From the NCBI RefSeq assembly GCF_026341515.1, contig NZ_JAPEOK010000001.1, positions 1-64,000 of the forward strand: a stretch of 64,000 nucleotides of DNA, written 5' to 3'. The position numbers were made by a program, and so were the translations under genes. The notes under the pieces are model-generated. The model searched no databases and was not told where the DNA came from. It worked only from the letters and a program-made list of their open reading frames with translations. The DNA is from Streptomyces sp. NBC_00878 (GTDB taxonomy: Bacteria; Actinomycetota; Actinomycetes; Streptomycetales; Streptomycetaceae). Positions 1 to 64,000 of this stretch are shown piece by piece; the stretch's first letter is position 1, and every line of letters begins with the position of its first letter.

Positions 1-182
1 CGGCGGACAAGCTGCTGATCAAGCCAACGGGGTGGGCCAGGCCGACGCCGACGTCCGGCAGACAACTCGGGCGCACGGCAGGCTGCAACGAACCGCCAAT
101 TACCTTGTGGGTCATGCCGGAACGTCGGCGCCGAGCCTGGCGGCAGCCCAACCCAGGCCGCAGCTCGACTATCACAGTTACC

Positions 183-1299
183 TTCTATTGATCCGAAACT
201 CAAAGGGTTCTATTCGAGGGTGCAGCGGACGTGGGGTCCGCCGAAGTAGCCGCGGACGATGTGTGGCTGACGCTGGCGGCGGTGGAAGAACCGGCGGGTC
301 TCGGCGGCGAGTTGAGCCTGGTCACGGGCCCGGCTGTGCATGGGCAGGCTCCGTTTGAGGTCGGCGTTGACCAGCTCGTCGGGGTTCAGCTCCGGCGAGT
401 ACGACGGCAGGAAATGCCGTTCGATGCGGTCCGGGTGCTCGGCCAGCCAGGCGCGGACCTTGCGGGAGCGGTGCGCGGAGTGGCCGTCCACGACGAGGTG
501 CACCTTGCGGTCGAAGTGGCCTACGAGCCGGTCCAGGAAGCGGCACATGACGTCGGCGTCGAAGGTCTCGGTGAACACCATGAAGTGCATGCGGCCCTTG
601 GTGCTGATCGCGGACATCGCGTTCACCGAGAACCGGTTGCCTGTGCGGCGGACGACCGGGGTGCACCCCTTGGCGCCCCAGGTACGGCCGGTGACCTGGT
701 CGGAGCGGATGCCGACCTGGTCGGCGAAGAACACCTCTGCGCCCTCGACCTTTGCCCTGGCCCGGATCGCCGGCCAGGTCTCCTCCCGCCAGACGCGGAC
801 CGCTTCCGCGTCCTGCTCGACGGCCCGCTTGTCCGGGCGCTGGAAGGACAGCCCCCACCGGCGCAGATACTTGCCCACCCCCTGCTCGGTCAGCCGCACC
901 CAGTACAGCTTCGCGATCAGGTCCCCCACCCCGCCCCGCGTCCACAGCTGCCCGGCCAGCCCCAGGTCACAAGGACGGTGATCCAGTACGGCCTGCCGGA
1001 TCGCCTGCTGCTCGACCACATCGAGAACCTGATGCTCGCCGACCCGGCGCCCACGCGGCCGGGCCACGAGCGCGTCGCGCCCGCCTGCCAGCCACTTCGC
1101 CCACCAGTCGTCCACGGCCTTAAGCGAGACCTGGAACACCTCAGCGACATCCTCGCGAGTCCGGCCCGCCACCAATGCGGCCACCGCCCGCAGTCGAAGG
1201 GCCTCCTGCGCCGACGGCGACAACTGCCGTGCGTCCCCCACCAGTTCCCTCACGCAGGGACCAACGACCCAGAACACCAACCGTTTCGGATCAATAGAA
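183..1299. mobile_element. IS630-type insertion sequence bounded by 17-bp inverted repeats
   Basis: The element carries one transposase on the minus strand. Its ends are a perfect inverted repeat: TTCTATTGATCCGAAAC at 183-199, and its reverse complement at 1283-1299. The span of about 1.1 kb fits IS630 elements. I did not find a clean TA duplication on both sides, although a TA lies two bases outside the left repeat, so the exact outer ends are uncertain. It lies beside a second IS, which marks the left edge of the window as an insertion hot spot. Confidence 0.75.
210..1277 (-). CDS. IS630 family transposase
   Basis: This is a DDE transposase that moves the surrounding IS. The N-terminal third is a helix-turn-helix region (around RTREDVAEVFQVSLKAVDDW). 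The catalytic core shows the expected acidic residues: FADQVGIRSD, VVDGHSAHRS, and LPSYSPELNPDELVNADLK, with the last carrying the Asn-Pro-x-Glu type motif of this family. A longer ORF runs to 1364, but that would begin outside the right inverted repeat. I therefore place the start at a GTG inside the element (1277; GTG at 1253 is an alternative). No convincing ribosome binding site decides between them. The reading frame has no stop, so it may still be active. Confidence 0.8.
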   Translation of the reverse strand: MFWVVGPCVRELVGDARQLSPSAQEALRLRAVAALVAGRTREDVAEVFQVSLKAVDDWWAKWLAGGRDALVARPRGRRVGEHQVLDVVEQQAIRQAVLDHRPCDLGLAGQLWTRGGVGDLIAKLYWVRLTEQGVGKYLRRWGLSFQRPDKRAVEQDAEAVRVWREETWPAIRARAKVEGAEVFFADQVGIRSDQVTGRTWGAKGCTPVVRRTGNRFSVNAMSAISTKGRMHFMVFTETFDADVMCRFLDRLVGHFDRKVHLVVDGHSAHRSRKVRAWLAEHPDRIERHFLPSYSPELNPDELVNADLKRSLPMHSRARDQAQLAAETRRFFHRRQRQPHIVRGYFGGPHVRCTLE

Positions 1300-1371
1300 G
1301 CGACGCATTGCCTCGCGGCGAGCCGCTTGGTGCCGTTCAACCATGCCGACGCTGCCGCAGGCACAGCTCAC

Positions 1372-2355
1372 CTAGACGAGTCATTCCGATGTGATCAGTG
1401 GTCGTAGGCGATCAGGGATCGCAGGACCGGCTGGCCGGTCTTGTGGTTGTGCCAGATTGCGGCGGCCATCGCGAGGATGCGCTGAGCGACGCGGACGGCG
1501 ACGCCCTCGAAGGTCCGGCCGCCGTGCTGTTCCAGGTCGAGCTGGCCCTTGAGGGTGTCGTTGACCGACTCGATCAGCTGCCGCACCGACTTCAGCAGGG
1601 ACTCGCCCCTGCGCTTCTTCTCACGCTTGAACGACGGCCGCAGCAACTCCGCGCCCCGGAAGGCCAGATCGGCCTCGAACTCCCTGGAGGCGAAGCCTTT
1701 GTCTGCGATGACCAGCAGGCCCGGCCGATCCGTGGCCAGGTGCGGCTCGCGGTCCAGCATCGCCGACAGCACCTCCCGCTCGTCCATCTTCGGGTTCGCC
1801 AGCGCCCACAGGACGGGCATCCCGGTCGGGGTGCACACCAGGAACAGGCGCAGGCCCCAGAAGAACCGGCTGTGGCTGGCGCAGTACCCGTATCCGGCCC
1901 AGCCGGCCAGGTCCGACCGCTTCACCGTCGACCGCGAGCGACCGCACTCCACCGGTGTGGAGTCGACGATCCAATGGTTGTCGAACCAGAAGTCCGTGTC
2001 GACGGCCAGCAGCCGTATTGCCTTCTTGACCAGCGGCAACGCGGCCCTCAGCCGCTTGTTCCAGCCCGGCTGCCTGGGCACATACGGGAACATCCCGCCC
2101 AAGCGGGAGTCCACGAACCGCAGCCACCGCGACTCCGAAGTGAAGCCCAGCAACGCCTGCGCGACAGCGAGGCAGACAAGCTCGGAATCCGTCAGCTGCG
2201 GCGGTCGGCCCAGCCACCGGGTACCCCCGATCTCGTCGTCGATCTTCACGTACAGTGCGGTCAGCAGGGCGTCCAGGTTGTTCGTCACACAACGATCTTG
2301 GACGCCCTGTCCGCGTTCCCGGACACACCGTCAGCATTCGGAATGACTCGTCTAG
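1372..2355. mobile_element. IS982-type insertion sequence with 18-bp perfect inverted repeats
   Basis: CTAGACGAGTCATTCCGA at 1372-1389 is repeated inverted at 2338-2355 and encloses a single transposase gene. The total of 984 bp matches the usual length of about 1 kb for this family. The adjacent flanks (ctcac and ctttg) do not form an obvious target duplication. The element begins only about 70 bp from the end of the neighbouring IS630-type element, so the two are nearly back to back. Confidence 0.85.
1395..2288 (-). CDS. IS982 family transposase
   Basis: The 297-aa protein is full length for IS982 transposases. The N-terminus (MTNNLDALLTALYVKIDD) and the core WIVDSTPVECGRSR are characteristic. 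Further catalytic-region motifs are VIADKGFAS and RQLIESVNDTLKGQLDLE. The start ATG lies close to the right inverted repeat and the stop lies just inside the left repeat, as expected for a single-gene IS. No frameshift or internal stop is seen, so it appears intact. Confidence 0.88.
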   Translation of the reverse strand: MTNNLDALLTALYVKIDDEIGGTRWLGRPPQLTDSELVCLAVAQALLGFTSESRWLRFVDSRLGGMFPYVPRQPGWNKRLRAALPLVKKAIRLLAVDTDFWFDNHWIVDSTPVECGRSRSTVKRSDLAGWAGYGYCASHSRFFWGLRLFLVCTPTGMPVLWALANPKMDEREVLSAMLDREPHLATDRPGLLVIADKGFASREFEADLAFRGAELLRPSFKREKKRRGESLLKSVRQLIESVNDTLKGQLDLEQHGGRTFEGVAVRVAQRILAMAAAIWHNHKTGQPVLRSLIAYDH

Positions 2356-2360
2356 CTTTG

Positions 2361-2633
2361 TCATTGGTTTGATGGCCCCTTCTTCCGCTCCGCCTCGACG
2401 CTCACCGGTTCGCCGGCTTCGCCGATCTGAAGGGACCATTCCCCGCCGCGCACCCGATGCCTGGCCTTCACGCAGCGGCCGCTGCTCACCAATCCATCGG
2501 CTACCGCAGCCATAGTCCTTCGCTGCTCTCGGGCCAGCGCTACCCGTCCCCGAACTCGGACTGTCAGCGCACCCAGTCCCACCAGGCCGCTGACCGCCGC
2601 CAAGAGCTCACCCGGACCCACCGATTCGATCAC
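2361..2633 (-). CDS. Hypothetical small protein with N-terminal hydrophobic helix
   Basis: This is a 90-aa ORF with a GTG start that I do not recognise. The first 25 residues (ELLAAVSGLVGLGALTV) could form one membrane helix. They are followed by a very basic stretch and a charged C-terminus. It ends six bases outside the right repeat of the IS982-type element, so the IS inserted just downstream. Codon use looks coding-like, but there is no family match I can name. It may be a real small membrane protein or a chance ORF. Confidence 0.35.
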   Translation of the reverse strand: MIESVGPGELLAAVSGLVGLGALTVRVRGRVALAREQRRTMAAVADGLVSSGRCVKARHRVRGGEWSLQIGEAGEPVSVEAERKKGPSNQ

Positions 2634-2925
2634 CTGGTACCACCGCCTCGTCCCAACCGACCAGCCTTACGTGCTTCATCGGTTGGACTCAGCACAACGG
2701 GTACCTGTCGCCGGAATTTTGGGCAGAGCCTGTTGATCTGCGGTCGGTGAGGCAGGTGTTGTCTTCGAGTGCGGGGGTTCCTGGAGCCTTGGCTGATCGC
2801 GCTATCGGTCCTGACGGATGCGCGAATGCGTGCACGCAGTGCTCTGAGGGTTGGACGGTGAAGGCCTGCACCTTCACCTTCAGCAAAGCGACTCTGAGCC
2901 CAACCTCAACTCACTCGACACACTG

Positions 2926-3125
2926 AACTTGACGGAGAAGACGCCGGGTGGGACACCCGAGAGACGCTGAACGTCACACTGGTCCGGCCCGAACTGGTCG
3001 TGGAAGTCGGCATCGACGTCGCCCGCGACACCTCCGGCCGGTGGCGCCACCCCGCACGCTGGCACCGCGCACGCCCCGACCTCTCCCCCGCCGACATCCC
3101 CCGCCTGACGTCACCGCCGCGCTGA
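2926..3125 (+). pseudogene. ATP-dependent DNA ligase, C-terminal remnant
   Basis: Read in the frame ending with TGA at 3123-3125, the sequence gives LNVTLVRPELVVEVGIDVA, then DTSGRWRHPARWHRARPDLS. These match the OB-fold tail of actinobacterial ATP-dependent DNA ligases, including the usual RxRHPxRWxRxRPDL pattern. The nucleotidyltransferase domain with its catalytic lysine is missing, because upstream sequence shows no ligase homology. This is a 3' fragment of a lost gene and not functional. No start codon belongs to it. Confidence 0.6.
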
Positions 3126-3339
3126 CGGCGGCGCAGCGCGGAGGCGCGGCGGTGACGCGCAACACGAGCGAGCGCGCCCCGATCCCCGGCAGCGTCCGCG
3201 CCGCCCATCCCGCCCCCTCCCTCACCTCAACTCCAGCCAGGGACATGGGCGAAAGCAGCCGCAACGGGGATGTCGGCCTCCCGACCACGCAGAAATGGCG
3301 TACTGACCTGCACAGATGCGAGAGGGGATCTACAGGTCC

Positions 3340-3399
3340 CGCAACGCTCAGCGCAACATCCGGCGCAACACTTGTCGCAACACCCAGCGCAACCTGAAG
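3340..3399 (+). repeat. Five tandem 12-bp repeats (CGCAACnnnnnn)
   Basis: Five consecutive 12-bp units begin with CGCAAC at 3340, 3352, 3364, 3376 and 3388. The second half of each unit varies. In the plus frame from the ATG at 3316 the array encodes an Arg-Asn-x-x repeat (RNAQRNIRRNTCRNTQRNLK). In another frame it gives cysteine-rich noise. Because the 12-bp period is a multiple of three and the first two codons are constant, this may be a fragment of a repeat-containing coding region, but no full gene is recognisable. The rest of 3126-3476 shows nothing I can support. Confidence 0.6.
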
Positions 3400-3476
3400 T
3401 GTTGTGGTGGTGTCGCGGCAGGGCCGGTGCGTGTACACGTTTGGTCGGCTGGGCCTTGGGACGCGGGGCGGGCGAG

Positions 3477-4598
3477 TTATCGGGTTCGCAGGGTGGCGTG
3501 CAGCGGTGTGGCCGGCTGGAGCTGCAGTCCGGCTGTGGGTGTCGGGTCGCCTTCGATGTCCAGGTGGAAGCGCTGGGCAAGTGTGGCGAGGACGAGTGCT
3601 GTCTCTACCAGCGCGAACCGTGCGCCGAGGCAGGCGCGCTGGCCGCCTCCGAACGGGAACCAGGCGTGCGGAGGCGTGGTCTGTTCGGGGCCGGCGTCCC
3701 AGCGTTGGGGGCGGAGGCCGTGGGCCGCGGATGCCGACAGGAGGTACCAGGTCCAGGTCAGCGCCGTGGATGTGGTCTCGTGGCCGCCGATCCAGAGGGT
3801 GACGGCTTCGTCGCGTACCTGCGTGGTGGTCAGCGGCCGGCCTTCTTCGTCGTGGGCTGCAAGCAGTCTGCTCAGCAGGTCCTCAGCGCTGCCGTGTCCG
3901 TCCCCTGCTGCCTGGCGGGCGTGGATGAGCCGGTCGATCTCGTTGTCGATTGTCGCGACGGCGGCGAGCAGGCGCCGCCGGGCGTGGGTGCGCACCCACG
4001 GCGGCAGGAAGAGCCCGATCCCCCGTAGTTCGGCGCCGATCCCCTGTCCTGCCTGCGTCATCGCGTCACCCAGCGCGCGGGCCTGTTGTCCGAGGTCGTT
4101 GCCGAACAGCGTGCGGACCACGATCCGCTGGGAGAGCAGCGACATCTGGCGCAGCACATCGACGCGGCTCCCGTCTCGCCAGTGGTCGGCGAGCGCCGCC
4201 GCGCAGTCGACCATCGCTGTCGCGTATCGGCGTACCTGGCGGGGCCGGACCGTGAGTTGGACCATGGATCGCTTGCGACGCCATTCGGCTCCTTGGCTGC
4301 GCATGACGCTGTTGCCGATCAGTCGTTTGAACGCCCAGCCGGCGTCCAGAGTCTCGTAGCGTCGCTCGTCGGCTCCGAGCAGTTCCGCGATGCGCTCGGG
4401 GTGCGCGAGGAAGAGAATCCGCATCGGGCCGAGCGACCAGGTCACCGCGTCCCCGTAGTCGTCGCGCAGACGTTCCAGGAATGCCAAGGGGTCACGCCCG
4501 AAGGCGGGCAGGTTTCCCAGCAGCGGCAGTCCGTGCGGGCCGGCAACGGGGCGGAAGGGATGGGTGAGCACTCCTGGCCAACGAGCCGCGCCTGGCAC
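3477..4598 (-). pseudogene. Cytochrome P450 with internal deletion removing the K-helix
   Basis: The 373-aa frame starts like a fatty-acid/terpene-type bacterial P450 (proline-rich start, GLPLLGNLPAFGRDPLAFLE). It contains the I-helix (TLWIGGHETTSTALTW) and the heme-binding loop (FPFGGGQRACLG with the cysteine ligand). Between them the sequence jumps from WYLLSASAAHG straight to LRPQRWDAG. About 80 residues, including the ExxR K-helix and the meander, are absent although the frame is kept. Intact family members are about 450 aa. Without ExxR the enzyme should not bind heme properly, so I call it a pseudogene. The start is uncertain (GTG at 4571 is an alternative). It is unrelated to the Oxy P450s further right. 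Confidence 0.65.
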
Positions 4599-4700
4599 GG
4601 TTGCGCCACAAGGAAAGCAGCGCCGCAGTTCAGAGACAGGTTGCTGCCGCGTGTCGGCGGCCGGGGCGCCGGCCCACCATCACCGGCGGCTATCGAACTC

Positions 4701-4841
4701 ATGAGCGCTCTGGAGAATGAGTTCGGCGTGCAAATCTCCAACGGCGATGCCCAGGAGATCAGAAATGGCAAGGATGTGCTTGCGGCGATCGAATTGGCCA
4801 GGCAGCGGAAGTATTCGGCGTCCCCGACCGCGCTCATCTGA
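4701..4841 (+). pseudogene. Acyl carrier protein, C-terminal fragment
   Basis: The frame reads SPAAIELMSALENEFGVQIS, then NGDAQEIRNGKDVLAAIELA, and ends at 4841. This aligns with helices II-IV of acyl carrier proteins. The serine just before PAAIELM sits where the phosphopantetheine serine should be, but the usual DSL is changed to PSP and the whole first helix is missing. The fragment abuts the start of the broken P450 and points away from it. It is probably a leftover of a fatty-acid or polyketide ACP gene and not functional. Confidence 0.55.
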
Positions 4842-5202
4842 CGGGGTGTGGCGCAGGCCGGGGGACGACGACTCCGACTCCTTCACGCACCCACCGCCCG
4901 CTCGGTGCGCCGTGGTCGGCCCAGTGCCGCTGGCTGCCGTCCCACCAACTGCGTACAGCTTCGAGTCGTCGCCGATGACAAAGGTGTACAGCCGCTGGGC
5001 CGCGCCCGGGGTGTCCCGGACCGTGACGGAGCCGACCTTTTCGAGGATGGTGCGCCCCGCTGGTACACCGTGCTCGCTCCATTGCCACGCGGCGAGGTTC
5101 GTCCCCACGGGTGAGGTGCGGGGATAATGGCGGATTTCACCGCGGCGGGAGGAAATGATCAAGTGCCGGAGTCTACTCGATGGGGCTGCGGCCGGGGCGT
5201 CC
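4840..5202 (-). pseudogene. Lectin-like WxW-HGxP repeat protein, frameshifted fragment
   Basis: On the minus strand one frame gives AAWQWSEHGVPAGRT and LYTFVIGDDSKLYAV. The next frame continues with SWWDGSQRHWADHGAPSGRW before a stop. Joined, these form two copies of a W-x-W/H-W-x2-HG-x-P repeat of the kind seen in tachylectin- or sugar-binding beta-propeller proteins. A frameshift separates the two copies and the N-terminal part is absent. It is a degraded 3' piece with no likely product. Confidence 0.4.
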
Positions 5203-5239
5203 ATATCGCGCCCTGGTATCGAATGAAGGACTGGGACCG

Positions 5240-5443
5240 ATGGCAACAGGCACTGTGAAGTGGTTCAACCCCGACAAGGGCTATGGCTACATCAGTCAGG
5301 ACGATGGCGGCGCGGACGTGTTCGTGCACTTCTCGGCCATCCAGACCAACGGATACAGGAGTCTGGAAGAGAACCAGCGGGTGGAATTCGAGGTCAGTCA
5401 GGGGCAGAAGGGTCCGCAAGCGGAAATGGTCCGCCCCTTTTAA
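5240..5443 (+). CDS. Cold-shock protein, CspA family
   Basis: A 67-aa single cold-shock domain that binds single-stranded RNA or DNA and acts in the cytoplasm as an RNA chaperone. Both nucleic-acid motifs are present: RNP1-like KGYGYIS and RNP2-like VFVHFSAI. The start [10 protein letters not shown] is the standard one, so the longer upstream ORF is ignored. The length is typical. It stands alone, between degraded genes on its left and a convergent nicotinamidase on its right. Many actinomycetes carry several copies, so this may be an accessory paralogue. Confidence 0.92.
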
Positions 5444-5537
5444 TCCCCGGAAGGCGCGCTCCATGGGTCGGCAGAGGCTGCGGCAGGCCCTGTGGGGCCT
5501 GCCGGTGGCTGGTGGTCCTGGACGACGTCGCCCGGTG

Positions 5538-6140
5538 TCAGGACTGTTCCGGTACCGGTGCCTTGCCGGATACCGCAATACCGGCCTGGCGGAAGTCGTT
5601 CACGGCGGCAGCTGTCGTGTGCGGGGCAACTCCGACCGAGTAGTCCAGGCGTACGCGCGTACGGAAGCCTGCTGCGACGGCATCCAGGGCGGTCGCACGC
5701 ACGCAGTGGTCCGTCGCGATGCCCACCACGTCGACCTTCTTGACCTCGCGGGCGCGCAGCCAGTCCGCGAGGGGGGTTCCTTCTTCGTCGGCTCCTTCGA
5801 AGCCGCTCTTGGAGGCGCTGTGGGCGCCTTTGTAGAAGACGGCGTCGATCTTTCCGCCGGTGACGGCGGGGGCGAAGTGGGGGTGGAATTCGCTGCCTTC
5901 GTTTCCTGCCACGCAGTGGACGGGGAAGCTGTCCTTGAAGTCGGGGGTCTGGGAGAAGTGGCCTCCCGGGTCGATGTGGTGGTCGCGGGTGGCGACGATG
6001 TACTGGTAGTCACGGCCAGCGGTCTGTTCCACCAGGTCGGCGATCTTGGTCGCGATCCGTGCACCGCCCGGTACGGGGATACTGCCTCCTTCGCAGAAAT
6101 CGTTCTGCACGTCCACGACGATCAAGCCTCGGCTCACCAT
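5538..6140 (-). CDS. pncA: Nicotinamidase / isochorismatase-fold amidase
   Basis: The 200-aa protein converts nicotinamide to nicotinate in NAD salvage. It has the PncA signature: GLIVVDVQNDFCEGGS with the catalytic aspartate, the metal-site DHHIDPGGHF segment, and GIATDHCVRATALDA with the nucleophilic cysteine after a catalytic lysine region. The length is normal. I use the ATG at 6140; a GTG two codons upstream is possible. It is monocistronic, with its 3' end facing the cold-shock gene. All active-site residues I can see are intact. Confidence 0.9.
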   Translation of the reverse strand: MVSRGLIVVDVQNDFCEGGSIPVPGGARIATKIADLVEQTAGRDYQYIVATRDHHIDPGGHFSQTPDFKDSFPVHCVAGNEGSEFHPHFAPAVTGGKIDAVFYKGAHSASKSGFEGADEEGTPLADWLRAREVKKVDVVGIATDHCVRATALDAVAAGFRTRVRLDYSVGVAPHTTAAAVNDFRQAGIAVSGKAPVPEQS

Positions 6141-6219
6141 GACCACCCTTCATCAGACGGAACAACCCCCTGCGTTCTACCCGCCCTCGCACACCCCCGG
6201 GGACCAAAAGCGGCTGGGC

Positions 6220-6492
6220 TCACCCGCACGGCCCAGGGGCTTCGCCGCAGGAACGATTCGCACCCGCCGAAGGCCATGCCGCGCCCGGGGTCGCTGCCAG
6301 CGGGCCGTCGGACAAATTGGCACCGGCGTTCCAGTGGCGGAAGGCGTCCCGGTCGTAGCCGTCCCGGGACTCCGTCCCCATAGGCAGGTTGGCGACGGCT
6401 TCGGTCAAAGGAAGCGTCTGTGCCGCGTGGGCGGGCGCTGAGACAGGGAGGGGCAGGACAGTGAGGGAGGCGGCGGCCAGGCCGCGCAGCAC
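6220..6492 (-). pseudogene. Secreted HNH nuclease (DUF1524-like), N-terminal fragment
   Basis: From a GTG at 6492 the frame encodes a signal peptide (LRGLAAASLTVLPLPVSAPA, then HAA), followed by LTEAVANLPMGTESRDGYD and RDAFRHWN. This is the start of a common family of secreted actinobacterial HNH nucleases. The homology ends there: the sequence runs into unrelated residues and stops at 90 aa, well short of the HNH core. A C-terminal fragment of the same family lies at about 20.7-20.9 kb on the same strand. The ATG at 6508 is in another frame, which suggests a small indel in the leader as well. Confidence 0.5.
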
Positions 6493-6828
6493 GGCTTTTG
6501 AGCATGACCTGATGATAGGACCCGCGACGGGGCGCAATCGCCTGTTTGCCCAGTGCGCCGCCCGTGTGGGTGCAATGGTCATACCGGACCAGGTATGGAT
6601 CACCCTTCCTGCGAGCCCGCCCCTGATCTCCAAGGGCGGGCCTTGAAGTACGCACTCGGGACGGTGAAGACCGCGCTGCGGCCGGGCCCTCGCCGCAACT
6701 CCCAGCTCCCGATGAGGCTTGAGCGCGTGCCATCGAAGTCTGAGCAACCACCCGTGGGGTGACAGAACTGTCCTGGGGCACCGCCGTATGCGGCGACCCC
6801 AGGACGCCCGCGACCGCCTTCGTGGCTG
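6493..6828. other. No supported gene in this 336-bp stretch
   Basis: ORFs crossing this interval are shadows without recognisable motifs. I see no inverted repeats or RNA structure worth calling. Confidence 0.5.
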
Positions 6829-7017
6829 CTAGAAGTCCTGCTGGGCGCTGGTGACCTGGATGTTGTCGGCGCTGGTGTTGCCTTCCGAAAGGACGGAGAC
6901 CGGGACGCGCTTGACGTTGACCAGGTTGAGGATGTCGGTGGCGTGCGCCGGCGCGGTGACTGCCAGCAGGGCGCCGCTCGCGGCGGCCACGGTGAGGATT
7001 CGAGAGGTGATCTTCAT
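6829..7017 (-). CDS. Small secreted protein, hypothetical
   Basis: A 62-aa protein with a clear Sec signal peptide (MKITSRILTVAAASGALLAV, then TAPAHA with an AxA cleavage site). The mature part is about 35 residues (TDILNLVNVKRVPVSVLSEG...). The mature peptide is not chaplin-like and has no cysteines. The function is unknown. The ATG is preceded by a weak AGG. Short exported peptides of this sort are common in Streptomyces, and the signal peptide makes it more likely to be real than a chance ORF. Confidence 0.6.
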   Translation of the reverse strand: MKITSRILTVAAASGALLAVTAPAHATDILNLVNVKRVPVSVLSEGNTSADNIQVTSAQQDF

Positions 7018-7338
7018 GACCTGCGTAACGACCGGATCATACGACCGTCACCCACAGCTCCCACCGGACATGCGGGCCTGGGACCGGCACACATACTGCG
7101 GCGCTCAGAATTCGGTGGCACGCGCATTCGCTGGCGCCGGACAGCGGAACACACTCCCTGGCACGCTGACCAGCCGTGGTCAGGGCTGGACGCGGCACGG
7201 CCGGACCGTGGTCGGGGCCATGGTCTGGTTCTAGTGGTCGGGGCGACCACCGCGAAATCTGGGTTATCCACAGGCCGGAACAGGGCCGGCGGTTCCTTCG
7301 TACGCTGCTGCCCGAATCGATCACACGGGGTGTGCGGG
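7018..7338. other. Intergenic region, nothing recognised
   Basis: About 320 bp between divergent small genes. It presumably contains the promoter of the small secreted protein on the minus strand, but I cannot pick reliable -35/-10 boxes. Confidence 0.4.
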
Positions 7339-7583
7339 ATGCGGTACGGCTTGGTGGTGGAGGAACTCGCGGTCGAGGTCATGGCCCTCCTGCCGGACCC
7401 CCGGCCCGGCAGGAGGTGCTGGCGCTCGTGGAGATCGCGCGGATGGATCCGCGGGCCTGGCCCGATGTCCGCGACCCGGGCTCCGTGGAGGAGATCCGGG
7501 AGGCGTTCGGACGGCGGTGCTGGATCCAGTTCATGCCGCATGCCGGGGCGATCGAGGTCCGTGACATCGGGTGGGTGGGCTGA
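7339..7583 (+). pseudogene. Small hypothetical protein broken by a frameshift
   Basis: The ATG at 7339 opens MRYGLVVEELAVEVMALLPD. The natural continuation (PPARQEVLALVEIARMDP, then a conserved-looking end MPHAGAIEVRDIGWVG) is in the next frame and ends at 7583. Joined, they make a compact protein of about 80 aa. The C-terminus resembles small actinobacterial proteins of the RelE/ParE-like toxin size class, but I cannot name a family. The shift lies in the C/G-rich run near 7395. A sequencing error would restore the gene. Confidence 0.4.
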
Positions 7584-7666
7584 CGCCTGGTCCCCTGCTG
7601 ACGCGAGATGCCCACGTCACTGACACGGGGTCGACCAGCCACTGACACGAGAGCGAGACAGCGGTT

Positions 7667-8601
7667 TCAGCTCAGGCGGTAGCCGAGGAGCGCGAGGCCG
7701 GCGGCCGCAGCGCGGTGCTGGTAGGCGCGCAGTCCGGGGGCGCCGGGGGGTGCGGACTCGCGGGCGTTGCGGTGCCAGTGGCCGGTGAGCGCGGCGAGGA
7801 ACGCTGTGGTGGTGTCGGGGCTGCTGGCGGTGGCGGGGTGATCGCGGAGCAGCGGGCGATGTCTGCGGGTGTGTGTCCGGCGAGGATGAGTTGCGGGGCG
7901 AGTGAGGCGGCGTCGATGCAGGCCGGGCCGGTGGTGGCGTGTGCCCAGTCCACGAAGGTCACCCCGAGGTGGTGGTCGCGGACCATGTTGTCGGCCCGCA
8001 GGTCGCCGTGGACGATGCGGTTGCCGTGGGCTAGGGCGGGCCAGGCGGCTTCCAGTTCGGCGAGCTGCGCCAGGTGGGCGCGGGCGGCGGGGGCGAGGTC
8101 GGCCGACGGGTCGGAGAGAAGTTCGTCCCAGCCGTGCAGGGCCGCCGTAGTGGAGGGTGTGGTGCTCACCGCCGCGGCGTACGGGGTCGGGGCGGGGCTG
8201 GAGGTGAGCTTGTCCAGCAGAGCCCAGGTCTGTTCGGCGTCGCCGGACTGCGGGGAGAAGTCGGGGTGCGGGCCATCGAGGTGGGCGATGACGACGGCGG
8301 TCCAGTCGGCCGCGCGGTGGATGCCCAGCAGGTCCGGGGCCGGGGCGCCGGGCGGCAGCGCATCCAGGACAGCGGCCTCGTGGACGTTGGCGGCGGTGAG
8401 CGGGTCGTCGTCGGGGGCCGCTTTGACGAAGACCCGTCGGCCGCCCTCCAGGGTGAGCGCGGCAGCCAGCTGGTGGCCGAAGCCGCCTGCAGGAGTGACC
8501 GTGTCGGTGACGGGTGCACCGAGGGCGTCTTCGAGGCGGGCGCGCAGGGGCGTGGGGACGTCGGTCCATTGCAGACGGCCGCTGGTGGGCGGTACAGGCA
8601 T
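7667..8601 (-). pseudogene. Aminoglycoside-phosphotransferase-family kinase, frameshifted near the 3' end
   Basis: The protein starts MPVPPTSGRLQW and shows an APH-type kinase: ATP-site lysine in RRVFVKAAPDDD, catalytic loop IVHGDLRADNMV, and metal-binding FVDWAHA. After ADIARCSAI the frame runs into a proline/serine string ending at 7672. The expected helical end (TTAFLAALTGHWHRN... to LALLGYRLS) is in the neighbouring frame and ends at 7667. A single indel near 7.84 kb therefore separates about 60 C-terminal residues. The substrate is unknown; such kinases act on antibiotics or small metabolites. The catalytic core is intact, so a misread base or a shortened but active enzyme is possible. 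Confidence 0.6.
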
Positions 8602-8772
8602 CGGGGCAGCTTTCAGAGGTCCGGAAAATCGGTGAGCGGGGTGATGGGGTGCGCGCCGAGCCAGACCGCGAGTCGGGCTGAGGAACGAGGTCCTCAGTGC
8701 TCCAGCTCGACGCCGGGTGCTCGTCGCCGCATCACGCGCATTCGCCTGTGTCCTCTGAGTGCAGAAGTGCAA

Positions 8773-8796
8773 AGGGGCGCCCGTAGGGGCGCCCCT
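8773..8796 (-). terminator. Strong hairpin, 10-bp perfect stem with GTAG loop
   Basis: AGGGGCGCCC (8773-8782), loop GTAG, then GGGCGCCCCT. It lies 22 bp beyond the likely stop of the HAD fragment on the minus strand and fits a GC-rich actinobacterial terminator. Confidence 0.55.
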
Positions 8797-8818
8797 CCAC
8801 TGTAGTGGTGGTGCTGGG

Positions 8819-9119
8819 TCACGCGCTGCCGATTAGGGGCAGGTGGTGCAGCAGGGACGGCCCGATGCTGGCGGGTTCGGGCCGTGAGGTGATCGGCCCC
8901 GACGGCGCGGAGTGCGGCGGGCGGGTGCCAGCCCCAGACCGCTCCGAGCGCGACGACTCCGGCGGCGCGGGCGGCGGTCATGTCGGTGGGGCTGTCCCCG
9001 ACGTACACCGCGCGCTCCGGTGGGACGTCCAGCTGGCTCAGGGCGGCGTGCAGTCCGTCGGGGGCCGGTTTGGGCCGGGTGTCCTGGCGGGTGATGACGA
9101 CGTCCAGCAGTTCGGCCAC
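8819..9119 (-). pseudogene. HAD-superfamily phosphatase, C-terminal fragment
   Basis: The frame contains the later HAD motifs: TRQDTRPKPAPDGL (motif III lysine region) and VYVGDSPTDMTAARAAGVV (motif IV acidic pair). It ends with WGWHPPAALRAVGAD. The N-terminal DxD nucleophile motif and cap are missing. The natural C-terminus (ITSRPEP... LLHHLPLIGSA) is in another frame ending at 8819, so there is also a frameshift. It was probably once a phosphoglycolate-phosphatase-like enzyme. Its broken 5' end meets the broken 5' end of the fragment on the opposite strand. Confidence 0.55.
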
Positions 9120-9137
9120 CGTCGGCGGCAGGAGCCG

Positions 9138-9345
9138 CGGTCAGGAAGTCCGGCAGGACGCGCGGGCCGGGTTCCCGACCGGCGACCTCGAGGACGGCGA
9201 AGCCGCCGACCTCTGCACGACGCTGGTGGAGCACATCGCCCAGGCCGCCGAAGACGGGCCCCGCATGGTGTGGATGGACCGCGATGAGGACACCAAGGGC
9301 GTCTGGTGGAATCACGGACCCCTGATCGACCGCAGCGCCCGCTGA
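9138..9345 (+). pseudogene. 3' fragment of an unrecognised gene
   Basis: The last ~60 codons (GFPTGDLEDGEAADLCTTLV ... VWMDRDEDTKGVWWNHGPL) look coding by composition and end at a stop followed 18 bp later by a good terminator hairpin. No start codon with a ribosome site precedes it, and the upstream sequence is the truncated HAD gene on the other strand. I do not recognise the family. Confidence 0.35.
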
Positions 9346-9363
9346 CGAACGGGCCCGCGCTCC

Positions 9364-9395
9364 GGGCCCGGTCCTCCTGAGGGAGGGCCGGGCCC
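9364..9395 (+). terminator. Hairpin, 14-bp stem with one wobble pair and TGAG loop
   Basis: GGGCCCGGTCCTCC, TGAG, GGAGGGCCGGGCCC. It is directly downstream of the plus-strand gene fragment ending at 9345. A terminator behind the fragment supports its being the true 3' end of a former gene. Confidence 0.55.
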
Positions 9396-9604
9396 GGCTG
9401 TCATGAGAACGTCGCCTCCGCGAGGGTCAGGGAGATCCCGCTACCACCAGAGCCCCGTCGCTCGCCCTTCGGGTCTCACTGAGTGTCAGCTTGTCGTTTA
9501 TCGACCCAGTGTCGAACGGCGCTCGAACTTGAGCCTTGTTTTCGCAGTTCAGCGGACATGCGGGCGGCCTTCGCCCGATCCTGTGCTCCGACCAAGGAGC
9601 GCAC

Positions 9605-11095
9605 GTGACCGTAACGAAGGCCGTGGAATCGAGTCTGCTGGATGAGGATGTCCGCCGGGAGGCGTTCGCGGAAGCGTCACACTTCCGGTCGGAGTTGTAT
9701 GCGTGCCTGACCAGACGGGGCGACGAACTGTTCGAGCTCTGCGAGGCACTGCTGTGCTCCGACGGGCCCGTGAAGACTCTGGTTGATCTCGCGCTCGCGC
9801 CTGAACACCGGCGTGGGCACGGCGCGTTGTATGGCGGGCTCAACCGCGGCCGCGTCGACGTCGCACGACTGCGGAGAACGCTGGCCGGGCTGCCGCTGCC
9901 CCGGGCCGCGGACGGGCGCCTGGTGCTAGCGGCGGATGTCAGCCCGTGGCTGCGGCCGGACGCGAACACCTCGCCGGACCGCTCGTTCTGCCACACCTAC
10001 GGCCGGGGCAAGAACGAGCACCGGATGATCCCGGGCTGGCCGTACTCGATCGTCGCGGCACTGGAGGTGGGACGCACCTCCTGGACCGCGCTGCTGGACG
10101 CGGTCCGGCTGGAGCCGGGTGCCGACGTCGCGGCGGTCACCGCCGTCCAGGTCCGCGAGGTCGTCGAGCGCCTGGTCGCCGCCGGCCAGTGGAAGCCCGG
10201 CGATCTGGCCATTCTCCTGGTCCTGGACGCCGGTTACGACGTTCAGCGCCTGTCGTTCCTGCTGACGGACCTACCCCTTGAGCTGTTGGGCAGGCTGCGG
10301 TCGGACCGGGTGATGCGCCGGCCCACGCCGCCGAGGATCTACGACCCGAAGGGCGGGCGGCCGCCCAAGCACGGCGGCGAGTTCGTCTTCGGCCAGCCGG
10401 ACACCTGGGGCGAGCCCGACGTCCGGACAGTCACGGAGACGGAGCGGTACGGCACCGCGGTGGCCACTTCCTTCGACCGGCTCCACCCGCGGCTGACCCG
10501 CCGCGCGGCCTGGCTCACCCACCGGGACGAGCTGCCGATCATCGAGGGCACCGTGATCCGGCTCAAGGTCGACCGCCTGCCCAACGGAGCGGACCCCAAG
10601 CCAGTCTGGCTGTGGTGGTCGGGCACCGGCGCGAGCGAGACGGATATCGACCGGCTCTGGCACGCGTTCCTGCGCAGATTCGATCTTGAGCACACCTTCA
10701 GAATGATCAAGCAGACGCTCGGGTGGACCCGCCCCAAGCTTCGTGATCCCGAGGCCGCCGACCGGTGGACTTGGCTGATCGTCGCCGCTCACACCCAACT
10801 CCGTCTCGTCCGTGGCCTGGTCACCGATCTCCGTCGTCCCTGGAAACGGCCGGCTCTGCCGAACAAGCTCACCCCAGCCCGGGTCCGGCGAGGGTTCAGG
10901 AACCTCCGTATGAAGTGCCCCTTGCCAGCCCGTGCGCCCAAACCCACCAAACCCGGCCCGGGCCGCCCGCCCGGCGTGAAAAACCGGTGCCGGGCCACCG
11001 TTCAGGACGTCGGTCTGGTCCTCAAGACCGGAGAAGCGCATTCACGCCCCAGTCATCACAAGAAGGGCACCAAGCCCAGACGCGTCACGGGATGA
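9605..11095 (+). CDS. DDE transposase (large, IS701-like type)
   Basis: A 496-aa transposase from a GTG at 9605. It has an acidic triad-like layout: LVLAADVSPWLRPD early, LVLDAGYDVQRLSF in the middle, and the late glutamate in RRFDLEHTFRMIKQTLGWT. The DLEHTFRM...LGW pattern is typical of a transposase group common in Streptomyces. The C-terminus is basic (ends HHKKGTKPRR). The frame is open throughout, so it could be active. I could not find convincing terminal inverted repeats in the flanks, so the IS borders are not assigned. Confidence 0.8.
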   Translation: MTVTKAVESSLLDEDVRREAFAEASHFRSELYACLTRRGDELFELCEALLCSDGPVKTLVDLALAPEHRRGHGALYGGLNRGRVDVARLRRTLAGLPLPRAADGRLVLAADVSPWLRPDANTSPDRSFCHTYGRGKNEHRMIPGWPYSIVAALEVGRTSWTALLDAVRLEPGADVAAVTAVQVREVVERLVAAGQWKPGDLAILLVLDAGYDVQRLSFLLTDLPLELLGRLRSDRVMRRPTPPRIYDPKGGRPPKHGGEFVFGQPDTWGEPDVRTVTETERYGTAVATSFDRLHPRLTRRAAWLTHRDELPIIEGTVIRLKVDRLPNGADPKPVWLWWSGTGASETDIDRLWHAFLRRFDLEHTFRMIKQTLGWTRPKLRDPEAADRWTWLIVAAHTQLRLVRGLVTDLRRPWKRPALPNKLTPARVRRGFRNLRMKCPLPARAPKPTKPGPGRPPGVKNRCRATVQDVGLVLKTGEAHSRPSHHKKGTKPRRVTG

Positions 11096-11112
11096 GCGGC
11101 AGCGTTCCCGGA

Positions 11113-11619
11113 TCAGGAACGGAGTAGTGAGGCATGGATGCGGGCGATGGCCCGCAGCACCTCGTCGCGGTTCTTGGCCTGCTGCATCCATGCGGGCAGG
11201 CGGGCCACCACGGTCATCTTCCGGCCGTGGTCGTGCCAGGGAATCCCTTCACGCAGCGGCGCCTGCACGAATCGCCTGATCAGGTCCAGGTGTTCCAGGT
11301 TGTAGGCCCATACCCACCCGTGCCGGGTCTCGGTCTGCAGCCACAGACGGACGCCGAAGTACGGGTCCGTGGCCGGCTCGTCCCGGTCCCGGTGCAGGGC
11401 CACACCTCCACGGCTCCATGCCTTCGCCGCCCCGCAGTTCCGGCAGACGAGACGCCTTGGCGCAAAGAGGTCCGGATCGTGCACCCCGGCCGGCTCCGGT
11501 CCTGCCACGACGTGAGCGATCTTCTCGCAGCCGGGACAGCACACGAGGACCGACGCGAGAAAGTCGTACTTCGTGCTGCGTGGGTCCCGGAACCGATGGT
11601 GTGTGGAGATCGAACTCAT
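11113..11619 (-). CDS. Zinc-ribbon protein, hypothetical
   Basis: A 168-aa protein with two Cys pairs, CCPGC near residue 29 and CRNCG near residue 60, forming a probable zinc ribbon. A conserved-looking second half follows: YFGVRLWLQTETRHGWVWAY, then NLEHLDLIRRFVQAPLRE. Proteins of this shape recur in Streptomyces as cytoplasmic proteins of unknown role. There are no membrane segments. The start MSSISTHHRF is plausible. It ends just past the transposase on the other strand, so the transposase may have landed against its 3' end. Confidence 0.65.
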   Translation of the reverse strand: MSSISTHHRFRDPRSTKYDFLASVLVCCPGCEKIAHVVAGPEPAGVHDPDLFAPRRLVCRNCGAAKAWSRGGVALHRDRDEPATDPYFGVRLWLQTETRHGWVWAYNLEHLDLIRRFVQAPLREGIPWHDHGRKMTVVARLPAWMQQAKNRDEVLRAIARIHASLLRS

Positions 11620-12054
11620 CGGACCAGTATGCGAGCCAAGCGCCGAAGGCTCCTACAGGATAAATCTCAAGGTCAGTGCCTGTGTCAGAACCGCTGATCA
11701 GTGACGCTGCCGTGACAGAAGGGCGGCATTTCGTCGGTTGCCCGGACAGGAACGCTGCCCGGACCTACGCAGGGATCTCGACGGCGGCTGACGCCATCTG
11801 GGGCTGATGGGCGGATTCGGTCGTCTGGCAGTGAGAAGACGGCCTGAAGTCACGGGGGCTGGTGCGGACGCCTGGTGGCAGGCGGGCCGGAGCCCTTCTC
11901 GGCAAGGGACCACGCTATGGCCTGCGGGGTGCGCTCCCATGGGTGCCACCCGGACCGACCGGCCGGGTTCGGGCCTCGCCCTACCCAGGACGAGACGGTC
12001 ACAACGGTGGGACCGTGCCGGGCCCCCGTCCCCGGCACGGTCGACATCGGCCGG
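11620..12054. other. 435-bp stretch without a supported gene
   Basis: Only shadow ORFs without motifs. It presumably contains the promoter of the zinc-ribbon gene and the 3' region of the I36-like gene. No clear terminator or repeat was seen. Confidence 0.4.
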
Positions 12055-12528
12055 TCAGCAGCCGTCGGTCCAGGAGTGCGAGGAGATGTTGTCGTTGACC
12101 GACTCGTTCTTCCCCGACCACCACGGCAGGCCGTTGTTGAAGATGTAGTCCCCTCCCGAAAGGTCCTGCCACGCGTCACCGTGACCGAGGCAGGCGTACA
12201 CCCCGCTCTGGTCCTGGTTGTAGTAGAGGTCGACGTCGTCGTAACCGCCCGCGAATCCGCGGTTCTCCAGCGACGAGGCGAGATTGCGCATCGGCTGGCA
12301 GTTGCCCGTCACACCGTCGTCGCCGTAGTCCCAGTCACGCTTGTTGCCCTCCCAGGAGCAGTGGGCGCCCCGCTGGTAGGGGTCCGCCCACGCGTGCAGC
12401 CTGCCGTCCTCGGCGGCCGCCGCGCGCGGCGCGGCGGCCGGTCCGTCCGCGGCCTGCGCGGCGGCGACCGGGCCGACTGTCGCGAAGAGCATCGCGGCAC
12501 CGGTGGCGAGCAGAGTCAGTTTCTTCAT
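12055..12528 (-). CDS. Secreted peptidase-inhibitor I36-like protein (beta/gamma-crystallin type)
   Basis: A 157-aa exported protein. The signal peptide MKKLTLLATGAAMLFATVGP ends at AAAQAA, with a start supported by GAGG upstream of ATG 12528. The mature domain has paired motifs HCSWEGNKRDWDYGD, DRGFAGGYDDVDLYY-type repeats and WSGKNESVNDNISSH, ending SWTDGC. This is the small crystallin-like fold seen in Streptomyces metalloproteinase inhibitors and related extracellular proteins. Cysteines near both ends could form a disulfide. It follows the lipoprotein gene by 25 bp on the same strand, so the two may be co-transcribed. Confidence 0.75.
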   Translation of the reverse strand: MKKLTLLATGAAMLFATVGPVAAAQAADGPAAAPRAAAAEDGRLHAWADPYQRGAHCSWEGNKRDWDYGDDGVTGNCQPMRNLASSLENRGFAGGYDDVDLYYNQDQSGVYACLGHGDAWQDLSGGDYIFNNGLPWWSGKNESVNDNISSHSWTDGC

Positions 12529-12553
12529 TTCCTCATACCTCTCAGATGGGGAG

Positions 12554-13495
12554 TCAGCTGGCCTTGACGATGTCCCGGGCACGGCTCAGGGCCCCGGACT
12601 CCAGCGTCTTCCTGTTGATGAACTCGGTGGAATGGTCGGACTTGGTCTTCGCCTGTTCGGCGCGCGTGAGCGTGCGGGCCGTCTTCGCGAGACCCGAGGT
12701 GCCGGCGCACTGGGCCTCCGCCCTCGCGGTCGCGATCTCGGTGGCGCGGGACTCGCCGGATCCGGTCGCGCCCGCTGGCCGCACGAACCGCTGACGTGCC
12801 TCCATGGGAGAGCTGTACGAGTGGCCCTTGGTCCGCATGCAGGTCGACCACCGTGAGACCGCCGCCGTGAAGCGCTCGTCCCGTGCGACCGCGGGCGGTA
12901 CGGACCGCTCGAGAGCGTCCGTCACCTTCCACGCGCTGTACCACTTGCGCAGGTCCAAATAGAGGGACCGTTGCGCCTCGGACTCGCAGCCCTGATCGCT
13001 GTGCCGGACCGTGCCCATGCCGGGAACCCGCGCTTCCAGACCCGTCGGTTCCGGGCCGTTCAGCGCGTCCACGGCGGCGTCCCTGCGCTCCGCGGAGAGG
13101 CTCCGGAAGTAGAGCTGGTTCGGGTTCTTCGCGGCGAGGGTGTCCCGTTTCCGCTGGATGTCACTGCCGTAGCCGTGCTCGGCGGCCCAGCCCTCGTCGT
13201 CGACGACGTGCGGGAAGAGGCGGTTGACCCCGTCCGGCAGGTCTTCGACGACGTGGAAGGAGAATCCCCGCTCCTCCATGCAGTTCCGCGTCAGGAGCGT
13301 CTCGGCCTTGGCCAGGGTCTGCCGTTCCGCGGGCGTGAGTGCGCGGGCGGCGACGGTCGGCTCGGGGACGGGGGTCCTGGGAGACGGGGGTGGTGGTGCG
13401 GCCGTGCAGGCCGAAAGCACCGGGGCTGCCAGACAGAGCAGCAGTGCGGCCACGGCCTTGCCCCGCCCTGGACAGGACCCGGTGTGTCCGGCCAT
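12554..13495 (-). CDS. Putative lipoprotein, unknown function
   Basis: A 313-aa protein with an N-terminal leader ending in a lipobox (LCLAAPVLSAC), a proline-rich linker (APPPPSPRTPVPEPT), then an alpha-helical domain with scattered cysteines (TRNCMEERGFSF, GCESEAQRSLY, WSTCMRTKGHSY, AEAQCAGTSG). It is similar in style to actinobacterial surface lipoproteins with a conserved CM-x-x-x-G motif. ATG 13495 has a GAGGGA site upstream; the longer start is less likely. It should be anchored on the outer face of the membrane. It lies just upstream of the I36-like gene. Confidence 0.65.
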   Translation of the reverse strand: MAGHTGSCPGRGKAVAALLLCLAAPVLSACTAAPPPPSPRTPVPEPTVAARALTPAERQTLAKAETLLTRNCMEERGFSFHVVEDLPDGVNRLFPHVVDDEGWAAEHGYGSDIQRKRDTLAAKNPNQLYFRSLSAERRDAAVDALNGPEPTGLEARVPGMGTVRHSDQGCESEAQRSLYLDLRKWYSAWKVTDALERSVPPAVARDERFTAAVSRWSTCMRTKGHSYSSPMEARQRFVRPAGATGSGESRATEIATARAEAQCAGTSGLAKTARTLTRAEQAKTKSDHSTEFINRKTLESGALSRARDIVKAS

Positions 13496-13600
13496 GTTCG
13501 TCCCTCTTCCCACGAAACGCTGCGACACCTCGAACGGTAGGAGGACCGGCTCGCCCGCGGTCCTGACATCTGTCAGGGCCGCGGGCGGTCGCGGCTGTAA

Positions 13601-14499
13601 GAGCTCGTAACACGATCTTGTTGAGGTGTCCTGGTCGGGCGTGACCGGTCTGATGATTTGGCCGTTCGTGATGGTGTGAGTACTCGGCCGTGGATCGTGG
13701 ACGACGACTTGCGGGCGCTGATCGGGCCGCTACTGCCTGCCTGGCCCGAACGGTCGCCCGGGCCACGGCCGGTGGCAGACAGGCTCTGCCTGCAAGGCAT
13801 CCTCTACGTCCTCTGCAACGACATCGCCTGGCAACTCCTGCCACTGGAGCTGGGGTTCGGCTCCGGGCAGACCTGCCGGCGCCGCCTGGAGCGGTGGCAG
13901 CAGGCCGGCGTCTTCGACCAGTTGCACCGAATCCTGTTGTCCGAGTTGAACTCGGCCGGCGAACTCGACTGGTCACGGGCCTGCGTGGACGGTTCCCACA
14001 TCCGCGCGAAAAAGGGGGTGCCAACACCGGTCCGTCGCCGGTCGACCGGCGCAAGACGGGCAGCTAACACCACTTGATCTGCGACGGACGCGGCACCCCG
14101 CTCAAGGTCATCACCACCGCGGCCAACGTCGACGACGTCACCCGGACCCTCGCCCTGGTCGACGGCATCCCACCCGTCGCAGGCCGCCCCGGCCGTCCCC
14201 GCCGACGTCCAAAGGCTGTGCTCGGCGACAAGGGCTACGACTCCAACCCCAACCGCGACGAACTCCGCAAGCGCCGGATCCTGCCCGTCATCTCCCGCAA
14301 AGGCGCCCCGAACATCAAGGGCATCGGCAAGCTCCGCTACGTCGTGGAGCAGACCTTCGCCCTGCTCCACCACTTCAAGCGCCTCGCCGTCCGCTGGGAA
14401 CGCCGCACCGAACTCCACGACGCATTCGTCTCCCTGGCCTGCAGCCTCATCTGCTGGAGACGCCTCAAGAAGACCCGCTCATGATCGTGTTACGAGCTC
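13601..14499. mobile_element. IS5-type insertion sequence with 17-bp inverted repeats
   Basis: GAGCTCGTAACACGATC at 13601-13617 recurs inverted at 14483-14499. The 899-bp element carries a broken two-frame transposase. Similar IS5-group elements use a single ORF or a frameshift between two ORFs. Confidence 0.8.
13676..14484 (+). pseudogene. IS5 family transposase, frameshift plus nonsense codon
   Basis: Frame one starts at GTG 13676 (STRPWIVDDDLRALIGPLLP) and reaches WSRACVDGSHIRAKKG. At the run GAAAAAGGGGG near 14010 the homologous sequence moves to the next frame (GANTGPSPVDRRKTGS). That frame then meets TAA where related transposases have a lysine (KTGSKHHL), and homology resumes at once with HHLICDGRGTPLKVI, then VLGDKGYDSN and YVVEQTFALLHHFKRLAVRW to 14484. 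The A/G run could be a programmed slippage site, but the extra stop makes full-length product unlikely. The inverted repeats are intact, so it might still be moved in trans. Confidence 0.75.
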
Positions 14500-14893
14500 G
14501 AAGGCGCTGGCGATCGCAGCTGTCAATCCCTACCCCAGGCCAGGATCACAGGACCTTTGCAAACGCATCAGGCACAAACAAACGATGCGCAAGGAGTGGA
14601 ACCGGTAACCAGACCGATGAGCTGTTTCAGCTGACCAGATGGGATAGCCACCAGCGATGCGCGTCAGGGGCGAGGGTTGGAGGCTGACCATTCCTGGAGT
14701 TCGCGATGACGGAACTGGTAGACCACGCCAGAGATTCGCAAAAGACCCGCCCCGTAGGCCCAATGGAGAAAAGATCCCAGCCGCCACGGAAGCCGACCCC
14801 GACAACAACAGAGAAAGACCAAATATCGGCGCGCCACCGAGGCCTATATGCCCTCTGCCGCCCAGCAGTTCGCAGCCCTGGCCGAACAGACCG
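14500..14893. other. No supported gene
   Basis: About 390 bp between the IS5-type element and the terminator of the protease gene. The ORFs here have no recognisable motif. Confidence 0.4.
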
Positions 14894-14927
14894 CAGCTCC
14901 CCGCCCGCGGCCGCGGGCGGGGAGCTG
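14894..14927 (-). terminator. 34-bp perfect GC-rich palindrome behind the S8 protease
   Basis: Two 17-base arms (left arm CAGCTCCCCGCCCGCGG) pair perfectly with no loop bases. The palindrome lies 47 bp past the protease stop codon on the minus strand. It is most simply a strong terminator; a protein-binding site is a less likely alternative. Confidence 0.6.
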
Positions 14928-14973
14928 TCGCCGGCACAGTGCGTGCTGTACGCGGGCGTTGCCGGACCCTGCG

Positions 14974-16773
14974 CTAGAAGGTCAGGTTCCAGGCGTCGGT
15001 CTTGCCTGTGTCGGAGGCGGCGTTGTCGTTGACGCGCAGCTTCCAGGTGCCGTTCGCGACCTCCGAGGAGGCGTTCACGGTGTAGGTCTGGGCGATGTTG
15101 TCGGCGCTGCCGCCGGCGTGGTTGTGCAGCGTGTAGACGGTGCCGTCCGGCGCCACCAGGTCGACCTTCAGGTCACCGATGTAGGTGTGCTTGATGTCCA
15201 CACCCACCTTGAGGGTGGCCGGGGCGTTGCCGGTCACACCGGTGACGGCGATCGGGCTCTCCACGGTCGCGATGTCGTTGATGGCGAAGTCCGCGAGGTT
15301 CTCGAAGTACTTGCCGGGCGGCGGAGTGGTCCCGACGGCCTTGAGGGCGTCGACCTGTCCCTCGCCGAAGAACGAGTTGTTGGCCGTCGTGCCCGTGCAG
15401 CGGCTGTCCGAGGGGCAGGCGATGTCGTTGGCCTGGGCGGCCAGCTTGGCGCGGATCTGCGCCGGGGTGATGCCCGGGTTGGCGCTGGCGATGAGTGCCG
15501 CCACGCCGACCACGTGCGGGGTGGCCATCGAGGTGCCGCTCTTGCTGCCGTAGCCGCCGCCGGGGACGGTGGAGTACACGCTGCTGCCCGGCGCCGCGAC
15601 GTCGATGACGCCCTGCCCGTAGTTGGAGAACGAGGCCTTGGTGACGCCCGTGCCGTTGGCCGCGACCGTGACCACGCCCGGCAGCTCGGTCGGGATGTCG
15701 AGGCAGGCGTTGGTGATAGTGCGGGTGACCGGCGTCGAGTCGTTCGGGCTCGCGGAGTCGGTCGTCTTGTGGGCGAGGTCGTAGTTCTCGTTGCCCGCGG
15801 CGGCGATCTGGAGGGAGCCCTTGCCCTCAGCGTACTCCTGGGCGCGCTTGACGCCCTCGATGATGGCGGCCTGGTCGATGTTGTCCGGGCAGTTGAACTG
15901 CCACGGGTCCGTGTAATAGCTGTTATTGGTGACCTTGAAGCCGTGGTCACCGGCCCAGACGAAGCCGCAGATGGTGTTCTCGGCGAAGAAGAAGGAGTTG
16001 CCCGGCTCGGCGACCCGGACCGCGGAGATCGTCACCCCGGGGGCCACGCCGACGACGCCCTTGCCGTTCTTGGCCGCGGCGATGGTGCCCGCTACGTGGG
16101 TGCCGTGCGTGTCGACGTCCCGCCAGGCGCCGGCACGGGTGTCGGGCTTGCCGTAGGCGCAGGAGACCGAGTCGGCCGCGTTGAAGTTGGGCGCCAGGTC
16201 CTGGTGCTGGTCGTCCACACCGGTGTCCAGGATGCCGACCTTGACTGAGGCGGAGCCCGGGTTCACGGCCCAGGCCTGGTCGGCCTTGATCTGGCTCATG
16301 TCGGCCCGGACCGGTTCTCCGGCCGGGGTCGAGGCCTGAACCGGATTGGCCGGGAGCGCCGGGTTGTAGGCGTCGGCCGGGACGTCCGAGGTGCGCGTGG
16401 CGCCGACCTGCTGCACACCGGCGACGCCGCGCATGGTGGCGGCGAATCCGCTGGACGCCGAGTGGGCGACGATCACGCCGATGGCGTCGAAGTCCGAGAA
16501 GACGGTGCCGCCGTTGACCGCGATCGCGGAGCGGACCGCCGAACTGTCACCGGGGGCGGTGATCACGAGGTAGGCACGCGTGCCGGCCACCCAGGTCGCA
16601 CTCCGGGAAGCCGGCACGGCGGCCGGAACGTGGGCCTTGGCGGCCGACGCGGTGGAGGGGGCGACGGGGAGCGTGCCCGCGAGGGCGCCCGGGACGCCGA
16701 ACGCGAGGGCAGCGCCGAGCGTGGCCGCCAGCACCAGCGTGCGTCTAGGCCAGCTGGATATGTGGGGTATCAA
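14974..16773 (-). CDS. Secreted subtilisin-like (S8) serine protease with C-terminal P-domain
   Basis: A 599-aa extracellular protease. Order: signal peptide (residues ~1-35, LVLAATLGAALAFGVPGALA), an inhibitor-type propeptide (AYLVITAPGDSSAVRSAIAV), the peptidase S8 domain with the full triad (Asp in VGILDTGVDD, His in DTHGTHVAGT, Ser in SGTSMATPH) and oxyanion Asn in AAAGNENYD, then a proprotein-convertase P-domain (FAINDIATVESPIAVTGV to the end). I choose a TTG start at 16773 because CGGAGGACGC directly precedes it; there is no ATG or GTG nearby that keeps the signal peptide intact. It has its own promoter region and terminator, so it is monocistronic. It probably degrades external protein. 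Confidence 0.88.
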   Translation of the reverse strand: MIPHISSWPRRTLVLAATLGAALAFGVPGALAGTLPVAPSTASAAKAHVPAAVPASRSATWVAGTRAYLVITAPGDSSAVRSAIAVNGGTVFSDFDAIGVIVAHSASSGFAATMRGVAGVQQVGATRTSDVPADAYNPALPANPVQASTPAGEPVRADMSQIKADQAWAVNPGSASVKVGILDTGVDDQHQDLAPNFNAADSVSCAYGKPDTRAGAWRDVDTHGTHVAGTIAAAKNGKGVVGVAPGVTISAVRVAEPGNSFFFAENTICGFVWAGDHGFKVTNNSYYTDPWQFNCPDNIDQAAIIEGVKRAQEYAEGKGSLQIAAAGNENYDLAHKTTDSASPNDSTPVTRTITNACLDIPTELPGVVTVAANGTGVTKASFSNYGQGVIDVAAPGSSVYSTVPGGGYGSKSGTSMATPHVVGVAALIASANPGITPAQIRAKLAAQANDIACPSDSRCTGTTANNSFFGEGQVDALKAVGTTPPPGKYFENLADFAINDIATVESPIAVTGVTGNAPATLKVGVDIKHTYIGDLKVDLVAPDGTVYTLHNHAGGSADNIAQTYTVNASSEVANGTWKLRVNDNAASDTGKTDAWNLTF

Positions 16774-16865
16774 AGCGTCCTCCGGAGACGGCCCGGCCGT
16801 GCTGAGGGCACCGGCCGGGCCGTACGAAACGAGTGGTGGATGCAAGATGTCAGACGGGCCCTCCT

Positions 16866-16895
16866 GTACGGAAGTACCTTTCCGTACCGCGACGT
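16866..16895 (-). promoter_or_regulatory. Putative protease promoter -10 with adjoining 8-bp inverted repeat
   Basis: On the minus strand a TATAAC box (16895-16890) is followed directly by GTACGGAA, six bases, TTCCGTAC (16887-16866), about 90 bp before the TTG start. The repeat overlaps the expected transcription start, as a repressor site would. No convincing -35 box was found. Confidence 0.35.
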
Positions 16896-17210
16896 TATAG
16901 AGGCATGGCTGAAAAACCCCGCTGGGAGTGCTGGCGCAGTACCGAACGGCCGCCACCGAGCAGATGCACCGGGTGATCGCTCCCTCTGTGCGTATCGAGC
17001 AGACCCGGCGGCGGCTGGCCAGACCGCGCGTGGAGGGGCCCGCCGACCGCATCACCCTGCCGCAGGCCGGACGGACCGGATATGGATCCCCACGGCGTAC
17101 GGCCTGCAACTCACCTCCGAGAGGCCCGAAATGAGCGGGCACCGGCCCTCCAGGCCCCTCTCCGATCCGACCGCCCTGCGGATGATCGAGCGGCCCTTCG
17201 TCCGGAAAAC

Positions 17211-18478
17211 GTGTTCGCCTTGTGGCCGTTCCGCCTGCACGGGCTGGTCCGCTCCACCATCCGCACCGCCGACGACCACACCGACGACCGCTGGAGCCCC
17301 GCCGACTGGCAGCAGGCCGCCCAGCGGGCCTTCCACGCCCTGGGCGAGCAGTGGAGCTCCGGCCCGGACCGCGACCGCATCCTGTGGTCGGAGCTCTCCG
17401 CCAGGGCCTGGCTCTGGCCCGCGACTTCCGCCTCGAACTCGACTGGCTCACCGGCGCGGCCTGGCACTACATCAGCGACTCCGTGTGGGAACCCCTCGCC
17501 CCGCCCACCCCGGCGACGGCGGCCGCCCCGCTGGAGACCGCCGCGGACGCCCTGGTGGAAACCCTCAGCACTCGCCCGCCGCCAGCACGAACACCGTGCC
17601 CGCACCGTAGAGCGGCTGGCTTCTGTCATCGACGCCGGCCAACTGCCCATCGAGCTGAACGAGATGGCCGTCTACTACCGGGCCAAGGCCCAACGCGACC
17701 TCGGCCTTTCTTCCGAGTCCCGCCAAGGGATGCAGTACGTCGCCGACCGCGACGGCCGCCTGGCGCCCGCCGCCCGTCGCGGTCTGGCTCACCTCGCCCG
17801 TCTCGCTGGTGACCTTCCCGCCGCACTGGCCACCGCCGACACCCTCGGCTGGGCCGGCCGTCACCATCGCGTCCGCGGCGACATCTGGTGGCCCCATGGC
17901 GACATGCAGCGCGCAGCCGCCGACTACGCCGCCGCTCGCGCCGAAGCCGAAGACAACGGCATCGCCGGCGAGCGCGCGACATCCCAGGCTCAGCGCGCTT
18001 TTGTCCTCGCCTTCACCAGCCCCGGTCACGCCGCCGACGAAATCGACCTCGCCCACCAGCTCCTGACAGGGCTCGTCCTGCGCGTCACCACCGCGACCGT
18101 CCAGCTCGCCGAACTCATCCGCGACGCCGGCACCAGCCAGGACATCGAAGACCGGGCCGAACGGCTGCGCACCGAGATCCGCACCTTGCCGGCGCCGCCG
18201 TCGCCGTCGCCGTCGCCGAACCCATCCTCGAACTCGCCCTGGCCTTTCACCACGCCGTCCTCGACAACAGCGCGGGCGTGAGCACCTGCATCAGCCGCCT
18301 GCGCGGCCTGACCGCGTCCGGCGACTACGCCTACTACCTCGATATCGCCCACTTCTTGGCCGGGCTCCCGCTCGAGTCCCCCTCACCAGCAGGGTGGCTC
18401 CATGGACAACAGATCGCGCGCCAGCGGTGGCGGGGCCTGGTCACCGGCCGGCGCAATCACCTGCGCGCCACCCGATGA
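17211..18478 (+). pseudogene. TPR-type cytoplasmic protein of unknown role, several frameshifts
   Basis: Coherent coding segments lie in successive frames: VFALWPFRLHGLVRSTIRTA up to about 17.4 kb; FRLELDWLTGAAWHYISDSV to about 17.57 kb; then a long piece RTVERLASVIDAGQLPIELN... LARLAGDLPAALATADTLGW to about 18.19 kb; and finally VAEPILELALAFHHAVLDNS ... WRGLVTGRRNHLRATR at 18478. Together they resemble a helical TPR-like protein of about 420 aa of a kind that is frequent in Streptomyces. At least three frame changes mean no intact product. Confidence 0.5.
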
Positions 18479-18527
18479 AACAGTGCGGCCCCGCCAATCC
18501 GGCGGGACCGCAGGCGTCTGCCGCTGA

Positions 18528-18908
18528 TCAGGGAGTGAGGTCCAGTACCCGGACCGGCTCGCCGACCCACCGGTTCGGGGCGGTGGTGGCGATGATCGCG
18601 CCGTCGGGGCGGTCCGGGGTGGGCTGCGCCGTGTAATGGCAGTGGGCCGCCGCCCACGTCTTTTGCCGCGCGAGGGCCAGGGCTGCAGCCAGATCCAGAT
18701 CGAGGACGGTGACGCCGGGAAGAGAGGCAAGGTGCTCGGCCGTGCCGGGCCGGGCGCGATCGGCTTCGACTAACGCGCACGCTGGGGCGTACAGGAACCA
18801 GCCCGATTCGGCGTGAGCGCGGTGGATCAGACGGGAAGCAAGGACGTTGCCCTGGCCGGCCGCGGCCATCGCGGTGTCGTCCAGAACGATGTGCACAGCG
18901 TCGCTCAC
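18528..18908 (-). CDS. PIN-domain toxin-like protein (VapC type)
   Basis: A 126-aa PIN-fold protein, predicted to be a metal-dependent RNase. Conserved acidic residues appear in order: VLDDTAMAAAG at the N-terminus, CALVEADRA in the middle, and PDGAIIATTAPN near the end. The GTG start at 18908 overlaps the antitoxin stop (GTGA), so the two genes are translationally coupled. The first PIN motif is LDDTA, close to the classic LDxS/T pattern. It is probably the toxin of a chromosomal toxin-antitoxin pair that helps stabilise this accessory region. Confidence 0.7.
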   Translation of the reverse strand: MSDAVHIVLDDTAMAAAGQGNVLASRLIHRAHAESGWFLYAPACALVEADRARPGTAEHLASLPGVTVLDLDLAAALALARQKTWAAAHCHYTAQPTPDRPDGAIIATTAPNRWVGEPVRVLDLTP

Positions 18909-19162
18909 CAGTTGGTCACCTGGGCCAGGCGCCGGTCCAGCTCGTTGTCCAGGTCCTGCTCCTCGGCAGCGGTCGGCGCGTAGCCGTTCCACTCCTTCAA
19001 CGCGGCCAGGGCCTTCTCCGCCCGTTCGGCACGCTCGTCCGGAGTCAGCAATGTCTCAGCGAGACGGGCGAGATACGCGCGCAGCGACAGCCCCTCAGCG
19101 GCAGCTATAGCGGCGAGCCGGTCCTTGGCTTCCTCGGGGATACGGACGTTGGCATCGGACAT
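18905..19162 (-). CDS. Ribbon-helix-helix-type antitoxin
   Basis: An 85-aa protein. Its N-terminus NVRIPEEAKDRLAAIAAAEG then LSLRAYLARLAE is a ribbon-helix-helix DNA-binding domain. The charged C-terminus (LKEWNGYAPTAAEEQDLDNE) would wrap the toxin. I choose ATG 19162 because GGAAGGAG lies at the right distance; the upstream ATG is part of that ribosome site. It is the first gene of the pair and lies 25 bp from a long palindrome, which fits autoregulation by the complex. Confidence 0.75.
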   Translation of the reverse strand: MSDANVRIPEEAKDRLAAIAAAEGLSLRAYLARLAETLLTPDERAERAEKALAALKEWNGYAPTAAEEQDLDNELDRRLAQVTNW

Positions 19163-19187
19163 CGTCGTGCTCCTTCCCATCCCTCAA

Positions 19188-19211
19188 GGCTACGGGTACG
19201 TACCCGTAGCC
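19188..19211. promoter_or_regulatory. 24-bp perfect palindrome, likely operator of the toxin-antitoxin pair
   Basis: The arms GGCTACGGGTAC and GTACCCGTAGCC abut with no gap, 25 bp upstream of the antitoxin start. The position and symmetry fit binding by the RHH antitoxin or the complex. The rest of the 19,212-19,521 stretch shows nothing supported. Confidence 0.6.
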
Positions 19212-19521
19212 GTCATGCACCCGATTCCAGTCACAACTCTGTCGCCTGGCCGAATCCAGTGCCATGCTGTGACGGCGGTGATCCTCCAACCCCCGTGGAG
19301 GCCCCACCCCTGGTCCCGCCCGCGTGCTGCCACCTGGGCGGGACCGCGCCGTCCCTCCCGGCCTCCCTACGGGAGGGCCGACGCCTGCAGGAACGCCCCT
19401 CGGCCGCCCCGTCCGAAGGCAGGGTGCTGTTCGTACGGGTGCGGACGCTGTGTGAAAACCTCGGAGCCGACGCACCCTTCCTGGGCGTGACCGCGCACTC
19501 ACGCCCGACGTTCATCTGACG

Positions 19522-20502
19522 ATGACCACGAACCGCCGCTCCACGCACCGCCCTCGCACCGCAGGTCCTCGCATCCCGGTACAGCGCAATGCGCGCGGCC
19601 GGCCAACGCCTGCGACACCCAGCCCGACGTCACCAGCAGAACGCAACTGGCACCAGCACATCAGCGCCGCCGGCACGACACTCACAGCCTTGGCAGCCGT
19701 CGCCGCCCTCCTCTTCACCGGAGTCTCTGTGCAGCAGGCCAACGGTGAACTCGACAACCGGCGCAAGGAACTGGAGATCGCTCAAGAAGGGCAGGTCACC
19801 GAACGCTTCACCACAGCTGTGGGGCAACTCGGTGACAAGTCCCCGGATGTGCAACTCGGAGGGATCTACGGGCTGCAGCGCATTATGAAGGACTCACCAC
19901 GCGATCAACCGGCGGTGATCGACATTCTGTCGGCATTTGTGCGCACCCACGCAGTGAAGTCCAAGACTCATCCCCGTGTCGGGGCACCTGCGGATGTGCA
20001 GGCCGCAGTGTCAGTGCTGGTCAATCGCGACGAGCGGGAGGACGGACCGGCGCGCGTAGATCTCGGTGGCGCAGTCCTGTCGGCAGCCAATCTCCACAGG
20101 ACCGTCGACGAACGCGGGGTGCCACTCGCAGGTGCGGTTCTCAACGCCGCGAACCTGTTCGGTGCAGACTTGTGGGAAGCGGATCTGGCAGGAGCCAAGA
20201 TGGGAGGCGTAGATCTGCGCCACGCCGACCTGAGGGAAGCCGACTTGCATGGTGCGTATTTGGAAACAGCTGTCCTAGGGTCCGCGGATCTGACAGGCGC
20301 GAACCTGGATGGGGCTTTCCTGGTCGGCGCCGATCTGGGCGGCACCGATCTGCGCGAGACCACAGGGTTGACCGTCGAGGCCCTGATCTGGGCCGATCCT
20401 CCCGAAAAGGACTACCCGCCAGACCTCCCACCGAAGCTGGCGAAAGATCCTCGCGTAAAGAAGTGGCTGGCCGGCAAGGGCCCGCAACCGGCGCCCGCCT
20501 AG
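19522..20502 (+). CDS. Membrane-anchored pentapeptide-repeat protein
   Basis: A 326-aa protein. The first ~50 residues are basic and proline-rich, followed by one membrane helix (TTLTALAAVAALLFTGVSV), then a helical segment (RRKELEIAQEGQVTERFTTA ... LGGIYGLQRIMKDSPRDQPA). A pentapeptide-repeat beta-helix follows at about residues 175-290, with units of the A(D/N)Lxx type (LSAANL, LNAANLFGADLWEADLAGA, LRHADLREADLHGAYL, ADLTGANLDGAFLVGADL). This architecture is common in Streptomyces and the function is unknown. The frame is intact and monocistronic, which is unusual among its decayed neighbours. Confidence 0.82.
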   Translation: MTTNRRSTHRPRTAGPRIPVQRNARGRPTPATPSPTSPAERNWHQHISAAGTTLTALAAVAALLFTGVSVQQANGELDNRRKELEIAQEGQVTERFTTAVGQLGDKSPDVQLGGIYGLQRIMKDSPRDQPAVIDILSAFVRTHAVKSKTHPRVGAPADVQAAVSVLVNRDEREDGPARVDLGGAVLSAANLHRTVDERGVPLAGAVLNAANLFGADLWEADLAGAKMGGVDLRHADLREADLHGAYLETAVLGSADLTGANLDGAFLVGADLGGTDLRETTGLTVEALIWADPPEKDYPPDLPPKLAKDPRVKKWLAGKGPQPAPA

Positions 20503-20701
20503 TTGTGGTGTCCAGTCCACCGTTCTTTCGCCGAGAATGGGGGGCGGCGTCCCCGGGCCTCACCTCAAGCACATGGGGACGATCGTCCGGCTGAAGCCCC
20601 ATGGAGCCTTTCGCCGAGAGGCGACCGCCCTCCGCGCGCCACCGCTCAAAGTCCCGGCTGTCTCTCCCCCCGTCCAGCCGGGACCTTGTACTGTCCTCGC
20701 C

Positions 20702-20892
20702 GGGCGCTACGCGGCGGGCTCGTACGCCACGGACCCAGCGGGCATCCGCCGGCGACGTCCCGCAGGGCCGCGAGTTCGGCGTCGTCGGCGGCCAGACCCC
20801 AGCGCAGCTTCGTGCCCACCCATTCCACGGCGTACTGGCAGCGCACCGCGTCGTCGGGGCGGGCGGCAGCCACTCGGCCGGGTCCTGGTTGT
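20702..20892 (-). pseudogene. HNH nuclease (DUF1524-like), C-terminal fragment
   Basis: On the minus strand NQDPAEWLPP in one frame is followed after a shift by RCQYAVEWVGTKLRWGLAAD, then DAELAALRDVAGGCP. This is the normal C-terminus of the secreted HNH nucleases whose N-terminal part lies at 6.2-6.5 kb. The histidine-containing core is not present at either site. A frameshift and the absent 5' half make this nonfunctional. Confidence 0.5.
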
Positions 20893-21143
20893 GATCGGCC
20901 TCGTCTCAGAGTTGTTCGGTTTGATTCCCTGGGCGGACCCGCGTTGACCTGCGGACGGGCGCCACAAGGGAGGGGCGCCGGGCAGCCGGAGGGGATCTCA
21001 CCCTCTGGCCCCCACAGAGCCGCGCGTAACGATCTCTCGTTACACGGCTCTTGTCGCTCTGATCACCAGGTCATGGCCGGTGCTGCTCTCGCACCTCACA
21101 GCCTCATATGACGACGCGTCTACCGCCGAGCCCTGGTGGCGCG

Positions 21144-21658
21144 CTATCCGCGGTGCTTGCCCCGGCCGGCTGGCAGGATCGCCTGACGAAGACCGCGAGC
21201 GGCCCGTTTCGGGTCCTTTCCCGGGCCTGGTTCCCCAGTGGCGTCTGGCGTGTGGTCCTTTCGCAGGGGCACCAGTTCCCCGCTCGTGGCCGGTTCCCGG
21301 AGGGCGGCGGACCGTCTTGATGGTGATGTCGAGGTACTTCTTCGCCCAGCGGAACAGTAATTCTCGTGCGAAAAGGGGGTCCTGGGCGTCAGCGGGGGTG
21401 ACCATGACCAGTAGGACAAGGCCGCGGTGGTCACAGATGAGGTGCCGCTTCCGCCCATTGATCTTTTTCCGCCGTCCTACCCCCGGGGCGCTTTGCTGAC
21501 GGTTTCGAATGCCTCGCTGACGCCGTCTGGGGTGTTTTGCCCGCGGCAAGGCGGATGCGGCGGCGGAGCTGGTCACGGATGATACCGAGGACGCCAGCGG
21601 CGGCCCATCGTCTGGTGAACCCATGAATCGTGCGCCAGGGAGGGTAGTCGACGGGCAT
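21144..21658 (-). pseudogene. IS5-type transposase remnant
   Basis: Pieces of a transposase appear in several frames: VDYPPWRTIHGFTRRWAAAG near the N-terminus, then KINGRKRHLICDHRGLVLLV and MVTPADAQDPLFARELLFRW, followed by a degraded tail. The order is that of IS5-group transposases on the minus strand. No terminal repeats are seen. This is an old, decayed copy unrelated to the IS5-type element at 13.6-14.5 kb by sequence. Confidence 0.55.
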
Positions 21659-21659
21659 C

Positions 21660-22246
21660 GCTCTTCATGTGATCCCGTTATCGACCAGATAGCGTGTGCC
21701 GTCGACGATCTCCGGCTCTTGGGGAAGGGCCGTGCATGCCCGGCCAGGATCCCGTTGATCACGCTGCTGATCTGCGTGGCCTTGAGGAAAGCCCCGGCCG
21801 GGCGGGGGAACACCGGCCGGGGCAGTCTGGGGTGGGAACTGGTTCGGTTACCGCGCGGGGCGCTGCCGTGGGTTGTGGGTTACCTCTCCCACATGGGCGC
21901 AGGCGCTCTGACGGAATGGGGGTACGTCGTTGGGATCTCCGCGGCTGAATCCCAGCGCCTCTACCCGGGCGGAGCATCTTCCTTCATGTTGCGCGCCTTT
22001 CGGCGTGTGAGCGCAGGGACAACTTAACTTGGGTCGCCGTCGTCGCGGCCACGTCCAACTGCGGGTTTCTGGCCGCCCCTTCCGCAGGTCAGGCCAGTTG
22101 ACTTGCGGAGTGCGTGCGTTATTCGATGCGGGGGCATTCTAGGCCTGGGCACCGCTGGCACCCCGTCGACCCGTGGCGCCTTCTGTGCAACGCTGGGCGG
22201 ATTCGATTTCGTATAGGGGCGCGCCCGTTGGAGGGGGTCTATTGGC
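21660..22246. other. About 590 bp without a supported gene; left border of the biosynthetic region
   Basis: ORFs here lack recognisable motifs. The last bases contain GGAGGGGG seven bases before the thioesterase ATG. This gap separates decayed IS material from the first intact secondary-metabolism gene and is a natural cluster boundary. Confidence 0.45.
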
Positions 22247-23023
22247 ATGCTTGAAACAGCTTCGAGTTCGGAGGACTGGATCAGCAGTTTCCATCCGGCG
22301 CCGGACAGTCCAGTGCGGCTCGTATGCCTGCCGCACGCCGGCGGGTCGGCAAGCTTCTTCTTTCCGGTTTCCAAGGCTCTCGCACCCGCGGTGGAGGTAC
22401 TGGCGATCCAGTACCCCGGTCGTCAGAATCGGCTCGATGTGCCGCCGATCGACAACCTTTCAGAATTGGCGGATGAGATCTTCGGCGCGCTACGGCTCAG
22501 GATCGATGACCGGCCGCTGGCGCTGTTCGGGCACAGCATGGGTGCTGTGCTCGCGTATGAGGTAGCGCTTCGTCTGCAGCGGAGCGGTCTTCCGTCGCCG
22601 GCTCGGCTCTTCGTCTCCGGTCGGCAGGCCCCGTCCTGCTATCGAGACGGGCGGATCCATCGGGCGTCCGATGACGAGGTCGTGGCTTCGGTGCAGGCGC
22701 TGAGCGGCACCAGCCAGGCGATTTTGGACGACCCGGAGATGCTGGCGATGATCCTTCCGGCGATCCGCAGCGACTACCATGCCGTCGCGGGGTACCGGCA
22801 CGAACCGGGTCAGGTACTCGACTGCCCGGTGACCGTGCTGCACGGCGGCAGCGACCCGCAGGTGTCGATCGACGAGGCACGCGCTTGGGCGGAACACACA
22901 ACTGGGCAAACCGACGTGGAAGTGTTTCCGGGGGGTCACTTCTTTGTCGTCGACCGCCGTCGTGAGGTGATCGGACTGCTGTCACGGGAGTTGAGCGACC
23001 TGTGCGCGGGACTGAACCGATGA
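22247..23023 (+). CDS. Type II thioesterase
   Basis: A 258-aa alpha/beta hydrolase that clears mis-primed or stalled acyl or aminoacyl groups from carrier proteins of NRPS or PKS lines. It has the family opening RLVCLPHAGGSASFF, the serine elbow LALFGHSMGAVLAYEVA, the aspartate in LHGGSDPQVSI and the histidine in FPGGHFFVV. The length is normal. A strong GGAGG precedes ATG 22247. It is followed about 200 bp later by a ferredoxin on the same strand. It most likely serves the glycopeptide NRPS whose end lies at 61.7-64 kb, though it is separated from it by the phosphonate operon. Confidence 0.9.
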   Translation: MLETASSSEDWISSFHPAPDSPVRLVCLPHAGGSASFFFPVSKALAPAVEVLAIQYPGRQNRLDVPPIDNLSELADEIFGALRLRIDDRPLALFGHSMGAVLAYEVALRLQRSGLPSPARLFVSGRQAPSCYRDGRIHRASDDEVVASVQALSGTSQAILDDPEMLAMILPAIRSDYHAVAGYRHEPGQVLDCPVTVLHGGSDPQVSIDEARAWAEHTTGQTDVEVFPGGHFFVVDRRREVIGLLSRELSDLCAGLNR

Positions 23024-23227
23024 ATCATCTTCGGGGACACCAGCTCGCGGCGAGCAGTGTCTTTGCAGGCGTATCCGGCGGGCCGCCGCCCTGCGGTCGC
23101 ATGCTCGACGGCTGGATCAACGGCTTTGGGCTCTCCCACAGCCCGTCCGGAACGATCCGACTCCACGTTTCGCTGCCGCCGGCGTTCCAGGCAGGAGTCC
23201 GCCCCATACAGAGAAGCAGGGAGAACA

Positions 23228-23428
23228 ATGATGCGTGTTGAAGTCGACGTTCCCAGCTGTGTTGCTTCGGGCCAGTGCGTGATGCTCGCCCCCGACGTCT
23301 TCGACCAGCGTGAGGAGGACGGCAGCGTTGTCCTCCTCGATGACACTCCGCCTTACGAACTTCACGACGCCGTGGGCGACTCGGCCACGATGTGCCCCGC
23401 GCAAGCGATCCGGCTCGCGGAGTCGTGA
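23228..23428 (+). CDS. Ferredoxin of the P450-partner type
   Basis: A 66-aa small ferredoxin. Cysteines in PSCVASGQCVMLAPDVF and ATMCPAQAIRLAES are arranged as in the single-cluster (3Fe-4S type) ferredoxins that feed electrons to actinobacterial P450s. The true start is ATG 23228 (or 23231) after GAGAAC; the longer ORF lacks homology upstream. The Oxy P450s of the glycopeptide part need a ferredoxin partner, and this is the only one in the window, so a role with OxyA-D is likely. It is convergent with the GNAT gene at 23,522. Confidence 0.88.
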   Translation: MMRVEVDVPSCVASGQCVMLAPDVFDQREEDGSVVLLDDTPPYELHDAVGDSATMCPAQAIRLAES

Positions 23429-23521
23429 CCGCCGCCGCCGAGACCCTCCACCGGTCGGGCCACAAAGGAGACCCTGTCCGGCGCCTGGACCCCTGTCCGG
23501 CTGCCCCTGCGCACTGGCGGC

Positions 23522-23965
23522 TCAGCCCGGGAGGTTCTTCCAATAGCGGGCGGAAAGCGTGCAGCGGTCGTCGTATCCGTGGTGCTGGTAGAAGGCATTG
23601 GCATCGAGCCGTGAGCGCAGGGTCGTCACTTCGACGGCGGAGCAGTCCCATTGCCACGCCAGTTCCTCGGCGGCGCTGATCAGCCGGCTGCCCGCTCCTG
23701 TGCGGCGGGCCGCCTCGTCGACGACGAGGCTCTCGATGCGGGCCCAGCGCCCGGTTTTCTCGAGGTACGGGACGGCGTGCAGGGAAAGGCAGCCGACGAC
23801 GCGTCCACTGTGCTCAGCCACCAGGACAGCGCTGAACGGATCGTCGAACCAGAAGGTGAAGCGCTTTTCGACGTCCGGTGCCGTACTGGGGTACCCGAGT
23901 TGGCACAGCAGACCGGCGATCTGGTCGGCATCCGAGAGAGTGGCTCGGCGTACGGTGACTGTCAC
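23522..23965 (-). CDS. GNAT-family N-acetyltransferase
   Basis: A 147-aa single GNAT domain. It starts MTVTVRRATLSDADQIAGLL, has a central strand (SAVLVAEHSGRVVGCLSLHA), the acetyl-CoA pyrophosphate loop ESLVVDEAARRTGAGSRLIS (Q/RxxGxG/A) and the final ATTLRSRLDANAFYQHHGY-like stretch. The substrate is unknown. It lies 64 bp downstream of the MurF-like gene on the same strand and may be the last gene of the long minus-strand operon. It could protect against, or modify, an amine-bearing product such as an aminophosphonate, but this is only inference. Confidence 0.82.
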   Translation of the reverse strand: MTVTVRRATLSDADQIAGLLCQLGYPSTAPDVEKRFTFWFDDPFSAVLVAEHSGRVVGCLSLHAVPYLEKTGRWARIESLVVDEAARRTGAGSRLISAAEELAWQWDCSAVEVTTLRSRLDANAFYQHHGYDDRCTLSARYWKNLPG

Positions 23966-24029
23966 GTCGTCAGCCTACTGCGGTCCAGGTCGCGGCGCTG
24001 CGACCGTCCGGCGGTCCTCGCCGGCCCCG

Positions 24030-25565
24030 TCACCGGGGACCCGGACTGCCGCCAGGCGCCACGACATCGAAGTCGCTGTCCCATCCCGTGCTGGGGGTCT
24101 CGGCGGGAAGGAGCGCGTCGGCTATCCGCCAGAGTGCGGCTTTCCGGGAACCCTTGAGAAGCACGACGTCGCCGGCGCGCAATTCGTTACGCAGGAGCGC
24201 CGTCGCGGCTTCGACGTCCGGCACCAGTTGGGTACGGGTGTCCTTGCTTGCGCTTCTCGCCGCGGCTTCATGGATCTGCCGGGCGTCCTCGCCGATCACC
24301 ACGATCCGGTCGGCGGACTGCGCGGCGAGCCGTCCCCAGCTGTCATGCCTGGCGTCTCCGGAGAAGCCGGGTTCGTGTACCGTCCCGAGCAGCGCCCACT
24401 TTCGTGCATCGCCGGTCATGGCCATCGCGGCCAGGGTGCGCAGGGCAGCCCGCACCGATCCCGAGCTCACGTTGCGCGCGTCGTCGATCACGGTGACCCC
24501 CTCCGGCGTCCGATGGACCGCCATCCGGTGCGGGGGCGTCGAGCAGTCGTTCTGCAGACCCGCGATGACCTCGTCGTGCGTGGCACCGAACTCCAGCGCG
24601 ACTGCCGCGGCGGCCAGCGCGTTGTCGATCTGGTGCTCACCGTGCGTCGGCAGGGCGACTCGCGCGGAACCACTGATGCCGGGCAGGTCGAGCCGCATGG
24701 TGAACCGCGGTCTCGCTTGGCTGTCGAGCTCGATGCCGGTGGCGCGAACGTGTGCGTCGGCGGTGCGTCCGGTCAGCACGACTCGGGCCGAGGTCCGATG
24801 CGCCATGGCGGCGACGCGCGGGTCGTCGGCGTTGAGAACGGCGACCCCGCCGGCGGATGCGTCCGGCAGTGCCTCGACGAGCTCGCCCTTGGCGGCGGCG
24901 ATGGCGTCCTGGGAGCCGAACCTGCCGAGATGGGCGTCACCGACGTTCAGCACGACGCCGACACGGGGCGGCGCCGTCGCGCAGAGCGTCACCAAGTGAC
25001 CGATGCCCCTGGTGCCCAGTTCGAGGACGAGGTGCTGGGTGTCTTCCTCGATCCGGAGGACCGTCCACGGTTGTCCCAACTCGTTGTTGAACGACCGCGG
25101 TGACGTGACGGTCGGACCGAGCCGAGCCAGCAGGTGCCCGATCAGGTTCTTGGTCGAGGTCTTCCCGACCGACCCGGTCACCCCGACAACAGCGCAGTCG
25201 GGCACTTGACGCAGCACGTGGCTTGCGAGCTTCGCCAGTGCGGCCAGCACCGCCGCGCCGGATCCGTCGTTGTCGCCCGCCAGCGCGAGCACATCGGTGG
25301 ACACGCAGCTGCCCAGGGACGGCACGACGACAGCCGGTGCTGCCACCTCGCGCGCCGTGAGCACCGCGACGGCTCCCCGCGCGACCGCCTGCTCGGCGAA
25401 CTGGAGGCCGTCGGAGCGTTGTCCCGGCAGTGCCACGAAGAGCGATCCCGGCCCCACCTTCCTGCTGTCGAACTCGACGGTGCCGCGAACATGCTGCGAG
25501 CCGTCCGCCCGGTGGAGGCGGCCACCCACCACGCCCGCAACGGCGTTGAGATCGAGCGGGATCAT
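24030..25565 (-). CDS. MurF-like amide ligase with altered substrate motif
   Basis: A 511-aa Mur-ligase-fold enzyme. Domain 1 has DSRKVGPGSLFVALPGQRSD (UDP-MurNAc end in true MurF). The ATP domain has GVTGSVGKTSTKNLIGHLL with the P-loop, NNELGQPWTVL and ELGTRGIGHL, and HGEHQIDNALAAAAVALEFG opens the C-terminal part. In ordinary MurF the C-terminal motif is D-x-YNANPxSM; here it reads VIDDARNVSSGSVRAAL, so the Tyr-Asn-Ala-Asn-Pro block is lost. ATP-dependent amide-bond formation is expected, but the acceptor may not be D-Ala-D-Ala or UDP-MurNAc-tripeptide. The ATG overlaps the upstream stop (TAATG). It may act on a phosphonate or supply a resistant wall precursor. Confidence 0.85.
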   Translation of the reverse strand: MIPLDLNAVAGVVGGRLHRADGSQHVRGTVEFDSRKVGPGSLFVALPGQRSDGLQFAEQAVARGAVAVLTAREVAAPAVVVPSLGSCVSTDVLALAGDNDGSGAAVLAALAKLASHVLRQVPDCAVVGVTGSVGKTSTKNLIGHLLARLGPTVTSPRSFNNELGQPWTVLRIEEDTQHLVLELGTRGIGHLVTLCATAPPRVGVVLNVGDAHLGRFGSQDAIAAAKGELVEALPDASAGGVAVLNADDPRVAAMAHRTSARVVLTGRTADAHVRATGIELDSQARPRFTMRLDLPGISGSARVALPTHGEHQIDNALAAAAVALEFGATHDEVIAGLQNDCSTPPHRMAVHRTPEGVTVIDDARNVSSGSVRAALRTLAAMAMTGDARKWALLGTVHEPGFSGDARHDSWGRLAAQSADRIVVIGEDARQIHEAAARSASKDTRTQLVPDVEAATALLRNELRAGDVVLLKGSRKAALWRIADALLPAETPSTGWDSDFDVVAPGGSPGPR

Positions 25566-26401
25566 TATTCCTCCACGGAGTCGCTGTGCCGTGCCTGCGG
25601 AACGTCGGTCAGGCACAGGGTGGTGTCCTCGGGCCGTGGCGGCGGGCCGGCCTCGTGGTAGGACGGATGGTCGAACAGGTGCTGACCGCTCAGATCGTTC
25701 TGCCGGCTCAGAAAGAGCTGAAGTTTTTTTCGGTCGTCCGACCAACCGAGACCGTCGAAGAACTCCATGCCGGTGAACCTCGTCTTGTACCGGGCGCCTT
25801 CGTAGTAGCACGTGCCCAAATACACGTGGGAAAGGCCGCGGCGCTGTAGCTCGCCGATCACACTGCTCATCAGGTGCGAGCCGACACCCGTCTTCCGGTA
25901 CCGCACGTCGTAGAACGCCAGAGCGTAGTAGGCGATGGGAGGTTCGACGTACAGGGCGCCCAGCGCTGCCGGCGAATTGTCGGAGGTATCCGTCAGCGTC
26001 AGCAGATGTGTCGTCATGGGCGAGTCCAGCCGGGCCATCAGGTCTGCGGTGCGAAACGGACGACCTCGCCGCGCGAGCCACCACGAACTTTCGTTCATGT
26101 AGCGGACACACATGTCCGCCCAGTCATCCGGCCCGGCGAGCTGCGCACGCGGGAGAAATACGCGGCGGAGCGTGTCGCACTGTCTCCTGATGTAGCGTTC
26201 GCGTCTGCTTTCCGTGTACCTGCCGAGGTCGACGCGCACACTGCGGGCCAGGTAGAACCTGGTCAGCTCGCGGTTGCTCGGCAACATGCCGTAGCCGAAC
26301 GCGGTGGCGGCCGTCTCGCCGTCATCCGGAAAGCCCAGTACCTGGTACGGCGCGAGATGGTTCTCGTAATCAGGGGTGGTTTCCGAGAAGGCCAGCCTCA
26401 T
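25565..26401 (-). CDS. Arginyltransferase-like GNAT-fold protein
   Basis: A 278-aa protein starting MRLAFSETTPDYENHLAPYQ; its ATG overlaps the M23 stop (ATGA), which rules out the longer ORF. The second half resembles the C-terminal GNAT domain of arginyl-tRNA-protein transferases: PIAYYALAFYDVRYRKTGVG, then GLSHVYLGTCYYEGARYKTR and FTGMEFFDGLGW. The cysteine-rich N-terminal zinc region of true Ate is not obvious. Known phosphonate peptides such as dehydrophos gain amino acids through tRNA-dependent GNAT enzymes, so aminoacyl transfer to an aminophosphonate is an attractive but unproven role. It could also be a generic acyltransferase. Confidence 0.65.
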   Translation of the reverse strand: MRLAFSETTPDYENHLAPYQVLGFPDDGETAATAFGYGMLPSNRELTRFYLARSVRVDLGRYTESRRERYIRRQCDTLRRVFLPRAQLAGPDDWADMCVRYMNESSWWLARRGRPFRTADLMARLDSPMTTHLLTLTDTSDNSPAALGALYVEPPIAYYALAFYDVRYRKTGVGSHLMSSVIGELQRRGLSHVYLGTCYYEGARYKTRFTGMEFFDGLGWSDDRKKLQLFLSRQNDLSGQHLFDHPSYHEAGPPPRPEDTTLCLTDVPQARHSDSVEE

Positions 26402-26979
26402 GGAACGTATCCATCGACTTCGAGGCCGGTTTCGATGAGATCGAACAGGCGTGCCGGATTGGCATTTACGTGGTCGCCGTCCGGGTGGTACTGAAAATGC
26501 AGGTGTGCTGCCCTTGCCGGAATCGACCTGCCGTCGGCGACAGCGCCGCCGGTGTGGCCGAGGTAACCGATGACCGTTCCCGCGGCGACGGCAACCGACC
26601 GTTCGCTCTTGCCGATGAATTCTGCCGGGAACGCGTCTGCCGGGCACGCGGGGTCGGTACCCAGGTGCAGGTAGTGGTAAAGGGCGCCGCTCGCCCCGGT
26701 CAACCGCACACGATGCCCCCCGCTTCGGCCTTCCACGGCCAGGATGAACTCCGCGGTTCCCCCTTCCACGGCCAGCAACGGGGTGCCGATCGGGGCCTTG
26801 AGATCGATGCCCTTGTGCACGTGGCTTTCGCTCCTCCGGTGGTGCCAGCCGCCTCGGCCCGGCTCACCGGCATCCGCCCCCCGAAGTTCCGGCCGCTCCC
26901 GGAAGTCTGTCCAGCTCATTCCCGCGACAGGGAACACCAAGTCCGGCACGTATGTCACACCCCTTCTTCGGTTCTTCAT
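26398..26979 (-). CDS. M23/LytM-type metalloprotein without signal peptide
   Basis: A 193-aa protein. It has the full LytM zinc motifs: HxxxD in SHVHKGIDLKAPIGTPLLAV and HxH in RAAHLHFQYHPDG. The glycine-rich turn VIGYLGHTGGAV is typical. Normal M23 endopeptidases are exported, but the N-terminus (MKNRRRGVTYVPDLVFPVAG) has no hydrophobic signal helix, so it would stay in the cytoplasm unless the start is wrong. The TGATG junction with the upstream MFS gene supports this start. It could hydrolyse a peptide precursor inside the cell or act on wall fragments. Its place in a biosynthetic operon is unusual. Confidence 0.8.
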   Translation of the reverse strand: MKNRRRGVTYVPDLVFPVAGMSWTDFRERPELRGADAGEPGRGGWHHRRSESHVHKGIDLKAPIGTPLLAVEGGTAEFILAVEGRSGGHRVRLTGASGALYHYLHLGTDPACPADAFPAEFIGKSERSVAVAAGTVIGYLGHTGGAVADGRSIPARAAHLHFQYHPDGDHVNANPARLFDLIETGLEVDGYVP

Positions 26980-28205
26980 CAGTCGACTCGGCTGCGGAGG
27001 CCCATGGCCCGGTGTGCCGGGGCCGCCGCTGCCGTAAGCGCACAACAGGACACAAGGACGGCTGCCGCTACGCCCCAGCCGGCGATGCCAAGGGTGGCGA
27101 CGACGCTGGCCAGAACCGATCCGGCGATGTTGCCGACGGTCCGGCCCAGGGCGAAGACCGACTGGTACCGGCCGTGCATCGCCGGGTCCGCCAGCTCGTA
27201 GCTGTAGGTCCACGCCGCCGCCGCGGTCCACATCTCGCCCAGCGTGAACAGCACGATGCCGGTCACCAGCATCGCGATCGCGACACCGGTCGCGGTCGTA
27301 CTGGCGAAGGCGATGAGGGTGAATGCGCCGGCAAAGGCAGCTCCGCCGAACAGCGTCACCTTCGATGCGCCGGCCAGATCGGCAGCGCTTCGGGACAAGC
27401 GCACCTGGAGCAGGACCACCACGGCGGTGTTCAGGAACAAGAGAAACCCGGTGAGGCCCACCGGCGCGTGCGTGTGCGCGACGATCCACAGCGGGACCGC
27501 CACGGTGAGTATCCTGGCGCGCGCGGTGAGAAGGCCGCACAGAACGGCCATCACCACATAGCGCACATCGGCGATCGCCGTTCGGGGCGACTTCCGTTCG
27601 GGAGCCGTTTCCGGACAGGGGCCTTTGACAGTGCACGGGATGGCCGCGGCGATGGCGAGCGCCGTACACAGGAAGATGGCCGTGTAGGCCGCGCGGGTGT
27701 CGGCCTGCAGCAACGGCACGACGGCCAAGGTACCGAACGCGTACCCGACATTCGAAAGAGAGCGGCCGTAAGCCTGGTACCGGACCCGGTCTTCTGATCC
27801 CATGACGCGCCCGACCAGCGCACGCTGCCCGACCGACATGCCGAGCAGCGCGGAGTTCGAAACGCTCTCGAAAAGGATGAACGTGAAAAGAGAGCCGATC
27901 CAGACGAAACACGTCGTTGCCGTGGCCGCCAGGACAGTCGAAACGACAATTACCTTGCGCGGGCCGAAATGGTCCACTGCTGGGCCGATCACGAACAACG
28001 CGGCGAAGCTGATCGCCCCGACCGCGGCCATGCCGATACCGACATCGGCTTCCGGAAGATGCACGGAACGAACGAGGAAAATGGCTGCTGTGGCCAGGAT
28101 CGCTCCGGTGCCGATGGAGGTGAAAAGCTGCCCCAGAAGCAGGTAGTTGGACTTTCCGAACGAGGTCAACGGCGCAGCTTTCCCGTGCAGCCATGTTCCA
28201 CGCAT
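26979..28205 (-). CDS. MFS transporter, probable exporter
   Basis: A 408-aa inner-membrane protein with about 12 hydrophobic segments. The first helix starts near FGKSNYLLLGQLFTSIGTGA. A loop-2-type basic motif (VDHFGPRKVIVVSTVL) matches the major facilitator pattern. The internal loop carries TVKGPCPETAPERKSPRTAI. It is probably the exporter of the product of the surrounding operon. It starts 40 bp after the nucleotidyltransferase stop, the widest gap in the operon; that gap holds a 14-bp palindrome CGCTTGATCAAGCG (28,224-28,237) and a GGGGGG ribosome-site-like run. A second promoter here is possible. Confidence 0.85.
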   Translation of the reverse strand: MRGTWLHGKAAPLTSFGKSNYLLLGQLFTSIGTGAILATAAIFLVRSVHLPEADVGIGMAAVGAISFAALFVIGPAVDHFGPRKVIVVSTVLAATATTCFVWIGSLFTFILFESVSNSALLGMSVGQRALVGRVMGSEDRVRYQAYGRSLSNVGYAFGTLAVVPLLQADTRAAYTAIFLCTALAIAAAIPCTVKGPCPETAPERKSPRTAIADVRYVVMAVLCGLLTARARILTVAVPLWIVAHTHAPVGLTGFLLFLNTAVVVLLQVRLSRSAADLAGASKVTLFGGAAFAGAFTLIAFASTTATGVAIAMLVTGIVLFTLGEMWTAAAAWTYSYELADPAMHGRYQSVFALGRTVGNIAGSVLASVVATLGIAGWGVAAAVLVSCCALTAAAAPAHRAMGLRSRVD

Positions 28206-28245
28206 GAGATGAAGTGCACCCCCCGCTTGATCAAGCGCTGGCCGG

Positions 28246-28974
28246 TCAAGGGAAGTTCACCTCGTCGCGTTCGACGAGGGCGGCCGCCACGGGGACGTCT
28301 TGGGCGGAGTCGACTTCGGCCCATTCATCGGAGGTCGCGTGCAGCACGTCCAGCCCATGGGTGATCGCCAGCTTCCGCATTGCGAACTCGTACCAGTCAC
28401 CGACCCGGCCCGCCGCGAGCATCTCGTCGATGGCCGACGAGAACCGGGCCGCATTGGCTCCGCTCCACCGGCTTACGCCGAAGAACTCGCCCTGGCGCGG
28501 CGACGGTTCGAGGTCCTTTCCGAAGTCGACGGCCCTGCCGTCCTGGATCCGGACCTTCATGTCGATGTCCGCGTAGGCCTTGCTCGTGTCGACCGCCAGG
28601 ACATCTCGCGGGGAGTCGACCATCCGCTGCAGAAGGTCGCGACCGACCAGCACGTCCCCGTCGATCACGCAGAACGGCTCATCCCAGAACGGCCTGGTCA
28701 GCGCGAGGGACACGATGCTGTTGGTAGTGGCGAAGTCCGGGTTCTCCACTAACCGCAACGGCGGCGCCTCGGGGCAGGCATGCAGTGATGACCGGAGCAT
28801 CTCGGACCGGTAGCCGCAGACGACCACCACCTCCGAGACCTTCACCTTGGCCAGCCGCCGCATGGTGTGCCAGATCAACGGTGTACCTGCGACCGGCACC
28901 AGAGCCTTCGGCGCCTCCTCGGTGTATGGCCGCAGCCGCGAACCGGTCCCGGCCGCCGGAATTATCACTCTCAC
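28246..28974 (-). CDS. Nucleotidyltransferase, probable phosphonate cytidylyltransferase
   Basis: A 242-aa sugar-1-phosphate-nucleotidyltransferase-fold protein. The signature is VRVIIPAAGTGSRLRPYTEE, then PKALVPVAGTPLIWHTM; metal-site residues are in CVIDGDVLVGRDLL and EWAEVDSAQDV. Small enzymes of this type (PntC and the N-terminal part of Fom1) join CTP to 2-aminoethyl- or 2-hydroxyethylphosphonate. Next to PEP mutase and a CDP-alcohol phosphotransferase, this is the most likely reaction. The start is GTG 28974, whose GTGA overlaps the aminotransferase stop. A choline-phosphate cytidylyltransferase-like role (LicC type) is the main alternative. Confidence 0.82.
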   Translation of the reverse strand: MRVIIPAAGTGSRLRPYTEEAPKALVPVAGTPLIWHTMRRLAKVKVSEVVVVCGYRSEMLRSSLHACPEAPPLRLVENPDFATTNSIVSLALTRPFWDEPFCVIDGDVLVGRDLLQRMVDSPRDVLAVDTSKAYADIDMKVRIQDGRAVDFGKDLEPSPRQGEFFGVSRWSGANAARFSSAIDEMLAAGRVGDWYEFAMRKLAITHGLDVLHATSDEWAEVDSAQDVPVAAALVERDEVNFP

Positions 28975-30155
28975 TCTGCCAGCCTCTCCAGTGCGCGGTC
29001 GAGTTGCCCCGGGCCACCCGCGAACGACATGCGGACAAACCGTTCGCCCGCCCGGCCGAACGCCGAGCCGGGCACTACCGCCACACCACACTCGTGCAGC
29101 AGGTACTCGGCCACCGCGGAGCCGATCGAATCCTCCACGTGAATACCGCGTAGCCGAGCGAACTCACCTACGTCGACGAAGGCGTAGAACCCACCGTCGG
29201 GAAACGCCGTCCCACCCAGGCCGGGGAGCTGGGCGACATCGGCCAGGAACCGCTCGCCGTGGCGCTGTATCTCCGCGGCGTGAACGGACAGTTCACCGTC
29301 CGCTTCCGGGTCGCGCAACGCTGCCGCGGCCGCCAGCTGGACCGCATGACTCACCGCGAGCATGAAGAACGTGTGTGCCTTGGCCGCCTCGGCGATGACC
29401 GCCGGGCTGCCGACCATCCATCCGATCCGCCATCCCGACACGCCGAATCGCTTGGAGAGGCTGTTGACCGCGATGCCGTGGCCGTGGTGGTCCAGTGCGG
29501 CGACCGAGCGATGCTCGATTCCGTAGGCGAACCGGTCGAGCACCTCGTCATGGATCACGTACAACCCGTGTTCGGACGCGAAGGTGCAGAGATCCGCCAG
29601 CTCGCCCCCGCCGGTCACGCGTCCGGTCGGGTTGCCGGGCGAGTTCACCAAGACGACCCGTGAGCGTTCCGTGAGGTGTTTTCGCAGGTCCGGCACGTGC
29701 AAGGCGAAACCGTCGGCCGCGCTGGTCGGGACGCGGACGACACGCCGGCCAAGCAGCTCGATCATCGGTGGGTAGATCATGTAGGCCGGATCGGCGAGGA
29801 GAACCTCGTCACCGGGCTCGGTCACCGTCAGGACCGCGATCCAGAGCGCGCCCGCCGCCCCGTTGGTGACCAGCAGCTGCGTGTCCGGATCGAGGTCGAT
29901 CCCCTGTTCCGACCGGTATACCTGGGCAATCGCCGCACGAAGCTCGATCGCGCCCCGGGAGTGCGCGTAGCGGTCCTCGGGCCGAGCACTTTCGCCGGGA
30001 CTGCCCGACAGCACGGCCAATCGCTCGCCGAAGGACCGCGGCGGGCCGAACGAGGGAAGGCCGACGGTCAGGTCGATCGTTCCCGGATGACGCTGAGCGT
30101 ACTCCGAGATCCGCTTCGACGAATGTGGCGCAAGTGCACTCAACGCACCGTTCAC
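28971..30155 (-). CDS. Class I/II PLP aminotransferase
   Basis: A 394-aa fold-type I aminotransferase. It has VLVNSPGNPTGRVTGG (Asn-Pro-Gly region binding the cofactor), VIHDEVLDRFAYG (Asp) and NSLSKRFGVSGWRIGWMVGS with the Schiff-base lysine, plus a late FVRMSFAGG arginine. The GTG start at 30155 overlaps the stop of the CDP-alcohol transferase gene. It is distinct from the class V enzyme two genes upstream. It may aminate phosphonopyruvate to phosphonoalanine or act on a later keto acid. In some phosphonate clusters a cytidylyltransferase is fused to an aminotransferase; here the two adjoin directly. Confidence 0.85.
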   Translation of the reverse strand: MNGALSALAPHSSKRISEYAQRHPGTIDLTVGLPSFGPPRSFGERLAVLSGSPGESARPEDRYAHSRGAIELRAAIAQVYRSEQGIDLDPDTQLLVTNGAAGALWIAVLTVTEPGDEVLLADPAYMIYPPMIELLGRRVVRVPTSAADGFALHVPDLRKHLTERSRVVLVNSPGNPTGRVTGGGELADLCTFASEHGLYVIHDEVLDRFAYGIEHRSVAALDHHGHGIAVNSLSKRFGVSGWRIGWMVGSPAVIAEAAKAHTFFMLAVSHAVQLAAAAALRDPEADGELSVHAAEIQRHGERFLADVAQLPGLGGTAFPDGGFYAFVDVGEFARLRGIHVEDSIGSAVAEYLLHECGVAVVPGSAFGRAGERFVRMSFAGGPGQLDRALERLAE

Positions 30156-30817
30156 AACTGGTCTCCTCTCGCCATCGACGTGACCCGGTAACCGCGGACC
30201 AGCAGATTCAGGCCGATCGCGCCCGTCTCGACCCAGAGAACCGCCAACGCGGGAGCCGGGCCCCAACCCGCCCACAGGACAAGGGCGATCGTCAGCACCA
30301 GCAGCCGGGCGTCGCTGCCGGCGCTGATCCAGATGAAGGGCTTCTCCGCATGCTTCTTCGGATATCGCCTGCCGAACGCGGAGTGGAACTTTTCGGAGCT
30401 CACCGCGAGCAGCAGGGCACCGGCCAGGGCCAGGAGGCCGGCCCGGAGTGCCCCCGTGCCGACCGACGAGGACAGCCTGACGGCAAAGGCGATGATCAAG
30501 ACCGTTTCGACGATCCGGTCGGTCATCGTGTCGTAGAAGTCGCCGATCGCCGACGGCTCTCCCCGGATCCGGGCGACCTCTCCGTCGCAGCAGGACAGCA
30601 CGCCGAAGACCTGCACCAGCAACCCACCGGCCAGCAGCTGGCCGGTCAGAATGCAGGCAGCGGCCGCAATGCCCGCGAGGAGGTCGAACGTGGTGACCGT
30701 GTTCGGCCCGAACCGGCGCGCGAGCACCGGTGAGACGAGGCCGGACAGGCGCCGTTGCACGACTTGGCAGTAGACGCCGTCCACGGCGGCCTTCGCATCT
30801 TCGACTTCACTGCCCAC
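30152..30817 (-). CDS. CDP-alcohol phosphotransferase, membrane protein
   Basis: A 221-aa integral membrane enzyme with the perfect family motif DGx2ARx8Gx3Dx3D: CDGEVARIRGEPSAIGDFYD then TMTD. Five or six hydrophobic helices follow (FDLLAGIAAAACILTGQLLA, IVETVLIIAFAVRL, LLALAGALLLAV, LLVLTIALVLWAGWG). The family moves the phosphoalcohol of a CDP/CMP-activated group to an alcohol acceptor such as diacylglycerol or inositol phosphate. With the neighbouring cytidylyltransferase it would place a phosphonate on a lipid or glycan at the membrane. The GTG start at 30817 overlaps the AEP-transaminase-like gene by 11 bp. Confidence 0.88.
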   Translation of the reverse strand: MGSEVEDAKAAVDGVYCQVVQRRLSGLVSPVLARRFGPNTVTTFDLLAGIAAAACILTGQLLAGGLLVQVFGVLSCCDGEVARIRGEPSAIGDFYDTMTDRIVETVLIIAFAVRLSSSVGTGALRAGLLALAGALLLAVSSEKFHSAFGRRYPKKHAEKPFIWISAGSDARLLVLTIALVLWAGWGPAPALAVLWVETGAIGLNLLVRGYRVTSMARGDQL

Positions 30818-31910
30818 GCCGCAGTCCCCCCTCGCCGAGCACGGCGCCGAGCGCGGCCAGCACATGCGTGACGTCACTGTCGCCGACGTATCCCATGTGG
30901 CCGATGCGCAGCGCACTGTCCTTCCATGTCCCTCGCCCGGACGCAATGTGCACCCGGTGTTCCGTCGCCATCCGCTCCCGGAGGTCGCTCGCCCGCACCT
31001 CGGCCGGCACGAAGAAGGACGTCACGGACGGAGAGGCGTGCGACTCATCGGCCGCGAGCGGCAGCCCCAGGCCGACGAGCCCGCTGCGGCACTGCCCGGC
31101 AAGCTGTTGGTGCCGGGCGAGAACCCGGTCCCAGCCTTCGTCCGAGATCATCCGCAACGACGCCTGGAGCGCGTGGAAGACCGGGATGGCGGGTGTATAG
31201 CTGGTCGTGTTCTCTTCGACGGCCCGCGCCATCGCGCTGAAGTCGAAGTAGTACCGCCGAGCCGGGTTCGCCGCAGCCGCGTCGAGGGCTCGCGTGCTCA
31301 CGCCGATCAGCGCCAGTCCAGGCGGCGCCATCAGGGCCTTCTGGCTCACGCCGACCGCGACATCGATCCCCCAGTCCCGCATGAGCACCGGTGTCGCCCC
31401 GAGGCTGCTGACGACGTCGACGATCAGCAGTGCGTCACTGCACTCACGTACCACGCGACCCAACTCGGGCATCGGGTTCAGCACACCGGTGGACGTCTCG
31501 TTGTGCGTGATCAGGACCGCAGCCACGGCACGGAACCGCCGGAGCACGATCTCCAGATCCCGGGGATCGACCGCCTGGCCCCATGGCACCTCGACCAGCT
31601 CGACAGCCAGGCCGGCCATCCGGGCGATCTCGGCCATGCGGCGTCCGAAGTACCCGGTCGACACCACGACGACTCGCTGCCCCGGACTCACCGTGTTGAC
31701 GACGGCCGCCTCGAGTCCACCGGTACCCGAGCAGGTGAAGGGCAGAATGGTCGCCGGACCCCCGAAAACGGGGGCCAGAGCACCGAGAACTTCCGCGACG
31801 AGGTCCCGGAACCCCGCCGATCTGTGGCTGATCATGTCGCTGGACAGGGCCGTGCGGACCTTCGGCGGCAAGGGTGTCGGTCCGGAAATCCGGAGGTTCA
31901 CGGTGTGCAC
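30807..31910 (-). CDS. 2-Aminoethylphosphonate transaminase-like (class V aminotransferase)
   Basis: A 367-aa PLP enzyme of the serine/alanine-glyoxylate and AEP-transaminase group. It has the N-terminal LRISGPTPLPPKVRTALS, SHRSAGFRDLVAEVLGALAP, THNETSTGVLNPM, IVDVVSSLGATPVLMRDWGI and the lysine in VGVSQKALMAPPGLALIGVS. In this context it should aminate phosphonoacetaldehyde to 2-aminoethylphosphonate. The start is GTG 31910 after GGGAGACATCAG. It lies 22 bp from the alcohol dehydrogenase gene, which would use the same aldehyde, so both fates of phosphonoacetaldehyde are encoded side by side. Confidence 0.82.
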   Translation of the reverse strand: MHTVNLRISGPTPLPPKVRTALSSDMISHRSAGFRDLVAEVLGALAPVFGGPATILPFTCSGTGGLEAAVVNTVSPGQRVVVVSTGYFGRRMAEIARMAGLAVELVEVPWGQAVDPRDLEIVLRRFRAVAAVLITHNETSTGVLNPMPELGRVVRECSDALLIVDVVSSLGATPVLMRDWGIDVAVGVSQKALMAPPGLALIGVSTRALDAAAANPARRYYFDFSAMARAVEENTTSYTPAIPVFHALQASLRMISDEGWDRVLARHQQLAGQCRSGLVGLGLPLAADESHASPSVTSFFVPAEVRASDLRERMATEHRVHIASGRGTWKDSALRIGHMGYVGDSDVTHVLAALGAVLGEGGLRRGQ

Positions 31911-31931
31911 CTGATGTCTCCCCTCGATCGC

Positions 31932-33071
31932 TCACAACCTGGACCGCAGCAACCCGAGAACCGGGTCCTTGCGGAGCGCGATCGGATGGTTCTGCGCGCG
32001 GTTGTTGCTCAGCGCTTCATCGAACATCGGCTCCAGGTCCGAGGCGCGAACCCCGACCTCGCCGAGCCGGGTCGGGCAGCCGGCCAGGGACAGCAGCCGC
32101 GCGAGGGCGGCTCCGGAATCGGCAGCTGTCCGGGCACCGAGAAGCGTCAGCATCTGGTCGGTCTCCTCCTTGGCCATGCGGGAATCTGACGGCTCGCGGT
32201 CGAGTTCACCGAGCGTGAAAGGCAGCAGCCAGACCAGATGCAATGCGCACGCGAGTCCGTGCGCCACCCCGAACTGCGCGGTCGTGGGGTATGCGAAGGC
32301 GTGTGCCGCTGTCGTGCGGGTCAGATCGATCGCGTGACCGGCCATGACCGCGGCGTTGCTGAGCAGCTCCCGCTGTCGCGCAGTGGTGTCACGAAAGCCC
32401 GTTCGCAGGATGGGAATCAAGTGCGACAGTGCCCCTCGCGCGAGCGCCCGCGACGACGAGCCGGCGCGTGGCGACCACCACGACTCGATGGCGTGCGCGG
32501 TGGCATCGAGCGCGCAGTGCGCGGTCAGCGTCGGCGGGCACGTCCGCGTGAGCACGGGGTCGATCAGCGCCACATCCGCCCGCACGGCCGGATGGTCCAG
32601 TGATTGCTTTCGCCTGCCGAGGTAGATCGTGGCGAACGTCGTGACCTCGCTGCCCGGACCGGCCGTGGTGGGGATCACCACGAGCCTCGGTGGTCTCGTT
32701 GCCCGCACGGGAGCCACGCCGCGGAGGACTCGCTCGGCTTCCGCGCTGACCGGCGGCAGCAACCGGACAGCCTTCGCCGTGTCCAAAGTGGAACCGCCAC
32801 CGATGCCGAGCACGACATCCGGCCGGTACCGCGCCACGGCACCCGCGCCTCGGACGACGTCCGCGGCCTGGGGATTCGGCACGATGTCGTGGAAGTAGTC
32901 GTGGTCGTGCCCCACCAGCCACCCTGCCGCGCCGGTCCGGAGCACCGTGTTCCGCGTCGCGACCACGAGAACCCGCTGGGCTCTCATCCTTCGGAGCACC
33001 TCCGGCAACTTCGCGGCGATTCCGGCGCCCGCCATCACCTCAACCCGGCGCTGCTCGTCCAGTTCACTCAC
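31932..33071 (-). CDS. Iron-type alcohol dehydrogenase, probable phosphonoacetaldehyde reductase
   Basis: A 379-aa group III alcohol dehydrogenase. It has the nucleotide-binding GIGGGSTLDTAKAV, VVIPTTAGPGSEVTTFATIY, and metal ligands in ALDATAHAIESWW and AHGLACALHLVW. Homologues such as PhpC and FomC reduce phosphonoacetaldehyde to 2-hydroxyethylphosphonate. The position directly after phosphonopyruvate decarboxylase makes that the likely substrate. The GTG start at 33071 shares bases with the upstream stop (GTGA). Much of the longer upstream ORF is out-of-frame shadow. Confidence 0.85.
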   Translation of the reverse strand: MSELDEQRRVEVMAGAGIAAKLPEVLRRMRAQRVLVVATRNTVLRTGAAGWLVGHDHDYFHDIVPNPQAADVVRGAGAVARYRPDVVLGIGGGSTLDTAKAVRLLPPVSAEAERVLRGVAPVRATRPPRLVVIPTTAGPGSEVTTFATIYLGRRKQSLDHPAVRADVALIDPVLTRTCPPTLTAHCALDATAHAIESWWSPRAGSSSRALARGALSHLIPILRTGFRDTTARQRELLSNAAVMAGHAIDLTRTTAAHAFAYPTTAQFGVAHGLACALHLVWLLPFTLGELDREPSDSRMAKEETDQMLTLLGARTAADSGAALARLLSLAGCPTRLGEVGVRASDLEPMFDEALSNNRAQNHPIALRKDPVLGLLRSRL

Positions 33072-34210
33072 TCCAGCCGCCCCCCGCGCGCGGCGGCCAG
33101 CTCTTGCTCGAACCTGGCCCGGATCCCGGCGAGCGGCAGGTGCGCACTTGCCCGCGGCGGCACATCGGTCTCCGCCGCCCGGATGCGCACGGCGACCAGG
33201 CACGGACCCGGTTCCGTCAGGGCCTTGTCCAGCGCGGTTGGCAGCTCGGAGCCGTCGGCGCACGACCAGGCAGCGCGATAGCCGGTGGCGCGCGCCAGCT
33301 CCGGCCAGTCGACCGCGGCGGAGGTGGTCGGCTGGCTTCCGGTGGAACCGTAGGTCCCGTTGTCCAGCACCACATGCAGCAAGTTCGCCGGAGCGAGATG
33401 GCCCACGGTCGACATGGTGCCCAGATGCATCAGCGCCGCTCCGTCGCCGTCGAGGACGACGACGCGTCGATCGGGCCGGCGCAGTGCTGTCCCGAGCCCC
33501 AGGGCCAGCGCGTGTCCCATCGAACCTTGCATGTAGAAGTTGCCCGGCCGATCGGCGGCGGCGAACAGCGCGCGCGAGGTGTAGCCGGTCGTGCCGTAGA
33601 TCGCGGCGTCCGCAACCCGCGCCGACACCATCCGGACCGCCTCGGCACGGCTCAGCGTCCTGTCCGGACCGACGGAGATCGGGACCGGCTCGGCCGTTTC
33701 GACCGTCCCCTTCGGCACCAACAGGAAGTACGGCTTGCCGGTCGCCTCGGCCTCCCGCGCGCACGCCAACGCTTCCTCCAGCGAGGCGGGCGACGGCTCG
33801 AGAAGCATGCTCGGCACGCCGTAGAGACCGGCCGTGGACTCGGTCGTGCGTCCCATGACGCTGTGCTGCGGTTCGTCGGTCCCCACCGGCCAGCCGCGGA
33901 GACTCACCACGATGAGCACCGGGATCTCGTAGGCAAGCGCCAGGGAGGTCAGCGGGTTCACCAGGTTTCCGAGACCCGAGTTCTGGATCAGGACGGCTGA
34001 GCGGGTGCCGGCCATCCGTGCGCCGGCGGCGACAGCCAGGGCGGCACCCTCGTTGGCCGCCGGGACGTAACGGCCTTCGTGGCCGGACAGGACCGAGACC
34101 AGGCCCGCCAGACGGGAACAGGGAACACCGGAGAAGAACCGGTAGTCCTGTGCCAGCAGCGCTGCGGCGAACTTCTCCGCGCCGATCACCGTTTCTCCAG
34201 GTGCAGCCAT
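33068..34210 (-). CDS. ppd: Phosphonopyruvate decarboxylase
   Basis: A 380-aa thiamin-diphosphate enzyme that drives the unfavourable PEP mutase reaction by converting phosphonopyruvate to phosphonoacetaldehyde. N-terminal pyrimidine domain: FFSGVPCSRLAGL and PAANEGAALAVAAGA with the catalytic glutamate. C-terminal pyrophosphate domain: VVVLDGDGAALMHLGTMSTV, then VVLDNGTYGSTGSQPT, a hallmark of this family. The ATG at 34210 overlaps the PEP mutase end by 25 bp. With PEP mutase it makes the phosphonate assignment firm. Confidence 0.94.
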   Translation of the reverse strand: MAAPGETVIGAEKFAAALLAQDYRFFSGVPCSRLAGLVSVLSGHEGRYVPAANEGAALAVAAGARMAGTRSAVLIQNSGLGNLVNPLTSLALAYEIPVLIVVSLRGWPVGTDEPQHSVMGRTTESTAGLYGVPSMLLEPSPASLEEALACAREAEATGKPYFLLVPKGTVETAEPVPISVGPDRTLSRAEAVRMVSARVADAAIYGTTGYTSRALFAAADRPGNFYMQGSMGHALALGLGTALRRPDRRVVVLDGDGAALMHLGTMSTVGHLAPANLLHVVLDNGTYGSTGSQPTTSAAVDWPELARATGYRAAWSCADGSELPTALDKALTEPGPCLVAVRIRAAETDVPPRASAHLPLAGIRARFEQELAAARGGRLE

Positions 34211-35043
34211 TTGTCGAGGTGGGTCAGCTCGAACACCTCGGAGACCGGGGAGATCAGGTCCTCGACCGCGGTGGACGTGCCGGACGACTCGATGCTGGTC
34301 AGCACCCGGTACATCGACCTGACCGCGGCCCGCAGGGCGTGGTTGGCGTAGATGACCAAGGACACTCCGGAGCTCTCCGCGTCCGTGAAGTGCCAGTCGT
34401 GGTAGGTGGTGGGCACCACGACCACCGGTGCTCTCGCCTGCCAGGCATCGAGGAACTCGATCACCTCGCGGGGGGAGTCCTTCTTCGAGTGCACCAAGAT
34501 CACGTCGGCACCGGCATCGACATAGGCATGGGCGCGGTGCAGCGCCTCCTGCACGTCGTGTCCGGCGATCAGTGCCTCCGTGCGTGCGACGAGCACGAAG
34601 TCCGGGTCGCGTTGCGCGTTCTTGCCCGCTTCGATCTTCCGGGCGAACTCGTCGACGGCGAGGAGTTCCTGCCGTCGATCGACGAAGCTGTTGGTCTTGG
34701 GGAAGACCTTGTCCTCGATGCAGACCCCCGCGACGCCGGCCGCTTCGTAGCGCTGGACCAGATACGCGACGTTGGGGGCGCCACCGAAACCGGTGTCACA
34801 GTCGGCGAGAATCGGTACCGAGCAGACCGCCGCCATCCGCCCGGCCGCCTCCAGGAAGTCTGCCATCGACAGCAGGCTCATGTCGGGCAGGCCGTTGGCC
34901 GCCGAGATCGTGAAGCTGGAGGCCCACACCCCGTCGAAGCCGCTGATCTCCACCAGGCTCGCGCTCAGCGGATCATGAGCTCCCGCCAACCTGGCGATCT
35001 GCCGGCTCGCGATCAGTTCGCGAAGCTTCGTAGTACTGTTCAT
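34186..35043 (-). CDS. pepM: Phosphoenolpyruvate phosphomutase
   Basis: A 285-aa member of the isocitrate-lyase/PEP mutase superfamily that forms the C-P bond (PEP to phosphonopyruvate). The diagnostic mutase motif EDKx5NS is present as CIEDKVFPKTNSFVDRRQ. The metal-binding segment is ILADCDTGFGGAPNV, and HDPLSASLVEISGFDGVWAS is the usual N-terminus. The ATG at 35043 overlaps the dehydrogenase stop. There is no fused cytidylyltransferase domain, unlike Fom1; a separate one is encoded downstream. Confidence 0.96.
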   Translation of the reverse strand: MNSTTKLRELIASRQIARLAGAHDPLSASLVEISGFDGVWASSFTISAANGLPDMSLLSMADFLEAAGRMAAVCSVPILADCDTGFGGAPNVAYLVQRYEAAGVAGVCIEDKVFPKTNSFVDRRQELLAVDEFARKIEAGKNAQRDPDFVLVARTEALIAGHDVQEALHRAHAYVDAGADVILVHSKKDSPREVIEFLDAWQARAPVVVVPTTYHDWHFTDAESSGVSLVIYANHALRAAVRSMYRVLTSIESSGTSTAVEDLISPVSEVFELTHLDKWLHLEKR

Positions 35044-36140
35044 CAATCCCCCACTCCGGTGTCCTCGACAGGCGTGCCAAGCGGTGCCACACCACACTCC
35101 TCCGCTACGCGCACCAGATCCGTCACGACAGCGGGCCTCAGCGGAATGCCAGCCGCCAGCCGGTGCCGCTCGATTTCGTGCTCGCGCTCGCCGGCGACCA
35201 GGATGCGGTCGTGCCCGCGCGCCTTGGGCGAGGCCCGCAGTTCGTCGAACATCCTGTTGGCCTCGGCCTGGAAGTCCGCGAGCGTGGTCAGTGCGGCCAC
35301 TTGACCGCAGAGGAAGAAGTGACCGAGGCCGGCTCCTTCGGCTCCGTACACGTGGCGTCCCCAGCGAGCACCCGCAAGTGGTCCGCAGAACAGCTCCACC
35401 ACGGTCGCGAGGCCGTATCCCTTGTGCCCACCGTGCGACTCCCCCGAGCCCCCCAGCGGAAGAAGGGCGTAACCCTCGCGGGCTTTCAGGCCCTCCACGA
35501 CCCTCGGGATGTCCGTGGTCGACTCGCCGCTCGGGTCGACCGCCCACCCGGATCGCATGTCCCGCCCTTCTCGATGCAGGCGTTCCAGCTTCCCTCGCGG
35601 GACGACGCTGGTCGCGGCGTCGAACACGAAGGGCTGGTCGGCGTCGGTCGGGAAGGCGACCGCGAGCGGATTCGTCCCGAACATGGGCGTGGCACCGTTG
35701 GTCGGCGCCACCTGCGGTGACGCGTTGGTACCGACGATGGCGAACAGGCCCTGCCGGGCGGCGCGCAGGGCGTAGTAGCCGGCGATGCCGAAGTGGTTCG
35801 ACCGGCGTACGGTCGCCATGCCGATGCCCGTCTCGACGCTTTTCGCGATGGCCATGTCGACCGCCTCGCACGAGGCCGGCTGGCCCAGGCCATTGCCGGC
35901 GTCGAGGGCCACGGTCGCCGCCGTCTCGGCCAGGACGGTGGTCCTGGCATCGGGCAGGATCTTGCCGTCCCGCACTCCGTCGACGTACCTGCACAGTCTG
36001 GCCACGCCGTGACTGTCGACACCGCGCAGGTCCGCTGCCGTCAAAACGTCGGCGACCAGCGCCGCGTCCTCCTTGAGCACGCCGACGGCCAGCAGGCACC
36101 GGCACGTGAAGTCGTGCAGTGATCGGTGGTCAACTCGCAT
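35043..36140 (-). CDS. LDH2/MDH2-type NAD(P)-dependent 2-oxoacid reductase
   Basis: A 365-aa malate/lactate dehydrogenase of the non-Rossmann type. Motifs: AADLRGVDSHGVARLCRYVD, TVRRSNHFGIAGYYALRAA with the catalytic histidine, and GHKGYGLATVVELFCG. Substrates in the family are small 2-oxoacids. Here it could reduce phosphonopyruvate to phosphonolactate, or hydroxypyruvate to glycerate for the glycerate kinase next door. The ATG at 36140 overlaps the kinase stop by 11 bp. Its position between glycerate kinase and PEP mutase links it to early steps, but the true substrate is not readable from sequence. Confidence 0.85.
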   Translation of the reverse strand: MRVDHRSLHDFTCRCLLAVGVLKEDAALVADVLTAADLRGVDSHGVARLCRYVDGVRDGKILPDARTTVLAETAATVALDAGNGLGQPASCEAVDMAIAKSVETGIGMATVRRSNHFGIAGYYALRAARQGLFAIVGTNASPQVAPTNGATPMFGTNPLAVAFPTDADQPFVFDAATSVVPRGKLERLHREGRDMRSGWAVDPSGESTTDIPRVVEGLKAREGYALLPLGGSGESHGGHKGYGLATVVELFCGPLAGARWGRHVYGAEGAGLGHFFLCGQVAALTTLADFQAEANRMFDELRASPKARGHDRILVAGEREHEIERHRLAAGIPLRPAVVTDLVRVAEECGVAPLGTPVEDTGVGD

Positions 36141-37251
36141 GAGGCATCGCTCCATGGGCGAGGGCCGACAGCGCCGCGCGCTCGAACGCGTGCCGGCGCT
36201 CGGCGGTCTCCGCGTTGGCCGGTGTCGGCGGTTCGAGCCCCAGCTCCACGCAGTGGACACCCGAGGGCAGGTCGCCGGCGGGCACCGCCAGCTCGCCGAC
36301 GATGATCACGACAGGCTTGCCCTGCTGCCTGGCCATGGTGGCGACCAGTCCCGGGACCTTGCCGTCCCACGACCCGCGGTCGAACCGTCCCTCGGCCGTG
36401 AGCACCAAGTCCGCGCGCTCGATCTGACCGGCGAGCCCGGCGAGCGAGGCGAAGAACTCGCCTCCGTGGCTGACCGGCGCGTCGAACGCGGCGCGCAGAC
36501 CGGCGGCCAGGCCGCCGCCTGCACCGAGGAACGGCTCGGCCAGCAACGTGTCATCCTGTCGGCCGAGCGCGGCCAGCAGCGCGTCCAGCATGTCGTGCAG
36601 GACCACCGCGTCCGGCGGGGTGATCCCCTTCTGGGCACCGAACCGCTCGATGTTGTGCCGCAGCGGAGTGGACACGTCGCTCAGCACTTCGACGCACACG
36701 TCGCGAAGCAGTTCCACGGCGGGACCGGTGTCGACGCGTCGCACATGCACGAGGTCACGCGGCGTAGGCGTGAGCAACCGGCCGGCGGAGTCGAGAAAGC
36801 GAACTCCCAGTGCGGCAAGGGCACCTGCACCGAAGTCGACCGAGGCGGTTCCGCCCGCCGTGACGACCACGCGAGTCGCTCCCTGCCCGACTGCATGCGC
36901 GATCAGCTGTCCGGTCCCCTTGGTGTTCGCCACGAGGGGTTGCCGGGGACGGCCGGCGACCAGCCGCAGTCCGCTCGCTCGAGCTGTCTCGACGAACGCG
37001 GTTCCGTCGTCCGTCAGGAGGTAGTCCGCCGACACCGGCGCGCCGAGGGGATCCTCGGCCGTCGTCCGGACGCGAGTACCGCCCAGCAGTTCGGCAGCGA
37101 TGTCCAGTGCGCCGTCACCGCCGTCCGACAGCGGGATCGTCACCACGCTGTCCACCAATCCGGTCCGCACCAGGCCGCTCGCCAGCCCTTCACCCACCCA
37201 CCGTGCACCCGGCCCACCGCGGAACGCGTTGGGCGCGACCAGAACTCGCAT
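36130..37251 (-). CDS. Glycerate kinase, GlxK/GarK family
   Basis: A 373-aa kinase that phosphorylates glycerate (to 2-phosphoglycerate in this family). It has MRVLVAPNAFRGG, IPLSDGGDGALDIAAE, FVETARASGL, NTKGTGQLIAHAV, VTAGGTASVDFGAGALAALG and LVLTAEGRFDRGSWDGKVPG, all typical. The usual SLSA after APN is altered to RGGPG. It follows the dioxygenase by 4 bp. 2-Phosphoglycerate is one step from PEP, so it may feed PEP mutase. Alternatively it phosphorylates a glycerate-like phosphonate intermediate. Confidence 0.85.
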   Translation of the reverse strand: MRVLVAPNAFRGGPGARWVGEGLASGLVRTGLVDSVVTIPLSDGGDGALDIAAELLGGTRVRTTAEDPLGAPVSADYLLTDDGTAFVETARASGLRLVAGRPRQPLVANTKGTGQLIAHAVGQGATRVVVTAGGTASVDFGAGALAALGVRFLDSAGRLLTPTPRDLVHVRRVDTGPAVELLRDVCVEVLSDVSTPLRHNIERFGAQKGITPPDAVVLHDMLDALLAALGRQDDTLLAEPFLGAGGGLAAGLRAAFDAPVSHGGEFFASLAGLAGQIERADLVLTAEGRFDRGSWDGKVPGLVATMARQQGKPVVIIVGELAVPAGDLPSGVHCVELGLEPPTPANAETAERRHAFERAALSALAHGAMPHAS

Positions 37252-37255
37252 ACGA

Positions 37256-38140
37256 TCACCGCCCGGCGGTGTGGTGGACTGCTGGCGTTCGCCGAATCCA
37301 CGTCCGGTAGAGCAACCGCGCTCGGCCGGGGTCGGGGTGGTCGTCGAACGTGGTCCTGCCGTGCAGAATCCGCAGGTTGTTGAAGACCGCGAGCTCGCCG
37401 GCGGCCATGCGGCCCTCGACCGCGCTGGCCGGGTCCTCGAGCACCGCGTCGAACGCGTCCAGCGCACCGCGTTGTGTGGGCGTCAGCGGGTCGGCGCCGG
37501 GCTGACCGTGCCCGATCTCGATGTACTGCCGCAGATAGGTCACGGCGTGCCTGTCGTCAGCAGTCCTGAACAGCACGGGTTTGCGCACCGTGGCCGACTC
37601 CCCCGACGCCTGGTCACCCCGTCGGTCGAAGTGGAAGTCCTGTTCCAGCACCGCAAGCGCGTCGGGCCTGTCGGCAAGGAGAGCCCGGAGGCGGTCCACC
37701 GGAACGAGCCTCAACATGCCGCCGGCCTTCGCCGGCCGCACGCACAGGAGGGTGAAGTAGTCCGGCAGCGGGAAGGGCCGCTCCGCGCCGTCGGTGTGGA
37801 GGTGACCTCCGTGCCGCGAGTCCGCGTAGCGAGCCGATCTGCCCTCGCCGACCACAGTGCCGCGGTTGCGCACGGATCTGATCCGCGTGCCCGCTTTATC
37901 CTGGTCCATCACGGTGCCCAACGCCTCGGAGGCCCACAGCAGCACCTGCTCGCAGATGTCCTGTTCGGTCACCTCGAGGCCCGTCATGACCAGAAACCCG
38001 GCGCCCGCGTCAACGTGGTCCCGCACGAGCATCCGCACTCTTTCACGCTCGGACTGGGCCGCACTGCCGTCGAACTCTCCCTGCCGGACGGCGGCGAGGA
38101 AGCCTTCCGACCACCTGTGTCGTTGCCGATCAAAATCCAC
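37256..38140 (-). CDS. TauD/TfdA-type Fe(II)/2-oxoglutarate dioxygenase
   Basis: A 294-aa oxygenase with the iron facial triad: HxD in HGGHLHTDGAERPF and the distal His in ILHGRTTFDDH. An arginine for 2-oxoglutarate follows in RARLLYRTWIRR. TauD-like enzymes hydroxylate, desaturate or otherwise oxidise phosphonates in several pathways (PhnY type, among others). It is the first gene of the long minus-strand operon. Its promoter must lie in 38,141-38,730, where an old MurF fragment occupies part of the space. The reaction may be 1-hydroxylation of 2-aminoethylphosphonate, but the order of steps is unknown. Confidence 0.85.
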   Translation of the reverse strand: MDFDRQRHRWSEGFLAAVRQGEFDGSAAQSERERVRMLVRDHVDAGAGFLVMTGLEVTEQDICEQVLLWASEALGTVMDQDKAGTRIRSVRNRGTVVGEGRSARYADSRHGGHLHTDGAERPFPLPDYFTLLCVRPAKAGGMLRLVPVDRLRALLADRPDALAVLEQDFHFDRRGDQASGESATVRKPVLFRTADDRHAVTYLRQYIEIGHGQPGADPLTPTQRGALDAFDAVLEDPASAVEGRMAAGELAVFNNLRILHGRTTFDDHPDPGRARLLYRTWIRRTPAVHHTAGR

Positions 38141-38389
38141 GCGGGTTCACCTTCGCAGGCTATGGAGTACACGACCGTGGAGCCACTCACATTGGGCGCA
38201 CGCCGTGCGTCCTGCGGGCGCATTAGTCACGTTCCGTGGTTTGCGCTGTTTGGTGCCGTGAAGGGTGGCAGCGTATTCCGGATACCAGGGCGTCCACAAA
38301 GACGCGTTGCCGGAGAGTCCGTAGCGCCCTTGCTCCAGAATGAGCAAGTTCCGTGCACGCTGCTGTTCGGCGAAAGCCATTTGTCCGCT

Positions 38390-38725
38390 CGATGAGTTGC
38401 TGCGGCTGGATGTCGTCGAAGGCATCTTCTACGCCGAGGTGGGCCACTCCGACGTTGAGGGTCCCCGGGTGGTCGCGATGCGCGCGCTCACCGACGGTTC
38501 GGTGCTCACCTTCGGGCGGGCCGGGCACGCCGACGCCTCGGGTCGGGACGGGCTGCCGCTCGTCGATACCCACCAGGCACTCAACGCGTCGGCCGCCGCG
38601 GCGGCGTTGGCACGGTCTCGCTGTCGAAGTGGCGGATGGGGCTGCGCGACCTCGCCCGCGGGGCGACGCTGCTCAACGACTCCTACAACGCCAACCCCGA
38701 CTCGATCCGCGCCGCGCTCGCGTAG
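38390..38725 (+). pseudogene. MurF remnant with frameshifts
   Basis: One plus-strand frame reads [20 protein letters not shown] and [18 protein letters not shown], then [17 protein letters not shown]. After a shift, another frame reads [20 protein letters not shown], then PDSIRAALA and a TAG at 38723-38725. These are MurF domain 2/3 pieces in correct order, with the canonical [15 protein letters not shown] motif. The N-terminal half is missing. It is convergent with the FemX-type gene, 14 bp away. It is not a copy of the intact MurF-like gene at 24-25.6 kb, which has lost this motif. It may derive from a former resistance cassette. Confidence 0.65.
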
Positions 38726-38738
38726 TGGGCTGTGCGGT

Positions 38739-39821
38739 TCAGCGTCCGCGCCGTTTCATATAGAGGTCGAAGACCCGGTAGACCACCGGCCGCAGCGGCA
38801 GGTCCCACTCACCGACGTACGGCACCGCCTGGCCGCCGGTGCCGACTTTGAACTGGACGAGGCCGACGTGCGGGTCCTCCCCGTCCAGCGTCGGCGTGAT
38901 ACCGCGCAGGTCGTAGACATCGCAGCCGGCGGCGGGCGCGTCGCGGATCATCGCCCACTGGCAGGCGTTGGAGCCGCGCAACTCGCGCTTCGCGGTGGCG
39001 GAGGCACCGTAGGCGTACACCGCGTGGGCGCCTACGCGGACCAGGATGGTGGCGGCGACCAAGTCGCCCTGATGGTGGGCCAGGTAGAGCGTGATCCGCT
39101 CGGGGTCCTCGGCGCTCAGCGCCGCGAACATGGTCTCGAAGTAGCGCAGCGGCCGGGGTGTGAAGTGGTCACGCTTGGCGGTGTGCACGTAGAGGTCGTG
39201 AAACGCCTTCAGGTCTTGCGGACCCCCGTCGCCGACCATGACCTCGACGCCCTCCTTGGCCGCCTTCTTGATGTTGCGGCGCCACTGCTGGTTCATGCCC
39301 CTGAGCAACTCGTCCTCGGTCCTGCCTGCCAGCGGGACCTCGTACTTGAACTGCGGATGCCCGACCCCGAACCCGTCCAACGGGTTCTGCGGCAGCCAGC
39401 CCGCGTCCTTCAGCCTGCTGCTCACGCGGGCGCCGACCGGGTCACACCACTGTCCCGGCAGGTCGGTCAGCCGCCGGATGTCCGGGCCGGCGATACCCTC
39501 CTTGACCTGGGCGGCGCTCCAGGTGTCCGTGACCACCGGCGGGCCGAGCCGGATCGCGAACGCCCCGTGATCCTTGAGATACGCCGCCAGCGGATCGAGC
39601 CACGCACCGATGTCACCGCTCCAGTCGATGACCGGGCCCTCGGGCAGATACGCCAGCGTGAAACGGTCGAGCCGCGGCACCGGTCGGTGCAGGACGAGCC
39701 CGGCATCGACCAGGCGCCGGCCGTCGAACCAGCCGAGGGACTCACTGCGCCAATCGGTCTTGACGCGGGCCCACGCCGGGGTCTGCAGAAAGCTGACCGA
39801 CCGCTGGGCCCGCACGAACAC
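38739..39821 (-). CDS. FemABX/VanK-type aminoacyl-tRNA:lipid II transferase
   Basis: A 360-aa peptidoglycan cross-bridge enzyme that would add the first residue (glycine in Streptomyces) to lipid II from charged tRNA. Two GNAT-like halves flank a coiled coil: FLQTPAWARVKTDWRSESLG, DLLRGMNQQWRRNIKKAAKE-type signature (ELLRGMNQQWRRNIKKAAKE), and YDLRGITPTLDGEDPHVGLV, then FKVGTGGQAVPYVGEWDLPL. In glycopeptide-resistant actinomycetes the paralogue VanK accepts D-Ala-D-Lac precursors, so this may be self-resistance. Family N-terminal residues (VVRPISAVEHLVF) are readable upstream but reach a TGA before any start, so the GTG at 39821 may give a slightly shortened protein. Confidence 0.85.
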   Translation of the reverse strand: MFVRAQRSVSFLQTPAWARVKTDWRSESLGWFDGRRLVDAGLVLHRPVPRLDRFTLAYLPEGPVIDWSGDIGAWLDPLAAYLKDHGAFAIRLGPPVVTDTWSAAQVKEGIAGPDIRRLTDLPGQWCDPVGARVSSRLKDAGWLPQNPLDGFGVGHPQFKYEVPLAGRTEDELLRGMNQQWRRNIKKAAKEGVEVMVGDGGPQDLKAFHDLYVHTAKRDHFTPRPLRYFETMFAALSAEDPERITLYLAHHQGDLVAATILVRVGAHAVYAYGASATAKRELRGSNACQWAMIRDAPAAGCDVYDLRGITPTLDGEDPHVGLVQFKVGTGGQAVPYVGEWDLPLRPVVYRVFDLYMKRRGR

Positions 39822-40047
39822 CAGATGCTCGACGGCGCTGATCGGCCTGACGACAAGATTCCCGGCTGCAGTTCACATTGGTTCGCTGGAAGGGTTGTAG
39901 GACATGGCGCCAGTCAATGTAGCGGGGTGTTGCCCGGGCGCAAGCGATTCTCGATACGCCGACGATATGTCACGGCAGCGACCGCCTCCTCCGAACTATC
40001 GCCCCACTCAACCGTGTTGGTCCGGAACTCCGGCGGGTACTTGCAGA
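39822..40047. other. Spacer between antiporter and FemX-type gene
   Basis: About 225 bp. It contains the readable but startless N-terminal codons of the FemX-type gene and probably its promoter. No terminator-like hairpin is evident. Confidence 0.4.
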
Positions 40048-41385
40048 TCAGCGCATGTCGGTTGGCGCCAAGGAACGGGGTGCCGGCGCCGGGATGGGCG
40101 CTCCGCTGCCGAGTTGCGTCTCCAGCCGCTTCGGGAGCGCCCGGCGGTACAGCGGCAGGGCCGCGGCGCTCGTGACAACGGCGACCACGACGAGAACGGA
40201 GAACACCGGCTTGGTGATAAGTCCCTGCGCCAAGCCGATGTTGATGAAGATGAGGATCATCATGCCGCGGGCGTTCATCAGTCCTCCCACGGCGAAGGCC
40301 TCGCGCCAGCTGAAGCGGAGCGTCCTCATGGCCAGGGTGCTGCCGAAGTACTTGCCCGCGAATCCCGCCAGCAACACGGCGACGCCGAACAGCAGGCTGT
40401 CGGCCGAAATGCCCCGCAGGTCGGTGGTGAGACCGGACAGGCAGAAGAAGACGGGCAGCAGCAGCGTGGAGACGGTGTCCATCATCCGGCTGTGCAGCGC
40501 CTGGCGAAACCGCGGGTCACGGGGCATGGCCAGGCCGGCGATGAATCCGCCGAAGACGGAGTAGATGCCGATCAGGTCGGTGAGGTATCCGCAGACGAGC
40601 GGGACGATGACGACGACGTACATCACGCCGGGGCTCAACGTGCCCTGCCGGCCGACGTGCCGCGCCAGCGGCCGCAACAGCCGGTTCACTCCGAACAGCA
40701 TCACGGCGGTGAACAAGAGGCTGTAGCCGATCATGGGGAGAGCGTCGGCGGCCCCGGAACCGGCGTGCACGGCCGTCAGCACGGCCAGGAAGCACCAGGC
40801 CGCCGCGTCGTCGATGGAGGCGGCGACCAGGGACAGCCGCCCCAGGCGGGAGTTCTGCAGACCCCGCTCGTACAGCATTCGGGCCAGCATGGGGAGCGCG
40901 GTGAGGGACAGTGCTCCGCCCACGAAGAGGGCGAACTCCCACCGGCCGACATCCTCGCGCGAGAGGTCGTCCCACATCAGCAGGCCGACGAGACCGCCGA
41001 GGACGAGGGAGGGCAGGAACCCTGAGGCGGCGAGGACCGCCGGGTGGTGCTTGCGATCGGACTCGTGGCGGCCGGGGTCGAGACCGGCACCGACGAGGAA
41101 CATGTAGAGCGTCAGCCCGATGGTGCTCAGGACGTACAGCACCGGCCGTGCGTCCGCCGGGAAGACATCCGCCTGAAGATCGGGCGCCAGCCAGCCGAAC
41201 AGTGTCGGGCCCAGCATGATGCCGCCCACGATCTCGCCGAGTACCCGCGGCTGTCCGAGCATGGCCGCGAGCCGGCCGGCCACGGCCGCTGTCAGCAGGA
41301 TGACCGCCAGTGCGGGAAGCACGTCGAGCGCCAATTCGAGGTTGGTGTCGCTCGCGGCCAAGGACACGTGGTCCTGCATGGGCAT
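40048..41385 (-). CDS. CPA2-type sodium/proton antiporter
   Basis: A 445-aa membrane protein with about 12 helices. It has PRVLGEIVGGIMLGPTLFGW, ASIDDAAAWCFLAVLTAV (paired aspartates of the ion site), YSVFGGFIAGLAMPRDPRF, and FAVGGLMNARGMMILIFINI. AGGAGG lies upstream of ATG 41385; a second Met follows two codons later. An antiporter of this family is a standard member of glycopeptide clusters such as those for balhimycin and A40926, where its role in ion balance or export is not settled. It lies 108 bp after DpgC on the same strand. Confidence 0.9.
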   Translation of the reverse strand: MPMQDHVSLAASDTNLELALDVLPALAVILLTAAVAGRLAAMLGQPRVLGEIVGGIMLGPTLFGWLAPDLQADVFPADARPVLYVLSTIGLTLYMFLVGAGLDPGRHESDRKHHPAVLAASGFLPSLVLGGLVGLLMWDDLSREDVGRWEFALFVGGALSLTALPMLARMLYERGLQNSRLGRLSLVAASIDDAAAWCFLAVLTAVHAGSGAADALPMIGYSLLFTAVMLFGVNRLLRPLARHVGRQGTLSPGVMYVVVIVPLVCGYLTDLIGIYSVFGGFIAGLAMPRDPRFRQALHSRMMDTVSTLLLPVFFCLSGLTTDLRGISADSLLFGVAVLLAGFAGKYFGSTLAMRTLRFSWREAFAVGGLMNARGMMILIFINIGLAQGLITKPVFSVLVVVAVVTSAAALPLYRRALPKRLETQLGSGAPIPAPAPRSLAPTDMR

Positions 41386-41493
41386 GGGGCCTCCTTGAGT
41401 CGGGTGCCGAAGGCTGTCGTCAGTGAGGGACCGGACAGAGGCGGTCGCGGGTGACGTGGGTGGCATGGTCCGTCTCGGCGTACCGGATGTGGT

Positions 41494-43456
<1,963 letters not shown>

Positions 43457-43460
<4 letters not shown>

Positions 43461-44557
43461 CACTGGATCAGCGCCGTTTCGATCGAGGAGCCGGGCCCCA
43501 TGGTCATCAGCACTCCGTAGTCGCCGGGCCGGGCGATGTCCTCCTCGGCGAGTCGCTCGTAGGAGAAGAGGAAGGAGCCGCTGGAGAGATTTCCGTAATC
43601 GCGGAGCACACCGGTGGTGTGCCGGACGTCGTACCGGCTCAGGCCGAGGTTGACCACGACGGCGTCGATCACCTTCTTGCCGCCGGAGTGCACCAGCCAA
43701 TGGCTGATGTCGCTGCGGCGCAGCCCCGTACCGGACAGCAGCCTGTCGACGACGATCTCGGCGTGCGCACCGACCACGTAGGGAATCTGCGGATCGAGGA
43801 AGAAGCTGAACCGGTCCTGGTCCCGGTCCCATTCGTAGCGCATCGCGTCGATCGCGTCGGTGATGAGGTAGCTCGCGGACTTCAGCATGCGTGTGCCGGG
43901 TGCCCGCCCGTCACCGGAGACGACAGCGAGGGCGGCGGATCCGTCGCCGAACAGGCTGTTGACCACCGCGGTCCGCATCGTGCCGTCCAGGGCGTACGCG
44001 GCGGAACACGCCTCGCTGCACAGGACGACGCCGAGCTCACCCGGGTGCGCTGCGGACCAGCCCGCGACCACGTTGAGCGCGTTCAGACCCGCATTGCATC
44101 CCATGCCCACGATGTCCGAACGGCTGCAATGCGGGTCTATACCGAGTTCACGGATGATCAATGCGCTCAGGCCGGGAGTCAGGTAGCCGGTCGAGGTGAC
44201 GCAGCACAGGTGACGCAGGTCCGAGAGCGTCGCTCCCGCCGACTTCAGGCAGGCCTCGAGCGCCCGGCATCCCATGTCGACAGCGATCTTCTTGTGTTTG
44301 TCCAGGAGATCGCCTTGGGGTTCCGATACGCGCACTCCATCGGGGCCTTCCTGCGGCAGCGTGAGAAAGCGCCGTTCGATCGCGCTGTTCAGGAAGACCG
44401 ATCGGACCCTGGGGTCCTCGATGTCGAGGATGTCGAGCAGTTCGGCTTGCGAGTAGGACGTGTCGGACACGGCGGTCCCGACACCTGCGAACCTGGTGAT
44501 CTCGGTGAGTCCGGTGAGGACGGAAGGGTCCGCAACCGGCGCGACAGTGGTAGTCAT
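43457..44557 (-). CDS. dpgA: DpgA, type III polyketide synthase
   Basis: A 366-aa chalcone-synthase-fold enzyme that condenses four malonyl-CoA units toward 3,5-dihydroxyphenylacetyl-CoA. The catalytic cysteine is in SDIVGMGCNAGLNALNVVA, the histidine in ISHWLVHSGGKKVIDAVV and the asparagine in LRDYGNLSSGSFLFSYERL. It ends with TMGPGSSIETALIQW. ATG 44557 gives the standard start MTTTVAPVADPS; the long upstream ORF is shadow. It begins a Dpg operon, with a 137-bp spacer from HmO that probably holds a promoter. Confidence 0.96.
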
Positions 44558-44694
44558 CGGTACATCCAGCCCCAAGTCCTGAGCTTGCTGCGCAACACCG
44601 GCTTTATCTGTGACGCGGTCATTGATCTCACCTTTCGTGTTTCGTCGTGCGTAGGTGGAGGGTGCTTGTGACGCCGGGCCCCTTCCGCGGAGCA

Positions 44695-46865
<2,171 letters not shown>

Positions 46866-46903
46866 CTATTCACAGCATGACTGCGAGGCAATTTCGCATC
46901 AAC

Positions 46904-46920
46904 GGTGTCAAATTGACACC
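46904..46920. promoter_or_regulatory. Inverted repeat upstream of hmaS, operator-like
   Basis: GGTGTCAA-A-TTGACACC is a perfect 8-1-8 repeat in the 126-bp gap between OxyD and HmaS, 75 bp before the HmaS start. It is AT-richer than its surroundings and not terminator-like. TTGACA within it could also be a -35 box, but no good -10 follows. Confidence 0.4.
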
Positions 46921-46955
46921 TCCTCGGCGCAGGCGTCCTGGATACCGGGTCCGGG

Positions 46956-48152
46956 TCAGCGCCCTGTGAACCGCACCGGGAGTTCCCGGTACCCCTGCAC
47001 GGCGATCGCGCGCAACCAGGTGGGCTCCTGCACCAATTCCACCCGCGAGACCCGCTCGGCCAGTGTGCGCAATACGACCGACAGTTCAATTCGGGCGAGT
47101 GCGGAACCGAGGCAGTGATGCACCCCGTGGCCGAACGTGATGTGCCGATTGGGCTTTCGCCCGGGGTGGAACGCGTCGGGGTCGTCGAACTCGGCTGGGT
47201 CCCTGTTCGCGGCGGGCAGCCACGCGACCACCGGTGCGCCCGGCGGCAGGTGACGGCCGTTGATCGTGACCTCGCTGGTCGTCACCCGGAGCACGTGCAT
47301 CGCCGGCGAGGTCCAGCGCAGCACCTCCTCCACGACAGTGCCGACGTCCGCGCTCCCGTCGCGCAGGCCGGTCAGCAGGCCGGGCACCGTGGCGAGCGCG
47401 TGCACCGCGCCGGTGATCGCGTGCCGGGTGGTCTCGTTGCCGCCGATCAGTACGTTGTCGCAGTTGAGCAGGGCATCGTCGATGGTGAGGCTGTCATCGG
47501 CCATCAGCGTGCTGACGAGGTCCGCCCCGGGGCGCTCACGGCGCTCGGTGATCAACTCGTAGAAGTAGACGAGGATCTCGGTGTGGGCCTGACGCGGCGT
47601 CATCCCGTCGAACAATTCGTCCGCACCGCCGAACGCGTGGTTGGTCAGCTCGATGAGCAAGTCCTGGTCCCCGGCCGGTACGCCGAGGATGTCGCACACG
47701 ACCGCGGCCGGAATGCGTGAGCCGATCGCCGGGGCCACGTCGCACACGCCGCCGTCGAGCGCCTGGTCGAGCACGCGGCGCACCTCGGTCCGCACCCGCT
47801 CCGCCAGCTCCTGCGCGGCCACTCTGGAGAGCAGCGGTCCGACCAGCCTGCGCAGCCTGCGGTGCCGCTCCCGTTCGGAGACCACCATCATCCGGCCGCC
47901 CGAGGTGTCCGGATGATCGCGGTCGAAGCCGATCATCATCCCGTACTCGGAGGTGAACGGTGCGGAGGGCGCGAGGACCGCGGCACACGCGCGGTGCGAG
48001 AACACGGACCAGAAGCCGGTGGGTGAACTGCCCGGATCGCTCCACACCATCGCGTCCTGCGCCGCGAGTGCCCGCCAGCGGGCGTGCCGGTCGAGCGTCG
48101 TGTACAGGTCGGGGTTGCCGAGATCGGTCCTGTCGGCGGTCTTTGTCCACAT
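46956..48152 (-). CDS. oxyD: OxyD, P450 beta-hydroxylase of carrier-bound tyrosine
   Basis: A 398-aa cytochrome P450 that hydroxylates tyrosine while it is bound to the PCP of the A-PCP protein encoded upstream. It has the I-helix VLIGGNETTRHAITGAV, ExxR in VEEVLRWTSP, and heme loop ITFGHGVHHCLGSALARI. N-terminal DLGNPDLYTTLDRHARW and the C-terminus GYRELPVRFTGR match the OxyD group. I use ATG 48152 with GGAG upstream; a GTG at 48170 overlapping the upstream stop is the alternative. It forms a cassette with Bhp and the A-PCP gene. Confidence 0.95.
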   Translation of the reverse strand: MWTKTADRTDLGNPDLYTTLDRHARWRALAAQDAMVWSDPGSSPTGFWSVFSHRACAAVLAPSAPFTSEYGMMIGFDRDHPDTSGGRMMVVSERERHRRLRRLVGPLLSRVAAQELAERVRTEVRRVLDQALDGGVCDVAPAIGSRIPAAVVCDILGVPAGDQDLLIELTNHAFGGADELFDGMTPRQAHTEILVYFYELITERRERPGADLVSTLMADDSLTIDDALLNCDNVLIGGNETTRHAITGAVHALATVPGLLTGLRDGSADVGTVVEEVLRWTSPAMHVLRVTTSEVTINGRHLPPGAPVVAWLPAANRDPAEFDDPDAFHPGRKPNRHITFGHGVHHCLGSALARIELSVVLRTLAERVSRVELVQEPTWLRAIAVQGYRELPVRFTGR

Positions 48153-48166
48153 GGAGGATCTCCAGG

Positions 48167-49903
48167 TCACGTCGGTGCGCCGTCGAGCACCTTGGCGAGC
48201 TGTGCCACGGTCGGCGCGTTGAAGAAGGCCTGCACCCGCAGCCGGACGTGCAGGCTCTCGCGGATGCGGGCCACCAGCCGAGTCGCGAGCAGCGAGTGGC
48301 CGCCGACCTCGAAGAAGCTGTCCTCGACGCCGACGCTGCTGACGCCGAGCACTTCGGCGAACAACGTGGCCAGGTGGATCTCCGTGGGGGTACTCGGCGC
48401 TCGCCCCGATGTCGCGCGTCCGGCGTCCTCGGGGTCGGGCAGGGCGGCTCGGTCGACCTTGCCGTTCGGCGATGTCGGCAGACGCGGCAGGGCGACGACC
48501 ACGTCGGGTACCAGGTAGGAGGGCAACCGTCCGCGCAGCTGTGCCAGGAGGTGTTCGGTCGGAACCGGCGTGCCCGCCGTGCCGACCACGTAGGCGACCA
48601 GCCTGTTCTCGTGCTCAGTCACCACCGCCTGGGCCACTGTGTCCACTTCGAACAGGGCGGCCTCGACCTCGCCCGGCTCGATCCGGTGACCACGGATTTT
48701 CAGCTGGTCGTCGGCGCGGCCGACGAAGACGAGCTGACCGTCCGAGCGCGCCCGCACCCGGTCGCCGGTGCGGTACATACGGTCGCCCGGAGTGCCGAAC
48801 GGATCCGGCAGGAACCGCTGCGCGGTCTGCGCCGGCCGGTTCAGGTAGCCGCGGGCGAGACCGGGGCCGCTCATGTACAGCTCGCCCACGTCCCCGTCCG
48901 GGACGGCTCGTAGCCGGTCGTCCAGGACGTACGTGCGGACGCCGGTGATCGGCCTGCCGATCGGCGGCGTTCCGTCGCCGGTCAGTGGCTCGCTCGCGGT
49001 CACCGCGACCGTGGCCTCGGTCGGGCCGTACGCGTTGATCATCACGCGGTCGGTGGCCCAGCGTTTCGCGACCGGTGCCGGGCACGCCTCGCCCGCGACC
49101 AGGAGGGTCAGCCCTGCGGGCAGACCGCCGGCTTCCTCCAGCGGCGCCAGCGCCGACGGCGGCAAGGTGATGTGGGTGATGCTCTGGTCGCGCACCAGCC
49201 GGGCGAGCGGTTCACCCGGGACCAGGTCCGCCGCGGGAGCCAGCACCAGGCAGCCGCCGGCCAGCCAGATCGGCCAGAACTCGGCGACGGAGGCGTCGAA
49301 GCTGGGTGACGCGAACGCCAGCAACCTGCTGTCCGGCAGCAGCCGCTGGCGGCGCACGTAGTCGGCGGCCAGGTTCGGGATTCCACGATGCGTGACCAGC
49401 ACGCCTTTCGGCCGTCCGGTCGAGCCCGAGGTGTAGATGACGTACGCGGGGTGGTCGGGAAGCAAGGCGCCGAGCCGGTCGTGGTCGGCCAGGTCCGGCA
49501 CGGACCGGGACGGCTCCCGTTCCACGCTCAGGGCGGCGGGGGCGCCGGCCACATCCTGCCCCGGCAGGGACAGCACGCAGTGCGCTGACGCGTCGTCAAG
49601 CATCTGCCGCCTGCGTTCCTCCGGATAGTCCGGGTTGACGGGCACGTATGCGGCACCGGCCTTGTGCACGGCCAGGACCGCGATGACGAACTCGATCGAC
49701 CGCGGCATCACCGTTGCGACCAGCCGTTCCGGGCCGGCCCCGTGCTCGACGAGGCGACGCGCGACGAGGTTGGCCTCCCCGTTCAGCTCGGCGTAGGTCA
49801 GTGTGGTGTCACCCATCACCACCGCCGGCCGGTCCGGCTGCGCCGCGGCGGTCGCCTCGAACAGTGCGGGCGCCGTGGACGGCGGCACGATCGCGCCGGT
49901 CAT
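48167..49903 (-). CDS. Stand-alone A-PCP NRPS didomain for tyrosine (BpsD-type)
   Basis: A 578-aa adenylation-carrier protein that loads tyrosine for OxyD. A-domain cores: YVIYTSGSTGRPKGVLVTH, SPSFDASVAEFWPIWLAGG, INAYGPTEATVAV, YMSGPGLARGYLNRP and YRTGDRVRARSDGQLVFVGR, with the lysine in PTSPNGKVDR. My reading of the specificity pocket is D-A-A-T-L-A-A-V-A-K, close to Tyr-type codes. The PCP has DSFFEVGGHSLLATRLV with the phosphopantetheine serine. The ATG overlaps the stop of a tiny upstream ORF. This protein, OxyD and Bhp supply beta-hydroxytyrosine. Confidence 0.93.
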   Translation of the reverse strand: MTGAIVPPSTAPALFEATAAAQPDRPAVVMGDTTLTYAELNGEANLVARRLVEHGAGPERLVATVMPRSIEFVIAVLAVHKAGAAYVPVNPDYPEERRRQMLDDASAHCVLSLPGQDVAGAPAALSVEREPSRSVPDLADHDRLGALLPDHPAYVIYTSGSTGRPKGVLVTHRGIPNLAADYVRRQRLLPDSRLLAFASPSFDASVAEFWPIWLAGGCLVLAPAADLVPGEPLARLVRDQSITHITLPPSALAPLEEAGGLPAGLTLLVAGEACPAPVAKRWATDRVMINAYGPTEATVAVTASEPLTGDGTPPIGRPITGVRTYVLDDRLRAVPDGDVGELYMSGPGLARGYLNRPAQTAQRFLPDPFGTPGDRMYRTGDRVRARSDGQLVFVGRADDQLKIRGHRIEPGEVEAALFEVDTVAQAVVTEHENRLVAYVVGTAGTPVPTEHLLAQLRGRLPSYLVPDVVVALPRLPTSPNGKVDRAALPDPEDAGRATSGRAPSTPTEIHLATLFAEVLGVSSVGVEDSFFEVGGHSLLATRLVARIRESLHVRLRVQAFFNAPTVAQLAKVLDGAPT

Positions 49904-50001
49904 ACCTGCTCCTTCGCGGCTCCGGGCGCATCGGCGCTCGTGTCGACGGGGCGTCCGGCACGGCCCGGCTGACTGTCGCGGGCTGACTCAAGGGGTGTCA
50001 T
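49900..50001 (-). CDS. 33-codon ORF coupled between bhp and the A-PCP gene
   Basis: ATG at 50001 overlaps the Bhp stop (ATGA) and the ORF's TGA overlaps the A-PCP start (ATGA again). The peptide is MTPLESARDSQPGRAGRPVD, then TSADAPGAAKEQV, low-complexity and probably unstructured. There is no recognised domain. It may be a real microprotein, or merely a translated spacer that keeps ribosomes coupled from Bhp to the next gene. Confidence 0.35.
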   Translation of the reverse strand: MTPLESARDSQPGRAGRPVDTSADAPGAAKEQV

Positions 50002-50825
50002 GCGGTCTCCTCCCATCGCGCGGGCTCGGCGCGCAGGAACCGGATCAGCTCGCGATTCACCGCTTCCGGGTTCTCCAGGTAGCCGAAGTGCCCGCACCCG
50101 GGGATCGTGCGGTGCGTCGCGCCGGGTATCGCGGCGGCCAGCTCCCGGCCGGCTGCCGGCGGCGTCACGAGGTCGTGCTCGAACGAGACGACGTGGCAGG
50201 GCACCTTGATCGCGCGGTAGGCCTGGATGCGGTCGGGCAACGCGCTCAGCAGCAGTTGGGCCCGGATCCCCGGGCCCCCCGTACCTGACGCCTCGAGCAG
50301 GTCGAGCCAGTCGGCGGTGAGGTCGTCGTCGGTGAGCGTCGCGGGCCCCAGATTGTGCATGGCGCGGACGGCGGCGAGGTACCTCCGCGGCAGCTCCGTA
50401 CCGCGTTCGATCAGCTCCGCCTCGGCCTCCGCCAGCAACCGCTGGACGAGACTGCTCCTGCCGCAGGCCGCCATCAGCACGGCCGAGTCCAGCAGTTCGG
50501 GGCGGGCAAGTGCCAGCTCCTGCGCGATGTACGAGCCCATCGAGGTGCCGACCACGCGGCACGGCGCCACTCCGAGGTGCTCGATCAGGGCGGCCACGTC
50601 CGCGACGAGGTCGTCGATGATGAACCCGTCCGCGCCGTCGTCGCTGGGCGGGATCCCGCGGTTGTCCATGGTGATCACCCGGAATCCGGCGGAGCGGAGC
50701 GCGGGCACCTGGTGCAGGTCCCACACCGAACTCGGCGCCCCGGTGCCGGTCAGCAACAGGACGGGCGAAGCATTTCCGTGGTCGTGGTAGGACAACCGAA
50801 TTCCGTTCTCCGTTGTCATTAACAT
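49998..50825 (-). CDS. bhp: Bhp, alpha/beta hydrolase releasing beta-hydroxytyrosine
   Basis: A 275-aa alpha/beta hydrolase, often labelled perhydrolase, that cleaves beta-hydroxytyrosine from the PCP of the A-PCP protein. It has LLLTGTGAPSSVWDLHQVPA (oxyanion region), RVVGTSMGSYIAQELALARP (nucleophile elbow GTSMGS), HDLVTPPAAG (aspartate) and IPGCGHFGYLENPEAVNREL (histidine). ATG 50825 has GGGGAGGA upstream; a second in-frame ATG lies two codons in. It is first in the minus-strand cassette Bhp, A-PCP, OxyD and is divergent from HpgT. Confidence 0.9.
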   Translation of the reverse strand: MLMTTENGIRLSYHDHGNASPVLLLTGTGAPSSVWDLHQVPALRSAGFRVITMDNRGIPPSDDGADGFIIDDLVADVAALIEHLGVAPCRVVGTSMGSYIAQELALARPELLDSAVLMAACGRSSLVQRLLAEAEAELIERGTELPRRYLAAVRAMHNLGPATLTDDDLTADWLDLLEASGTGGPGIRAQLLLSALPDRIQAYRAIKVPCHVVSFEHDLVTPPAAGRELAAAIPGATHRTIPGCGHFGYLENPEAVNRELIRFLRAEPARWEETA

Positions 50826-50991
50826 GCCGGTCCTCCCCCACCAGATACTGTGGCATATGTGTGACCGTACCTTCGGATATCGAGCATCTGGAAGAGCGGC
50901 CATAGACATCCACAATTTCGGACGCGCCGGAGACATGCGTCCACGGCCGTCGGCTTGACACCTCGACCGCCTATGAAAAACCCTGGCATTC
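50826..50991. promoter_or_regulatory. Divergent promoter region between bhp and hpgT
   Basis: This 166-bp gap must drive both precursor supply arms. TTGACA (50,955-50,960) lies 31 bp before the HpgT ATG, but TATGAA comes only 11 bp later, too close for a normal -10. I found no clear StrR-type site. Confidence 0.4.
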
Positions 50992-52278
50992 ATGAATTCA
51001 TACGGTCTGTCCACGCGCTTGAGCATGGAAACTCTGCACGGCTCGCTCACCGATCCGGCTATCTCGTCGATGAACCTGCTCAACGAGCTGGTCGGCGAAT
51101 ATCCCGTGGCCATTTCCATGGCGGCGGGTCGCCCGTACGAAGAGTTCTTCGACGTCCGTCTCATCCACGAGTACATCGACGCCTACTGCGACCACCTCCA
51201 CAACGATCGGAGGCTGACCGAGGCGGAGGTCACCCGCACGCTCTTCCAGTACGGCACCACGAAGGGCGTCATCACCGATCTCATCGCCCGCAACCTCGCC
51301 GTGGACGAGAACATCGACGCCGACCCCGAGTCCGTGGTCGTCACCGTGGGCGCGCAGGAGGCCATGTTCCTGGTTCTCCGCGCGCTGCGGGCGGACGAGC
51401 GGGACGTGCTGCTCGCCCCCGCCCCCACCTACGTTGGCCTGACCGGAGCCGCACTGCTGACCGACACCCCGGTCCGGCCTGTTCGGTCCACCGAGAACGG
51501 CATCGACCCCGAGGACCTCGCCCTCCAGCTGAAACGCGCCAACGAGCAGGGCAAGCGCGTCCGGGCCTGCTACGTGACGCCCGACTTCGCCAACCCGACG
51601 GGCACCAGCATGGACGTGCCCGCCCGCCACCGGCTCCTGGAGGTCGCCGAGGCGGGCGGCATCCTGCTGCTGGAGGACAACGCGTACGGGGTCTTCGGGT
51701 CCGAGCGCCTTCCTACGCTGAAGGCGCTCGACCGGTCGGGGACCGTGGTCCACATCGGCTCCTTCGCCAAAACCGGCATGCCCGGCGCCCGGGTCGGTTA
51801 CGTCGTGGCGGATCAGCACGTGGCCGGGGGCGGCCTGCTCGCCGACCAGCTCTCGAAGCTCAAGGGCATGCTCACGGTGAACACCTCGCCCGTCGCGCAA
51901 GCGGTGATCGCCGGAAAGCTCCTGCTCAACGACTTCAGTCTGGTCAAGGCCAACGCCAGGGAAATCGCCATCTACCAACGCAACCTCCAGCACACGCTGG
52001 GCGAGCTCGCCCGCAGGCTCGGCGGCTGCCCCGGGGTCGGCTGGAACGCGCCGAAGGGCGGTTTCTTCGTCACCGTCACCGTGCCCTTCGTCGTCGACGA
52101 CGCGTTGCTGAAACACGCCGCCGGCGACTACGGCGTCCTGTTCACACCGATGCACCACTTCTACGGCGGCAAGGACGGGTTCAATCAACTCCGGCTCTCG
52201 ATCAGCCTGCTCACACCGGAGCTCATCGAGGAGGCCGTCTCCCGGCTCGCCGCACTCATCACCGCACGCCTCCCCTGA
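50992..52278 (+). CDS. hpgT: HpgT, aminotransferase for 4-hydroxy- and 3,5-dihydroxyphenylglycine
   Basis: A 428-aa PLP aminotransferase that turns arylglyoxylates from HmO and DpgC into Hpg and Dpg, with tyrosine as the usual donor. Signature segments: QYGTTKGVITDLIARNLAV, VVVTVGAQEAMFLVLRAL, YVTPDFANPTGTSMDVPAR, and GSFAKTGMPGARVGYVVADQ with the Schiff-base lysine. It is the only plus-strand gene in the glycopeptide part. Its end faces the N-methyltransferase gene with only 15 bp between stop codons, so transcription converges there. Confidence 0.94.
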   Translation: MNSYGLSTRLSMETLHGSLTDPAISSMNLLNELVGEYPVAISMAAGRPYEEFFDVRLIHEYIDAYCDHLHNDRRLTEAEVTRTLFQYGTTKGVITDLIARNLAVDENIDADPESVVVTVGAQEAMFLVLRALRADERDVLLAPAPTYVGLTGAALLTDTPVRPVRSTENGIDPEDLALQLKRANEQGKRVRACYVTPDFANPTGTSMDVPARHRLLEVAEAGGILLLEDNAYGVFGSERLPTLKALDRSGTVVHIGSFAKTGMPGARVGYVVADQHVAGGGLLADQLSKLKGMLTVNTSPVAQAVIAGKLLLNDFSLVKANAREIAIYQRNLQHTLGELARRLGGCPGVGWNAPKGGFFVTVTVPFVVDDALLKHAAGDYGVLFTPMHHFYGGKDGFNQLRLSISLLTPELIEEAVSRLAALITARLP

Positions 52279-52293
52279 TCCGGGCCCGGAGAG

Positions 52294-53115
52294 TCATGAG
52301 GGATCGCTCCGCAAGGACGCCTGCAGCAACAAGGCGTCATGGCGGCCGCTGCCCCCGGCGGACCTGAACGAAGCCGGCTCCCTCACGTCGAATCCGGCCT
52401 GTTCCAGTTCCCGTACGACCTGATCCGGCTCCAGGAGCCGCAGGCGACTCGTGCAGACGACGAAGGGGTCCGACGCATCATCGGCGGGGTAGACGGTGAT
52501 GTCCTGGATCGCTTCCGCCGGCGACCGCCGCACGTGCAACACGTACCGTCGGCCGCTGCGACCTGACAGCTCCTGATCGCGCTCAAGCGACTGCGACCCG
52601 CCCGTATCGGCCATGCTGATCAGGAATGTCCCGCCGGGCTCGAGGTGCTCACGAACCGACGCGTACAAGCCACGCCTGTCGGCATCCTCCAGGAGGCTGA
52701 TCGAGCCGTAGCTGATGACCACGGCCCCGAAGCGCCGGCCCAGCACGAAGGCGCTCATGTCTCCTTGCACCACGGTGCACCGGTCCCGACGATCTGCCGG
52801 CTCGTCCTCCAGCTGCCGCCGAAGGGCGGCGACCATCGCGGTCGACAGCTCCAGTGCGGTCACCTCGAACCCGAGCGCCAGCAAGGGGAAGGTCAGTCGG
52901 CCCGTTCCGGCAGCGAGTTCGAGGACCGGTCCGGACGCGGAGCGGATGCGGGCGCCCATCGCCTGTGCCTCCGAGACGCCGTCCGCATCCTGCATCAGAT
53001 CGGACCCGGTGTCGTCGTCGTAGAAGCTGCGCAGCACACCTCGCTCACCTACGGAGGCCAGCAAAGCGTCCGCGCGAGTCGTCCGAACCGGGCCATGTTC
53101 CAGCTGATTACTCAT
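52294..53115 (-). CDS. mtfA: MtfA-type N-methyltransferase
   Basis: A 273-aa SAM-dependent methyltransferase. It has PVLELAAGTGRLTFPLLALG (SAM loop), VTALELSTAMVAALRRQLED, CTVVQGDMSAFVLGRRFGAV and DGLYASVREHLEPGG-like RRGLYASVREHLEPGGTFLI. The start MSNQLEHGPVRTTRADALLA matches MtfA of vancomycin-family clusters, which methylates the N-terminal amine of the heptapeptide. ATG 53115 has AGGAGG upstream and overlaps the deacetylase stop (ATGA). Confidence 0.9.
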   Translation of the reverse strand: MSNQLEHGPVRTTRADALLASVGERGVLRSFYDDDTGSDLMQDADGVSEAQAMGARIRSASGPVLELAAGTGRLTFPLLALGFEVTALELSTAMVAALRRQLEDEPADRRDRCTVVQGDMSAFVLGRRFGAVVISYGSISLLEDADRRGLYASVREHLEPGGTFLISMADTGGSQSLERDQELSGRSGRRYVLHVRRSPAEAIQDITVYPADDASDPFVVCTSRLRLLEPDQVVRELEQAGFDVREPASFRSAGGSGRHDALLLQASLRSDPS

Positions 53116-53948
53116 GAGGCCAACCTCCTGGTCGACATTGGTCGGACGACAGCCCAGGTCTTTTCGCCGTATCCGCCGTGGGGCGAGCTCTCCCGCGCAT
53201 GCTTCTCCAGCTGGGCGAACAAGTCCTTGTCGGGCCCGTTGAGCATCGACATCTGAGAGGCGTAGCGCCTCAGGGCCTCGAATTTCCGCGTCCGCGCCTG
53301 CGTCTCGACGGAGCTGAAATCGGGAGGACCGAGACGAAAGCCCCTCGGCAGCTCGACGGAGTCCAGCCCGAAGATCGCGTGCGGAAGGTCTTCCCACAGG
53401 CGCACCGGAATGCCGTGCTCGTGCGCCGTGAACAGCGCGGCGTCTCGTGCGATCTCGCTGTCGATATGACCGTTGGCGGCCGCGCAGGTGACGATCAGCC
53501 TCGGAGCACACGCGTCGACAGCCGACTCGATGTCGGCCTTCACCGCGGAGAACAGAGCCGCATCACCCTGTGACGGTCGCCTGCTGATGGCCACCTTCTG
53601 CCGGCCCGGCACGTTGTCGGCCAGCCATTGGCCATCGGGCGACTTGCGATAAATGGCATCAAGGAACCGGCCGTGCCGGTGGCCGACCCCCAGGTGGTCG
53701 AGCGCGGCGATGTCTTCTTTCCGGCGGTGCAGCGATGCGTCGTGATCCGGCGAGATGCCCCAGATTCCGTGCAATCGCTGCGCCGCCGGGGAGTAGGGAG
53801 GTGAGGGGGTGCCGGCGAATACCGTGAAGACGGTCACCTGTGCACTGTCCTGCACCGCTTGGGCGAGGCCGGCCCCGAAGGACAGGACCGCATCGTCCAG
53901 ATGAGGGGATATCACCAGTAGTCGGGTCCGGTCGGAGCCGCGAAACAT
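53112..53948 (-). CDS. PIG-L/LmbE-type zinc deacetylase of the glycopeptide sugar
   Basis: A 278-aa deacetylase. The zinc motif is LLVISPHLDDAVLSFGAGLA (HxDD), with IVTCAAANGHIDSEIARDAA holding another ligand and base residues. In teicoplanin and A40926 pathways a homologue removes acetyl from GlcNAc on residue 4 after glycosyl transfer. It lies 10 bp after the glycosyltransferase, which supports the same order here. ATG 53948 is the best start I see, though it has no strong ribosome site. Confidence 0.9.
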   Translation of the reverse strand: MFRGSDRTRLLVISPHLDDAVLSFGAGLAQAVQDSAQVTVFTVFAGTPSPPYSPAAQRLHGIWGISPDHDASLHRRKEDIAALDHLGVGHRHGRFLDAIYRKSPDGQWLADNVPGRQKVAISRRPSQGDAALFSAVKADIESAVDACAPRLIVTCAAANGHIDSEIARDAALFTAHEHGIPVRLWEDLPHAIFGLDSVELPRGFRLGPPDFSSVETQARTRKFEALRRYASQMSMLNGPDKDLFAQLEKHARESSPHGGYGEKTWAVVRPMSTRRLAS

Positions 53949-53958
53949 GGCAGTCAAT

Positions 53959-55218
53959 CTATGGACGGCGTTGCCGCGTCGCAACGAGTGAGGACTGGAC
54001 GGGCCGGTGTGGTTCCCGGCCGGCCGCATCGAGCAGCAGCTCCGCGGCCACCCGTGTCCCGTCGCCGCGGATCGTGCCCGCCGCGGCCGTCGCTCGCGCG
54101 CGGGTTCCTGGGGCAAGGGCTGTGCCGAGCGCGGCCGACAGGGAGTCGAATGTCGGGGCCGGACCGTCATGTGCCACCCCGATGCCCAGCTCGGCCACCC
54201 GGCCGGCGTAGTACGGCTGGTCCGCGATCTGGGGGACCACGACTTGGGGGGCGCCTGCCCGCGCGGCCACGTGCGTCGTGCCCGCGCCGCCGTGGTGGAT
54301 GACGGCGGCCACCCGGCCGAACAGCACCTGCTGGTTCACCTCCCCGACGGTGCAGCAGTCCGCCCGGTCGTCGGGCGGGATCAGATCGGCCCAGCCGCGG
54401 GAGAGGATCACCCGGCGGCCATGGGCACGGACCGCTTCCACGGCCACCCGGACGGCGTCCGCCGGCGCGCGCAGGCTGCCGAAGCCCACGTACACCGGCG
54501 GTGACCCGGCAGCCAAGAACGCCTCCAGCTCTGTCGAAAGGGGCCGTTTGTCCGGCAGGATCCACGCGCCGGTCTGCACGGCGTCGAGGTCCGTCGGCTG
54601 CAGCGGGGCCAGGACCGCGTCCGCCGCCAGCCAGGGATGATCGGTGTAGCCGAACCTGAAGATGTCCTTGACGGGTGGCAGGCCGAGCGCGCCCCGCCTG
54701 TCGTTGAGCGGGCCGCCGTACCGCTGATAGGCGCTTTGGTTGTTCCGGTCCCACAGCGCCCCGATGTCGGTCACGTCCCGTGCGGGCGGCTCGCCGAGGG
54801 GCGGCGGCGGCGGGTAGTACGGCGACGGCACGTAGACCGGGCAGTGGAAGGTGTAGCTGTAGGGGATGCCCAGTTGCTCGGCCACCGACCGCACCCCGAT
54901 CGCGACGGGCAGCAAACCGGTCGTCACCACCGCGTCACACCCCTCGGCGGCTGCCGGGAGTTGGTCGAACTGCGTGGCGATCGCCTCGGCCGAGAACCTG
55001 CGCATGTCCTCGGGCGTCGGCGGCGCGGTTCCGTGTCTCGGCGCGCGCGCCGACGGGCCGACCGGCACATGCTCCACACCGACCTCGGCCAGCCGCTCCG
55101 CGCAGTCCGGCGGTGCGCACACCCGCGCCTGCGCGCCGAGCTCCCGCAACCCCGCCGCCAGTGCCGCCAGCGGTTCGACATCTCCGCGGCTGCCATACGT
55201 CGTCAGCAATACGCGCAT
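53959..55218 (-). CDS. Family 1 glycosyltransferase (GtfB type)
   Basis: A 419-aa GT-B enzyme. It starts [20 protein letters not shown] and has the aglycone-binding [40 protein letters not shown] and the donor-binding [20 protein letters not shown], then [20 protein letters not shown]. Glycopeptide Gtf enzymes attach glucose or GlcNAc to the phenol of residue 4. Pairing with a PIG-L deacetylase suggests GlcNAc as donor. There is only one Gtf in the window and no deoxysugar genes, so a monosaccharide is expected unless more lie outside. Confidence 0.93.
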
Positions 55219-55233
55219 GTCGCACCCCCTGTT

Positions 55234-56712
55234 TCAGGCCGGCTGATGAGGCAGCCATTTCATCCCGTCGGGCGAGGTCACGAGGCCGCCGGGGAACAGC
55301 GGCAGCTCGGGCTCGGCGTCCTCGCCGAGCAGCGCCTTCATCTGGACCTGGCCTGCCTCCTGCATCGCCTGCCTGACCACCTGTGACTTGAACATCGGCA
55401 CCATGTTTTCCTGGTCGCCGCCTGCCATCTGGTCCACGGCCGCGGCGAACTCGGCGCTGCGCTCGACTATCCTGTCCGCCGTCGTGAGCGCCGTCTCACC
55501 GGACGACACCCCACCGATCAGTTCCACGAACGACTCGATGTCGGTGTTGTTCTGACTGTTCGTGACCTTCTTGGCCTGCCAGAAGTACGAGTCCTCGTTC
55601 ACGTTCATTTGGTAGAACGACATGAGGAACTCGTAGAACACCTGGTACTCGCGGCGGTACCGGGCCTCGAACTCGGTCAGTACCGTCTTCTCATCCAGCT
55701 CGCCCGCGAGGACGCTGTTGATCGACCGGGCCGCGAGCAGCCCGCTGTAGGTCGCCAGATGCACCCCGGAGGAGAACACCGGGTCCACGAAGCACGCGGC
55801 GTCGCCGACCAGGACCATCCCCGGCCGCCAGAAGTGCGTCTGCTGGTACGAGTAGTCCTTGCGGATCCGCAGTTCCCCGTACGTGCCGGTCGTCACCCGG
55901 GTCGCGTCCGACAGGTATTCCGAGATCATCGGGCACTCGGCGATCAAGGAGTTGAGCGCCTTCTCCCGGTCTCCCTGGACCTTCTCGGCGTCCTCCCTGC
56001 GCACGACCGCGCCGACGCTGGTCAGCGTGTCGCTCAGCGGGATGTACCAGAACCAGCCGCTTTCGAAGGCCACGCTCAGGATGTTGCCCGAGACCGGCTC
56101 GGGCAGCCGCTTACCGCCTTCGAAGTAGCCGAACAGCGCCAGGCTGCGGAAGAACTCCGAATAGTTCCGCGCGCCGCCGACGTTCCCGTACAGCCGGCTC
56201 TTGTTGCCCGACGCGTCTACCACGAAGCGCGCCGACACCGCACGCTCACTGCCGTCGGGATCGGTGTAACGCAGACCGGTGACACGATCGCCGTCTTCCA
56301 TGACGTCGGTGACCGCGCACCCCTCCCGCACGACCACGCCCTTGCGTCTGGCGTTGTTCAGCAGAATCTCGTCGAATCGCGCCCGCTCGACCTGATAGGC
56401 GTACGACGTCGAGCCGGCCATCCGGGCGGAGAGGCCGAAGTGGAACGTCCACGGCTCTGGGCGAGCGCCCCAGCGGAACGTGCCGCCCCGCTTCACCGGG
56501 AACCCGGCACCGGCCAGTTCGTCCGCGACGCCGAGCATCCGGCACACGCCGTGCACCGTGGCGGGCAGCAACGACTCACCGATCTGGTACCGGGGGAAGT
56601 TCTCCTTCTCCAGCAGCAGCACCCGATGGCCCTGCATGGCCACAAATGTGGCCACGGTCGAACCACCCGGCCCGCCGCCGGCCACCACTACATCGAATTC
56701 TTCGACCGACAT
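55234..56712 (-). CDS. Flavin-dependent halogenase (BhaA/VhaA type)
   Basis: A 492-aa halogenase that chlorinates tyrosine or beta-hydroxytyrosine residues on the NRPS-bound peptide. FAD motif DVVVAGGGPGGSTVATFVAM. The halogenase WxWxIP motif is GWFWYIPLSDTLTSVGAVV. FAD-associated VLVGDAACFVDPVFSSGVHL is also present. Length and C-terminus (SPDGMKWLPHQPA) match glycopeptide halogenases. ATG 56712 gives MSVEEFDVVVAGGG. A partner flavin reductase is not in the window. Confidence 0.94.
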   Translation of the reverse strand: MSVEEFDVVVAGGGPGGSTVATFVAMQGHRVLLLEKENFPRYQIGESLLPATVHGVCRMLGVADELAGAGFPVKRGGTFRWGARPEPWTFHFGLSARMAGSTSYAYQVERARFDEILLNNARRKGVVVREGCAVTDVMEDGDRVTGLRYTDPDGSERAVSARFVVDASGNKSRLYGNVGGARNYSEFFRSLALFGYFEGGKRLPEPVSGNILSVAFESGWFWYIPLSDTLTSVGAVVRREDAEKVQGDREKALNSLIAECPMISEYLSDATRVTTGTYGELRIRKDYSYQQTHFWRPGMVLVGDAACFVDPVFSSGVHLATYSGLLAARSINSVLAGELDEKTVLTEFEARYRREYQVFYEFLMSFYQMNVNEDSYFWQAKKVTNSQNNTDIESFVELIGGVSSGETALTTADRIVERSAEFAAAVDQMAGGDQENMVPMFKSQVVRQAMQEAGQVQMKALLGEDAEPELPLFPGGLVTSPDGMKWLPHQPA

Positions 56713-56782
56713 CTCGCCACCGTTTCCTCTGTTGCGGGTCAATTTGTTGCGACTGATTCTCAAAGCGTGCGCCGCTCGATCG

Positions 56783-58003
56783 CTACCAAGTGACTGGCAC
56801 CTGGTCCGGACAGTCGACGAACGCGTTCCGGTACTTCACTTCGCCGATGGGCACTGCCAGCCGCAGCCCGGGGAACCGGCGCCAGAGGGCCTGATAGGAA
56901 ATGCGCAGTATCGCCCTGGCCAGCGCCGCGCCCAGGCAGTAGTGGATGCCGTGCCCGAATCCGACGTCCGAGACCGGTTCGCGGTTCGCGTCGAGGATGT
57001 GGGGATTCGGCGTCAGCGCATCGTCCCGGTTGGCCATGAGAACCGAGCACAGCACATAATCCCCCGCCTTGATCAACTGTCCGTCGATGACCACGTCCTT
57101 GATGGCCAGACGGGGATTCGGCCCCTGCACGGGCGACAGATAACGCACCAGTTCGGCGACTACGCGGTCGGCCTTCTCGCGGCCCGCGAAAAGCAACGGT
57201 ATCTGGTCGGGATTGTCCAGCAGCGCGACAACCCCGAAGCCGATCATCCCCGCGACGGTCTCGACACCACCGAGGATCAGCGCCATGCACAGGCCCTTCA
57301 ACTCCTCGTCCGTGATGTTGTCCCCGTGCCCTTGCACGACCATGCCGAGGAGCCCCTCGCCGGGGTCCTTGCGCTGCCGGGTGATCAGGTTGTCCAGGTA
57401 CCGGTTGAACGCAGCGCTGTCGGCGGCCCTCGCCTTGAGCCCGCGGCTCAGATCGACGTTCCGCCGGAGCCGCCGGACGAACTCGCGTCGGTCGTCCCGG
57501 GGGATGCCGAGCAGCTCACACAGGACACCCGCGCCGATCGGATCGGCGAAATCCCGCTGGACGTCCGCGGGTGGTCCCGCGGCCTCCATCATCTCGAGCC
57601 GGTCGTCGATGAGGCCTTGGATGTTGGGCTCCATCTTGCGTATACGCCGGACCGTGAACTCCGGTGTCAGCATCTTCCGCAGGCGTGTGTGCTCGGGCGG
57701 GTCGTACGTCGATATCTGCCCGACGAACTGGGGCTCAATGCGTTCCGCTGAATTCCCCTGGGTGAACCGGGGCCGGGTCGTGAAATTCTCGTGGTCGCCC
57801 AGTATCCGGCGCACGACGTCGTACCCGAAGGCCTGCCACACATAGTCCCTGCCCAGCTGCTCGGACGCCTCCCCGGCAATCCGGAACAGCGGGCCATGCG
57901 CTCTGAGATCGAAGTTGTCCGTATGCGGATCGCAGTTCGTTCTCATCTTGAAGTTCGGCGGCTCGCTCAGGAGTGGCGCGACCTGATCCGTACCCTGTCC
58001 CAT
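56783..58003 (-). CDS. oxyC: OxyC, P450 forming the last biaryl (AB) cross-link
   Basis: A 406-aa P450. In vancomycin-type synthesis OxyC couples residues 5 and 7 by a C-C bond. It has GQISTYDPPEHTRLRKMLTP, I-helix LILGGVETVAGMIGFGVVA, ExxR in VVAELVRYLSPVQGPNP, heme loop VGFGHGIHYCLGAALARAIL and the typical end NAFVDCPDQVPVTW. The start MGQGTDQVAPLLSEPPNF matches known OxyC and has AAGGAGAT upstream. It sits after the sulfotransferase, which interrupts the usual OxyA-B-C order. Confidence 0.93.
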   Translation of the reverse strand: MGQGTDQVAPLLSEPPNFKMRTNCDPHTDNFDLRAHGPLFRIAGEASEQLGRDYVWQAFGYDVVRRILGDHENFTTRPRFTQGNSAERIEPQFVGQISTYDPPEHTRLRKMLTPEFTVRRIRKMEPNIQGLIDDRLEMMEAAGPPADVQRDFADPIGAGVLCELLGIPRDDRREFVRRLRRNVDLSRGLKARAADSAAFNRYLDNLITRQRKDPGEGLLGMVVQGHGDNITDEELKGLCMALILGGVETVAGMIGFGVVALLDNPDQIPLLFAGREKADRVVAELVRYLSPVQGPNPRLAIKDVVIDGQLIKAGDYVLCSVLMANRDDALTPNPHILDANREPVSDVGFGHGIHYCLGAALARAILRISYQALWRRFPGLRLAVPIGEVKYRNAFVDCPDQVPVTW

Positions 58004-58030
58004 ACGAGTGGTATCTCCTTCGCTGGCCGA

Positions 58031-58864
58031 CTAGTCGGCGTACCCGTACTGCTTGGCGTAATGGGCGTATGCAGAGTCGCCATGCAGCAGATCCTGATAG
58101 GCGGACTCGATCTCCTCGCCCAAGAAGGACAGTGAACGGTCGCCGTACCGGCCCTCGCCCACGAATTTCGGCCCGTCACCGCCGGCCTCTTGGCCGGTGG
58201 GTGACGTCCCGCCCCCCACCCGCGCGCTCTCCTGCTCCAGTTCACGCATCCGTTCCAGAGTGCTGGCCTCCACCGCGCGGAGAATGTTGTCGATCTCGAC
58301 GGGCTCCCCGAGGGCGAGGAATTCCATGATCTCGGCGAACCGTGCCACCGGATCGGCCCGCAGATCCTCGTAACGCACCGTCAGCAGATCCGCGTCGGGG
58401 AAGCGGTCACTCGACGACTCGGTCCAGCTCCGCACGTTCTCCGGCCACGACCCGATACCGACCCCCGGCGAGAGTGCCGCCATCTGATGGCCTTCCGTGG
58501 CGATGAACTCGCGGACGAAGGCGCGGCTTCTCTCCAGCTCGTCGTGCGGTATCGCGGCCATGCGCAGCGAGCTGAGCAGGATGTCCCTCGGGTTGCGCAC
58601 GAGATAGAGAACCTTGCCGGTCGACCTCCGCAGCACGTCCAGCACCGGTACATCGGCCCTGAGGTGCGTCTTCAGCAGCACCGGTTCCGTCGGCTCCATC
58701 GGCGGCAGATCGCCGTAACGCAGCATTCCCTCCAGCACGGGGGTCGTGGCGTACACGTCGTTCCAGACCTTCGGTGCCTCTCCCGTGATGTAGGCGGCCA
58801 GCATGCACCTGAGCCAGGTGTTTCCGGCCTTGGGATACGACGCGATCCATCGGATTCCGTTCAT
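58031..58864 (-). CDS. PAPS-dependent sulfotransferase of glycopeptides (StaL/Teg type)
   Basis: A 277-aa sulfotransferase. It has the 5'-phosphosulfate loop [20 protein letters not shown] and the 3'-phosphate motif [17 protein letters not shown], with [20 protein letters not shown]. It closely resembles StaL of A47934 and the Teg enzymes, which sulfate phenols of glycopeptide aglycones. ATG 58864 has AGAGGAG upstream; the 15-codon longer start is less likely. It lies between OxyB and OxyC in the same direction, so sulfation is part of the native pathway. Confidence 0.92.
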
Positions 58865-58918
58865 ACCTACTCCTCTGTGGTCGTTTGCGTCACCGGTCAC
58901 AGCAGTCATCCCAGACGA

Positions 58919-60145
58919 TCACCAAGCGACCATCAGCTCCGTCAGTCCGTACGCGGGGGTGGTCAGGCGGAACATGTCCTCATGGGCGGGGTCCGCGAGC
59001 CTCAGCCCGGGAAAGCGCCGCCACAGGGCGGTGTAGACCGTCCGCAGTTCGAGGCGGGCCAGAGCGGCTCCCAGGCAGTGATGGACGCCGTGCCCGAACG
59101 CGACATGCGGGACGGGCTCACGCATGACGTCAAGACGTTCCGGATCCGGCGTCAGGGCGGGGTCACGGTTGGCCGCCGGAAGCGCGCAGATGACGCTCTC
59201 CCCCCTCTTGACCACCTGGTCCCCGATGGTGACGTCCTCCATGGCGATGCGGGGTGTCGGGGAATAGGTGACCGTCAGGTAGCGGATCAGCTCGTCGACC
59301 GCCCGTTGCGCCGACCGCTCGTCGCCCCGGAACGCGGCGATCTGCTCGGGGTGCCGCAGCAGCGCCAGCACACCCAGCCCGATCATTCCGGAGATGTTGT
59401 CGTCGCCGGCCAGCATCACCTGGACGCAGAAGCCCCTCAGTTCCTCGTCCGTCGCCGCGTCGCCGTGTTCGGCGACGACGGCTCCGATCAGCCCCTCGCC
59501 CGGATCCTTCCGTTCCCTGGCGATCATCGCCAACAGGTAGCGGGAGAACGCCTCGCCGGCCGCCGCCCGCCTCTTCCGGCTCCGTGAGGCGTCAAGATGC
59601 CCGTGACACAGCTGCATGAACATGACCCGGTCGTCCCGGGGCACGCCGATCAACTCGCACAGCACGGCCCCGGGCACCTCGTCGGCGACGAACCCGATCA
59701 GATCCGCGGGGGATCCCGCCTGCTCCATGGCGTCGAGACGCTCGGTCACGATCTGTTCGATGGAGGGCTGCAGACGCCGCATCTTGCGCAGCGTGAAGCC
59801 CGGAGTCAGCTTCTGCCGCATCCGGGTGTGCTCCGGCGGGTCGTAGTCCATCAGGTTGCCCACCAGCTCACGCGGCCGGAAGATGCCCTCCCCGCCGATC
59901 TCGTCCCGCCGGTCCCAGCGCCGCCGTGTGCTGAACTTCTTGTGATCGCCCATCACCTGCCGGACGACGGCGTGCGTGGTCGCCATCCAGCGGGTCTCGG
60001 CGTCCGCTCCGGATCCGACGGTGACTCTCGTCAGCGGTCCCGCCGCGAGCAGTTCGTCCGCCGGATCGAGGCCCTGCCTGCGCACGTGGAGGGGGCGCGG
60101 GTCGTGACCACTCGACGCATCAGCGGGAAGCTCCTCCCCTGCCAT
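58919..60145 (-). CDS. oxyB: OxyB, P450 forming the first diphenyl-ether (C-O-D) cross-link
   Basis: A 408-aa P450 that first couples residues 4 and 6 while the peptide is bound to the last NRPS and its X domain. It has RPLHVRRQGLDPADELLAAG, VGNLMDYDPPEHTRMRQKLT, I-helix VMLAGDDNISGMIGLGVLA, ExxR in VDELIRYLTVTYSPTP, and heme loop VAFGHGVHHCLGAALARLEL, ending LTTPAYGLTELMVAW. I use ATG 60145 (MAGEELPADASSGHD) with AGGAGGAG upstream; the longer ORF overlaps OxyA and is not homologous. Confidence 0.95.
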   Translation of the reverse strand: MAGEELPADASSGHDPRPLHVRRQGLDPADELLAAGPLTRVTVGSGADAETRWMATTHAVVRQVMGDHKKFSTRRRWDRRDEIGGEGIFRPRELVGNLMDYDPPEHTRMRQKLTPGFTLRKMRRLQPSIEQIVTERLDAMEQAGSPADLIGFVADEVPGAVLCELIGVPRDDRVMFMQLCHGHLDASRSRKRRAAAGEAFSRYLLAMIARERKDPGEGLIGAVVAEHGDAATDEELRGFCVQVMLAGDDNISGMIGLGVLALLRHPEQIAAFRGDERSAQRAVDELIRYLTVTYSPTPRIAMEDVTIGDQVVKRGESVICALPAANRDPALTPDPERLDVMREPVPHVAFGHGVHHCLGAALARLELRTVYTALWRRFPGLRLADPAHEDMFRLTTPAYGLTELMVAW

Positions 60146-60168
60146 CGGTTCTCCTCCTAGCCTCGGCG

Positions 60169-61374
60169 CTACCAGTTGAGCCGCAGGGCTTCCACGTTGA
60201 GCGGCGGCCGCCCCAACTTGATCTCGCGATCCGGTTCGGCCAGCCGCAGGGTCGGAAAGCGGTGGGCCAGAGCCGGAATCGCCACCCGGAACACCATCTC
60301 GGCCAGCGACCGGCCGAGGCAGTGGTGGATGCCGTGCCCGAACGCGACGTGCGCGGGCTTTTCCCTGGTGATGTCGAACCGGTCGTCCGGGCCGGGGAAG
60401 TTCCAGCGGTTCGCGGCCAGGAACGAGGGGGTGACGGTGTCGCCCGCCTTGATGGGGCACCCACTGATGTGCACGTCCTCCAGCGCGACGCGCGGAGTGG
60501 TCTTCTCGTCGCTGGTGATGTACCGGACCACCTCGTCCAGCCAATCCGGCGCGGTGTCCGGCCTGTCCCGCAGAACGGCGAACTGCTCGGGCTCCTCGAC
60601 CATCAGCCATGCCGCCGCCGCGAGGAAGCGGGCCACCTGGTCCCCGCCCGCACCCATGACGAACGCGGCCACTCCGATCAGCTCCGCGTCGGTGATCTCG
60701 TCGCCGTGCTCGCGCACCACGACGCCGAACAGGTCGTCACCGGGATCGCGGCGGGTACGCGTCACGACCTGGTTCATGTACGCCCAGAACTTGTTTCCCG
60801 CCGCCAGGCGCCGCTTGCCCGACCGTTCGGCCCGGCTGGCGTGCAGGGCACGGGACAGCTCGGCCTGATCATCGCGTGGGATGCCGACGAAGTCACAGGT
60901 CACCGTCGTCGCGATGGGCCAGGCGAAATGCGGGACGAAGTCCACCGGGCCACCGGTGGACTCGATGTCGTCAAGGGTGGCCTCGACGGTCTTCTCCACC
61001 TGCGGCCGGAATCCCTGTATCCGCCGGATGGCGAACGGGCCCGTCACCATCCGGCGCAGACGCGTGTGCTCCGGTGGATCGTACTGAGTGAGGAAGCCGG
61101 GGAATATGAAACCGGCCGCGGTGCCACGGTAGAGCAGCTTGGAGCTGAATTTGTCCGAGCCGAGAACGTGCCGGATCTCGTCGTACCCGGCGGCGAGCCA
61201 CGCGGTCCGCCCTTCGGGGGCGTCCTCGACGCCCAGCACGGTCATGGGGCCCTCGGCCATCAGGGCACGTAGCTCCGGCACCGGATCGAACCGGTCCCGT
61301 CGGTGTATGTCCAAGCCCAGGTCAACGTTGATCTCCTCGAACGAGCCCCGGACAACGTTGTTCTCCTCGAGCAC
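60169..61374 (-). CDS. oxyA: OxyA, P450 forming the second diphenyl-ether (D-O-E) cross-link
   Basis: A 401-aa P450 that couples residues 2 and 4 after OxyB. It has FLTQYDPPEHTRLRRMVTGP, I-helix VAAFVMGAGGDQVARFLAAA (lacking the usual threonine, as in other OxyA), ExxR in LDEVVRYITSDEKTTP, and heme loop VAFGHGIHHCLGRSLAEMVF. The C-terminus is REIKLGRPPLNVEALRLNW. It is the first P450 after MbtH, as in the vancomycin and balhimycin clusters. No OxyE is present, which argues against a teicoplanin-type tetracycle. Confidence 0.95.
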   Translation of the reverse strand: MLEENNVVRGSFEEINVDLGLDIHRRDRFDPVPELRALMAEGPMTVLGVEDAPEGRTAWLAAGYDEIRHVLGSDKFSSKLLYRGTAAGFIFPGFLTQYDPPEHTRLRRMVTGPFAIRRIQGFRPQVEKTVEATLDDIESTGGPVDFVPHFAWPIATTVTCDFVGIPRDDQAELSRALHASRAERSGKRRLAAGNKFWAYMNQVVTRTRRDPGDDLFGVVVREHGDEITDAELIGVAAFVMGAGGDQVARFLAAAAWLMVEEPEQFAVLRDRPDTAPDWLDEVVRYITSDEKTTPRVALEDVHISGCPIKAGDTVTPSFLAANRWNFPGPDDRFDITREKPAHVAFGHGIHHCLGRSLAEMVFRVAIPALAHRFPTLRLAEPDREIKLGRPPLNVEALRLNW

Positions 61375-61442
61375 TGCGCAGGTCCTTTCGCCACGTCCAG
61401 CCCTCGGATACCGAATGACCGAATGGTTGTCGCGAGCCGGCC

Positions 61443-61463
61443 GGACGGGCGTCGGGCCCGTCC
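61443..61463 (-). promoter_or_regulatory. Hairpin between mbtH and oxyA
   Basis: GGACGGGC, five-base loop, GCCCGTCC in the 123-bp spacer. It could be an attenuator or a processing site separating NRPS-MbtH expression from the Oxy genes. No U-rich tail follows. Confidence 0.35.
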
Positions 61464-61497
61464 AACCGTCCGCATTGAGCGGCTGGACACCTTGGTC

Positions 61498-61707
61498 TCA
61501 GGCGCCGGCTTCCTGGATGAGGCTCTTCGGCCGGAGGTCCTGCCAGTTCTCCTCGACGTAGTCGAGGCACTCCTGACGGGTGGCCTCACCGTGCACACGG
61601 GACCATCCGGCAGGCACTTCCGCGAAGGTCGGCCAGAGGGAGTGCTGGCCCTCATCGTTGACCAGCACGAAAAAGGAACCGTTGTCGTCGTCGAACGGGT
61701 TGGTCAT
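61498..61707 (-). CDS. MbtH-like protein
   Basis: A 69-aa adenylation-domain helper. It has the family signature: [38 protein letters not shown] with the conserved tryptophans, and [17 protein letters not shown]. It binds NRPS A domains and is needed for activity of many tyrosine-type A domains. The ATG overlaps the NRPS stop (ATGA), so the two are translationally coupled. Confidence 0.96.
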
Positions 61708-64000
61708 AGTTGCGTCCTTTCGCTCTTCGGCCGGGAATGGAGCTTCTCGGCGACGATGGCTCCAATCTGGGCCAGCGCCGCGGGTTGCACCAAGTCGTAG
61801 TGGTTGGACGGGATTTCGTGGGGCTCGACGGTTCCGCTGGTGAAGTCCTTCCAGCTGGCTATCGCCTCCGGCACGGGCAGATGTGCCGGCCGGTCCAGCG
61901 AGGCGATGAAGAGCAGGATGTCGCCGGCGAAGGGCGAGGCGGTGTGCCGCGGCCCGACCTCCCAGAGGTTGCGCATCACCGCCTGGATGCGCTTCCTGGT
62001 GCCGGGCCCCTGCACCAGTCCACCGGCGAGCTCCAAGTCCTGCTGCTTGCGCTTTTGCACGGCCTCCTCGTCGCGCACGGCTTCTTCACTCACCGTGCCG
62101 GTGGCGTTCCGTCCCATGTAGACGGGATAGGCGTCGAGCAGGGCGAGCAGGCCGACCTCCTCCCCTTCCGCCTCGAGCGACGCGGCAATCGCCTGCGCGA
62201 TCCGCCCGCCGAGGGACCAGCCGAGAAGGTGGTACGGCCCTGTCGGCTGCACGGCCCGGATGTGCGCGAGGTAATCGGCCGCCATCTCCTCGACGCTGCC
62301 CGGCAAGGGTTCGGTGCGGGCCAAGCCGCGCGCCTGCACTCCGTAGACCGGCTGGTTCGCCGGAAGATGCCGCAGCAGCGGCTGGTAGTTCCAGCTCAGG
62401 CCGCCGCTCGCGTGGAAGCAGAACAGTGGCGGGCGATCACCGCCGGCTCGCAGCGGCAGCAGGATCTCGTAGTCGCCCGTCTTCAACGACGGGGCCGAGC
62501 GCCGCCGCTCGCCCACGACGACCAGGGTTTTGGCGGAGGTCTTCCGGGCGAGCAGGCCCGTGCGCAGCATCTGATGTCCCGGAGTTCCGAACGGGCAGCG
62601 CACGGTCGGCCGACCGGCCTTGCCCTCGTCCACTGCCGCCCCGGTGACGTAGAGATCGCCCACGGCCCCCGGTGTGACCGGGCGCAGCCGGTCGTCGAGG
62701 AGGAGTGCGCCGAGCGGACCGTCCTCGGCCAGGCCGGCGAGCGCCGGGGGCACCGCCCCGTGCCACCGCGCCGGTGCGATGACCGGACGGCTGCGTTCGA
62801 CGTCGTCCAGGAAGATGTCCAGGTCGCTGATCCGCCGCCGCGGATCCTCCGCCACCTGTTCCAGGACGCGGACCAGCCGCCGGGCCACCGACTCGGCCGT
62901 GTCCTGGTCGAACAGGTCGGTGGCGTAGCGGAGGGTGCCTTCGAGGCCGTCCTCGTCGTCGAGGTTGTCGGTGAGCCTGAACGCGAGGTCCAGCTCCATG
63001 GCTTCGGCCCCGCCGGGTTCGACTTCGGTGCGCAGGCCCGGCAGTTCCCTCGCGTCCCAGGTGCCGAGCCCCTCCTCCAGCACCTCGAGTCCGACCTGGA
63101 ACACGGGGTGGCGGGAGAGGGAGGCGGGCAGGTCGAGCAGCTCGGCGAGCCGCTCGAAAGGTACGTCCATGTGCTCCTGCGCGACCTGGACCGCTTCCTG
63201 CACGCGGGTGACCACGTCCAGGAAGTCCGGGTCGCCCGAGACTTCCGTGCGCAGGGCGACCGGCCGGGCGAACGGTCCGATCATCGGCTCGAGGTCGATG
63301 AGGTCCTCGTCCCGGGGCAGCGCCGTGCCGATCACCAGGTCGTGGCCCGCCCCCAGTTTCGTCAGCAGCATGGCGAGCGCGGCGTGCACCACCTGGAACG
63401 CGTCCGCGCCGGCCGGCTCCGCCGCCTCCATCAACCGGGCGTACGGGCCCGCGTCCAGCCGCAGCTCGACCGTGCCTGCCCGACGCGAAGGGACGGCCGG
63501 CCGCAGGCGGTCGAACGGCAGCACCGTCTCCCCGTCGATGCCGGCCAGGTTGTCCCGCCAGAAGGCGATCTGCTCGTGGGGCAGGCTGCCCGGCTCGTTC
63601 TCGTCCGCGAGCAGCCGCTGCTCCCAGATCGCGTAGTCGGCGAACTGCACAGCCAGGGGCGCGCGCTCCGGGACTCGGCCCTCGCGCCGCGCGCCGTACG
63701 CGGCCGCCAGGTCGCGGAAGAACACGTCCAGCGAGTCGTCGTCGGCGAGGATCCGGTGCACCTGCAGGAGCAGTACGTGCTCCTTCTCCGCGAGTCCGAA
63801 GAGCTCACATCGCCACGGCACGTCCTTGGTGAGATCGAACACCGACTCGCGCCGCTCGGCGAGCAGCCCGGGCAGGTCCTCCTCGGTGGCCGGGACGGGG
63901 GTCAGCTCGACCGCGAGGGCGTCTTGGATGTGCTGGTGGACGCTGTGTGCGTCGCCGGGGAAGGTCGTGCGCAGAATGTCGTGCCGGGCTGCGACGTCGC
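61704..64000 (-). CDS. Last NRPS of the glycopeptide: X domain and thioesterase (5' end cut by window)
   Basis: The frame is open to the window edge (64,000), so the N-terminus is missing. The first part is a condensation-fold X domain: [12 protein letters not shown], then [20 protein letters not shown]. The usual HHxxxDG is HRxxxDD, the hallmark of the catalytically dead X domain that recruits Oxy P450s. A linker at about 62,500-62,705 resembles the end of an adenylation domain ([37 protein letters not shown]) and looks vestigial. The C-terminus is a type I thioesterase with [17 protein letters not shown] (serine), [12 protein letters not shown] and a late SNHYDLVQP histidine, releasing the heptapeptide. 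MbtH follows with overlap. Confidence 0.95.

Follow-up and report, generated by a model that had tools for sequence, protein, structure and literature searches.

We identified an intact phosphonate operon of 14 minus-strand genes (g36 to g23, positions 38140 down to 24030) at the left edge of a predicted pekiskomycin-like glycopeptide antibiotic (GPA) cluster in Streptomyces sp. NBC_00878. The window analyzed here is a stretch of 64,000 nucleotides. We put close to an even chance on the operon product being a small phosphonopeptide with a 1-aminoalkylphosphonate warhead (an alanine or serine mimic), released beside a D-Ala-D-Ala-binding glycopeptide. In our best reading, this phosphonopeptide would accompany the glycopeptide as a second antibiotic, active at the D-Ala-D-Ala step bound by GPAs, with its chemistry and synergy predicted from gene content. 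The features of the locus are as follows.

22247-23023, plus strand: type II thioesterase (Pfam Thioesterase, 9e-57; 96% in WAC 04229)
to 23428, plus strand: single-cluster ferredoxin (Pfam Fer4_13, 6.6e-10; 92% in WAC 04229)
23522..23965, minus strand: g22, GNAT acetyltransferase, PhnO-like (best NCBIfam NF007530, 49.9 bits)
24030..25565, minus strand: g23, MurF-like ligase with altered C-domain motif (TIGR01143, 345.8 bits, cut-off 288.6)
25565..26401, minus strand: g24, very rare GNAT protein, arginyltransferase-like (weak profile matches)
26398..26949 (start uncertain), minus strand: g25, small M23-type peptidase domain (Pfam Peptidase_M23, 1.1e-9)
26979..28205, minus strand: g26, MFS transporter (Pfam MFS_1, 3.7e-21)
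28246..28968, minus strand: g27, nucleotidyltransferase, cytidylyltransferase-like (PDB chain 1jyk, 5.9e-13)
28971..30155, minus strand: g28, class I/II PLP aminotransferase (Pfam Aminotran_1_2, 2.2e-58; start GTG 30155)
30152..30817, minus strand: g29, CDP-alcohol phosphatidyltransferase-like enzyme (Pfam PF01066, 3.2e-8)
30807..31910, minus strand: g30, class V PLP enzyme resembling the N-terminal half of DhpH-type proteins (Pfam Aminotran_5, 2.4e-27)
31932..33071, minus strand: g31, iron-containing alcohol dehydrogenase (Pfam Fe-ADH, 2.2e-31)
33068..34189, minus strand: g32, phosphonopyruvate decarboxylase, Ppd (TIGR03297, 350.3 bits, cut-off 312.5)
34186..35043, minus strand: g33, PEP phosphonomutase, PepM, with EDKVFPKTNS (Pfam PEP_mutase, 1.6e-60)
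35043..36140, minus strand: g34, Ldh_2-family dehydrogenase, DhpC-like (Pfam Ldh_2, 1.6e-112)
36130..37251, minus strand: g35, glycerate-kinase-family kinase, DhpB-like (Pfam Gly_kinase, 7.5e-82; TIGR00045 above cut-off)
37256..38140, minus strand: g36, TauD-type Fe(II)/2-oxoglutarate dioxygenase, DhpA-like (Pfam TauD, 6.3e-26)
38334..38719, plus strand: decayed van-type murF relic at the GPA junction (blastx match to the MurF of the van locus in this genome)
38739..39821, minus strand: g38, FemAB/FemX, VanK-like (Pfam FemAB, 2.8e-47)
40048..64000, continuing on the contig, minus strand: pekiskomycin-like GPA genes (Pfam families)
51070-52278, plus strand: g48, within the GPA genes

A Pfam profile search assigned a family to each of the 14 operon genes, and 12 of the 14, as tested, open with a start codon and contain a single stop, at their end. 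The g35 frame is intact once its start is shifted to ATG 37251, g25 sits in an open frame with an unsettled start (26820 to 26979), and g36 may start at 38140 or 38032. Eight of the 13 neighboring pairs overlap: by 11 bp (g35/g34, g30/g29), 4 bp (g33/g32, g32/g31, g25/g24 and, taking GTG 30155, g29/g28) or 1 bp (g34/g33, g24/g23). The complete C-P pathway in 14 genes, mostly with overlapping starts and stops, that an earlier sequence-only reading had described is thus present and intact.

PepM and Ppd are well assigned. The EDKVFPKTNS motif that had been noticed lies in g33 and is an instance of EDKxxxxxNS, which marks phosphonate biosynthetic clusters; g33 scores 205.2 bits against a Pfam PEP_mutase cut-off of 31.5 and falls narrowly under TIGR02320 (315.4 bits, cut-off 319.55). 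The decarboxylase call for g32 is likewise borne out by its NCBIfam score. Two looser labels did not reach equivalog level: phosphonoacetaldehyde-reductase-like (TIGR03405, the best NCBIfam family of g31, 176 vs 423.7 bits) and AEP-transaminase-like (TIGR03301, 187.3 vs 360.8 bits). An AEP pathway is not supported: no PhnW/AepZ-type transaminase is recognized in the operon at that level, and its gene set matches dehydrophos-type clusters.

Seven operon genes match such clusters. Two other PepM loci (L077 and L079) have the order TauD-kinase-Ldh_2-class I aminotransferase-PepM-Ppd-ADH-class V PLP/GNAT, which resembles the order of the dhp genes, and g36, g35, g34, g33, g32 and g31 each align with genes of these loci, whose products we take to be of DhpA, B, C, E, F and G type, respectively. 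The dehydrophos cluster (dhp) of Streptomyces luridus shares with the operon PepM, Ppd, an Fe-ADH, a TauD oxygenase, a glycerate-kinase-type kinase, an Ldh_2 protein and a class V PLP enzyme, and tRNA-dependent amide formation is also expected in both. The closest PDB chain to g36 is FrbJ (1.5e-13), followed by 7n7v, DfmD. Matching gene content and order imply a 1-aminoalkylphosphonate, that is, an alanine mimic.

The operon also departs from dehydrophos. DhpH is a PLP enzyme fused to a FemX-like GNAT, as is the L079 protein, whereas g30 is the PLP part alone (367 aa) and aligns at 46-47% with the PLP half of an Amycolatopsis nivea PLP-GNAT fusion. Dehydrophos has the O-methyltransferase DhpI, but none of the 14 operon genes encodes a methyltransferase; L077 includes one that matches PDB 3ou2 (DhpI) at 2.5e-86. 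Conversely, g27/g29, the arginyltransferase-like GNAT, the M23 protein, the MFS transporter, the PhnO-like GNAT and the altered MurF are additions, and we know of no place for g27/g29 in the dehydrophos route. The unfused g30, the missing methyltransferase and g27/g29 argue against a phosphonopeptide.

Under the phosphonopeptide reading, g33 would convert PEP to phosphonopyruvate, g32 would yield phosphonoacetaldehyde and g31 would reduce this to 2-hydroxyethylphosphonate. With substrates that we infer from gene content at every step past phosphonoacetaldehyde, g36 would hydroxylate C1 of 2-hydroxyethylphosphonate, g35 would then phosphorylate, g34 would oxidize to an acylphosphonate and the two PLP enzymes g28 and g30 would transaminate with loss of phosphate. 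Amide formation by g24, perhaps also by g23, would make the product a peptide, g26 would export it and g22 would provide self-protection. The g27/g29 pair probably activates a phosphonate with CMP and transfers it to an alcohol. In dehydrophos synthesis, DhpH-C is reported to couple tRNA-derived Leu to L-Ala(P), and DhpK to append Gly (PMC12945691).

Intact core genes, a content like that of L077 and L079, the resemblance of g24 to arginyltransferases and the PhnO-like g22 support this reading. A search of 5.8 billion proteins gave 14 g24 homologues among the matches listed. All 15 aligned g24 members match the arginyltransferase model PRK01305.1-4 at E 0.1, and 11 of the 15 match ATE_C at E 1, in both cases mostly weakly; the PDB profile search found 3d8p as the sole GNAT. 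The best family of g22, NF007530, is aminoalkylphosphonate N-acetyltransferase, yet its 49.9 bits compare with a 142-bit cut-off. The unit in ‘Rhodococcus rhodnii’ NRRL B-16535 adjoins a GNAT with 35% identity to g22, and no such GNAT was found in a 100-kb stretch around the Umezawaea unit. The weak likeness of g24 and the low g22 score count against a phosphonopeptide. The aminoalkylphosphonate N-acetyltransferase of E. coli reportedly detoxifies (S)-1-aminoethylphosphonate; this analogue of D-Ala blocks alanine racemase and causes cell lysis (PMC3463581).

The added genes could instead serve envelope self-protection, with g27 activating a phosphonate as its CMP derivative, g29 transferring it to a lipid or wall polymer, and MurF, M23 and GNAT proteins adjusting the wall. 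We consider this unlikely. In its favor, the PDB chain closest to g27 is 1jyk, a CTP:phosphocholine cytidylyltransferase, and 6pd1 is also matched (we take these chains to be LicC and PntC); here, by contrast, the cytidylyltransferase-like gene is paired with a CDP-alcohol transferase in a dehydrophos-type C-P pathway. A scan of 80 PepM loci, with loci holding g27 or g28 alone left out of the listing, found g27, g28 and g29 together in L071, L072, L074 and L076, all from genomes with DpgA. MurF and GNAT genes are also reported to adjoin van-like genes in several orders (PMC8698665), so g23 and g24 could be wall-resistance genes.

CDP-alcohol phosphotransferases carry the motif DxxDGxxAR...GxxxDxxxD. 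Weighing against the envelope reading, g29 has Ser in place of the first Asp, which is absent across the g29 clade, although the remaining motif residues are kept. Of the g29 matches listed, 11 of 17 have E 1e-41 or better. Moreover, no g29 was found in the unit of NRRL B-16535, a 30% g29-like match occurs in a gammaproteobacterial MAG (L116), the genome already holds a van locus, and an MFS exporter with a PhnO-like GNAT better suits a diffusible product.

The MurF-like g23 suggests a further option. The C-domain DDxYNANPxS motif of MurF may have a role in acceptor choice; g23 keeps the ATP-binding region and has DDARNVSSGS in its place, setting it apart from housekeeping and van-type MurFs. 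Among the matches listed (120 of 955), the motif is replaced in 7 and has the canonical [YF]NA[NS] form in 113. The g23-type MurFs form one clade, apart from two van-type MurFs, and a FemX gene is adjacent. In the nearby g25, H[KR]GID and HLHF are kept in 5 of 5 aligned sequences. Under this option, g23 would couple a phosphonate-ended dipeptide to UDP-MurNAc-tripeptide, yielding stems not bound by the GPA. We regard this as very improbable: it would be redundant given the van locus, and we know of no precedent for a phosphonate-ended stem.

GPA-type genes lie to the right of the operon, as had been proposed: DpgA-C, Hmo, HmaS, P450s, A-PCP, a glycosyltransferase, halogenase, sulfotransferase, MbtH and NRPS (names are our reading of Pfam families). 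The thioesterase and ferredoxin seen on the left are real by Pfam; they and one GNAT gene lie beyond the operon's left end. ‘Embedded’ is therefore a little too strong, since the operon adjoins the cluster at its edge. The GPA genes (g38-g57 and NRPS ORFs) show 82-97% identity to Streptomyces sp. WAC 04229 in the same order; because that strain is listed in the literature as a pekiskomycin carrier, the cluster is predicted to be a pekiskomycin-like, type I cluster of the vancomycin family. Both this cluster and the known ones (Streptomyces spp. WAC4229, WAC1420) have one glycosyltransferase. VanHAX and VanY are reported in pek BGCs (PMC8698665), whereas all VanX-family matches in our genome are distant from the cluster. 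Its van locus (C1:4261941-4267631; VanX by Pfam, VanH and VanA by reading) holds a FemX-MurF pair like that at the junction, where the murF relic matches the van-locus MurF at 89% over 36 aa and 40% over 67 aa (blastx). The junction thus resembles a vanHAX-MurF-VanK self-resistance locus; g23 differs in clade and motif. An assembly join there, raised as a possible refutation, is contradicted by the same gene order in WAC 04229.

We identified the unit in five genomes, the other four found via PepM and not via GPA genes, and all five contain a GPA cluster. Unit and cluster are linked in three; they are unlinked in the other two, lying 4.36 Mb apart in Kutzneria and on different contigs in NRRL B-16535. 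The refuting observation that the sets occur separately in relatives is thus half realized, as both genomes hold both. Separation in two genomes and the relic make the unit look like a block added at the cluster edge. In a set of 390 Pseudonocardiaceae, all three carriers of the unit fall within the 27 genomes with vancomycin-type DpgA (identity 87% or more; p=3e-4, kinship uncorrected). Of 24 with another PepM (1e-70), one has vancomycin-type DpgA and four have any DpgA at 1e-100. Actinoplanes subtropicus offers a second pairing: a divergent phosphonate-peptide set internal to a GPA cluster, with A, C and T domains, a TE, an ATP-grasp and two GNATs, in a different gene order, and with core enzymes that group with those of a genome (G220) where no DpgA was found at 1e-60.

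These patterns bear on whether the two products are unrelated, the unit having landed at the GPA edge in a recombination-prone region to travel as a neighbor with no functional link. The relic, the two separated genomes and the position of the window at the start of contig C1 fit such an account. The unit is absent from 24 of the 27 DpgA-bearing Pseudonocardiaceae, which, like the two unlinked carriers, also speaks against the phosphonopeptide reading. Across the window's family, 19 of 394 genomes have both a PepM (1e-30) and a DpgA (1e-80), against about 16 expected by chance, which limits any link to this clade; the window strain and WAC 04229 are near relatives, and pairing counts are uncorrected for kinship. 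Because both unlinked genomes keep both sets, co-inheritance, one of the options first proposed, is favored over chance, its functional link being predicted; together with the Pseudonocardiaceae enrichment and the Actinoplanes pairing, this leaves unrelated products rather unlikely.

Attachment of the phosphonate to the glycopeptide itself is the least supported of the three options first proposed and, to us, barely credible. The cluster is shared, and a CMP-phosphonate and transferase pair could esterify a sugar; however, in two genomes the unit is remote from the GPA genes. Pekiskomycin contains, to our knowledge, no phosphorus. It is described from WAC1420 with a methylated glucose (PMC8987122), and a limited search found no mention of phosphonate genes in the portions of the pekiskomycin literature retrieved, nor any paper mentioning the pairing.

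The GPA pairing in all five unit genomes, with the Actinoplanes set, returns us to the phosphonopeptide reading. Recurrence across actinomycete genera suggests that both compounds are directed at a single cell-wall step: one would disturb D-Ala supply or joining while the glycopeptide caps D-Ala-D-Ala, so that the step would be hit from both sides. The proposed warhead and target step resemble those of alafosfalin, a synthetic L-Ala-L-Ala(P) whose natural counterpart is here predicted from gene content; alafosfalin is reported to be synergistic with other wall inhibitors (PMC7144462). It is possible, though doubtful, that the locus evolved as a two-drug supercluster of a D-Ala-D-Ala-capping glycopeptide and a phosphono-alanine peptide, with a repurposed MurF joining the phosphonate or making drug-evading stems. 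Candidate new enzymes in the unit are the arginyltransferase-like GNAT, the motif-rewritten MurF and the cytidylyl/CDP-alcohol pair in a phosphonate pathway.

Di-alanyl fosfalin is reported to be active on glycopeptide-resistant enterococci (PMC7144462). WAC 04229, which carries the same gene order, is already isolated and sequenced. If the link is functional, these bacteria would naturally pair a glycopeptide and a phosphonate that mimics D-Ala, and such a combination would be of interest against glycopeptide-resistant bacteria.

We identified 14 minus-strand genes, including those for PEP mutase (PepM, g33) and phosphonopyruvate decarboxylase (Ppd, g32), beside glycopeptide antibiotic (GPA) genes. 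Family matches and open reading frames bear out this arrangement, which had first been read from the sequence alone. Neighboring operon genes overlap by 1–11 bp in 8 of 13 pairs. The window covers bases 1–64000 of its contig (C1), which accounts for 10.2 Mb of an 11.1-Mb genome.

Features of the phosphonate operon and its surroundings
9605–11095: ORF coding for a DDE-type transposase, on the left side of the cluster
23522–23965, minus strand: g22, GNAT, a fifteenth gene next after the operon
38140 down to 24030, minus strand: phosphonate operon of 14 genes (g36 to g23), in order TauD oxygenase, glycerate kinase, Ldh_2 dehydrogenase, PepM, Ppd, Fe-ADH, class V PLP enzyme, CDP-alcohol transferase, class I aminotransferase, nucleotidyltransferase, MFS, M23 domain, GNAT, MurF
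From ~38.7 kb, past the window end, to roughly 92–96 kb: GPA genes (family matches)
Within the GPA cluster: three large ORFs of 1872, 4107 and 3150 aa, taken as NRPSs by reading
Other GPA-cluster genes: prephenate dehydrogenase, ABC transporter, methyltransferase, two CysN/CysD-type genes (by reading)
C1:4261941–4267631: the genome's own van locus

Streptomyces sp. WAC 04229, to which one study ascribes a pekiskomycin gene cluster (PMC8698665), has the stretch from g20 through g57, and the NRPS ORFs too, in identical order at 82–97% identity, with the relic fragment g37 unmatched. This shared order rules out an assembly join at the junction, a source of the pairing that the sequence-only reading had considered. 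Between FemX (g38) and TauD (g36) lie murF remnants that match the MurF encoded at the genome's own van locus with 89% identity across 36 aa; because of this match, the unit evidently abuts a decayed van-type murF. At the WAC 04229 junction there is no more than a shorter and fainter remnant. The distant van locus contains a VanX-family gene free of stops, and none of the genome's four VanX-family matches lies near the GPA cluster. To the right of that cluster, a chimeric ORF with MurF sequence (C1:100908–102395) is 51% identical to g23 over residues 117–292 and shares 92% identity with the junction relic across 24 aa.

An AEP route is rejected, as the enzymes first labeled in that way miss the model cut-offs. 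Two other PepM loci (L077, from Pseudonocardia sp. ICBG1293, and L079) have the order TauD–kinase–Ldh_2–class I aminotransferase–PepM–Ppd–ADH–class V PLP/GNAT, which we take to be the dhpA–H order of dehydrophos. The L077 methyltransferase matches PDB 3ou2 (2.5e-86), presumably DhpI, and a transposase-like gene (L077:14037–15233) splits the DhpH-like gene of this dehydrophos-type cluster. The window unit shares the early dehydrophos enzymes but lacks the fused GNAT and the methyltransferase, and on these grounds its gene content identifies it as something other than a dehydrophos cluster. Among solved chains, FrbJ is closest to the window TauD (g36), and DfmD is also matched. In dehydrophos synthesis, DhpH-C turns L-Ala(P) into L-Leu-L-Ala(P) using Leu-tRNA (PMC12945691).

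The phosphonate–GPA pairing is real, intact and recurrent. Searching GTDB genome contigs with PepM yielded 97 relatives, of which 80 were kept; genes were examined at 19 of these 80 loci, and a later scan covered all 80 but reported a locus only if it had GPA genes, g29, or two genes of the TauD/kinase/Ldh_2 triad. The triad was reported near PepM in seven of the 80 (L071–L074, L076, L077, L079). Four genomes besides the window's, making five in all, carry the unit together with its genes for MurF, M23 and arginyltransferase-like GNAT: WAC 04229, Kutzneria sp. CA-103260, ‘Rhodococcus rhodnii’ NRRL B-16535 and Umezawaea endophytica. All four encode DpgA, a GPA marker, 87–92% identical to the window's. 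A search for g29 in the NRRL B-16535 unit did not find it, and confinement of the g27–g29 trio to GPA genomes was not upheld.

Whether the two gene sets occur apart in relatives has a divided answer. Unit and GPA genes are adjacent in the window, in WAC 04229 and in Umezawaea, where the unit has a pair of D-Ala-D-X-ligase-like (by reading) and MurF genes on one side and Dpg genes on the other. They are unlinked in NRRL B-16535 (separate contigs) and Kutzneria, whose unit, at 3.63–3.64 Mb, is 4.36 Mb from the GPA set. A Kutzneria chromosome stored reversed, with both sets adjacent, is ruled out, there being no phosphonate genes in 7.95–8.07 Mb. Kutzneria has a second DpgA (65%; G395:C1:3518073–3519122) ~117 kb from its unit. 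NRRL B-16535 (L073, L192; JOAA01000026) has a 12.4-Mb genome, is placed in Umezawaea's family and has a unit MurF with 93% identity to a Kibdelosporangium aridum MurF, so its species label is doubtful. K. aridum is reported to have a known chloroeremomycin cluster (PMC8698665). A 307-residue piece of unit-type MurF (P0041, 93%) from Streptomyces violaceus is possibly from a decayed copy of the unit.

Among 390 genomes of Umezawaea's family, PepM (1e-70) occurs in 27 and DpgA (≥87%) also in 27. PepMs at least 81% identical fall in DpgA-positive genomes in 3/3 cases (hypergeometric p=3e-4, kinship ignored), compared with one of the 24 other PepM genomes (G401; Fisher p=0.0014, kinship ignored); any DpgA at 1e-100 occurs in four of those 24 (G401, G462, G489, G781). 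The unit is absent from 24 of the 27 DpgA genomes and is therefore not required for GPA. In the window's own family (394 genomes including its own), PepM (1e-30) occurs in 104, DpgA (1e-80) in 61 and both in 19 versus ~16 expected by chance. Proximity of PepM to DpgA held there for the window's genome (within 20 kb) and for no other at <20 kb, the next being ~52 kb (G134); the closest foreign PepM is 59% identical.

We identified a divergent phosphonate set in Actinoplanes subtropicus, between Hpg/Dpg genes (77–89 kb) and P450/halogenase genes (116–124 kb). It comprises a core (PepM (54%), TauD, kinase, Ldh_2, Ppd, ADH, class V PLP), the nucleotidyltransferase/aminotransferase/CDP-alcohol trio, a g22-like GNAT (39%), MFS, Acetyltransf_6 GNAT, ATP-grasp, and adenylation, carrier, condensation and thioesterase domains. 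Given these domains, the set should build a peptide. In an unrooted core tree (seven proteins, nine genomes; L078 left out, one fused protein cut to its first 375 residues), it joins genome G220 (99/97), outside the unit clade. Since G220 has no DpgA at 1e-60, the GPA pairing may have arisen twice. Among 354 genomes of the A. subtropicus family, PepM at 1e-85 occurs in eight (next best 59%); among the other seven and G220, DpgA at 1e-60 occurs in three, in each case on a contig other than that of PepM.

The unit includes several unusual genes. At least 14 homologues of g24 were found among 5.8 billion proteins; arginyltransferase profile PRK01305.1-4 matches 15/15 aligned members (best 2.1e-9, window's 1.2e-6) and ATE_C 11/15. 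An orphan homologue (63%; L221, L223; G616:C2:1351338–1352135) lies in a region rich in transposases; its genome, probably that of Kibdelosporangium philippinense, has an 88% DpgA, and the surrounding 60 kb hold no other unit genes, only a 28% MFS match. For g29, 11 of 17 listed matches are convincing, with Ser at the first motif Asp. In a midpoint-rooted MurF tree (14 rows, the 101-kb MurF fragment left out), g23-type MurFs form one clade (100/100) that groups with four MurFs of Pseudonocardiaceae and is separate from those of Streptomyces and from two of van type. Tree position and motif rule out g23 as a displaced van-type MurF; among 120 listed matches, the motif is replaced in seven (P0032–P0037, P0041), [YF]NAN in 111 and [YF]NAS in two. 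The MurF and core trees together suggest transfer from Pseudonocardiaceae into Streptomyces. g22 is PhnO-like, scoring below the family cut-off, and g22-like acetyltransferases adjoin phosphonate sets in Kutzneria (L072:1830–2273, 78%) and A. subtropicus (C14:95291–95707, 39%).

(S)-1-Aminoethylphosphonate, on which PhnO acts, is an analogue of D-Ala; it inhibits alanine racemase and causes cell lysis (PMC3463581). Alafosfalin acts in synergy with other inhibitors of the wall (PMC7144462). In several orders, MurF and GNAT genes are reported to neighbor van-like genes (PMC8698665). A resistance role for g23 and g24 would fit those neighborhoods. A limited literature search for phosphonates or other companion products of GPA clusters did not find a GPA cluster and a phosphonate together; absence from print is not claimed.

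We give nearly even odds to a phosphonopeptide that works as the GPA's partner at the D-Ala-D-Ala step, which would account for most features, with putative substrates, peptide and synergy. The MurF–GNAT–van neighborhoods and the lack of a PepM/DpgA excess in the window's family weigh slightly against this reading and slightly in favor of envelope self-protection, still an unlikely purpose of the unit. The pairing unites two known kinds of pathway, found together repeatedly and with several unusual extra genes.
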